Program-made: the position numbers and the translations under genes
Assembly (NCBI GenBank): GCA_945883815.1
Contig: CAMCYJ010000032.1
Location: forward strand, 1-33,741
DNA: 33,741 nt
DNA from: Akkermansia muciniphila
Lineage (GTDB): Bacteria > Verrucomicrobiota > Verrucomicrobiia > Limisphaerales > UBA9464
Reading direction: 5' to 3'
Notes under the pieces: model-generated
Databases searched by the model: none
What the model was told of the DNA's origin: nothing
What the model saw: the letters and a program-made list of their open reading frames with translations, nothing else
In this document: positions 1 to 33,741 of the stretch, piece after piece
Layout of the letters: each line of letters begins with the position of its first letter
How positions within the stretch are numbered: the stretch's first letter is position 1

Positions 1-114
1 CGGAGCGAGCATAGGAACGTCGACATCCTGATCCCCCTCGCGCGACAGCGCGAAAGCCCAACTGGCCACAACGTTCCCTGCGAGCGCAGGACCGATCCCG
101 CGGAGCCCCCACCG
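1..114. repeat. Copy 1 of a ~115-bp interspersed repeat (left end cut by window)
   Basis: Bases 1-114 recur at 244-357 with one mismatch (position 69, a versus c). Weaker similarity continues to about 140 (shared segment gcgccagccccac). The copy contains a small internal hairpin, tcgcgc-gaca-gcgcga (38-53), and the right terminal arm ccgatcccgc (92-101). Its matching left arm would lie before the window start. No coding function is apparent. The form resembles a REP- or MITE-like intergenic element, but the family is not recognised. Confidence 0.85.
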
Positions 115-231
115 CCAACAAGCCCCAGGCGCCAGCCCCACAACGCACCGGGTCAACGACGATTGTTTTTCCTCAATGGCGACAACCAAACCATCCCATA
201 AAGGGACATACCCCCAATCCACGAAGCAGCA

Positions 232-357
232 GCGGGATCGGGCCGGAGCGAGCATAGGAACGTCGACATCCTGATCCCCCTCGCGCGACAGCGCGAAAGC
301 CCAACTGGCCCCAACGTTCCCTGCGAGCGCAGGACCGATCCCGCGGAGCCCCCACCG
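232..357. repeat. Copy 2 of the repeat, complete, with inverted terminal arms
   Basis: The arms gcgggatcgg (232-241) and ccgatcccgc (335-344) are perfect inverted repeats. Pairing can continue inward, imperfectly, to aggaacgt (256-263) against acgttccct (314-322), giving a long cruciform or hairpin of about 113 bases. An internal hairpin lies at 281-296. The two copies start 243 bp apart. The rest of 1-491 (115-231 and 358-491) holds no gene I can support, apart from presumed upstream signals for the gene at 492. Confidence 0.85.
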
Positions 358-491
358 AGGCACTGATCCCCAGCGCCAGCCCCACCACTCCGCCAACCAG
401 AAAAAGATAAACGGACCCTTTCGTGTAAATATGAGAGACCGACCCCACCGCGTGGGTTGCTTCAGGGGTTTGGCAGGGTAGCGTCTATGCT

Positions 492-2615
492 TTGAATACC
501 CAAAGGGTCATCACTTTTTCCCCGTCGCTGACGATTCCGCTGACGCGGGATTGCCCGTGGAACTGCACCTACTGTGGGTACCGACGGGATCGGGAGGGGC
601 TCATGCCCGAGGCGCGCTTTGAAGAACTCCTGGCCACCGCACGGAAGGGCGGAGCCACGGAGATCTTGTTCCTCGCAGGCGAGGCTTCGGATGCCATGCC
701 GCATTTGCGGACCGAGTTGAAGGCCCGGGGCTTTGATGATTTCGTCGCACACGTCCGCTGGGCCTGCGAGCGCGCCCTGGAAGCCGGCTTCCTGCCGCAC
801 ACCAACATTGGAGCCATGTCTCCGCGCGACTTCGAGCGGTTGGCCGACGTGAATGCCTCCATGGGCCTCATGCTCGAAAATATCGACGACACCTTCAACC
901 GGACCATCGCCCCACAAAAATCCGCCAAGGGTCGCTTGCAGACGCTGGAGGCCGCCGGCCGCGCCCGAGTGCCGTACACCAGTGGCATCCTCATCGGACT
1001 GGGTGAATCGCGGGAGTCCCGGCTGCGCTCGCTCGATGCCCTGGCCGAAATCCACGCGCGCCACGGGCACTTGCAGGAAATCATCCTCCAGAACTTCATC
1101 CCCAACGAAGGATCGCGGCTCAGCTTTGTGCCCAAAGCTCCCGCACTGGAAGAGTATCTGGAACTCATCGAGCACTGGCGCCGCGTGGCTCCCGGGGTGG
1201 CCATCCAAATCCCGCCCAACATCAATCCGCACTGGGAGGCCCTGCTGCCGTGGACCGACGACCTGGGCGGCATTAGCACCGACGGCGATTGGGTCAATCC
1301 CCTCAACCCCTGGGCCCCTCCCGAACGGTACGCCCAGGCCTGTCAGCGTCAGGGCGCCAAACTGCGCCACCGGTGGCCGGTGTATGACGCGTATGTCGAG
1401 AACGGATGGATTTCCGCCCGAGTGGTCGCAGTCCTCCAAGCTCGGGACGGCCGGACTAGGCTCAGTCCCGACGGACCCATTGACCCCATGCCCGAAACGG
1501 ACCGCCCCCAGACACCCGCCGAACCACTGACCAAAGCCATGCGCGGTCAGTCATTGTCGGTGGACGAAACCCTAAAGTTGGCTCAGGCCGATGGCGCGGC
1601 GCGCGAGGAAATCCGCGAGGCGGCCGATGCCTTGAACCGACGTCTCCATGGCGAGGTCGTGACCTATGTGGTCAACCGCAACGCCAACTTCACCAACGTC
1701 TGCACCACAAACTGTTCCTTCTGCGGATTCTATCGCCCACCGGGCCATCCCGAGGCCTACACCCGGACGGTCGGGGCGGTGGTCGAGCGCGTGCTGCAAA
1801 CGCCTTGGGTCACCGAGGTTTGCCTGCAAGGCGGCATCCACCCGGACCTCGGGCTGGAGTACTACGAGGAGCTCCTCCGAGCACTGAAGCGCGCCTTGCC
1901 GGGCGTTCATCTCCACGCCTATTCGCCCATGGAGATCCACTCGTTGTGCCGTAAGAGCGGTCTGGATCCCCGCACAGTGCTCAGCCGTCTGCGCGATGCC
2001 GGTCTCGGATCCGTTCCGGGAACGGCCGCCGAAATCCTCGATGACGCCATGCGCGACCAGCTTTCGCCCGACAAGCTCCGGGCCGCCGAGTGGGAGGCAA
2101 TTATCGAAGCGGCCCACCAGACCGGACTCCGCTCGACCGCCACCGTGCTCTTCGGCCACCGGGAAACGTGGGAAGACCTCATCCATCACCTCGACCGCAT
2201 CCGTTCCCTCCAGCGGCGTACCGGCGGGTTCACGGAGTTTGTGCCCTTGGCCTTCGTGCCGTATCGCAATCGCCTGGGCGGCCAATTGGCGCGGGAGGCC
2301 GGTGTGAGTCCGGAGGCGTTGGCCGAGGCCGGGGCCGGCCGAGTGGAACAGTTGTATCCCCTCGCCCGATTGTTCTTCGGTGAAGAAATTCCCAACCTCC
2401 AGACCAGTTGGGTGAAGCTCGGGCCCGAGCGCGCGGCGGCCATGCTCCGCTCGGGCTGCAATGATTTCGGCGGCACGTTGTACGAAGAAAGCATCACCCG
2501 TGAGAGCGGCGGGCGTTTTGGAGAATGCCTCACCCCGGTCGAGATCGAAGCGGCCATCCGTTCCGTCGGACGGATTCCGCGCCGCCGGACGACCTTGTAC
2601 GGTGTGCCGGCCTGA
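492..2615 (+). CDS. cofGH: Bifunctional FO synthase, CofG-CofH fusion (7,8-didemethyl-8-hydroxy-5-deazariboflavin synthase)
   Basis: This 707-residue protein carries two radical-SAM modules. The N-terminal CofG-like half has C21-x3-C25-x2-C28 (CPWNCTYCGY). The C-terminal CofH-like half has C404-x3-C408-x2-C411 (CTTNCSFCGFYRP). CofH joins a tyrosine-derived radical to 5-amino-6-ribitylaminouracil and CofG closes the ring to give FO, the chromophore of coenzyme F420 and of some photolyases. A linker of roughly 40 residues separates the halves. The start is a TTG: the nearby ATG at 487 runs into TGA, and the reading frame is closed by a TGA at 432 with no other ATG or GTG in between. It is shorter than actinobacterial FbiC, but both clusters are intact. 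No other F420 gene lies nearby. It converges on glgA with a 39-bp gap. Confidence 0.92.
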   Translation: MNTQRVITFSPSLTIPLTRDCPWNCTYCGYRRDREGLMPEARFEELLATARKGGATEILFLAGEASDAMPHLRTELKARGFDDFVAHVRWACERALEAGFLPHTNIGAMSPRDFERLADVNASMGLMLENIDDTFNRTIAPQKSAKGRLQTLEAAGRARVPYTSGILIGLGESRESRLRSLDALAEIHARHGHLQEIILQNFIPNEGSRLSFVPKAPALEEYLELIEHWRRVAPGVAIQIPPNINPHWEALLPWTDDLGGISTDGDWVNPLNPWAPPERYAQACQRQGAKLRHRWPVYDAYVENGWISARVVAVLQARDGRTRLSPDGPIDPMPETDRPQTPAEPLTKAMRGQSLSVDETLKLAQADGAAREEIREAADALNRRLHGEVVTYVVNRNANFTNVCTTNCSFCGFYRPPGHPEAYTRTVGAVVERVLQTPWVTEVCLQGGIHPDLGLEYYEELLRALKRALPGVHLHAYSPMEIHSLCRKSGLDPRTVLSRLRDAGLGSVPGTAAEILDDAMRDQLSPDKLRAAEWEAIIEAAHQTGLRSTATVLFGHRETWEDLIHHLDRIRSLQRRTGGFTEFVPLAFVPYRNRLGGQLAREAGVSPEALAEAGAGRVEQLYPLARLFFGEEIPNLQTSWVKLGPERAAAMLRSGCNDFGGTLYEESITRESGGRFGECLTPVEIEAAIRSVGRIPRRRTTLYGVPA

Positions 2616-2654
2616 TAGTGGGCTTGGTGGCTGAAAAACCGGAACCGTTTCCGC

Positions 2655-4109
2655 CTACTCCCGGCAGACTGACTCGTAGAGCGCCACGTACTCAGCCGCT
2701 TGTTTTTCCCAAGAGAAATCGGCCGTCATGCCGTTGTGCCGGATGTGCTGCAGCCACGCGGGTTCCTTCCACAGCGCCAACGCCTTGAGGATGGCCTTCT
2801 TCAGTGCGGCCTCGGTGCTCGGGATGAATTTGATGCCCGTGGCCTGGGCTGCGTTCTCGCGGGGATCGATCACCGAATCCTGAAGACCCCCCGTGGCCCG
2901 GACGATGGGGATGGCCCCATAGCGCAGTGAATACAACTGATTGAGACCGCATGGCTCGAAGCGCGACGGCATCAAATAGAAATCCGCCCCCGCTTCGATG
3001 CGGTGCGACAAGGCCGGATCGAAGCCGATCCGGGCGGCCACCTGATCCGGGAATCGTTTGGACAGATCCCGGAAGGCATTCTCCAAGGACCGCTCGCCAC
3101 TGCCCAGGAGGGCGAACTGCAGCGCTTCGCCGGCGTCGAGCAGGCCTCTCAGGGTCTGGACAATCAGCGCCGAGCCCTTTTGGTCGGTCAGGCGCGAGAT
3201 GTTGGCGAAGAGCGGGAGGGCAGGATTTTCTGGAAGGCCCAGTTCGCGCTGCAGCGCCGCTTTGCAAACGGCTTTGCCCGCGGGGTCCTCCGCCGTGAAC
3301 GGCGCCGGCAGCGCCGGGTCGGAGCCGGGGCTCCACTCTTCGTGGTCGACTCCGTTGAGGATTCCACTCAGGTCATTGTAGCGCTTGAGCAGCAGTCCCT
3401 CGAGGCCGCAACCGTACTCGGGAGTCAGGATTTCCTGTGCGTAGGTCGGGCTGACGGTGGTGATGGCCTGCGACTGGGTGAGACCCGCTTTCAGAAAATT
3501 CACCCGCTCAAAGTGCAACGCGCTTTCCAGGTGCAGCCAGTCGGAGGGCAATCCGGTGAGACCCCAGCTGGATATCGGGAACGACCCTTGGAATGCCAGG
3601 TTGTGGATGGTGAAGATCGTCCGCGGCGCTTGGGTCCACCCGGTCTGCAGTTGAGCATGCCGGGCCAGAATTGGAATCAGCCCCGTTTGCCAATCGTGGC
3701 AATGCAAGACCTTCGGGGGCTCCGGTAGATGGCGTGCCAAAATCAATGCCGCACGACTCAGGAAGATGAATCGGGCCGCATTGTCCGCATAGTCCCGGCC
3801 ACCCTCGCCATAGACACCGGGCCGATCAAAGAAACCGGCCTGATCCACGAACCAAAGCGTGAGATTCGGCGAGGGCTTTTGGCAGTGGAAGCGACCCTCC
3901 ACCAGGTTCTCTCCCATCGGGAAGGCCCAGCGCCAGGAAGTCGGTTCAATGCCCGGATGGGACTCCGTCATCCCGCGATAAAGCGGCGTCACCACCGAGA
4001 CTCGCAGACCTGTACCCGCCAACGCCCTGGCCAGGGCCGACACCATGTCGGCCAGACCCCCGGTCTTCGAATAGGGATTCAGCTCACTGGTCGCCAGCAG
4101 CACGTGCAT
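2655..4109 (-). CDS. glgA: Glycogen/starch synthase, GT5 family
   Basis: Glycogen synthase transfers glucose from ADP-glucose to the growing alpha-1,4-glucan chain in the cytoplasm. The protein begins MHVLLATSEL and has the GT5 substrate-binding signature KTGGLAD near residue 15. It also has the C-terminal catalytic region PSRFEPCGLNQLYSLRYG followed by a TGGL segment. At 484 residues it has the normal family length. I chose ATG at 4109 because it places KTGGL at the usual distance; the frame extends 12 codons further to a TTG at 4145, but that extension is unlike the family. It is divergent from hflX with 141 bp between the starts, so the two may share a regulatory region. No other glg gene is present here. 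Confidence 0.93.
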   Translation of the reverse strand: MHVLLATSELNPYSKTGGLADMVSALARALAGTGLRVSVVTPLYRGMTESHPGIEPTSWRWAFPMGENLVEGRFHCQKPSPNLTLWFVDQAGFFDRPGVYGEGGRDYADNAARFIFLSRAALILARHLPEPPKVLHCHDWQTGLIPILARHAQLQTGWTQAPRTIFTIHNLAFQGSFPISSWGLTGLPSDWLHLESALHFERVNFLKAGLTQSQAITTVSPTYAQEILTPEYGCGLEGLLLKRYNDLSGILNGVDHEEWSPGSDPALPAPFTAEDPAGKAVCKAALQRELGLPENPALPLFANISRLTDQKGSALIVQTLRGLLDAGEALQFALLGSGERSLENAFRDLSKRFPDQVAARIGFDPALSHRIEAGADFYLMPSRFEPCGLNQLYSLRYGAIPIVRATGGLQDSVIDPRENAAQATGIKFIPSTEAALKKAILKALALWKEPAWLQHIRHNGMTADFSWEKQAAEYVALYESVCRE

Positions 4110-4250
4110 GGCCAGAGTCTTTCGCGCACCCTGAGGGGCGAACAAGACCGAAGTCTTTCAGGTGAAAGGACTCTGGGTTCTGCGAAGCATCCCAAGTATG
4201 GCCGGAAATCCGTTCTTCTGCTAACGTCCCGCCACCGTGAGCCATCCCCT

Positions 4251-5546
4251 GTGAAAGCCCTCATCGATACCGCGGACAAGAAATCCGAACGCGCCTTCCT
4301 CGTCGGCGTCGAACTCAAAAGCCAAACGGCATGGGATGTCTCCGACTCCCTCGATGAATTGGCTGAACTGGCCAATACGGCCGGGGTTGAGGTGGTGGGT
4401 CAGGGAATCCAACGGTTGGAGGCACCGCATTCGGGCACGTTCATCGGTGCTGGCAAGGCCGAGGAGTTCGCCAAGACCGCCAAGGAAGCCAATGCGGATA
4501 CCGTGCTCTTCGACGAGGAACTCTCCGGGGCCCAGGCCCGAAATCTGGAAGAGATCTTCGGTGCCAAAGTCATCGATCGCACGGCGCTGATCCTCGACAT
4601 CTTTGCCCAGCGGGCCCGCACCCGGGAAGGCAAGCTGCAGGTCGAACTGGCCCAGCTCCAGTACCTCATGCCACGGCTCACGCGCTACTGGACCCACCTT
4701 TCCCGCCAGCGCGGATCCACCGGTTCCATCGGCGGCGAGGGCGAATCCCAGCTCGAGGCCGATCGCCGCAAGACCCAGGAGCGCATCGAGAAGATTCGCT
4801 CTGAGTTGACCATTGTCCGCCGTCAGCGCTCCACCCAGCGCGAGGGCCGCCAGCGCCACCAGTGGCCTTTGGCCTCCATCGTGGGCTATACCAACGCCGG
4901 CAAATCCACCTTGCTCAACGCCCTCACCGGCTCCGAGGTGCTCGCCGAAGACATGCTCTTCGCCACGTTGGATCCGACCACGCGCCGACTGCGGTTGCCC
5001 TCCAACCAAAATGTCCTCTTGAGCGACACGGTGGGGTTCATTCGCAAGCTGCCGCATGGATTGGTGGAGGCCTTCAAGGCGACCTTGGAGGAGGTGGTCG
5101 AGGCCGACCTGCTCATCCACGTCGTGGACACCAGTCATCCCAACGCTCCCCAGCAAATGGATGCCGTCAATGCGGTGCTGGCCGATATCGGAGCCCAAGA
5201 AAAGCCCACGCTCATGGTCTTCAACAAGATCGACAAGCCCGGGGCCGCCGAACTGGCCGCGATGTATTGCCAGCAATTCCCCAAGGCCGTGGCGGTCTCC
5301 GCCCGCAAGAAGCACGGATTCGAGACCTTCTTCGCGGAGTTGGGGGCCATGCTCAAGCCAATCCGGGAGTTCGTGGAGATTCGCATCCCCCACCATGAGC
5401 AGAAAGTCATGAGTCGCCTCCACTCGGTGGCGCAGGTCGTCGAGCAGGATTATTCGGGCGAACAGGCCTGCTTCCGGGTCCGCATCCCGCCCTATCTCCG
5501 GCACGAGTTCGAGCCCTACTTGACCGCTTCCCACAATGGGGATTGA
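4251..5546 (+). CDS. hflX: GTPase HflX, ribosome-associated
   Basis: HflX is a GTPase that binds 50S subunits and splits stalled ribosomes under stress. The 431-residue protein has the N-terminal HflX domain, the conserved LSRQRG and GGEGESQLE segments of the linker, and a G domain. The G domain has G1 GYTNAGKS (212-219), G3 DTVGF (259-263), G4 NKID (325-328) and a G5-like SARKK. I use the GTG at 4251, which gives the usual N-terminus and length. The frame stays open far upstream, but that stretch is antisense to glgA and unlike HflX. No strong Shine-Dalgarno site is seen. The downstream gene starts about 100 bp later. Confidence 0.93.
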   Translation: MKALIDTADKKSERAFLVGVELKSQTAWDVSDSLDELAELANTAGVEVVGQGIQRLEAPHSGTFIGAGKAEEFAKTAKEANADTVLFDEELSGAQARNLEEIFGAKVIDRTALILDIFAQRARTREGKLQVELAQLQYLMPRLTRYWTHLSRQRGSTGSIGGEGESQLEADRRKTQERIEKIRSELTIVRRQRSTQREGRQRHQWPLASIVGYTNAGKSTLLNALTGSEVLAEDMLFATLDPTTRRLRLPSNQNVLLSDTVGFIRKLPHGLVEAFKATLEEVVEADLLIHVVDTSHPNAPQQMDAVNAVLADIGAQEKPTLMVFNKIDKPGAAELAAMYCQQFPKAVAVSARKKHGFETFFAELGAMLKPIREFVEIRIPHHEQKVMSRLHSVAQVVEQDYSGEQACFRVRIPPYLRHEFEPYLTASHNGD

Positions 5547-5649
5547 ACCGGCTTCAAGGGCTCAGCCTCATCGTTCCGGAGCCGGGCGTCGCGGGGTAGC
5601 CAAGAAATTTGGTTTACCCGCCCAGTCGGTTTGCCACCCTAGCGGGATC

Positions 5650-6582
5650 ATGCGCCTTCTTCGTTGGTGGACATTGCTTTTTTGCCTCGTGTCGCGGGTT
5701 ATTGGTGGGGAGTTCCGCACCATCACCGGTGATGTGTACGTGGGCGAGGTGTCCGCCGCCGACGCGGACGGGCTCATCGTCCGGCAGCAGTCCGGGGTTT
5801 TTTCTCCGCGTATCGATTGGGCCAAGTTGGACGAGGCGACAGTGAAATCTCTGGCAGGCCATCCCCGTGCCGGCCGTTTTGTTGAACCGCTGTTGGAACC
5901 CCCGGCCGAAGAGATCGCCCGTGCTGAAGCTCGAAAAATCGATGTGCGCCAGCCGGACCGGGTCGCTCGGCCCCCGGCCGATATAGCGGGCAAGGGAATT
6001 TACGCGGCTTTGACCAGTCCCAACGGAATGATCCTCTTGGGATTCCTTTATTTGGCCAATTTGTACGCCGCTTACGAGATCGCTCGCTTCCGCTGGCGTC
6101 CAGTTCCGCTGGTCTGCGGAGTGTCCGCCGTGTTGCCCGTGATCGGCCCGACCATTTTCTTGGCCCTGCCTCGTCGCGAGGAAGAGGTGGCGGTGAGTGC
6201 CACCGATGATGCTGCCGCAGCCCAGTCCCTCAGCGTGCCTGCCCAAGCGGTTGCCGCAGCGGCTGCCTCTGGCTCCACGGGCCCGGCCGCCCGGAGCGTT
6301 GCTGGTTCGAACGAGGGCTTGCCCAAGCAGTTCCGTCGTGGAGAAACCACCTTCAACCGGCGTTTCTTCGAGACCCAGTTCCCCTCCTTCTTCAAGGTTG
6401 TGGCTTCTGAGGTCGACAAGGATTTGGTGCTCGAGGTCAGCACTGCGGCTGGCGTCTTCGTGGCCACCCGGATTAGTCGCATCAGCGGCAGCGACCTGGC
6501 TCTCAAAAACTCGGATGGCTCTGAAAACACCATCGAGTTCGCCCAAGTTCTCGAGGTAAAACTCCGCGATAAAAACGCCTGA
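5650..6582 (+). CDS. Unknown secreted/membrane protein with two hydrophobic segments
   Basis: I do not recognise this 310-residue protein. ATG at 5650 opens directly onto a signal-peptide-like stretch (MRLLRWWTLLFCLVSRV). A small beta-rich region follows (TGDVYVGEVSAADADGLIVR). Two hydrophobic segments are likely membrane spans at about residues 125-145 and 152-172. Next comes an Ala/Ser/Gly-rich linker. The C-terminal domain starts near FRRGETTFNRRFFETQFPSF and ends in short beta-strand-like repeats. The start at 5536 would overlap hflX and lacks the signal, so it is rejected. The adenylate kinase gene follows after 16 bp, so the two are probably cotranscribed. Function unknown. Confidence 0.7.
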   Translation: MRLLRWWTLLFCLVSRVIGGEFRTITGDVYVGEVSAADADGLIVRQQSGVFSPRIDWAKLDEATVKSLAGHPRAGRFVEPLLEPPAEEIARAEARKIDVRQPDRVARPPADIAGKGIYAALTSPNGMILLGFLYLANLYAAYEIARFRWRPVPLVCGVSAVLPVIGPTIFLALPRREEEVAVSATDDAAAAQSLSVPAQAVAAAAASGSTGPAARSVAGSNEGLPKQFRRGETTFNRRFFETQFPSFFKVVASEVDKDLVLEVSTAAGVFVATRISRISGSDLALKNSDGSENTIEFAQVLEVKLRDKNA

Positions 6583-6598
6583 AGTCGAAATCGTTTCG

Positions 6599-7222
6599 AT
6601 GAACTATCGAGCCATTCTCCTCTTTGGGGCACCGGGTGCCGGCAAAGGAACCCAGGGCAAGATCCTGGGTCAGATCCCGAATTTCGTGCACTTTTCCTGC
6701 GGAGATGCCTTCCGCAACCTTCGGGTGGATTCTCCCCTTGGTCGGGTGTTTGTGGAATATGCGTCGACCGGCCGACTGGTTCCTGACGAGCCCACCATTC
6801 AGCTCTGGAAACAATCCATGGACGGACTGGCTGCGACCGGTCGGTTCAATCCGGAGGCCGACACGCTCCTGCTCGATGGTATTCCGCGGAACCCGCGTCA
6901 GGCCGAAATCATGAGCAGCATGATCGACGTCAAGGCCATCTTCAACTTGTTCTGTCCGGTGATGGACAAGCTGATCGTGCGGCTCCAGCGACGCGCCTTG
7001 AAGGAGAACCGTCTCGACGATGCCAATGTGGAAACCATCCGCAGTCGTCTGGAAACCTACAAGCGGGAGACCCGAGCCGTTCTGGAGTGCTATCCAGACT
7101 CGTTGATCCATCAGATCGATTCGACCCAGGAACCGATCCTGGTCCTCGCGGATATCCTCAAGGTGATCGTCCAGATCCCCAAGCCAGCCGTCAGCGACGG
7201 GAGCACGGTCTACAGTGCTTGA
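6599..7222 (+). CDS. adk: Adenylate kinase-family nucleoside monophosphate kinase, short-LID form
   Basis: The enzyme should catalyse reversible phosphate transfer between ATP and a nucleoside monophosphate. The Walker A loop is GAPGAGKGTQ (residues 10-19), followed by the NMP-binding segment (FSCGDAFRNL) and the motif DGIPRN, which replaces the usual DGFPRT. The LID is the short type: RRALKENRLDD runs directly into the C-terminal helix with no zinc or long LID insertion. This makes UMP/CMP kinase activity an alternative to strict adenylate kinase. The length of 207 residues suits the short form. ATG at 6599 follows the preceding gene by 16 bp. The C-terminal ~20 residues look like a non-conserved tail. 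Confidence 0.82.
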   Translation: MNYRAILLFGAPGAGKGTQGKILGQIPNFVHFSCGDAFRNLRVDSPLGRVFVEYASTGRLVPDEPTIQLWKQSMDGLAATGRFNPEADTLLLDGIPRNPRQAEIMSSMIDVKAIFNLFCPVMDKLIVRLQRRALKENRLDDANVETIRSRLETYKRETRAVLECYPDSLIHQIDSTQEPILVLADILKVIVQIPKPAVSDGSTVYSA

Positions 7223-7391
7223 GTTGCACCGCTCGGTCGCTCGCTGTTCCGTCGCCGCAAAGTCATCCGAGCGTTTGCGGCTACCGTTCTTACCGAGGGC
7301 GCTGGCGTGTGTGGCCTTGCATTCCCAGGGCCGGTGGTCAAAAACCCTGCGGGCGGGCCTCAGAGAGGGTCATTGGCTCCCTTGGAGGCTT

Positions 7392-7419
7392 TCGACCCAA
7401 ACCCGTCGACCCAAACCCG
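7392..7419. repeat. Perfect 14-bp direct tandem repeat (2 copies)
   Basis: The unit tcgacccaaacccg occurs at 7392-7405 and again at 7406-7419 without mismatch. It lies in non-coding DNA about 75 bp upstream of the candidate promoter for the tuf transcript. Function unknown. Confidence 0.85.
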
Positions 7420-7494
7420 GATTCTCTGTCCGTCTGAAGTTCGGTTCATGCGCTCGGCGAAGCACACAGAAGTTTCGTTTTTTTCAGAACACTG

Positions 7495-7523
7495 TTGACA
7501 CTCTCTGTCAGCGTTTCTATCTA
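7495..7523 (+). promoter_or_regulatory. Candidate sigma-70 promoter for the tRNA-Thr/tuf transcript
   Basis: A perfect -35 hexamer, TTGACA (7495-7500), is followed after 17 bp by tatcta (7518-7523), a weak -10. The TTGACA lies in an AT-richer patch of an otherwise GC-rich intergenic region, about 195 bp upstream of the mature tRNA. The -10 mismatches limit confidence. Confidence 0.4.
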
Positions 7524-7674
7524 TTCCTGCTCAATCGAAGCGTTGCATGCACCGTGTTCGGTTTCTCGTCCTTGTAGGACCTGAGATCGGACTTTTTGCC
7601 GTCGAAAGGTGGCGACCAACCGGTAGACACAGCGAACAGCCTGCAGGGTTGATCACTGGGTTGGAGGGCTGGAG

Positions 7675-7716
7675 GAGCAGGCAGACGAGCAGGAAGACGA
7701 GTAGGCAGACGAGTAG
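7675..7716. repeat. 12-bp tandem repeat (3.5 units) abutting tRNA-Thr
   Basis: The units are gagcaggcagac, gagcaggaagac, gagtaggcagac and a partial gagtag, which ends two bases before the tRNA acceptor stem. This purine-rich array lies in the presumed 5' leader of the tRNA transcript. Confidence 0.85.
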
Positions 7717-7717
7717 G

Positions 7718-7793
7718 GCCCGCGTAGCTCAGTTGGCAGAGCACGTCCTTGGTAAGGACGAGGTCATCGGTTCAAACCCGATCGCGGGCTCCA
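7718..7793 (+). tRNA. tRNA-Thr (anticodon GGT)
   Basis: The acceptor arm gcccgcg (7718-7724) pairs with cgcgggc (7783-7789), with discriminator T and an encoded CCA (7791-7793). The anticodon stem cgtcc/ggacg encloses the loop ttggtaa, with anticodon GGT at 7751-7753. The D-arm (tagctcagttggcaga) and T-arm (ggttcaaaccc) are canonical. The length is 76 bases. It lies 177 bp upstream of tuf, the same order as thrT-tufB in Escherichia coli. Confidence 0.97.
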
Positions 7794-7818
7794 TTCGGAG
7801 TCGAAATTCGGAGTCAAA
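7793..7818. repeat. 13-bp tandem duplication in the tuf leader
   Basis: The segment attcggagtcgaa (7793-7805) is followed directly by attcggagtcaaa (7806-7818), one mismatch. It begins at the last base of tRNA-Thr, in the spacer between the tRNA and tuf. The remainder of that spacer (to 7970) shows no gene. Confidence 0.75.
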
Positions 7819-7970
7819 ATTTGCTCAGGAGGGTTCGTAGCCGAGCCCACCGCAAATTAGACCGCTCGAAACGCTGGAGCGAAATCGAGGATAGAACCGA
7901 AGACACGGACGAAAATCGGATACGGCTTTTAGATTTTTTCAGAAACGAAGAATAGAAAACGATACGACAC

Positions 7971-9158
7971 ATGGCTAAAGAAACCTTCAACCGGACGAAG
8001 CCCCACATGAACGTGGGTACCATCGGTCACGTCGACCACGGCAAGTCCACCCTCACCGCTGCAATCGTTGCTGTGCAGAATCGCAAGGGCCTCGCCCCCA
8101 TGATCGAGTACAAGGACATCACCAAGGGCGGCACCGTCCGTGATGATACCAAGACCGTGACCATCGCCGTGTCGCACGTCGAATACGAGAGCCCGAACCG
8201 TCACTACGCTCACGTGGACTGCCCTGGACACGCCGACTACGTGAAGAACATGATCACCGGCGCCGCCCAGATGGACGGTGCGATCCTGGTCGTCAGCGCT
8301 GCCGACGGTCCGATGCCCCAGACCCGCGAGCACATCCTCCTGGCCCGCCAGGTTGGTGTTCCGAGCATCGTGGTGTTCCTGAACAAGGTTGACCTGGCTG
8401 ACGCCGACCTCCTCGAGCTCATCGAGATGGAAATCGTCGACCTCCTCAACAAGTACGGCTTCCCTGGCGACAAGACCCCGATCGTTCGTGGTTCTGCCAC
8501 TGCCGCCATCGCCGGCACCCCGGAGGGCGAAGCTGCCATCGCCAACTTGCTCAACGCCCTGGATACCTTCATTCCGGAACCCGTTCGTGAGCAGGACAAG
8601 CCGTTCCTCATGTGCATCGAAGACGTGTTCAACATTGAAGGTCGCGGCACTGTCGTGACCGGTCGTGTGGAGCGCGGTGTCATCAACAAGATGTCCGAAG
8701 TCGAGATCGTTGGCCTTAAGGACACTCGTAAGACCACGGCGACCGACATCGAAATGTTCCGCAAGCTGCTGGACAGCGCCCAAGCTGGCGACAACGTCGG
8801 TGTGCTGCTCCGCGGTACCAAGAAGGAAGACGTGGAGCGCGGCATGGTTCTCGCGAAGCCGGGCACCATCAAGGCCCACACCAAGTTCAAGGCCGAGGTG
8901 TACGTCCTCACCAAGGACGAGGGTGGTCGCCATACCCCGTTCTTCACCAAGTACCGCCCGCAGTTCTACTTCCGCACCTCCGACGTGACCGGTTCGATCA
9001 CGTTGCCTGAAGGTGTCGAGATGGTCATGCCGGGTGACAACGTGTCGGTCGAGGTCGAGCTGTTCGCCCCGGTCGCCATGGAGAAGGGTCTCCGCTTCGC
9101 CATCCGCGAAGGTGGTCGCACCATCGGTGCAGGCCGCGTCGCCGAAGTGGTGGCTTAA
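7971..9158 (+). CDS. tuf: Elongation factor Tu
   Basis: EF-Tu carries aminoacyl-tRNA to the ribosomal A site in a GTP-dependent manner. The 395-residue protein has G1 GHVDHGKS (19-26), G3 DCPGH, G4 NKVD and a GSA G5 segment. Domains 2 and 3 are complete, ending [10 protein letters not shown]. Switch I is unusual: the near-universal EEKARGITI sequence is replaced by a [13 protein letters not shown] stretch. The threonine equivalent to the Mg-coordinating residue is retained (T64). The P-loop threonine is a serine. ATG at 7971 matches the family start. A terminator follows at 9169-9218. Codon use is strongly biased, as expected for a highly expressed gene. Confidence 0.98.
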
Positions 9159-9168
9159 GTTTTCGAGA

Positions 9169-9218
9169 GGGAGGGGAGGATAAATCCCAAAGATTGAATC
9201 CTTCCCTCCCACTTTTTT
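9169..9218 (+). terminator. Rho-independent terminator after tuf
   Basis: The arm gggaggggaggat (9169-9181) pairs with atccttccctccc (9198-9210) with one mismatch, and a T6 run follows at 9213-9218. It would separate tuf from the tRNA-Trp/secE transcript, at least partly. Confidence 0.8.
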
Positions 9219-9247
9219 CTGTGTCTTAGTTGTCTGTGTCGGTGAAC

Positions 9248-9323
9248 AGGGCGTTAGCTCAATTGGTAGAGTAGCGGTCTCCAAAACCGTTGGTTGAAGG
9301 TTCAAGTCCTTCACGCCCTGCCA
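9248..9323 (+). tRNA. tRNA-Trp (anticodon CCA)
   Basis: The acceptor agggcgt (9248-9254) pairs with acgccct (9313-9319), with discriminator G and an encoded CCA (9321-9323). The anticodon stem gcggt/accgt (one G-T pair) encloses ctccaaa, with anticodon CCA at 9281-9283. The T-arm is ggttcaagtcc. A tRNA-Trp just upstream of secE is a common bacterial arrangement. Confidence 0.97.
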
Positions 9324-9330
9324 GCCTCCC

Positions 9331-9420
9331 GGAGGGGTGGCAGAGTGGTCTAATGCGGCGGTCTTGAAAACCGCTGTGGGCTGACGCTCACCGGGGGTTC
9401 GAATCCCTCCCCCTCCGCCA
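9331..9420 (+). tRNA. tRNA-Ser (anticodon TGA)
   Basis: The acceptor ggagggg (9331-9337) pairs with cccctcc, with discriminator G and an encoded CCA ending at 9420. The anticodon loop cttgaaa has TGA at 9365-9367 within the stem gcggt/accgc. The long variable arm (about tgtgggctgacgctcacc) is typical of serine tRNAs, and the total is 90 bases. It starts 7 bases after tRNA-Trp and ends 14 bases before secE, so it is surely cotranscribed. Confidence 0.96.
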
Positions 9421-9434
9421 ATAAAAAAAACATC

Positions 9435-9701
9435 GTGAAAGAATATCTTCCGTTCCTGATCTGGTTCGCAGCAATTGCCGCGATCTTCGCCTTTGCCTGG
9501 AAGCAGGGGCATCTGGCGCGCTTGACCACCTATGTGGCAGCCACCCAGCAGGAACTCAAGAAGTGCAACTGGCCTTCTCGTGATGAGTTGATTCAGTCCA
9601 CGGTGCTGATTTTTGTTGTCATTGGTCTTCTGGGGTTGTTCACGATGGCCTCCGATTTGGTTGTGACGAGCTTCGTCAAGGTGCTCATCAAGGCTTCCTG
9701 A
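9435..9701 (+). CDS. secE: Preprotein translocase subunit SecE
   Basis: SecE is the essential small membrane subunit of the SecYEG channel. The 88-residue protein has an N-terminal membrane segment (about residues 5-21). It also has the conserved amphipathic ELKKCNWPSRDEL motif (about 40-52) and a C-terminal span (STVLIFVVIGLLGLFTMA). Two spans rather than one is a known variant. The start is GTG at 9435, only 14 bases after tRNA-Ser, with an A-rich stretch and no Shine-Dalgarno site. nusG follows after 45 bp, the usual order. Confidence 0.95.
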   Translation: MKEYLPFLIWFAAIAAIFAFAWKQGHLARLTTYVAATQQELKKCNWPSRDELIQSTVLIFVVIGLLGLFTMASDLVVTSFVKVLIKAS

Positions 9702-9746
9702 GTTCAACGTTTCCGTCCAACCTCTCTTCAGATCCCGATTCTGCAC

Positions 9747-10295
9747 ATGAACACCCAGTGGTTTGTCCTGCACACCTTAGCCGGTCAGGAGCAGAAGGTC
9801 CGGGACACCATCAATCGTCGCATCAAGACCGACGAGATGGAGGAATACATCCGCGAGGTGCTTCTCCCAATGGAGAAGGTGGTTGAGGTTCGTGGCGGCA
9901 AAAAGACCGTCACCAATCGCAAGCTCCACCCGGGTTACGTTTACATCGACATGGCGTTGCTGGATGACGGCAAGCGTCCGATGGAAAAGCCCTGGTACTT
10001 CATCAAAGACATCCAAGGTGTGATCGGCTTCGTCGGCGGCGAGCGCCCGATGAACGTCACCGACGATGAGATCGCCACCATTAAGGCGCAAATTTCTGAC
10101 AGTGAAGACACCGAGCGTCCGAAGGTCAACTTCGACATCGGTGAGACCGTCAAGATCAACGACGGTCCGTTCCTCAACTTCACTGGCGTCATCGAAGAGT
10201 TGGAGCCTGACAAGGGCAAGCTCAAGGTGACCGTGGATATCTTCGGGCGCAAAACGCCCGTCGAACTCGAATACTGGCAGGTCGAGAAGTCGTGA
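9747..10295 (+). CDS. nusG: Transcription termination/antitermination factor NusG
   Basis: NusG binds RNA polymerase and links it to Rho or to the leading ribosome. The 182-residue protein has an N-terminal NGN domain (WFVLHTLAGQEQKV, then HPGYVYIDM) and a C-terminal KOW domain (NFDIGETVKINDGPF through FGRKTPVELEYWQVEK). Length and layout are standard. The stop codon overlaps the ATG of a tiny basic reading frame (10295-10342), and rplK follows. Confidence 0.97.
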   Translation: MNTQWFVLHTLAGQEQKVRDTINRRIKTDEMEEYIREVLLPMEKVVEVRGGKKTVTNRKLHPGYVYIDMALLDDGKRPMEKPWYFIKDIQGVIGFVGGERPMNVTDDEIATIKAQISDSEDTERPKVNFDIGETVKINDGPFLNFTGVIEELEPDKGKLKVTVDIFGRKTPVELEYWQVEKS

Positions 10296-10342
10296 TGCCT
10301 CTCAAGCGACGTCGTACACCCCGCCGCAAACAAACTGGATAG
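10295..10342 (+). CDS. Possible 15-residue basic micropeptide (MPLKRRRTPRRKQTG)
   Basis: The nusG stop and this ATG overlap (TGATG), a layout typical of translational coupling. The frame encodes 15 residues, of which seven are Arg or Lys, and it stops three bases before the rplK start codon at 10346. It could be a leader that carries ribosomes towards rplK, or simply chance. I know of no named family. Conservation in relatives would decide. Confidence 0.25.
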   Translation: MPLKRRRTPRRKQTG

Positions 10343-10345
10343 AAC

Positions 10346-10771
10346 ATGGCAAAGAAAGTCACAGGCATCGTCAAACTGCAAATCCCCGGTGGTCAGGCCA
10401 ATCCGGCCCCTCCCGTGGGTCCTGCACTGGGTTCGCAGGGCATCAACATCATGGGCTTCTGCAAGGAGTTCAACGCGGCCACCAAGGACCGTGCGGGTTT
10501 GGTGATCCCTGTGATCATCACCGTTTATCAGGACAAGTCCTTCACCTTCATCCTGAAGTCCCCTCCGGCTTCCGTGCTGCTCAAGAAGGCTGCCGGTATC
10601 GCCTCGGGATCCAAGGTCCCCAACAAGGAGAAGGTCGGCAAAGTGACCCGTAAGCAGGTCTTGGAAATCATCAAGGCCAAGGGCACTGACATGAACTGCA
10701 ACAGCGAAGAGGCGGCCTTCCGCACCATCGCTGGCACTGCCCGCAACATGGGCATCGATATCGTCGGCTGA
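10346..10771 (+). CDS. rplK: Large ribosomal subunit protein uL11
   Basis: L11 forms the GTPase-associated centre with 23S rRNA and is needed for stringent-response sensing by RelA. The 141-residue protein has the proline-rich N-terminal segment ([22 protein letters not shown]), which contacts release factors. Its C-terminal RNA-binding domain ends [12 protein letters not shown]. Length is exact for the family. rplA normally follows, but here the gene is closed by a strong terminator and a convergent gene. Confidence 0.98.
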
Positions 10772-10798
10772 TAACCGGCCAGATTTTCTCTTTTCACC

Positions 10799-10828
10799 AA
10801 AACGCCGCCCTTTCCGGGCGGCGTTTTT
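10799..10828 (+). terminator. Strong terminator after rplK, possibly bidirectional
   Basis: The arm aaaacgccgccc (10799-10810) pairs perfectly with gggcggcgtttt (10816-10827) around a 5-base loop, with T5 at the 3' side (10824-10828). It ends the secE-nusG-rplK transcript. The A-tract makes it usable from the minus strand too, for the convergent gene that ends at 10883. Confidence 0.93.
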
Positions 10829-10882
10829 GTTGGTGCACAAAAGAAACAATCCTAAAAGAAAACTATTTCTGATCCGGCAACC

Positions 10883-11533
10883 TTACTCGGTGGGATTTCC
10901 GCCCGAAAACCGGTCGTCCGTCCAGGGATCGGCGGTGTTGGAATACCCACGGAGTTCCCAGAAACCCAGGATATCCTGATCCATGAAGGTGATTTCCCGG
11001 ATCCACTTGGCCCCCTTCCATGCGTAGCGCTTGGGCAGAATGACCCGCGCCGGTCCGCCGTGTTCAACGGCCAAGGGTTCACCATTCCAGTGGTGGGCTA
11101 TCAGCACATCGTCGTCCAGGCAGGCTTCGATCGGATTGTTGGTCGAGTATCCGTCATAACTTTTGAAGAAGACATGGGTGACGCTGGCCTTGGGACGAAC
11201 CAGATCGGCCAGCGTAAAAAAGGCGACCCCCTGCCAAAGCATGTCGAACTGACTCCAGGTGGTGACGCAATGAAAGTCGCTCGTGTCCGTGAACTGAGGC
11301 AGGGCCATGAATGCCTTCCAGTCGAGGGTCACTGGATTCTCAACATGACCTCCGATTTTCAACTGCCATCGGTCCAGGGGAATCTCCGGCTTCACACCCA
11401 GATCCAAGATCGGAAAATTGTGCACCTGCCGCTGCCCGGGCGGCAGCCTGTCTTCGGAGCGGACCTCAGGCCTCGTTGTACCGGCCATTTTGCGGGCCCA
11501 CCGTTCCTTGGCGGCGATGTACGATTCCTTCAT
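10883..11533 (-). CDS. Sulfite-oxidase-family molybdopterin oxidoreductase, cytoplasmic form
   Basis: The 216-residue protein is a stand-alone Mo-molybdopterin domain of the sulfite oxidase/YedY fold. The cysteine that ligates molybdenum is visible as C89 in SDFHCVTTWS. Other family segments are the KSYDGYSTNN loop and the GGPARVILPKRYAWKGAKW region. The ATG at 11533 gives no Sec or Tat signal, and no heme or membrane partner (MsrQ/YedZ) is adjacent, so it probably acts in the cytoplasm. The frame extends to 11629, but that extension is unlike the family. Substrate unknown. Confidence 0.85.
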   Translation of the reverse strand: MKESYIAAKERWARKMAGTTRPEVRSEDRLPPGQRQVHNFPILDLGVKPEIPLDRWQLKIGGHVENPVTLDWKAFMALPQFTDTSDFHCVTTWSQFDMLWQGVAFFTLADLVRPKASVTHVFFKSYDGYSTNNPIEACLDDDVLIAHHWNGEPLAVEHGGPARVILPKRYAWKGAKWIREITFMDQDILGFWELRGYSNTADPWTDDRFSGGNPTE

Positions 11534-11681
11534 GGGTTGGATTCTCGCGCCGGATTGGGAATGATCAACCGCTGAAGCAATCCCCGGAGGTCGAAGAGTG
11601 TGCGGATGAAAAATCCCCCAAGACTGCATCCGCGGCTTTCCGTCTCCGACCTAATGGTTATCCTCTACCGAGGCCATAACC

Positions 11682-12245
11682 TTGAAACGGTGGACTGTCA
11701 TTCTGTTGTTCCTGATCGGCGGTGGAGGCATCGTCTGGTTTTGGCTGTCTCGGTACGAAGATCGGTTTGATCCACAAATCCGACGGGTCGCCCAGCATTA
11801 TCGCTTGCCCCCATCGCTGGTGAAGGCGGTGGTCTGGAAGGAAAGCCGCTTCGACCCATCAGTCCGAGGACGGGCCGGCGAAATCGGTCTCATGCAGGTG
11901 ACGGAGGTCGCCGCGCAAGAATGGGCGGATGCCCTCAAACTCTCCCGCTACTCCCATGAGCAAATCCTGGATCCGTCCACCAACTTGCACGCGGGATCCT
12001 TTTATTTGTCGAAGGTTCTCCAGAGGTATGCGGCGACAGACAATCCCACCGCTTATGCGCTGGCCGATTACAATGCTGGCCGACGGAATGTCCTGCGCTG
12101 GATGTCGGCCACCAACGCTCCCCATGCCCGCACCAACAGTGCCCAGTTCCTGGCGGCCATGACCTACCCCGGCACTCGGCAGTATGTGGAGCAAATCTTG
12201 GAGCGGCGGCGACGTTACGAGGCGGAGTTTGCTACCCGGCCTTGA
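11682..12245 (+). CDS. Membrane-anchored lytic transglycosylase (SLT domain)
   Basis: This enzyme should cleave peptidoglycan glycan strands to form 1,6-anhydro-MurNAc ends. The 187-residue protein starts at TTG (11682) with a single N-terminal membrane span (about 5-22), followed by an SLT/lysozyme-like domain. The catalytic glutamate is E54 in VWKESRFDP. The GEIGLMQV and YALADYNAG segments complete the active-site signature. It resembles the short Slt/MltC-like bacterial forms. Its 3' end overlaps the convergent flavodoxin-like gene by 31 bp. Confidence 0.9.
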   Translation: MKRWTVILLFLIGGGGIVWFWLSRYEDRFDPQIRRVAQHYRLPPSLVKAVVWKESRFDPSVRGRAGEIGLMQVTEVAAQEWADALKLSRYSHEQILDPSTNLHAGSFYLSKVLQRYAATDNPTAYALADYNAGRRNVLRWMSATNAPHARTNSAQFLAAMTYPGTRQYVEQILERRRRYEAEFATRP

Positions 12246-13012
12246 ACCAGCGGCTCGGGAAACAGCCCGGCAAAGGAGAGTGAGCGCGCCTCCGGCGGAT
12301 GGGCCGGGAACCCCAGCCGACGGGTCCAGCGCTCATAGGCCACACCAGGATCGCTCAAGGGCTCATTCATCCATCGGCACACATCGCCCACCTCTTCCTC
12401 CAAACGCGCTGCATCAGGAAAATCGAGATAATAGGACGAGTCGATGCCCAGATGGCGGGCCCAGCGCTCGCCGCTCGCCCGATCCGGTCGTGCGGCCCAC
12501 TGAACCAGGCAGGTCCGAGCCAACTGCCGCAGAAACCAGGCGTCGATCGGGTGGAACTCTCCATCTGGCATGGCTCGCTGTTGCATCCCGATCACCGTCA
12601 GTTTCTGGGCGAAGGTGAAGGTGCACGCTCCGCACCCCTGGAGCGATCGGAAGGTGTCCAGCAACGCCATCTCGCCGCCGGTATGCTGTCCGCCGGCCGT
12701 GGCGAACGCGGTCGCCAAAGTGCCCCAGAGTTGGAGGCCCCGCGTTAGTTCGAAGAATTTCCGGAGGTACCAGGGAGAGCCCTGGCCATGCACCGGAGTG
12801 GCCACCACCACCACATCGGCTCCGGTGAGGAGGGACTGCACTCGAGCGGCGTTGTCGATCGATGGCAAGGCCCACACCAGTTCACAAACCAGACCCGGGA
12901 AAGACACCGGATCGGCGGACTTTAGGCAGTGGACAAATCCCAGTGCTGCGCGGTGGCTGTCGTGGCGATCGGTGGCGGTCCCCGGCGAGAAATGCAGGAC
13001 ACGCACCGTCAT
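12215..13012 (-). CDS. Flavodoxin-like/NADPH-dependent FMN reductase-family protein
   Basis: The 265-residue protein has a flavodoxin-like alpha/beta core. A VVVVATPVHGQGSPWYLRKF strand-loop-helix resembles the flavin phosphate/ring-binding loop of the NAD(P)H-quinone reductase and WrbA group. A second loop is ATAFATAGGQHTGGE. The C-terminal third is not recognised. It is the last gene of the minus-strand operon: its ATG overlaps the stop of the binding-protein gene by 4 bases. It may supply reduced flavin or act as an oxidoreductase in the same pathway. Substrate and partner are unknown. Confidence 0.65.
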   Translation of the reverse strand: MTVRVLHFSPGTATDRHDSHRAALGFVHCLKSADPVSFPGLVCELVWALPSIDNAARVQSLLTGADVVVVATPVHGQGSPWYLRKFFELTRGLQLWGTLATAFATAGGQHTGGEMALLDTFRSLQGCGACTFTFAQKLTVIGMQQRAMPDGEFHPIDAWFLRQLARTCLVQWAARPDRASGERWARHLGIDSSYYLDFPDAARLEEEVGDVCRWMNEPLSDPGVAYERWTRRLGFPAHPPEARSLSFAGLFPEPLVQGRVANSAS

Positions 13013-13959
13013 GGCTGAAGGTCGAACGTCGCGATGTCGGAGACCTTGAGACGGGTGGCGGTGGTGGGCAGCTTATTGAAGTCGGCTACCGCCTGTGTCC
13101 AGGTTTCCCGGCGCATCCGGCCCATGCTGCCCGCTCCACCCTCGCGGGTGAGCATGGGCACCAACGCCTCCACCGTGCCCCGCTGATGGCGTTCATCGGT
13201 CCCGGGCACTGTGGCCACCACCATTCGGGCAATGGTGTCCGGCTCCCGGATCGCGGCCTCCCAACCGCGGCGCGACACCTCCAGGAAACGGCGCAGGAGC
13301 GGACTGTCCGATTTGAGGAACGCCTCGCTGGTGAAATACACCTGACCATACGCCGCGTAGCCCTCGTCATGGAGGTACAGAATTTGGATGTCGTGTCCCG
13401 CCTGCTTCAAAGCGACTCCCTCGTCGATGGAGTAGCCTTGCACGGCCGCATACCGTCCGCTGAGCAGTGGAGTCAAGTCATGGCCCACCACCTCGACCTC
13501 GACCTGCTGACGGCGGATGCCCGCGTGATTCAGGACATACTTCACTGCTTCATTGCCGTCGGCATGGACGCCGATGCGCTTTCCAATCAGGTCCTTCACG
13601 CTGCGAATGTTGGCGGACTTGAGGCTGAGCAAGCAGATGGGGGTGCCCTGAAGCATGGTGCCTATCGCCCGGATCGGCATGCCGGAGGAGCGCGCCTGCA
13701 GCAGGACACCACTCTCGACGCTGCCGATCCACCGAGGGTGATGCACCACATTGCTGACCACCCCTTCGTCTTTGGGGATGGGTCGCAGCGTCAGGTCGAT
13801 GCCGGCTTCCCGGTACCAACCCCGTTCTCGGGCCAGCAGGAGGCCGGCGAATTGGGCCGTGGGCTTCCAGTCGAGCTGGAAGGTGACGGGGACCGGATCG
13901 GCGGCACTGAGCCGCAGAACCCAGGCCAGCATGCAAAGGAATATCAGGTGGGGTTTCAT
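13009..13959 (-). CDS. NMT1/THI5-like ABC transporter substrate-binding protein
   Basis: This is a periplasmic solute-binding protein of the ThiY/NMT1 group, known to bind pyrimidine, purine or related heterocycles. ATG at 13959 opens a signal peptide (MKPHLIFLCMLAWVLRLSA, cleavage about residue 19). The family opening FQLDWKPTAQFAGLLLARER follows, then RIGVHADGNEAVKYVL. The protein has 316 residues. An alternative TTG at 13983 overlaps the permease stop (TTGA), matching the coupling style of its neighbours, so the start is uncertain. It sits with its permease and ATPase and should be their cognate binding protein. Confidence 0.9.
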   Translation of the reverse strand: MKPHLIFLCMLAWVLRLSAADPVPVTFQLDWKPTAQFAGLLLARERGWYREAGIDLTLRPIPKDEGVVSNVVHHPRWIGSVESGVLLQARSSGMPIRAIGTMLQGTPICLLSLKSANIRSVKDLIGKRIGVHADGNEAVKYVLNHAGIRRQQVEVEVVGHDLTPLLSGRYAAVQGYSIDEGVALKQAGHDIQILYLHDEGYAAYGQVYFTSEAFLKSDSPLLRRFLEVSRRGWEAAIREPDTIARMVVATVPGTDERHQRGTVEALVPMLTREGGAGSMGRMRRETWTQAVADFNKLPTTATRLKVSDIATFDLQP

Positions 13960-13979
13960 GGATACGGCTGTGAGGCGAC

Positions 13980-14771
13980 TCAATCGGCGTCGGTCTTCAT
14001 GGCTGACTCATGCCACTTCCGTAGGCAGAGCCATTCGAGGGTGGTCACCGTGAAGAAGAAGAGGAAGCCCAGCAGGCTGGCGGTCAGCACCAGCGCGAAG
14101 AGGTAGTCGGTTTGGAGTTGGCTGTTGGCGTAGGTGATCGAATAACCCAACCCGCCCTCTCCCACGGCATTGGAACTGGCAAAGAGTTCACCCGTCACCG
14201 CCCCGATCACCGAGATCCCCGCCGAGATGCGCAGGCCCACAAAGAGATGCGGCAGCGCATGGGGTAGTCGCAGTTTGAGCAGCTGCCGCGATCGGGAGGC
14301 ATTGGACATGACAAAGAGATCGATCAGGTTGCGAGGAACGCTGATGAGCCCTTGCGTGGTGTTGGCGATGATGGGGAAGAGACAAATGACGAAGGCCACC
14401 AGCATCACGCTGCGCAGGCCGGAGCCGAACCACATCAGGATTAGCGGCGCGATGGCCACGATGGGCACCGTCTGGAGCAAGATGGTATACGGGTAGAAAG
14501 ACCGCCGGATGAGTGGGCTCTGAGCGAAGAACAGAGCGATGATCACACCGCCGAGGATGCTCAGGAGATAACCCCCCCCCGCTTCCAAGGCGGTGATGCA
14601 AAAGGCGTTCCAGAGGGTCTGGTGTCGTTCAACCACCGCTCGCACGACCGCAGACGGGGGAGGCAACACGTAGGCAGGAATGGTGAACCAGCGACAGCTA
14701 AGGTCCCAGGCGGTGACCACCACCACAAACACCGCCAGTGGCCATGCCGCCTGAATCAGGAATTTCTTCAT
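13980..14771 (-). CDS. ABC transporter permease (ThiX/SsuC-type)
   Basis: The inner-membrane permease should form a homodimeric channel for the NMT1-type importer. Its 263 residues contain about six hydrophobic spans, starting with FLIQAAWPLAVFVVVVTAW. The binding-protein-dependent transport signature lies in the SNASRSRQLLKLRLPHALPH loop, the coupling helix that docks on the ATPase. The ATG at 14771 overlaps the ATPase stop by 4 bases (ATGA), so translation is coupled. Family-level identity is clear, but the transported solute is not. Confidence 0.93.
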   Translation of the reverse strand: MKKFLIQAAWPLAVFVVVVTAWDLSCRWFTIPAYVLPPPSAVVRAVVERHQTLWNAFCITALEAGGGYLLSILGGVIIALFFAQSPLIRRSFYPYTILLQTVPIVAIAPLILMWFGSGLRSVMLVAFVICLFPIIANTTQGLISVPRNLIDLFVMSNASRSRQLLKLRLPHALPHLFVGLRISAGISVIGAVTGELFASSNAVGEGGLGYSITYANSQLQTDYLFALVLTASLLGFLFFFTVTTLEWLCLRKWHESAMKTDAD

Positions 14772-15577
14772 GGATGTCCCGGGTTCAAGGGGTTCGAGGG
14801 AACTTGGACGGCACGCAGAGCGGCGCTGACTTCGCCCACCAGGCGTAGGTACTCCGGGGCGCTCCGCAAATCGGCGGTTCTCGGAAAGGGGAACGGGACG
14901 GGGATCTCGCGAGCGATCTGGCCCGGTTTGGCCCGAAGGACGAGGATGCGTGTAGAAAGGAAGACCGCTTCTGCGACGCTGTGCGTTACAAAGAAGGTGG
15001 TGAACTGGTCGTTCTCCCGCAGCCGCAGGACTTCCTCGTTGAGAAAATCCCGGGTCATCTCGTCCAGCGCGCCAAAGGGTTCATCCATGAGCAGGATCTT
15101 TGGTTGCGTGGCCAGCGCCCGTGCGATCGAAACCCGCATGCGCATGCCGCCGCTCAACTGGCGCGGATGAAGGTCGGCCACGTCGGAAAGGCCCACCAGC
15201 TCCAGCAGCGCAGTGGAGGTCTTGCGCCGTTGCGCTTCGGTGCTCTTGCCTTCCAGCTCCAGCCCCAGTTCGACATTGGAGCGGACCGTCCTCCAAGGCA
15301 GCAGAGTCGCATCTTGGAAGATGAACGACATGATCTCCCGGGCCGATTCGGGCAGCATGCCGTCAAGCCTCACCGAACCGGAACTCAGCCCGGACAAGCC
15401 CGCCAAGAGTCGCAACAGGGTGGATTTCCCGCAGCCGCTCGGTCCGATGAGTGAAATGAACTCGCCCCGCTCGGCCTGAAGCGAAATGCCATCCAGGACC
15501 GTCGCCCCGTTGGACCAACGCTTGGTGACCGAATCCAAGATGATGAACGGTGGTTGTGGCATGGCTGTGGGTGTCAT
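14768..15577 (-). CDS. ABC transporter ATP-binding protein (nitrate/sulfonate/thiamine-precursor type)
   Basis: This is the ATPase that powers the adjacent permease. It has Walker A GPSGCGKST, Q-loop FQDATLLPW, signature LSGGMRMRVSIARAL, Walker B ILLMDEPFGALDE and H-loop FVTHS. I take the ATG at 15577, giving 269 residues. It overlaps the stop of the CocE-type gene (ATGA at 15577-15574). The open frame to 15685 is antisense-like in composition and lies inside the upstream gene. Its relatives energise SsuABC, TauABC and ThiXYZ-type importers. Confidence 0.95.
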   Translation of the reverse strand: MTPTAMPQPPFIILDSVTKRWSNGATVLDGISLQAERGEFISLIGPSGCGKSTLLRLLAGLSGLSSGSVRLDGMLPESAREIMSFIFQDATLLPWRTVRSNVELGLELEGKSTEAQRRKTSTALLELVGLSDVADLHPRQLSGGMRMRVSIARALATQPKILLMDEPFGALDEMTRDFLNEEVLRLRENDQFTTFFVTHSVAEAVFLSTRILVLRAKPGQIAREIPVPFPFPRTADLRSAPEYLRLVGEVSAALRAVQVPSNPLNPGHP

Positions 15578-17349
15578 GTCAGGCCGCCTCCTCGGGATTC
15601 GATGTCGGCCTGCAAGGGCAGTTGAAGGCAGGACGGATGGTCCGGATCGTGGAGGAGTTGCTGCTGATTTTGGATCCAGTCCCACGAATCGGCGGCCTCG
15701 GGCGACACCGTCGAACCTGGATTTCGATCATACAGCGGGAAGGCACTGCCGCTGACGACTAAGCGCAGGCGTTCGCCGGGTGCGAAGACGCAGTGCGTGG
15801 GTTCGAGGTCAAACTCCCAGCACTGCACCCGATCCGGCTCCAGCCCCTTGGGACCGAAGAGCCAAGAGCCCCGGGCGATGCCCAGGCAGACGTTGTATGA
15901 GCGTCCATCCGGGAGCACTCGGACCAGTTTGGCCACCAGGTCAGCCGAGGCGGTCCGACTCGTGGCATGCAGGCTGACCCGGGGTCGTCCGGCGACGCGC
16001 ACGGCTTCAGTGAGAATCGGGCTGGTGTAGGCCAGGACATTGTTCATGGAGTCCTGGCGGTTCTGGATGAAGGGGCCCGGAGCCGCTCCGGGTCCGGGAG
16101 CGGCGGCCGGCACTTCCGGCTCGTAGACGAAACCGTCGCGCGGGCGCATTCCCGACGGAGGCTCGGGGCCCAGTCGCCCATCACCCTGGATGGAGTTGGC
16201 CCGTCCGTCGGAATCCAGGAACCACCGTTGCACAGCACGGGTGCCACCCGTCCGCTGAGGCCAGGAAGCCAGTTTATGCCATCGGTTTTCGCCCAGCGCG
16301 AAGGAACGCACCGGTGGCTCTTGCTCGAATTCGCCGGTGTCCTTGAGCCAGTGGTTGAACCAGCGCAGCAGCAGCCGGTCGGTGTCCAGGATCGCGTCGG
16401 GTCCGTGGTCCACTTCGCCGCAATAACGACTCCAGGGAATGTGGTTCCAGGGACCGGCAACCAGGTACTGCGGCGCCTTCGATTCGGCCCGCAGGCGTTG
16501 GTAGAGCTGCTCGCTGCCGTCGAGGTAGGTGTCGTACCAACCCCAAAGGTGCAGGCACGGGATTCGGATGCGGTCCATCCGCGTGCTCACATCGTGTCGA
16601 GCCCACCAAGGACCGGCGGCGCGGTGGGTGGTCCAATCGCGATGGTAGGTGGGCAGACCTCGGGCCGTGAGTTCGCCGATCCGGGAGTAGGGGGCCGCGG
16701 CCAAGAGCGCCGGAAACCGGGTGGCGGCCTCCTCCAGGTGGCGACTGGCCGACTTGAGCCGCCGCTTGCGGGCATCGCCGCGGAGCAGTTGCAGCGCCCA
16801 GCCGACACTCGAAGCGAGGCGGTAGGCCCCTTGATGGTAGAACCATCCGGAAAACAAATCGCCCGCCGTCTGCGCCGGGGCGATGCACTGCAGCGCCGCA
16901 GGTGCTTCAGCCGCCGCCAGGAGTTGGGTCAGCCCCTGATAGCTGAACCCATACATACCGATGCGCCCGTTGCATTCTGGGCGACCGGACAACCACTCGA
17001 TGGTGGCATGGCCGTCGCGCCCCTCATGCCGGAAGGGATAGAATTCGCCAGTGCTTTCTCCACGCCCGCGCACGTCCTGAATGACCACATTGTAGCCCTG
17101 GGCGGCAAACCAGGCCGGCTGGGCATACACCACCGTGCTGGCCACGGCCCGGCCATAGGGTTGACGCATCAGGATCGTGGGAGCCGGACCAGGTTGTGGC
17201 GGGTAGTAGTGGTCGGACACCAGACGGGTGCCATCGGCCAATCGGAAACGCACCCCTCGTTCCACGGTGACGCCAGATCCGACCTCCACACGGATGCCGG
17301 CAGCCGGACTCCGGCTCCGAGGACTTCGTGCTGGGGAACGATTCGCCAC
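15574..17349 (-). CDS. CocE/NonD-family serine hydrolase
   Basis: Members of this alpha/beta-hydrolase family (X-Pro dipeptidyl-peptidase S15 domain plus a C-terminal jelly-roll) cleave esters or amides, including cocaine and beta-lactam side chains. The 591-residue protein shows the nucleophile S136 in GFSYQG, the oxyanion tyrosine region RQPYGR, the acid in GWYDTYLDGS and the base in GPWNHIPW. The C-terminal PepX_C-like domain includes SADLVAKLVRVLPDG. No signal peptide is seen. GTG at 17349 follows the creatininase stop by 9 bases, with an aagaga Shine-Dalgarno-like site. Context suggests it hydrolyses an intermediate of the imported compound. Confidence 0.9.
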   Translation of the reverse strand: MANRSPARSPRSRSPAAGIRVEVGSGVTVERGVRFRLADGTRLVSDHYYPPQPGPAPTILMRQPYGRAVASTVVYAQPAWFAAQGYNVVIQDVRGRGESTGEFYPFRHEGRDGHATIEWLSGRPECNGRIGMYGFSYQGLTQLLAAAEAPAALQCIAPAQTAGDLFSGWFYHQGAYRLASSVGWALQLLRGDARKRRLKSASRHLEEAATRFPALLAAAPYSRIGELTARGLPTYHRDWTTHRAAGPWWARHDVSTRMDRIRIPCLHLWGWYDTYLDGSEQLYQRLRAESKAPQYLVAGPWNHIPWSRYCGEVDHGPDAILDTDRLLLRWFNHWLKDTGEFEQEPPVRSFALGENRWHKLASWPQRTGGTRAVQRWFLDSDGRANSIQGDGRLGPEPPSGMRPRDGFVYEPEVPAAAPGPGAAPGPFIQNRQDSMNNVLAYTSPILTEAVRVAGRPRVSLHATSRTASADLVAKLVRVLPDGRSYNVCLGIARGSWLFGPKGLEPDRVQCWEFDLEPTHCVFAPGERLRLVVSGSAFPLYDRNPGSTVSPEAADSWDWIQNQQQLLHDPDHPSCLQLPLQADIESRGGGLT

Positions 17350-17358
17350 GATGTCTCT

Positions 17359-18147
17359 TTAGCGTTCCAGGATTTCCCGGAAGTCGTGCATCTCCACCAG
17401 CGCCCGAGCGATCCGATCACTCATGGCCTCACACCAGCGCCAGCCGTTCTCGGCGGTCGCGGGCGAGGGATCACCCATGACCCCGCTCGGGGCGATATCG
17501 CGGGTCAACCAAGAGAAGGTGGCGCTGGCGAACTCGGGTTTCAGAAGTCCCGGATCGCCAACTCGAGCGATGTAGTTGGAGGTGTACTGATCGGTGTGGA
17601 CCAACTCCGGAGTCCCGGCCAGCAGCAGGGCTGTCTCGACCTCGCCTGCGTGGAATCCATAAGCCGCCTCTTGAGCGCCAACTCCCTCGGCAGGACCGCC
17701 GCCGTACAGGCAGAAGGTGCGCAGACCCAACTCGTCGCGCAGGTCCCGGGCCATGACGTCGATGAGTGAATGGTTCCCACCATGGCTGTTGAAGAAGACC
17801 AGTCGCTGGAATCCGGCGGCCTTGAGGCTGCGACCCAAATCTCGCAGCACGGCCATGAAGGTGTCCCGGTGCAGGCTGAGGGTCCCCGGATACCCCACAT
17901 GCTCGTTGCTCTTGCCATAATGCACCGGAGCCAGCGCGTAGACCGGGAGGTCTTTCGGCAGCTTCTGGAGCGCATGTCCGAGCAACAAGTTGTTGATCAG
18001 GGTGTCGGTGGCCAGCGGCAGGTGATGCCCGTGCTGCTCGATGGCCGCTGTGGGCAGAACCATCAATGTCCGGTCGCGCGGCAGGGCATCGACCTGTTTC
18101 CAGGTGAGGTAGGGAAGGAAACGCTCGGGGGGGATCCAGGTCTTCAA
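17359..18147 (-). CDS. Creatininase-family amidohydrolase
   Basis: This family hydrolyses cyclic or linear amides: creatinine, formamidopyrimidines in riboflavin/F420 synthesis, and others. The 262-residue protein keeps the metal-site pattern: E37 and H39 in AIEQHGHHLPL, D48 in LATDT, the SHGGNH motif, and the glutamate of FHAGEVETA. The TTG start at 18147 gives the usual N-terminal LTWKQVDAL strand. It lies 19 bases after the FAD oxidase gene and 9 before the CocE-type gene. In this setting, opening a lactam or imide ring of the imported heterocycle is plausible, but the substrate is unknown. Confidence 0.9.
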   Translation of the reverse strand: MKTWIPPERFLPYLTWKQVDALPRDRTLMVLPTAAIEQHGHHLPLATDTLINNLLLGHALQKLPKDLPVYALAPVHYGKSNEHVGYPGTLSLHRDTFMAVLRDLGRSLKAAGFQRLVFFNSHGGNHSLIDVMARDLRDELGLRTFCLYGGGPAEGVGAQEAAYGFHAGEVETALLLAGTPELVHTDQYTSNYIARVGDPGLLKPEFASATFSWLTRDIAPSGVMGDPSPATAENGWRWCEAMSDRIARALVEMHDFREILER

Positions 18148-18166
18148 GGCAGTGGTTGGAAGGGTT

Positions 18167-19585
18167 TCAGGCGGAAACAGTTTGGGGACCGGTCGTCGGG
18201 AGGCAGTCTTGCGGAGCCTCGGTTACCGCAGGGTTGTTGGCGGCCTCGGGTGTGAAGTCGCGCATCTTGCCCGGATTGAGCAGCCCCCGGGGATCGTACA
18301 GTTCCTTGGCCCGGCGCTTGGCATCATCGGGGCGCCATCGCCCCGAGGCCTCCAGGAAATTGACATGGGGATTGGCCACGGAGACTCCGATGCTGGCGCA
18401 GAAATCAATCATCCCCTGGAGCCGCTGGTCATCGGTGTAGCGGACGACGGGGATGGCTCCCGGAGTGATGATGCCGCCGGAGCGCACGAATTCGATGTGC
18501 AGCAGGAAGTCGTTTCCGTAGCGGGCCTTGAGAGCCCGGAACTGGCTCCGAGCCTCCGTGGCCGAGAACCCGCACTGCAAGTAGGTCAGCGACGGGTCCT
18601 GCTTCAGGGCCCAGAGCGTGGTGTGGTTCCAGGTGTAGTCGCTGAGCTGTGCTCCGCGTCGTGGTTCCGAGAACGGTGCGATGAAACAGGGATCACCGCC
18701 CGCGTTGCGGGCCGCGTCGGCCAGGCGCTGCAACTGATCGTCGGCAACTTCGATGAAGCACACCGCCTTGCCCGATGGGAGCCACTTCAACAACGGGATG
18801 AACGAGCCTGGAATCGGCCACTCGAAGACCGTCGCCAGGCGCTTCCGGAACGAATCATTGCGAGCGATGGCCTCGGTGAAATCGAAGGCCCCGGCAAATT
18901 CATCGAAGGCTACGGCGAGTTGTCCCCAGTCGGTCTTGGGAGCCAGGCGCAGCTCGACTTCGATGATGATGCCATTGGTGCCCCAGGCATGCAGCACCTG
19001 GAAGATGTCGGCTCCACTCAGACGCACCTCCCGGGGCTCGGCCTCCAGCGTCAGCACGGTGAGTGAATGCACGGTGCCGTTTTCACGCAGAGCGCCCCAT
19101 TCGATACTGCCGATGCCTCCGGAGCCACCGGCGCAAAATCCGGCCACGCTGGCTTTCACATAGGTGCTCGGGTAACAGCGCAGTTCCCAGCCGGACTGCC
19201 GCGCGACCCGTTCGATGGCTCCCAGTCGGGCCGCCGGATCACACGTCACGATGCCTTCCGTGCTGATGGAGTGGATCGTGTCCAGCGCAGCCAAATCCAT
19301 CACCATGCCTCCGTGTGTGGGGATGCACTGGCCATAGTTGCCTGTGCCGGCTCCGCGCAGCGTCAGGGGAATTCGTCGCTGGTGGGCCAAGCGGACCAAG
19401 GCGACGACCTCATTTCGGGTGGTTGGCTGGACCACCACTTCGGCCAGCTTGTCCGAAAGGTCTCGCTTGAGGACGGGCGAGTACCAGTAGAAGTCCCGGC
19501 TCAAGGATTCGAGTCGCTCGGCAGCGGTGATGATGCGCTCAGCGGGAAGCAGTTCGGCCAGGGCGTTGAAATCAGCAGTGGTCAT
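18167..19585 (-). CDS. FAD-linked oxidase (FAD_binding_4/GlcD-like)
   Basis: The 472-residue protein has the PCMH-type FAD-binding fold of the vanillyl-alcohol oxidase/GlcD group. The pyrophosphate loop is RGAGTGNYGQ (about 77-86), followed by STYVKASVAGFCAGGSGGIG and, at the C-terminus, the family signature LLNPGKM. It should oxidise a small-molecule C-H, C-N or alcohol group and pass electrons to O2 or a carrier. ATG at 19585 is well placed; the upstream deaminase gene ends 48 bp before it. No signal peptide is present, so it is cytoplasmic. Substrate unknown. Confidence 0.9.
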   Translation of the reverse strand: MTTADFNALAELLPAERIITAAERLESLSRDFYWYSPVLKRDLSDKLAEVVVQPTTRNEVVALVRLAHQRRIPLTLRGAGTGNYGQCIPTHGGMVMDLAALDTIHSISTEGIVTCDPAARLGAIERVARQSGWELRCYPSTYVKASVAGFCAGGSGGIGSIEWGALRENGTVHSLTVLTLEAEPREVRLSGADIFQVLHAWGTNGIIIEVELRLAPKTDWGQLAVAFDEFAGAFDFTEAIARNDSFRKRLATVFEWPIPGSFIPLLKWLPSGKAVCFIEVADDQLQRLADAARNAGGDPCFIAPFSEPRRGAQLSDYTWNHTTLWALKQDPSLTYLQCGFSATEARSQFRALKARYGNDFLLHIEFVRSGGIITPGAIPVVRYTDDQRLQGMIDFCASIGVSVANPHVNFLEASGRWRPDDAKRRAKELYDPRGLLNPGKMRDFTPEAANNPAVTEAPQDCLPTTGPQTVSA

Positions 19586-19633
19586 GCGGTATGAAAAAAT
19601 GAGGAGGAGGGGGCAGGGCAGCAGAGATTAGCC

Positions 19634-20176
19634 TCAGGAGCGCAACGGCTTCGCTGCGGTCCGGCGCGACTTCTTCCAGAGGGCCATGGCCTCGGCCATG
19701 CGGGGGTCTTCGAAGAGGGCGACGCAACTGGCCCGGGCCACCGGCCCGTCGACGCGGCAATCCATGTCGGAGCGCTGTTCGAGTTGCCGGGCCGACACAT
19801 GGATTTGGGCGCAGTGTCGGGTCGCATCGGCGATGGTCGCTCCGAAAACCACTCGGTCCACGCCCGACCACAGCGCCATGGCCATGCACATGGGGCAGGG
19901 CTCGCAAGTCGTGTAGAGAGTGTGGCCCGCAAGGCTGGGTTTCTTGAGCCGCTTGCAGGCAGCGCGCATGGCGCGGACCTCGGCGTGACTGGAGGGATCG
20001 TTCTCTTGGCGCACGGCGTTGAGTCGACGCAGAACCAGGCGACCGGAGTCGGTCTCAACCACCGAGGAACCGAATGGAGACTGCGCCTCGGTGCCCAGAC
20101 GGGCTCGGGTGAATTCGACGAGAGACTGCATCTGCGCCAGATCCGCCTCGCGTGAGACTTGGTGGTTTGGGGCCAT
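19634..20176 (-). CDS. Guanine/cytosine deaminase-like zinc deaminase
   Basis: The protein is a cytidine/deoxycytidylate deaminase-fold enzyme closest in motif style to bacterial GuaD-type guanine deaminases. The zinc ligands and proton shuttle are H64-A-E66 (SSHAEVRAMRAACKRL) and the PCxxC pair C94/C97 (CEPCPMC). ATG at 20176 gives 180 residues, with AGGT about 9 bases upstream; a later ATG at 20131 is possible. It is the first gene of the eight-gene minus-strand operon. Deamination of an exocyclic amino group on a purine-like ring is the expected reaction. A tRNA-editing (TadA) role is less likely because of the catabolic setting. Confidence 0.87.
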   Translation of the reverse strand: MAPNHQVSREADLAQMQSLVEFTRARLGTEAQSPFGSSVVETDSGRLVLRRLNAVRQENDPSSHAEVRAMRAACKRLKKPSLAGHTLYTTCEPCPMCMAMALWSGVDRVVFGATIADATRHCAQIHVSARQLEQRSDMDCRVDGPVARASCVALFEDPRMAEAMALWKKSRRTAAKPLRS

Positions 20177-20318
20177 CGCAAGGACCTGTTCAGCACACGG
20201 TGTTCCACTCGACTTCGGGTCGTGACAACTGAGCGAAAACAACCTGTGAGGGGTCGTCCTCCGGTCTTGCTGAGGGGAGTCGCAACGAGTTCGGCGTCCG
20301 TTCTCTGCCCACGATGGA

Positions 20319-20346
20319 CAAAACAAAACACCGCTGCAGCAGCGGT
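20319..20346 (-). terminator. Hairpin with T-rich tail: candidate attenuator in the deaminase operon leader
   Basis: On the minus strand, accgct-gctgc-agcggt (20346-20330) is followed by gttttgttttgt. The 6-bp stem and interrupted T-run make a modest intrinsic terminator about 155 bp upstream of the deaminase start. If functional, it would control all eight downstream genes. Confidence 0.35.
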
Positions 20347-20381
20347 CGGGCGTCTGCAGTTTTCCTAAACTCTGAAATCAA

Positions 20382-20409
20382 TTCATAATTTGTTCAGTCA
20401 ATCAGTTAA
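20382..20409 (-). promoter_or_regulatory. Weak candidate sigma-70 promoter for the minus-strand operon
   Basis: Read on the minus strand, TTAACT (20409-20404) and TATGAA (20387-20382) are 16 bp apart; each matches 4 of 6 consensus bases. The site lies in the AT-rich patch, upstream of the candidate attenuator. Confidence 0.25.
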
Positions 20410-20429
20410 CGCATTCATTCCACCCCGGG

Positions 20430-20441
20430 AACCGCGCGGTT
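20430..20441. promoter_or_regulatory. Perfect 12-bp palindrome, candidate activator site
   Basis: AACCGCGCGGTT is fully self-complementary. It lies about 150 bp upstream of the start point expected from the sigma-54 promoter, a normal distance for an enhancer bound by an NtrC-type activator. Binding is inferred, not shown. Confidence 0.4.
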
Positions 20442-20562
20442 GGGATGGTTCGGAAAGCACCGGTTATTCACGGAAGTTGCCGCAAATGCCCCTTCGTGGG
20501 GATTCCTGGGTCGAGCACGCACTCGTCATGATGACCCCGGCTCGCCTGATCCAAAACGAGGC

Positions 20563-20578
20563 TGGCATGAGGTTTGCA
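20563..20578 (+). promoter_or_regulatory. Sigma-54 (RpoN) promoter upstream of the TonB receptor gene
   Basis: The 16-base sequence TGGCATGAGGTTTGCA agrees at every defined position with the sigma-54 consensus TGGCAYRNNNNTTGCW. The -24 GG is at 20564-20565 and the -12 GC at 20576-20577, exactly 10 bases apart. The predicted start point is near 20589, leaving a 60-base leader before the receptor ATG. A sigma-54 activator gene lies at 27299 in the same locus. Confidence 0.75.
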
Positions 20579-20648
20579 AGTCGGGATTGGCAGCGTCTGA
20601 CCCTCGTTGCACCCAAACAACCCAACTCATCCTCCGTACCCACACCCC

Positions 20649-23087
20649 ATGAAACCCTCCCTATGGTTGCCGATCCGAATCGGATCGCTTGCCGCCCTTG
20701 CTCTGGCATCGGGCGGCTCAGCCCTGGCACAAAGTGCTGGTTCCACAAATGTTCTGGACAAGGTCGTCGTCGAAGGCTTGTCCCTCGAAGAGACGGTTTT
20801 GCCGACGGCTCGTCCGGTCGAGTCGGTCATGGGTGACGACCGCAGTATTTTGGAGACCCCGCGCTCGGTGTCGCTCGTGACCAAGGCCCAGATGGAAGCC
20901 CGCGCGATTTCGCGTGCCACCGATTTCAATCAGTACTCCCCGGGCGTTTACACCCCGTCCCGTTACGGTTTGGCCAACGTGCCAGTCATACGCGGTGACC
21001 TTTCGGAAATTTACCAAAACGGTCAGCGGACGATTTACAGCCGCAATTCCATGCTCGCCAGCTTCAACGGCGTGGAGGCCATGGACATCGTCAAGGGACC
21101 CGGTTCCGCGGTTTACGGCCCCCAAGGACAAGGCCCGGGCGGTTATGTGAACTTCGTCACCAAGCTTCCTTACTTTGATGGTTTCCACGGAGAAGTGCTG
21201 AGCCGCTGGGGAACCTACGTTCCCGGTGGTCAGAGCTACTTCAACCCGGAGTGGGGCATCGATTTCGGCGGACCCATCAACGACAAGTTGGCCTTCCGTG
21301 TGAGCTACCTCGGACGCGAGGCCGAGGGCTACTACCGGAACGTGAAGGACAACACGCAGGATATCTTCACGGCCCTGACCTGGAAGGCCACTGAGAAGCT
21401 GACCGTCGACTGGAACGCCCAGTTCTACACATCCCGTTTCAACGAGGTCATCGGTATCAACCGTGTCACCCAGGAGTTGATTGATGACTGGCTGTACATC
21501 GCCGGCCCAGTGCTTCCCAACAACCGCTTCGGCGACCCGCTCACGTCCATTGGCAGGTTCGGCCAGAACGCCAACTTCGCGCTGCTCAACACCAACCTCG
21601 CCACGCGGGTGAAGGTTTATCCGTGGCAGACCATCAATGCCCCGTTCGACAGCGCGGCGGGCCAGAAGTTCTCTTCGCAGCTCATCGCCAATTACCAGAT
21701 CAACGACTTCGGAAAAATCGTCAACCGGACCTATGGCGAGACCATGGAGTCCCGCAAGGCCTCGGGTTATGGCTATACCGAATGGGTGCCGGAAAACTGG
21801 ATGGCCAACAACCGTTCGGAGCTCCACTACGAAATCACGCCGGCTGTCGCCAATTATGAGCTGCCCATCAAGACCATCAGCGGTGTGGACTTGCGTTACC
21901 AGTCGCTCGTGTCCTATCAGGATTTCGGTGTCGAACCGTTCTTCCTCTACGACGTCACCCAGCCGCCTTCAACGTTCCGGTTGCCTCCCACCCCGCTGGT
22001 GACCACCTACGGCGGAAGTTCACTCATGGTGCCGGGTGCTCCGGGCTACGGCTCGAACGGGTTTGGAGCGGGCGATCAGAATTCCGAGATCGCTCAGAGC
22101 GGCTTCTTCACCCAGTGGGACATGAAGCTGCACGACAAGTTCTCCATCATCGCTGGTGGCCGTGGCGACCTCATCGGTGCCCAGGCCAAGAGTCCGGAGT
22201 ACGTCGGCAAGGCTGCCGGTTCGAACTACAATGTCTCCACCGATGTCTTCAACACCTCGGTCTTCATCAGCGGTATCTACAAATGGACGCCAGTCCTCAC
22301 CAGCTACGCCACTTACAACGTGGTCAATGCCATTCAGGGCAGTGCGAATTTCGGCGGCGTGAACGCCACCGGCAACACCCGCTCGGCGCTCGAGAAGTCG
22401 CTCTCGACCGAGAGCGAGCTGGTCGAGTTCGGCTCCAAGGCCAGCCTTCTGGACAACAAGGTGTTCCTGAGCGCTTCCGTCTTTCAGCAGACCCGTCAGG
22501 CGCCTCAGCTCGTTGGTGACCCGATCGGCATCGAGACCATGGGCTTGGAGTTGGAGTCCTTCTACCAGCCCAACCGCAACTTCAACGCCAGCGCCAACTT
22601 CACCTTCCAGAACGCGGAGCAGGACGACTTCGGCTATCAGCAGACCTACAATTATCGGGATGGTTACCCGGTGGGATTCTTGGTGGACGGCACCTCGGGC
22701 ACCGGTAGCGGATCACCCAATTACAACAGCCGTGGACCCAACACCCCGGCGCGCGCCTTCGGCAAGACTCGGGCGGCCAGTGTGCCTCAGGTGATGTTCA
22801 ACTCCTACGTCACCTATCAGTTGGACAACGGCTTTGGCGCCAGCTTCGGCCCGCAAGTCACCGGTGAACAGTGGCAGAACCAAGAAGGCTCGCTGCGCAT
22901 CCCCATGCAGTACGTCATCAACGCCTTCGTGTTCTACCGCCAGCCGAAGTGGGACGTGCAAATCAACTTCTTCAACATTACCGACCAGCGGAACTGGACT
23001 TCCATCGATCCGAGTTTCGCCGGCAATGACGTGATTTATCCGGAACAACCGTTCCGGATCAGTGGTCAGATCCGTTTCCGGTTCTGA
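20649..23087 (+). CDS. TonB-dependent outer-membrane receptor
   Basis: This outer-membrane beta-barrel takes up a scarce ligand using TonB-ExbBD energy. ATG at 20649 opens a Sec signal peptide (MKPSLWLPIRIGSLAALALA, cleavage about GSALAQ). A plug domain follows (VVVEGLSLEETVLPTA through IVKGPGSAVYGPQG), then a long barrel ending in the aromatic terminus QIRFRF. The mature size suits the siderophore/vitamin-receptor class (812 residues in total). The 14 codons upstream of 20649 lack signal character. A sigma-54 promoter precedes the gene and a terminator follows. Ligand unknown; the linked importers suggest a heterocycle rather than a siderophore. Confidence 0.93.
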   Translation: MKPSLWLPIRIGSLAALALASGGSALAQSAGSTNVLDKVVVEGLSLEETVLPTARPVESVMGDDRSILETPRSVSLVTKAQMEARAISRATDFNQYSPGVYTPSRYGLANVPVIRGDLSEIYQNGQRTIYSRNSMLASFNGVEAMDIVKGPGSAVYGPQGQGPGGYVNFVTKLPYFDGFHGEVLSRWGTYVPGGQSYFNPEWGIDFGGPINDKLAFRVSYLGREAEGYYRNVKDNTQDIFTALTWKATEKLTVDWNAQFYTSRFNEVIGINRVTQELIDDWLYIAGPVLPNNRFGDPLTSIGRFGQNANFALLNTNLATRVKVYPWQTINAPFDSAAGQKFSSQLIANYQINDFGKIVNRTYGETMESRKASGYGYTEWVPENWMANNRSELHYEITPAVANYELPIKTISGVDLRYQSLVSYQDFGVEPFFLYDVTQPPSTFRLPPTPLVTTYGGSSLMVPGAPGYGSNGFGAGDQNSEIAQSGFFTQWDMKLHDKFSIIAGGRGDLIGAQAKSPEYVGKAAGSNYNVSTDVFNTSVFISGIYKWTPVLTSYATYNVVNAIQGSANFGGVNATGNTRSALEKSLSTESELVEFGSKASLLDNKVFLSASVFQQTRQAPQLVGDPIGIETMGLELESFYQPNRNFNASANFTFQNAEQDDFGYQQTYNYRDGYPVGFLVDGTSGTGSGSPNYNSRGPNTPARAFGKTRAASVPQVMFNSYVTYQLDNGFGASFGPQVTGEQWQNQEGSLRIPMQYVINAFVFYRQPKWDVQINFFNITDQRNWTSIDPSFAGNDVIYPEQPFRISGQIRFRF

Positions 23088-23105
23088 TCATTTCCTGAGT
23101 GCGCG

Positions 23106-23143
23106 GGCCCCCGGCTGTGGTGTGTGCGGCCGGGGGCCTTTTT
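23106..23143 (+). terminator. Rho-independent terminator after the TonB receptor gene
   Basis: ggcccccggc (23106-23115) pairs perfectly with gccgggggcc (23129-23138) across a 13-base loop, followed by T5 (23139-23143). It separates the receptor gene from the downstream binding-protein set. Confidence 0.9.
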
Positions 23144-23212
23144 CAGAGTTGAACCCATGAAAACCCTGCATGGTTCCGCCCAAAATGTCCGGTTTTTCCG
23201 CGATGCGTTGAC

Positions 23213-23228
23213 TGGGGTTGGCCTTGCA
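23213..23228 (+). promoter_or_regulatory. Possible second sigma-54 promoter (partial match)
   Basis: TGGGGTTGGCCTTGCA has the GG-N10-GC spacing and a perfect TTGCA -12 element, but the -24 element is TGGGG, not TGGCA. It lies between the terminator and the next gene. The predicted start point (about 23239) is only about 8 bases from the ATG I chose, which weakens the case. Confidence 0.3.
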
Positions 23229-23246
23229 CAGCCGGTGACACCAGCG

Positions 23247-24293
23247 ATGAGAATGCTGTTTCTATCGATCTTCCTGCTGTGGGCGGGTTGTTCCCCGAAG
23301 GAGTCCGGGTCGCCGTCGGCCTCGGCGACTCCCTCCGAACCGGTTCTCAATTTCATCCACGACTGGATCCCCGAACCCGAACACGGCGGATACTACGCGG
23401 CAGACCGACTGGGCCTTTGGAAGGCCGAAGGGGTGGCCGTCCGGGTACTGGTCGGGGGGCCCAATTCTGAAATCGAGAAACGCGTGGCGTTGGATCCGTT
23501 CGGCCTGGGAATTGTCCGCGGTGACGCCGTCTTTGTAGCCGTGGAGCGGGGCTTGCCGGTGGTCGCGGTGAATGCCTACTTCCAGCATGATCCGCAGGGG
23601 ATCATGGTACGCGACGATTCTCCGGTGAAGACCTTCGCCGATTTGGAGAATCGGGACATCGCCATGCAAATCGGTGCGACCTGGCTGCTGTACCTCCAGA
23701 AGAAATACGCGCTGAGCAAGGTCCGGGTCCGGCCGGTGACCGGCAACGTGGCCAACTTCGTCAAGGATCCCGGCTGGATCACCCAAGCCTACCCAACGAG
23801 TGAGCCGTACTACGCACTGAAGGAGGGGGTGAAATCCCGGGTGCTTCAAATCAGCGAGTCGGGGTTTGATCCGTACCGGGTCATCATCGCCAACCGCCAA
23901 CTGGTGGAGAAGCATCCAGAACTGGTGGCCCGCTTCAGCCGCGGCGCGTATCGCGGTTGGCAGGAGTACTACCGCAGTCCACAGCCCATCCACGATTACC
24001 TTCGTTCCATTTCGCCGACCATGGAGGACGGTGGCATGCGTTTCAGTTACGTGGCCATGCGCCGGTTGCGTCTGTCGGAAGGAGATCCTTCTCGGGCTGA
24101 AACCATGGGTGCGGTGGATTTGGAGCGTTGGCGATCTCTCGGGTTCATCCTGAAAGACCTGGGTGTGATCCAGTCCGTGCCTCCGTTGGAGTCGGTGGTC
24201 TCGACCGCCTTCACGCCCAAGGCTCTGGGCGTGGATCCCACGTTGCCGCCCCCTTTCTGGACGGACGCGCCCACTCCGTCGCCCAAGCCGTAG
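23247..24293 (+). CDS. NMT1/THI5-like substrate-binding lipoprotein
   Basis: This solute-binding protein resembles the one at 25715 throughout. Shared blocks include PEHGGYYA, GGPN, QHDPQG, SPVKTFADLE, TSEPYYA and SGFDPYRV. ATG at 23247 opens a lipoprotein-type signal (MRMLFLSIFLLWAGC, acylated C15). W at -3 makes the lipobox imperfect, so a standard signal peptide is possible. The protein has 348 residues. Upstream ATGs at 23124 and 23157 place the hydrophobic segment internally, and the first lies within the terminator, so they are rejected. No permease lies on this strand; it may serve the importer at 13980-15577. Confidence 0.88.
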   Translation: MRMLFLSIFLLWAGCSPKESGSPSASATPSEPVLNFIHDWIPEPEHGGYYAADRLGLWKAEGVAVRVLVGGPNSEIEKRVALDPFGLGIVRGDAVFVAVERGLPVVAVNAYFQHDPQGIMVRDDSPVKTFADLENRDIAMQIGATWLLYLQKKYALSKVRVRPVTGNVANFVKDPGWITQAYPTSEPYYALKEGVKSRVLQISESGFDPYRVIIANRQLVEKHPELVARFSRGAYRGWQEYYRSPQPIHDYLRSISPTMEDGGMRFSYVAMRRLRLSEGDPSRAETMGAVDLERWRSLGFILKDLGVIQSVPPLESVVSTAFTPKALGVDPTLPPPFWTDAPTPSPKP

Positions 24294-24321
24294 CAGCCCA
24301 TCCTCGCCTTAGTTTGAACCC

Positions 24322-25698
24322 ATGGCCATGACCCCTTCCCACCGGACTCTCCTCAAGAACATTGGCTATCTGGTCACCATGGATCCGGATCGCCGTGTCC
24401 TCCGGAAGGCGTGGTTGTTGGCCGAGGATGGCGTGATTCGTTCCGTTGGGACCGGCCCAGCGCCGCGGGTGGCCAAGGCCACGGTGGTGGATGCCCGAGG
24501 CGGCATCGCGTTGCCGGGGCTCATCAACACCCACCACCACATGTTCCAGAACTTGGCGCGGGCCTTCGAGCCCATCGCCAGTTTGCCACTCTTGCCGTGG
24601 CTGGCCGGGCACATGCCGTTGTGGCGTCATTTCAATCCCGACGACTTGTATGTGGCCACCCAAGTGGCCTGTGCCGAGTTGATGCTCAGCGGTTGTACCC
24701 TGACCAGTGACCACCACTACTTGTTTCCCCGCGATGGCAGCGCCGGGATGCTCGATGCCGGATTCAACGCGGCGGCGGCCATGGGCATCCGCTACGTCGG
24801 CTGCCGGGGCTCGGTGAATTTACCCAGCGACATCATGCCCGACTGGGCCTGTCAGGACCTCGATGTAATCTTGGCCGATTGTCAGCGATTGCACGACCGG
24901 TTCCATCAGCGGGGGACGGGGGCGATGTCGCAGGTGGCCTTCGCGCCGTGCACGGTCTTTGGGTGCTCGGGCGAGCATTACCGACAATCGGCCCGGCTGG
25001 GTCGTTCGCTCGGGGTCCGTCTGCACACCCATTGCGGCGAGACCATTCCCGAGAACCAAGACGCGGTGAAGGTACTCGGATCCCGACCCTTTCCGTACAT
25101 GGCCCGACACGAATGGGAAGGCGAGGATGTCTGGCTGGCCCACGGCATCCACTTCAACGACCGCGAGGTCGCCCGCCTGACCAAGACCCGCACCGGCGTA
25201 GCCCACTGCCCGTGTTCCAACATGCGATTGGGATCGGGTGTCTGCCGGGTCAACGACCTTCGCCGGGGCGGCAGTCCGGTGAGCTTGGGCGTCGATGGTT
25301 CGGCCTCCAACGACTCGGGTCACTTGCTCAACGAAGCCCGGTTGGCGCTGCTGCTCACTCGGGTCGTTCACGGGGCCGAAGCGATGACGCCGGAATCGGC
25401 GCTAGAAATGGCCACGCTCGATGGCGCCCGGAATCTCGGACGGCTTGCCGATCTGGGATCCCTGGAACCGGGTAAATGCGCCGATGTGGCGGTGTTCCCG
25501 CTGGAGGACCTCTTCAGCAATGGTGCCCACAATCCAGTGCATGGCCTGGTGCTCTGCCATGCGCGTCAGGTGGACACGCTGTTAGTCCACGGGCAGGTGC
25601 GCGTTCGTGAGGGACAATTGGTAGGAGTGGACCTGCCGAAACTCTTGGCCAAGCACCGCAAAGTGGCCCGCCGCTACCACGACGGCGCGGTGAAATGA
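24322..25698 (+). CDS. Amidohydrolase-superfamily deaminase, 8-oxoguanine deaminase/AtzB-like
   Basis: The 458-residue protein belongs to the TRZ/ATZ and guanine-deaminase group of metal-dependent amidohydrolases, which remove amino or alkylamino groups from purines or s-triazines. Metal and catalytic residues visible are H71-x-H73 (NTHHHMFQNL), the HxxE motif in LHTHCGE, the histidine in WLAHGIHF, and the aspartate in LGVDGSASND. An N-terminal beta-sandwich and the closing GSLEPGKCADVAVF strand are typical. It sits between two similar binding-protein genes (gaps of 28 and 16 bp). 8-Oxoguanine deaminase is the closest named function, but substrate choice within this group cannot be read safely from sequence. 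Confidence 0.88.
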   Translation: MAMTPSHRTLLKNIGYLVTMDPDRRVLRKAWLLAEDGVIRSVGTGPAPRVAKATVVDARGGIALPGLINTHHHMFQNLARAFEPIASLPLLPWLAGHMPLWRHFNPDDLYVATQVACAELMLSGCTLTSDHHYLFPRDGSAGMLDAGFNAAAAMGIRYVGCRGSVNLPSDIMPDWACQDLDVILADCQRLHDRFHQRGTGAMSQVAFAPCTVFGCSGEHYRQSARLGRSLGVRLHTHCGETIPENQDAVKVLGSRPFPYMARHEWEGEDVWLAHGIHFNDREVARLTKTRTGVAHCPCSNMRLGSGVCRVNDLRRGGSPVSLGVDGSASNDSGHLLNEARLALLLTRVVHGAEAMTPESALEMATLDGARNLGRLADLGSLEPGKCADVAVFPLEDLFSNGAHNPVHGLVLCHARQVDTLLVHGQVRVREGQLVGVDLPKLLAKHRKVARRYHDGAVK

Positions 25699-25714
25699 CT
25701 TTCGAAATCTCCGA

Positions 25715-26710
25715 ATGAAATCCATGCACGGCCTGATCGATGTTTTCGCTCGTTGGAGCTTCCTGTGGATCGCCCTGGTTTCCATGGCGGCCGATCGCGC
25801 ACCCGTGCGACTCATCACCGACTGGTATCCCCAGCCCGAACACGGAGGCTTCTACTACGCGCTGATCAAGGGCTACTACCGGGAGGTTGGGCTCGATGTG
25901 GATATTTTGCCCGGAGGACCCAATGCGTTTCCGATCCAACGCATCGCCACCAAGGCGGCCGAGTTCGGCATGGGCAGCACCGATGATGTGCTTTTAGCCA
26001 ATGATCGCGGCATCCCGATCGTAGCCGTTGCGGCCACGCTGCAGCACGATCCGCAGGCGCTCATGGTGCACGAATCGTCGCCGGTGAAGACCTTCGCCGA
26101 TCTGGAAGGGCGCACCGTGGCAGTGACCCCCGGCACCGCATGGTTTCCGTATTTGATCCAGCGCTACGGCCTCAAGACAACCCGTGAGCGCGCCCACAAT
26201 TTCAGCATCGGATCGTTCCTGCGGGATCCGGATTACATCCAGATGTGCTTCGTCACCAGCGAACCCTTCTTCGCGGCTGAGGCCGGCGTGAAGGCCCGCG
26301 TCCTGCTCATCAGTGGCAGCGGTTTCGATCCGTACCGGGTCTTCTTCACGCGGCGCGAATTTGCGACCGAGCATCCCGATCGAGTCCGGGCCTTCGTGAC
26401 GGCGAGTGTGCGAGGTTGGAGGGGCTACATGGAGGATCCCACCGAGGTGCACGCCGAGATTCGCCGGCGCAATCCCGAGCTCACCCCGGCCAAGATGAAC
26501 TTCAGCCATCAGGCGTTGAAGCAGGGGTCTTTCCTGAACGGTGATCCGGCCAAGGGCGAGGCGGCCGGCCGCCTGTCCGAGGCCCGGTGGAAATTTCAGT
26601 TCGATACACTCAAGAAACTCGGCGTCCTGCGCGGAAAATTCGATCTGGCGACGGCCTGGACCGGCGAGTTCTGCAACGCCACCAACACCCCCACAGCCAC
26701 CCGACCATGA
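25715..26710 (+). CDS. NMT1/THI5-like substrate-binding protein (paralogue of the one at 23247)
   Basis: The 331-residue periplasmic binding protein has a Sec-type signal (FARWSFLWIALVSMAADR region) rather than a lipobox. The core matches its neighbour: DWYPQPEHGGFYYA, PGGPNAF, LQHDPQALMV, SPVKTFADLEGR, VTSEPFFA and SGFDPYRV. The pair probably arose by duplication around the amidohydrolase gene. The stop overlaps the next ATG (ATGA at 26707-26710). Together with the protein at 13009, the locus has three binding proteins of this family but only one permease/ATPase pair. Confidence 0.9.
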   Translation: MKSMHGLIDVFARWSFLWIALVSMAADRAPVRLITDWYPQPEHGGFYYALIKGYYREVGLDVDILPGGPNAFPIQRIATKAAEFGMGSTDDVLLANDRGIPIVAVAATLQHDPQALMVHESSPVKTFADLEGRTVAVTPGTAWFPYLIQRYGLKTTRERAHNFSIGSFLRDPDYIQMCFVTSEPFFAAEAGVKARVLLISGSGFDPYRVFFTRREFATEHPDRVRAFVTASVRGWRGYMEDPTEVHAEIRRRNPELTPAKMNFSHQALKQGSFLNGDPAKGEAAGRLSEARWKFQFDTLKKLGVLRGKFDLATAWTGEFCNATNTPTATRP

Positions 26711-27231
26711 TTGAACGTTTCTCCAAGATTACCTTGCTGGCCGCGGTCGCGCTGTTCATGGCGCTGATCGCCTTCAACAACATCACCGACTACGGATCCA
26801 ATTTCGACTTCGTGCAGCATGTGCTCTCGATGGACACTACCTTTCCGGGCAACCAGTTGAAGTGGCGGGCCATCAGCACGCCCGCCCTGCACCACGCCTT
26901 CTACTGGACGATCATCGCGTGGGAGGGGCTCTCGGGCTTGGGCATTGCGGCCGGGGCACTGGCCTTGTGGCGGGCGCGCGGGCAATCGGCAGCGGTGTTC
27001 AACGCGGCCAAGTCGCTGGCCGTGGGCGCCCTCACGGTCAATTTGGTGTTGTGGTTCACGGCCTTTCTCATGGTGGGCGCCGAATGGTTCTTGATGTGGC
27101 AATCTCAGGTGTGGAACGGCCAGGCGGCCGCCACGCGCATGTTCACGTGCGTCGGCCTGGTGCTGCTCTTCCTGAAGACCCCGGACACCGATCCGGTTCC
27201 GCCTTCGGGTCGCGACGGTTCGGCCGAATAG
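26707..27231 (+). CDS. DUF2165-type small integral membrane protein
   Basis: The 174-residue protein has about four hydrophobic segments. It carries the blocks NNITDYGSNFDFVQHVLSMD and TFPGNQLKWRAI, which I associate with the DUF2165 family of bacterial membrane proteins of unknown function. ATG at 26707 overlaps the binding-protein stop by 4 bases, so it is translated with the import set. Its role could be membrane transport or a membrane accessory to it, but nothing in the sequence proves this. The C-terminal tail (TDPVPPSGRDGSAE) is hydrophilic. Confidence 0.75.
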   Translation: MIERFSKITLLAAVALFMALIAFNNITDYGSNFDFVQHVLSMDTTFPGNQLKWRAISTPALHHAFYWTIIAWEGLSGLGIAAGALALWRARGQSAAVFNAAKSLAVGALTVNLVLWFTAFLMVGAEWFLMWQSQVWNGQAAATRMFTCVGLVLLFLKTPDTDPVPPSGRDGSAE

Positions 27232-27232
27232 C

Positions 27233-27256
27233 GTTTTTGGAGCGCCTCCGAAAAAC
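27233..27256. repeat. Inverted repeat between the DUF2165 and regulator genes
   Basis: gtttttggag (27233-27242) pairs with ctcc-g-aaaaac (27246-27256), with one bulged g and a 3-base loop. The T-tract is on the 5' side and the A-tract on the 3' side, the wrong polarity for a plus-strand terminator. It may be an operator or a transcript-processing hairpin. Confidence 0.45.
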
Positions 27257-27298
27257 AGGTCGCTTCAAGCTTGGGCTTGGTGGCGGCTTGAGGCTTTG

Positions 27299-28735
27299 AT
27301 GAGCACCATGACTTCCGAGGTGCTCACGGGTCTTTCAGTGCTGGTGCTCGAGGATGAGCCGCTTTGGCGACGGCATCTGGTGGCCAGCCTGGAACGGTGG
27401 GGCGCCGAAGTGACCGCGGTTGATTCGATGGCCGGGGCTCGCAAGGCCTTGGGTGCAGCGAATTTCGACTTCGCCCTGATGGACGTGAACTTGCCCGACG
27501 GTCTGGGGCCGGATCTGCTTCGCGACAAGTCCATTCCGGCTCACACGGGCGTGGTCATCATGACCGCCGAGGGCGGGATTTCCGGGGCGGTGGAGGCCAT
27601 CCGGTTGGGCGCTCTCGATTACCTCACCAAGCCGTTCGAGCCCGAGGCCTTGGCGCTGACCCTCCGCCGAGCCCGATCCACGCAGGCGGGACGTCGCGTG
27701 GCTGAGCAGCAGCGATCGGGCAGCCCGGGCTTTTTCTTCGGAACCGCTCTGTCGGGTCTCAAGACGCAAATTGAGCGGATTCTCGCGGCCGACCGCCGAA
27801 TGGAGACCCACTTACCGCCGGTGCTCATCGAAGGCGAGACGGGCACCGGCAAGACTTCTCTGGCCCGTCGGATCCATCGCGAAGGTCCTCGGGCTGACGG
27901 GCCGTGGGTGGAGATCAATTGCTCGGCGATTCCCGAGCATTTGGCCGAGTCGGAACTCTTCGGCCACGAGAAGGGGGCATTCACCGATGCCCGCAGCACT
28001 CGCATCGGGCTTTTCGAGGCGGCCCACGGGGGCACCTTGTTCCTCGACGAACTCAGCAGTTTGTCCCTGCCCATTCAGGCCAAGTTGCTGACCGTGCTGG
28101 AAGACCACCGCATCCGTCGCGTTGGCGGCTCGAAAGACATCGCCGTGGACGTCCGTGTCATTGCGGCCAGCAATCAAGGCCTTCGCCAACTCGTCGCTCA
28201 GGGAAGCTTCCGTTCCGACCTTCTCCATCGACTGGATCTCTTCCGTCTGTCGATCCTGCCATTGCGAGATCGGGGCGCCGACCTCTTGCCGTTGGCGGCC
28301 TCCCTCATGGAAGGCATCGCATCGCGCCACCGTTTGCCGGTGCGATCGATTTCAGAGACGGGAAGGCGTCGGCTTCTGGGTTATGGCTGGCCGGGCAATG
28401 TCCGGGAACTGGCCCACGAATTGGAGCGGTCCCTCGTGTTCGAAGATGGCGATGCGTTGAACTTCGATTCCCTGTTGGGAGCCGGCGGTGGGACTGCGGA
28501 GAACGGCACGTCCATGGGCATGACTCCCGTTGGAGTACCGGCCGGATCCGCCGACTCCTGGTGGAATCCCGCGTTCCAATTCCCGGATCAAGGCTTCGAC
28601 CTCGAGGCCGCCATCTTGCACCTCATTCAACAAGCGCTGCAGCAATCCGCAGGCAATGTGTCAGCGGCGGCCCGCCGCCTAGGCGTCTCCCGGGATTACC
28701 TCCGATACCGGCTCGGACCCAAGGGCGGCCATTGA
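27299..28735 (+). CDS. Sigma-54-dependent response regulator, NtrC family
   Basis: The protein has three parts. The receiver domain has an acidic EDE patch, the phospho-acceptor aspartate in LMDVNLP, T in VIMTAEG and K in LTKPFEP. The AAA+ domain has Walker A GETGTGKT (179-186), the sigma-54 contact loop GAFTDA (226-231) in place of GAFTGA, and Walker B GGTLFLDEL. The C-terminal Fis-type helix-turn-helix is AARRLGVSRDYLRYRL. ATG at 27299 gives 478 residues; an adjacent TTG is possible. No sensor kinase gene adjoins. The sigma-54 promoter at 20563 makes the receptor and catabolic genes its likely targets. GAFTDA occurs in other family members and need not abolish activation. Confidence 0.93.
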   Translation: MSTMTSEVLTGLSVLVLEDEPLWRRHLVASLERWGAEVTAVDSMAGARKALGAANFDFALMDVNLPDGLGPDLLRDKSIPAHTGVVIMTAEGGISGAVEAIRLGALDYLTKPFEPEALALTLRRARSTQAGRRVAEQQRSGSPGFFFGTALSGLKTQIERILAADRRMETHLPPVLIEGETGTGKTSLARRIHREGPRADGPWVEINCSAIPEHLAESELFGHEKGAFTDARSTRIGLFEAAHGGTLFLDELSSLSLPIQAKLLTVLEDHRIRRVGGSKDIAVDVRVIAASNQGLRQLVAQGSFRSDLLHRLDLFRLSILPLRDRGADLLPLAASLMEGIASRHRLPVRSISETGRRRLLGYGWPGNVRELAHELERSLVFEDGDALNFDSLLGAGGGTAENGTSMGMTPVGVPAGSADSWWNPAFQFPDQGFDLEAAILHLIQQALQQSAGNVSAAARRLGVSRDYLRYRLGPKGGH

Positions 28736-28784
28736 AGGCGACCTACTGGGTGCGCTGAACGACACCCATAATGGCCGACGGGGA

Positions 28785-29969
28785 TTACGGCTCAACGGTC
28801 TGCAGGAATTTGAACTTCCCGTCCTCGACCGTGATGATGACCGCCGCCTTCGGCGCGTTGCGCTGGGCATCCATGCGGGTGCGACCACTGGCAGCCACCA
28901 GGTCGGTGGTGACCAAGGCCGCTTTGATCTTGGCCGGCTCGGCCGACCCGGCGCGCCGGATGGCGTCGGCCAGCACCTGGGCTGAGTCGTACCCGAGGGC
29001 CGCCATTGCATCGGGCGTCTTGCCTTGATAGCGCGCCTTGTAGGCGGCCACGAACAGCTTGGCCTCGGGGGTGTCCTGGATGGGCGAGAAGTGCGTCGAG
29101 TAGTAAGTGTTCTTGAGCGCTTCGCCGCCGGCGATTTGGATGAGCTCCGGGGCCTCCCAGCCGTCACCGCCGAACATCGGCACGGTGATGCCCAGCTCGC
29201 GCGCCTGCTTCACGATGAGCCCGACCTCGTTGTAGTAGCCTGGCACGCAAATGCCCTCGGGATTGGCCGCCTTGATGGCCGTGAGCTGTGCTTTGAAATC
29301 CTTGTCCTTCGAGGAGTATTTCTGCTGCACCACGATTTGGCCGCCCGCCGCCGTGAAGGCGTCGCTGAAATACTGGCGCAGCCCATCGCCGTAAGCCGAA
29401 GACACGTCCGAGAACACCGCCACCCGCGAGAGCTTGAGGGACTTGCGGGCGAACTCCGCGATGAGGCGGCCCTGGAACGGATCGGTGAAGCACACCCGGA
29501 AGACGCAGTCTCCGACCTCGGTGACCTTGGGATTGGTGGACGAAGGCGAGATCATGGGAATGCCCGCTGCCTGGCAGACAGGCCCGGCCTCGAGCGATCG
29601 GCCCGAAGCCACCTCGCCCAGCACCGCCACCACCTTGTCGCGGCTGATGAATTTCTTGACGATGGTCACCGATTCGCCGGCCGTGGATCGGTTGTCTTCG
29701 TGCAGCAATTGCAATTGCTTGCCCAGCACGCCGCCGGCCTTGTTGATCTCTTCGATGGCCAGAGCGGTGCCTTCGTGCGACGACACGCCGAAGGTGGCCT
29801 CCGTGCCCGTGAGCGAGCAGAATTCACCCACCTTGATGGTGTCCGCCGCAGCGGCCCCGGCGGCGCCGCTCTCGGAGGGTTTGCATCCGGCCCACGGCAG
29901 TGCCGCTGTGGCGGCGGCAGCGGCGGCGACGGTGGCGAGGAAGGCGCGACGGGGTTGGGCGGGGTTCAT
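28785..29969 (-). CDS. Branched-chain amino acid/amide-type ABC substrate-binding lipoprotein (LivJ-like)
   Basis: The 394-residue protein has the type I periplasmic-binding fold of LivJ/UrtA/AmiC relatives. It begins MNPAQPRRAFLATVAAAA, a signal with twin arginines, and the stretch ALPWAGC with a lipobox-like cysteine at 29. Family segments include VGEFCSLTGTEATFG, EEINKAGGVLGKQLQLL, ISPSSTNPKVTE and FGGDGWEAPELI. No LivHMGF permease or ATPase genes accompany it, so it is an orphan that must use a transporter encoded elsewhere. It is divergent from phnW; the 285-bp spacer (29970-30254) shows no gene or clear promoter. Confidence 0.92.
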   Translation of the reverse strand: MNPAQPRRAFLATVAAAAAATAALPWAGCKPSESGAAGAAAADTIKVGEFCSLTGTEATFGVSSHEGTALAIEEINKAGGVLGKQLQLLHEDNRSTAGESVTIVKKFISRDKVVAVLGEVASGRSLEAGPVCQAAGIPMISPSSTNPKVTEVGDCVFRVCFTDPFQGRLIAEFARKSLKLSRVAVFSDVSSAYGDGLRQYFSDAFTAAGGQIVVQQKYSSKDKDFKAQLTAIKAANPEGICVPGYYNEVGLIVKQARELGITVPMFGGDGWEAPELIQIAGGEALKNTYYSTHFSPIQDTPEAKLFVAAYKARYQGKTPDAMAALGYDSAQVLADAIRRAGSAEPAKIKAALVTTDLVAASGRTRMDAQRNAPKAAVIITVEDGKFKFLQTVEP

Positions 29970-30254
29970 GGTGAGTTCGGGATCGAAGGATCAGGTCGGG
30001 CTTTGGGAATCTCCGTGACCTGAGGCTAGGAACCTCGCCGTCGGCTTTCAATCGAGGACTCACACTGAGCACTGGTCAGCCTGCGGTCTCGAGGCCCCTC
30101 GGAATCCATCGGCCCCGTCGCCGAATCGGTGAGCGTCGTGGAGCGCGAGGACGGAGCCCGAGGACGGAGTGCGTGGGAATTGATTGATGCCCCCCTTCTG
30201 GTGGAAGCTCTCGTTCGCCGTGGGAGAATTCCCGGGGCACCACTCGAGACCACC

Positions 30255-31385
30255 ATGACGCCGAAATTGCCCACTTCCCAAGACGCCTTGCTGTTCACCC
30301 CCGGACCGCTGACCACCTCGCTCGCGGTCAAGCAGGCCATGCTTCACGACGCCGGTTCCTGGCACTGGGAGTTCAACACGCTGGTGGCCGAGGTGCGTCA
30401 GGCCATCCTTGCTCTGGGTGGTGTTTCTCGCGAGTCGGGCTGGGAAGCCATTCTGATGCAAGGCAGCGGCACTTTTGGTGTTGAGGCGGTGTTCCAGAGC
30501 GCCATCCCGCCCGAAGGTAAAGTGGCCGTGCTGTCCAACGGGGCTTACGGCGAGCGCATGATCCTCATGCTCCAGCACGCCCGGATCGCCCACACGATCT
30601 TGCGCACGGCCGAAGACACCCCGCCGACACCGGAGGCCCTCGACGCCCTCCTGGCCTCCGATCCGGCCATCACCCATGTGGCGGCGGTTCACTGCGAGAC
30701 CACCACCGGCGTTCTCAACCCCATCGAGGCGTTGGGCCCAGTGGCCAAACGCCATGGCAAGGTGTACATCGTGGATGCCATGAGCAGCTTTGGCGGTTAC
30801 CCCATCGACCTGGAGGCCTCGGGCATCGACTTCATTATTTCGTCGGCCAACAAGTGTGTGGAGAGCGTGCCGGGCTTCAGCTTCGTGCTCTGCCGCCGTG
30901 CGGTGCTCCTGGCCACCGAGGGTTGGGCGCGAAGCCTGAGCCTCAACTTGCTGGACCAGTTGAAGGGCTTCGAGAAGAACGGCCAGTTCCGCTACACGCC
31001 GCCCACCCACAGCATTCTGGCATTCGCCCAGGCTCTCAAAGAACTCGAACAGGAAGGCGGCATCGCCGCCCGCGCCGCCCGGTACCGCGACAACAACGCC
31101 GCCCTCATCGCGGCCATGCAAGGCATCGGCCTGAAGTCGTACCTGCCGCCGGCGGTGCAAAGCCACATCATCACGAGTTTCGTGTACCCGAAGGATTCGG
31201 CCTTCGTCTGGACCGAGTTCTATCGGCGCGTGGCCGAGAAGGGCTTTTTGCTGTATCCGGGCAAGATCAGCCAAGCCGACACCTTCCGAATCGGCAACAT
31301 CGGCCGCCTCTTCGAAAAGGACATGCGCGCCGTGGTCAACGCCATCGCCGAGACCTTGCGCGAGATGGGTGTGAAAGCTGCCTAG
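30255..31385 (+). CDS. phnW: 2-aminoethylphosphonate-pyruvate transaminase
   Basis: PhnW transfers the amino group of 2-aminoethylphosphonate to pyruvate, giving phosphonoacetaldehyde and alanine. It uses pyridoxal phosphate. The 376-residue protein has the family opening LLFTPGPLTTSLAVKQAML, LMQGSGTFGVEAVF and the NGAYGERM loop. The PLP lysine is K200 in SSANKCVE, followed by VPGFSFVLCRR. ATG at 30255 matches the family start; a longer frame from 30129 is non-conserved. The usual partners PhnX or PhnY/PhnA are not in the window. A related alanine-glyoxylate aminotransferase activity is a less likely alternative. Its stop overlaps the stop of the convergent gene in the palindrome CTAG. Confidence 0.88.
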   Translation: MTPKLPTSQDALLFTPGPLTTSLAVKQAMLHDAGSWHWEFNTLVAEVRQAILALGGVSRESGWEAILMQGSGTFGVEAVFQSAIPPEGKVAVLSNGAYGERMILMLQHARIAHTILRTAEDTPPTPEALDALLASDPAITHVAAVHCETTTGVLNPIEALGPVAKRHGKVYIVDAMSSFGGYPIDLEASGIDFIISSANKCVESVPGFSFVLCRRAVLLATEGWARSLSLNLLDQLKGFEKNGQFRYTPPTHSILAFAQALKELEQEGGIAARAARYRDNNAALIAAMQGIGLKSYLPPAVQSHIITSFVYPKDSAFVWTEFYRRVAEKGFLLYPGKISQADTFRIGNIGRLFEKDMRAVVNAIAETLREMGVKAA

Positions 31386-31771
31386 GCCGATTCGAGCACT
31401 ACGTTGGTGTAGATGCGCTGCTCGCCGGTGCGGATCAGGCCGACCGCACCGGGCACGCGGGCTTTCAGGGCCAAGTGGGGTTCCCAAATCACGGGGGTGT
31501 CACCGAAGGCCGACAGGAACTCGGTGCGCACGGCGGCGTCGTTGTGGTCGTGGAACTCCGAGGCCATCCAGACAGGTCCCGCCTTCCAATTCGCCACGAT
31601 GGCCGCCACCACTTGCGGCACCGTCGGGATGCCGTAGACCAGCGCCAAGTCCACCGTCTCGATGCCGGGCCAGGCCGGGAACATGGAGTCGGCGATGACC
31701 AGGCGGTTGGTGTGCCGCACCCGGGCCAAGAGGGACAGCAGGTGGGGATTGAGGATGCCACTGCGGAGCAT
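31382..31771 (-). CDS. RbsD/FucU-family sugar mutarotase-like protein
   Basis: RbsD and FucU interconvert pyranose and furanose or anomeric forms of ribose and fucose. The 129-residue protein has the family start MLRSGILNPHLLSLLARV. IADSMFPAWPGIETVDLALV contains the expected aspartate, and the C-terminal end GEQRIYTNVVLESA is conserved. ATG at 31771 is chosen; the open frame to 32071 is antisense to radC and lacks homology-like features. No sugar transporter or kinase lies beside it. The spacer 31772-31962 shows no gene. Confidence 0.85.
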   Translation of the reverse strand: MLRSGILNPHLLSLLARVRHTNRLVIADSMFPAWPGIETVDLALVYGIPTVPQVVAAIVANWKAGPVWMASEFHDHNDAAVRTEFLSAFGDTPVIWEPHLALKARVPGAVGLIRTGEQRIYTNVVLESA

Positions 31772-31962
31772 GGAGTTCAGGGAACGACCGCTGTGCGTCG
31801 AAGTCAAGGGGCCCGCCCCGTGGCTGCGGCTCTGAAGGCGTCTTCGAGGCTCATGACCCGGGACCTCAAGACGACTGTTGCCCGAGTGGAAACGGCAGTG
31901 GAGATACGATTGCCGATCGAAGTTTTGAAAGATGCGGCCCGGGTCCAACGAATCTTTGGGGA

Positions 31963-32793
31963 ATGAATCCGCTCCAAGATCATCCGAGTCCAGTCGCCTT
32001 GCCTGCCATCTTGATTCCGCCGCCGGACACGGCCTTCGCCAGTCCTTCGTCGTCTCCCTCGGTGTCCCCAACTTCGCCCGTCGTCCGGTCGGTCAGCCTC
32101 AATGCCGTCCCGTCGTCGGAACGGCCCCGAGAGCGGCTTATCCAAAATGGCCCTGAAATCTTGCAGACGGCCGAACTGATCGGGTTGTTGCTACGAACCG
32201 GGTTGCCGGGGGCCAATGCCGTGGCCATTGGCGAATCGCTGCATCGTCACTTCGGCTGTTTGGCCACGTTGAACCGGGCCTCGCATGGCGAGTTGGCTCG
32301 CTTCCGGGGCGTGGGTCCGGGAAAGGCGGCCATTCTCATGGCGGCCCTGGAACTGGGCCGTCGGGTGTCCCGGGAGTCCATCAATACAGCCCCTCTCCTC
32401 GATACCCCGGCGCGCATCGCGGCCCTGCTCGCCGACACCGCGGCGGGTTGGAATGCGGAGCGGATGGTGGTGCTCTTGCTCAACACCCGTTGTCGGCTCA
32501 TTCGCATGGAGACAGTGACCGAGGGGCTGATCGATCAAGTCCTGGTGCACCCCCGAGAGATTTTCCGACCGGCCATTGCCGCAGGAGCCCACTCCATCGT
32601 CTTGGTTCACAATCATCCCAGCGGGGATCCGAGCCCCTCTGAGGCCGACATCCGCATCACGCGTGAGATCTTGCGAGCCGGGGTATTGTTGCGCATCGAG
32701 GTGCTGGATCACGTCATCCTCGGCCGGCCTTCTGACGTATGGATCAAGGGATACAGTTCGTTGCGTGAACTGGGGCATTTCCGGCCGTCCTGA
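31963..32793 (+). CDS. radC: RadC family JAB/JAMM-domain protein
   Basis: RadC-family proteins combine a helix-hairpin-helix-like N-terminal domain with a JAMM metalloprotease-like domain; their cellular role is unsettled despite the repair-related name. The conserved segments are ERPRERLIQNGPEILQTAEL, LLRTG, FRGVGPGKAAIL and the JAMM motif beginning at H216 (HNHPSGDPSPSEAD). At 276 residues it is longer than typical (about 220-230) because of a Pro/Ser-rich N-terminal extension of about 50 residues. A later start is possible but no ATG occurs before the conserved part. A ttgggga sequence lies just before the ATG. Confidence 0.9.
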   Translation: MNPLQDHPSPVALPAILIPPPDTAFASPSSSPSVSPTSPVVRSVSLNAVPSSERPRERLIQNGPEILQTAELIGLLLRTGLPGANAVAIGESLHRHFGCLATLNRASHGELARFRGVGPGKAAILMAALELGRRVSRESINTAPLLDTPARIAALLADTAAGWNAERMVVLLLNTRCRLIRMETVTEGLIDQVLVHPREIFRPAIAAGAHSIVLVHNHPSGDPSPSEADIRITREILRAGVLLRIEVLDHVILGRPSDVWIKGYSSLRELGHFRPS

Positions 32794-32822
32794 AGTCGAC
32801 TCTACCCAGTCCTGGGGTCCGG

Positions 32823-33068
32823 CTATTTCTGGCCTGTTGGCCAGACCGCTGGAGAGCGGCGGATCAATCGGACATCCTTTCCCAGGTCTTGAGTGAGAAG
32901 CCGGCCGAAATCAGGCCCCTCAAACAGCACTCCCTCGCCCGTGGCCTGGCTCCAGTCTGGATGGGCCTCGGTGACGAGCTCCACCACCACGCCCGGCCAG
33001 TGGCCCAGGCTCACGACATCGCCGATTCGGACCGTGTCTCCGGTGCTGTAAAGCCAGGGTGCGGGCAT
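32823..33068 (-). CDS. Small uncharacterised beta-rich protein
   Basis: I do not recognise this 81-residue protein. The core GDTVRIGDVVSLGHWPGVVVELV resembles an SH3/KOW-like barrel opening. GVLFEGPDFGRLLTQDLG and VRLIRR follow, suggesting a compact beta fold. ATG at 33068 has no obvious ribosome-binding site. The composition is coding-like and the frame is well defined between radC (convergent) and trpS (divergent), so I consider it a real gene. The last codons form a hairpin (32828-32845). Confidence 0.6.
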   Translation of the reverse strand: MPAPWLYSTGDTVRIGDVVSLGHWPGVVVELVTEAHPDWSQATGEGVLFEGPDFGRLLTQDLGKDVRLIRRSPAVWPTGQK

Positions 33069-33280
33069 GGAATGGTGCGGAGTTGGCTCGCCTTGCGGGA
33101 AATGTGCCTTCCACCCTGCCTGAAGCGACCCGGAGTCTGCAACCCTCCCGCGCCTCCTGCGGAGGACTGATCGGGGCGAGGGTCCTCGCGCCAGGGTTTC
33201 CGGCGCTTCGCAGCAATTCGGGGCGTTTCCGGCATTTTGCCTTTTGCCTTTTGGGGCGGAGCCTCCGCAACCTCGGAGCC

Positions 33281-33741
33281 ATGCGCGTTCTCACTGGCAT
33301 TCAGCCGAGCGGCGCCCTGCACCTGGGCAATTATTTCGGAGCCATGCTCCCGGCCATCGGCCTTCAGGAGCAAGGCGAGGCCTACTACTTCATCGCCGAC
33401 TACCATTCCATGACGTCGCTCACCGATGCGGCGAAGCGTCGGCAGTACACGCTGGATGTGGCGCTGGATTGGCTGGCGGCCGGGCTCAATCCCGACCGCT
33501 GCGTGTTCTGGAAACAGTCCGACACGCCCGAGCACACCGAACTGGCCTGGCTCCTGAGCACGGTGACCCAGATGGGCTTGCTCGAGCGCTGCCACAGCTA
33601 CAAGGACAAGGTGGCCAAGCTCGCCGACGGTGACGTGGGTGCGGTCAACCACGGCCTCTTTGCTTACCCCGTGCTCATGGCTGCCGACATCCTGCTCTAC
33701 GACACCCAAGTGGTGCCGGTGGGCAAAGACCAGAAGCAGCA
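33281..33741 (+). CDS. trpS: Tryptophanyl-tRNA synthetase, 5' part (runs off the window)
   Basis: This class I synthetase charges tRNA-Trp. The visible 153 residues begin MRVLTGIQPSGALHLGN, where HLGN (14-17) is the HIGH-type ATP motif. They continue with YYFIADYHSM, FWKQSDTPEH, LLSTVTQMGLLER and YPVLMAADILLY, then VGKDQKQ, part of the conserved GxDQ tryptophan-pocket segment. The KMSKS half is beyond the window. ATG at 33281 follows cggagcc, a Shine-Dalgarno-like site with short spacing. The 212-bp upstream spacer holds small GC-rich inverted repeats (for example cctcc-tgc-ggagg) and no gene. Confidence 0.96.
   Translation, partial: MRVLTGIQPSGALHLGNYFGAMLPAIGLQEQGEAYYFIADYHSMTSLTDAAKRRQYTLDVALDWLAAGLNPDRCVFWKQSDTPEHTELAWLLSTVTQMGLLERCHSYKDKVAKLADGDVGAVNHGLFAYPVLMAADILLYDTQVVPVGKDQKQ

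Follow-up and report, generated by a model that had tools for sequence, protein, structure and literature searches.

A conserved divergent gene locus of lake Verrucomicrobia that may import and break down a pteridine

The window analyzed here, a stretch of 33,741 nucleotides, is one entire contig of its genome (G000:C32). It contains eight genes on the minus strand that diverge from plus-strand genes for a TonB receptor, NMT1-type proteins, an amidohydrolase, a DUF2165 protein, and an activator. Using family profile searches, we found every family named in a preliminary description of this DNA where that description had placed it, while an Rfam scan at the gathering threshold gave three tRNAs and nothing else. 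The features are listed below, with the genes of each half in order of transcription.

19634 to 20176, minus strand: deaminase of the cytidine-deaminase fold at the head of the minus operon (HAE...PCPMC; PF00383, E 1.6e-19)
18167 to 19585, minus strand: FAD enzyme (FAD_binding_4) homologous to 6v42 (331 bits)
17359 to 18147, minus strand: creatininase-family amidohydrolase (EQHG..LP..TD motif; PF02633, 222 bits)
15574 to 17349, minus strand: CocE/NonD (S15) hydrolase (TIGR00976, 371 bits, cutoff 66)
14768 to 15577, minus strand: ABC transporter ATPase (PF00005)
13980 to 14771, minus strand: ABC transporter permease (BPD_transp_1, PF00528)
13009 to 13983, minus strand: nmtA, NMT1/THI5-type binding protein (PF09084, 146 bits)
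12215 to 13012, minus strand: flavodoxin-fold/FMN-reductase-like protein at the end of the minus operon (PF03358, 24.1 bits)
20192 to 20207, minus strand: sigma-54 -24/-12-like site TGGAACACCGTGTGCT before the minus operon, conserved in 18/18 loci
20563 to 20578, plus strand: sigma-54 site TGGCATGAGGTTTGCA before the plus operon, the sole exact match in the window
20649 to 23087, plus strand: TonB-dependent receptor (PF07715 plug)
23124 to 24293, plus strand: nmtB, NMT1-type binding protein (PF09084, 102 bits)
24322 to 25698, plus strand: amidohydrolase (Amidohydro_1) of the 8-oxoguanine deaminase/AtzB group (NF006055, 506 bits, cutoff 532)
25715 to 26710, plus strand: nmtC, NMT1-type binding protein of the type in proteobacterial clusters (PF09084, 134 bits)
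26707 to 27231, plus strand: DUF2165 small membrane protein (PF09933, 199 bits)
27296 to 28735, plus strand: NtrC-like response regulator/sigma-54 activator (PF00072, PF00158, and HTH_8)

The 4-base overlaps and short gaps described for the minus operon are borne out by the coordinates. Overlaps of 4 bases with ATG starts join cocE to the ATPase gene, the ATPase gene to the permease gene, and nmtA to the gene for the flavodoxin-like protein. The permease gene and nmtA also overlap by 4 bases provided that nmtA starts at TTG 13983, its start codon being either this TTG or an internal ATG. The upstream junctions are gaps of 48, 19, and 9 bases. For the deaminase, the open frame covers 19634 to 20326, the coding score points to 20176 as the likely start, and an ATG lies at or near this position in 16 of 18 aligned loci, as judged by eye and irrespective of frame. 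An overlapping 249-aa ORF (19582 to 20331) was dropped as the deaminase gene; it has no family match and looks like a shadow frame.

Several proteins fall short of narrower family definitions. The creatininase-family protein passes the Pfam superfamily threshold and scores below those for creatininase (TIGR04448, 80 bits versus 235) and MftE (TIGR03964, 128 bits versus 172); true creatinine degradation was rejected on the former cutoff. The CocE/NonD hydrolase reaches at best 223 bits to cocaine esterase, and we know of no role of CocE on pterins. The label flavodoxin-like passes only just, because the PF03358 score of 24.1 bits compares with a cutoff of 24; the gene is kept at the same operon end in relatives L019 to L024. 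The closest models for the TonB receptor are siderophore receptors, all below cutoff, and siderophore uptake was rejected on this basis, although missed cutoffs do not exclude it. NMT1 domains had been described as binders of purine- or pyrimidine-like rings, but membership in this family does not fix such ligands; the best NCBIfam models here are SsuA-type sulfonate binders, again all below cutoff. The nmtB translation shows a lipobox-like WAGC, and its product is likely a lipoprotein starting at an internal ATG near 23247. The activator is below the cutoffs of 25 named models among the matches listed.

Both deaminases resemble guanine-type enzymes. The best PDB matches of the cytidine-deaminase-fold enzyme are guanine/guanosine deaminases, with at most 62 bits. 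The best NCBIfam model for the amidohydrolase is 8-oxoguanine deaminase (NF006055), for which its 506.1 bits are 26 short of the cutoff of 532. Among PDB entries, it scores 357 bits to 3hpa, 324 to 7ww2, and 228 to 2paj, which we take to be an isoxanthopterin deaminase structure. By eye, it has the motifs in which the catalytic Gln, Glu, His, and Asp described in PMC13054789 should lie.

The gene set is genuine, rightly placed, and conserved. The 93 loci (L019 to L111) came to 23 distinct lake-clade contigs once duplicates (L019, L021, L023, L024, and L025) were removed and L051 (a 58% paralogue) and more distant loci were left out. Both halves are adjacent in 16, the minus half is alone in 1 (L022), and the plus half is alone in 6, of which L036, L040, L042, and L052 end at the contig edge and are therefore not informative. 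Thus, 16 of the 19 contigs from related lake Verrucomicrobia that are informative have the two halves divergent and adjacent. In the three exceptions (L045, L046, and L022, from two genomes, because G303 and G224 give identical coordinates for L046 and L022), the halves are apart yet in the same genome. The arrangement recurs in relatives at 42 to 99% protein identity, which argues that it is more than chance; the preliminary description had named a lack of conservation as what would refute its interpretation, which thus passes this test. DUF2165 is also present in class-level relatives (L028 to L030), and the activator gene adjoins the locus in only four relatives (L033, L034, L050, and L052).

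Among the 11 genomes listed for the family of the window's genome, 8 have the FAD enzyme, and the same 8 have the amidohydrolase, a formamidase (at least 63% identity), and a GTP-cyclohydrolase-II-like paralogue. In the three genomes without the FAD enzyme, no amidohydrolase reached E 1e-60 and any formamidase matches were weak; RidA at 62% is nevertheless present in one of them. We note that these counts, like those of loci, are not independent because the genomes and loci compared are related. In some relatives, the plus operon is extended by RidA and formamidase genes (the extension seen by eye, the pair also tested). In the window's genome, both are on other contigs; the locus is therefore not self-contained, contrary to what had been proposed.

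The minus-side sigma-54-type site, with at most two mismatches, is present in all 18 distinct loci (window included), 74 to 80 bases upstream of where codon 66 of the 230-aa frame aligns; sequences shuffled at first order gave a mean of 0.2 loci and a maximum of 2. The plus-side site (at most two mismatches, no more than 200 bases from the start of the TonB gene) was found in 11 of 17 distinct loci, counting the window (22 loci scanned with duplicates), and not in L020, L038, L043, L047, L049, and L057. Across the whole window, the two-mismatch pattern is not enriched (8 sites versus 13.5 expected). Sites before both halves and the adjoining NtrC-like activator suggest that the locus is probably under sigma-54 control.

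The FAD enzyme, judged from homology, gives the strongest clue to the substrate. By sequence, the solved structure nearest to it is 6v42 (331 bits versus 65 for the next; ~40% identity), and its predicted model superimposes on 6v42 with TM scores of 0.86/0.88 at 39% identity, the next-best fold match having 0.71/0.73 at 19%. By both measures, the similarity is far above that to other FAD_binding_4 enzymes; glycolate/lactate oxidation was rejected, as such enzymes trail at 19% identity or less. The 6v42 entry title, our sole source for its function, describes a flavin oxygenase "involved in folate catabolism"; a literature search for 6V42/6V43 and folate catabolism, with most subscription papers beyond reach, did not find the structure's paper. 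Proteins of Rhizobium (L115) and Kaistia (L063 and L077) form a group with 6v42 at 66 to 68% identity, and the window's enzyme is outside this subclade, in a verrucomicrobial clade of its own with ~40% identity to 6v42.

The FAD enzyme matched 141 plasmid records, of which six regions were read. At E 1e-50, a homologue is present in 5 of 11 genomes reached through loci, Variovorax boronicumulans having none; at E 1e-60, it is present in one of six Variovorax genomes. The Rhizobium and Kaistia clusters of 6v42 kin encode the FAD enzyme, a homologous ABC importer, an NMT1-type protein, a creatininase-family protein, a CodA-type amidohydrolase, a flavodoxin-like protein, and RidA. Kaistia clusters, read by homology since simple gene calling was poor on some loci, include two amidohydrolases 41 to 44% identical to the window's. 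The window shares the ABC ATPase, permease, NMT1-type, and creatininase-family proteins with these clusters, and lacks RidA and CodA-type genes; its ATPase is 45 to 51% identical to five plasmid-cluster ATPases, and NmtC is 31 to 37% identical to their binding proteins. In L113 and L117 (Klebsiella), a CodA-type amidohydrolase gene is followed by RidA, and an L117 amidohydrolase scores 673 bits to 2paj. The six cluster amidohydrolases match each other (L113 and L115 tested as CodA-like), and the window's amidohydrolase matches L117_amido0 alone and none of the six. By these cluster sequences, rather than Arad3529 itself, the window contains no CodA-type pterin deaminase, while class-level relatives L028 to L030 carry a CodA-like amidohydrolase.

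That the locus serves N-heterocycle catabolism is well supported, and a pteridine is the likely substrate, probably used as food or nitrogen source. Specifically, we consider the chances about even that it is an import and catabolism unit, probably sigma-54 controlled, for a pteridine (a pterin or folate breakdown product), and a verrucomicrobial variant of a module shared with Proteobacteria. The TonB receptor would bring the compound across the outer membrane, and the NMT1 proteins would pass it to the ABC importer. CocE may cut off a side chain, and one or both deaminases would strip the 2-amino group, converting a pterin to the lumazine type. The FAD enzyme would then oxidize the second ring, a step for which the flavodoxin-like protein might donate electrons, and the creatininase-family enzyme would open a ring lactam. 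RidA and formamidase, encoded elsewhere, may finish the fragments.

A pteridine is favored because the nearest structure of the FAD enzyme, by sequence and fold, is 6v42, because clusters of 6v42 kin also hold the importer, an NMT1-type protein, a creatininase-family protein, and a deaminase, and because the L113 and L117 amidohydrolase/RidA pairs resemble the Variovorax pterin deaminase context, and an L117 amidohydrolase scores highly to 2paj. Co-occurrence of FAD enzyme, amidohydrolase, and formamidase in 8 of 11 family genomes favors a single unit. The pteridine reading is weakened by the separate clade and ~40% identity to a structure whose function comes from an entry title, by an amidohydrolase nearer 8-oxoguanine deaminase/AtzB structures than 2paj, and by the lack of a CodA-type deaminase in the window and of linkage to RidA and formamidase. 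RidA in a genome lacking the FAD enzyme, loci adjoining pyrimidine genes, the plus-side site missing in 6 of 17 loci, and the activator adjacent in few also count against it. Of the preliminary interpretation, conservation and the listing of pterins among possible substrates hold up, whereas self-containment, the NMT1 ligands, and an s-triazine do not. The s-triazine pathway was rejected as unlikely because AtzB groups with natural guanine-type hydrolases (PMC13054789), making this similarity common to them.

Purine scavenging is a less probable alternative. Here, the imported compound would be a guanine-type base (8-oxoguanine, N2-methylated guanine, or the like), which the two guanine-deaminase-like enzymes would deaminate and the FAD and creatininase-family enzymes would oxidize and open. 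A purine would also fit the deaminases, since the amidohydrolase is nearest 3hpa and an AtzB/8-oxoguanine deaminase entry and the second enzyme nearest guanine deaminases; the amidohydrolase group also holds N2,N2-dimethylguanine hydrolases (PMC13054789). The GTP-cyclohydrolase-II-like paralogue is carried by the same 8 of 11 genomes, and in G073 it lies near adenine deaminase, adenosine deaminase, and permease-family genes. However, the 8-oxoguanine deaminase model is missed by 26 bits, 6v42 is labeled folate catabolism, and the proteobacterial partners (RutR-like, RidA, and CodA-type) give no hint of purines.

Breakdown of a pyrimidine (uracil/thymine-like or thiamine-pyrimidine) or another small N-heterocycle by an alternative route is unlikely. 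Proteobacterial clusters contain RutR-like TetR regulators (PF08362 in L112 and L114; TIGR03613 in L112 at 115 bits versus a cutoff of 368), and L117 has a RidA that matches RutC weakly (41 bits versus a cutoff of 169). In G181, genes for a PreA-like dihydropyrimidine dehydrogenase (396 bits versus a cutoff of 335), a dihydropyrimidinase (536 versus 393), an amidase of the hydantoinase/carbamoylase family, and an NCS1 permease border the locus, and G116 is similar by eye. Yet these genes look sufficient without the locus and flank it in just 2 of 8 genomes (flanks by eye), both deaminases are guanine type, and 6v42 points elsewhere. A loose neighborhood of unrelated transport and hydrolase genes without common substrate, to which the separated halves in 3 of 19 contigs and the rarely adjacent regulator might point, is very improbable given that separated halves still share one genome, that co-occurrence is 8/8 versus 0/3 genomes, and that both halves have sigma-54-type sites upstream, in the window as in many of its relatives.

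Plants and microbes produce pterins, folate among them, and the fate of the ring after deamination is little described. If the substrate is indeed a pteridine, lake Verrucomicrobia might, as a tentative extension, have a dedicated route for dissolved pteridines from TonB receptor to ring cleavage, with guanine-deaminase-type and cytidine-deaminase-fold enzymes replacing the CodA type and a VAO-fold FAD enzyme and creatininase-family enzyme opening the ring; this route would supply missing steps after deaminated folate. The locus and its proteobacterial counterparts form a small enzyme set that can be assayed singly, and predict candidate pteridine receptors and binding proteins. Were the substrate a purine, the FAD and creatininase families would still gain a new role.

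Our literature search, with most subscription papers beyond reach, turned up no account of precisely this gene set or cluster, in agreement with the preliminary description; a related setting is nevertheless known from the 6v42 homologue and proteobacterial plasmid sets. Variovorax sp. F1 degrades folic acid by carboxypeptidase G and a pterin deaminase of 399 aa, which resembles Arad3529 and whose gene is followed by a conserved endoribonuclease gene (PMC9513972). Similarities are a deaminase for the pterin 2-amino group and, in L113 and L117, a RidA-type endoribonuclease gene adjoining the deaminase gene; the main text of that study lacks the words FAD, creatinin-, transporter, oxidoreductase, and gene cluster, leaves the fate of the deaminated products open, and raises the question of whether bacteria break down pteroic and deaminopteroic acid, and by what means (PMC9513972). 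The scores to 3hpa and 7ww2 liken the amidohydrolase to the 8-oxoguanine deaminase/AtzB/N2,N2-dimethylguanine hydrolase group, but it is below that deaminase's cutoff and its context is not a plain purine operon. The proteobacterial clusters resemble the Rut pathway in the RutR-like regulator and RutC-like RidA, both below Rut cutoffs, but have a different flavoenzyme family and no RutA annotated in the six regions read. Unlike clusters of 6v42 kin, the window has CocE, DUF2165, three NMT1 proteins, an in-unit TonB receptor, and a sigma-54 activator; GuaD-type and cytidine-deaminase-fold enzymes replace the CodA type, RidA is unlinked, the FAD enzyme is in a separate clade, and the flavodoxin-like proteins give no BLAST match to each other. 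What the window has in common with 6v42/6v43 and the Rhizobium and Kaistia clusters is the FAD fold (39 to 40% identity), the ABC importer, and NMT1-type, creatininase-family, deaminase, and flavodoxin-like proteins.

The locus at 12215-28735 is a real, conserved catabolic locus for an N-heterocycle. Family searches confirmed every gene named in the preliminary description, with two qualifications concerning the minus-strand operon. The flavodoxin-like gene scores 0.1 bit above the Pfam cutoff, and the first gene lies in the frame listed below rather than in an overlapping 249-aa ORF. In three places in this operon, ATG-started genes overlap by 4 bases, and a fourth such overlap exists if the gene for the NMT1-type binding protein NmtA starts at TTG 13983. 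The source genome (3.96 Mb, 189 contigs, ~91% complete) contributes the window as one complete 33.7-kb contig. Among public genomes, those most closely related to the window are Verrucomicrobia MAGs; according to the record titles, many are named after lakes or ponds and a few otherwise. The individual features are as follows.

19634-20326, minus strand, frame containing the first gene of the operon, with a cytidine-deaminase zinc motif
28785-29969, branched-chain-type binding protein, adjoining the next two genes
30129-31385, aminotransferase-like gene (PhnW/AGT-like by eye), convergent with the next gene
31382-31771, RbsD/FucU-family gene (PF05025)

The arrangement of the last two genes is also found in L050, the locus of a relative.

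In a class-wide search (E 1e-30), the FAD enzyme was detected in 14 of 286 genomes: 8 of the 11 listed for the family to which the window belongs, plus 6 that are more distantly related. The amidohydrolase was found in the same 8 family genomes and not in the other 3 at E 1e-60. The 8-versus-3 split holds for a formamidase of at least 63% identity as well, two of the 3 giving weak matches, while RidA of at least 61% identity is present in the 8 FAD-bearing genomes but also in 1 of the other 3; the family genomes and loci compared are related, and these counts are not independent. When the window's proteins were used to read 93 loci, the lake clade accounted for 23 distinct contigs, 19 of which have the relevant flank. 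The two halves are divergent in 16 of these 19 contigs and apart in the remaining 3 (two genomes), where the same genome holds both halves in each case. Five genomes have an amidohydrolase locus without an adjoining FAD gene (L036, L040, L042, L045, and L046), and all five have the FAD gene elsewhere; a sixth genome in that search, reached via the paralogue L051, was G206 again by coordinates. Contrary to the earlier proposal, the locus is not self-contained. RidA and formamidase genes come after the DUF2165 gene in L045 and L046 (by eye) and adjoin each other in G073, where the families were tested. Some relatives carry an amidase gene between the deaminase and TonB genes (L019:11524-12918, PF01425 tested; L043:4628-5989), and in others this interval is 1.4-2.2 kb.

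The locus is probably co-regulated. Each of the 18 distinct loci has a minus-strand GG-N10-GC site (≤2 mismatches) before the deaminase gene, 74-80 bases away from one and the same codon in the alignment, compared with a mean of 0.2 and a maximum of 2 in first-order shuffles. The only exact sigma-54 consensus in the window lies 70 bases before the TonB ATG, and a looser pattern occurs no more often than expected (8 sites versus 13.5). On the TonB side, a site with ≤2 mismatches is located within 200 bases of the estimated start in 11 of 17 distinct loci, and none was found within these limits in L020, L038, L043, L047, L049, and L057. The window's activator has receiver, AAA+ sigma-54, and Fis-type HTH domains; because it adjoins the locus in only four relatives (L033, L034, L050, and L052), it is no fixed part of the locus.

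By sequence, the nearest solved protein to the FAD enzyme is 6v42/6v43 (331 bits; next, 65 bits), whose function label is the entry title, "flavin oxygenase with cofactor bound involved in folate catabolism." A predicted model (14 sequences, mean pLDDT 83) aligns to 6v42 with TM 0.86/0.88 at 39% identity; lactate-dehydrogenase-type relatives come next at 19% identity. In a 40-sequence tree that includes some duplicates and has flagged long branches, 6v42 clusters with proteins of Rhizobium and Kaistia (66-68% identity), apart from the Verrucomicrobia, which form a clade of their own.

The FAD enzyme matched 141 plasmid records, of which we read six regions (L112-L117, in this order: Comamonadaceae, Pantoea, Leisingera, Rhizobium, Salipiger, and Klebsiella). 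In each of them, homologues of the FAD enzyme (38-41%), creatininase-family protein (31-41%), permease (32-38%), and NmtC-type binding protein (31-37%) are grouped. All six also encode RidA and a further amidohydrolase; these second amidohydrolases belong to a single family and proved CodA-like in the two cases tested (L113 and L115). A homologous ABC ATPase (45-51%) lies alongside in 5 of 6 in an incomplete gene table, a flavodoxin-like reductase in 4, and a TetR regulator in 3, with a RutR-type domain in both tested; BLAST gave no match between the window's flavodoxin-like protein and those of the plasmid clusters. Kaistia has two additional amidohydrolases, 41-44% identical to the window's. 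The Klebsiella region (L117) has an extra divergent operon encoding another binding protein (31% identical to NmtC) and an amidohydrolase with 673 bits to 2paj, which we take to be an isoxanthopterin deaminase structure. L117 is from plasmid record NZ_CP084170.1 of a blood isolate, and the cluster lies alongside a 2OG-Fe(II) oxygenase gene. We read the locus as the verrucomicrobial form of a module that homology links to folate catabolism.

The 2-amino-4-oxo-pyrimidine ring is common to guanine and pterin, and the best-fitting chemistry would begin with removal of its 2-amino group. The FAD enzyme would then oxidise the second ring, the creatininase-family enzyme would open the lactam, and RidA and formamidase would clean up the fragments; the CocE-type hydrolase may cleave a side chain. 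We put the probability of a pteridine substrate at about one half, that of a purine at a quarter, and that of another heterocycle lower still, in view of the following evidence against a pteridine. The closest matches of the amidohydrolase and of the second deaminase are guanine-type enzymes, and a GTP-cyclohydrolase-II-like paralogue (at least 64% identity) has the same 8-versus-3 pattern and is near purine genes in G073, which would also suit a purine. A pyrimidine catabolic gene set flanks the locus in G181 and, by eye, G116, which would suit another heterocycle.

The paralogue (L155:10342-11853, own genome C10; L121:11093-12688; L130:8219-9793; 64-100% identity in the 8 family genomes with the FAD locus) lies within ~10 kb of that locus in 5. 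In some relatives it has a phosphoribosyltransferase-family protein nearby, along with one that has no family match (SIS-like by eye). The paralogue may act on a nucleotide whose ring is identical or related to the one that the locus targets. Diverging from the paralogue is a second TonB receptor gene, similar by eye to the window's receptor (L155:7837-10131, L158:5336-7753, and L130:9992-12337); next come an adenosine-deaminase-like gene (tested for PF00962 in L130) and, in some genomes, a nucleobase permease-family gene. This is possibly a sister locus for purine nucleosides.

Returning to the pteridine reading, the CodA-type enzymes from Comamonadaceae and Rhizobium are 37% identical, and other pairs with the Rhizobium enzyme 31-33%. 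In the class-level Verrucomicrobia loci L028-L030, a CodA-type enzyme adjoins DUF2165 near the FAD gene, roughly in the place of the 8-oxoguanine-deaminase-like enzyme in the window's clade. PMC9513972 describes a pterin deaminase of Variovorax sp. F1 (399 aa, 37% to Arad3529) that was cloned via a primer in a conserved downstream endoribonuclease gene, and leaves open in its Discussion the fate of the deaminated products. In L113 and L117, RidA comes next after the CodA-type enzyme, as the endoribonuclease gene does after the Variovorax deaminase, and these findings are consistent with the CodA-type enzymes being pterin deaminases.
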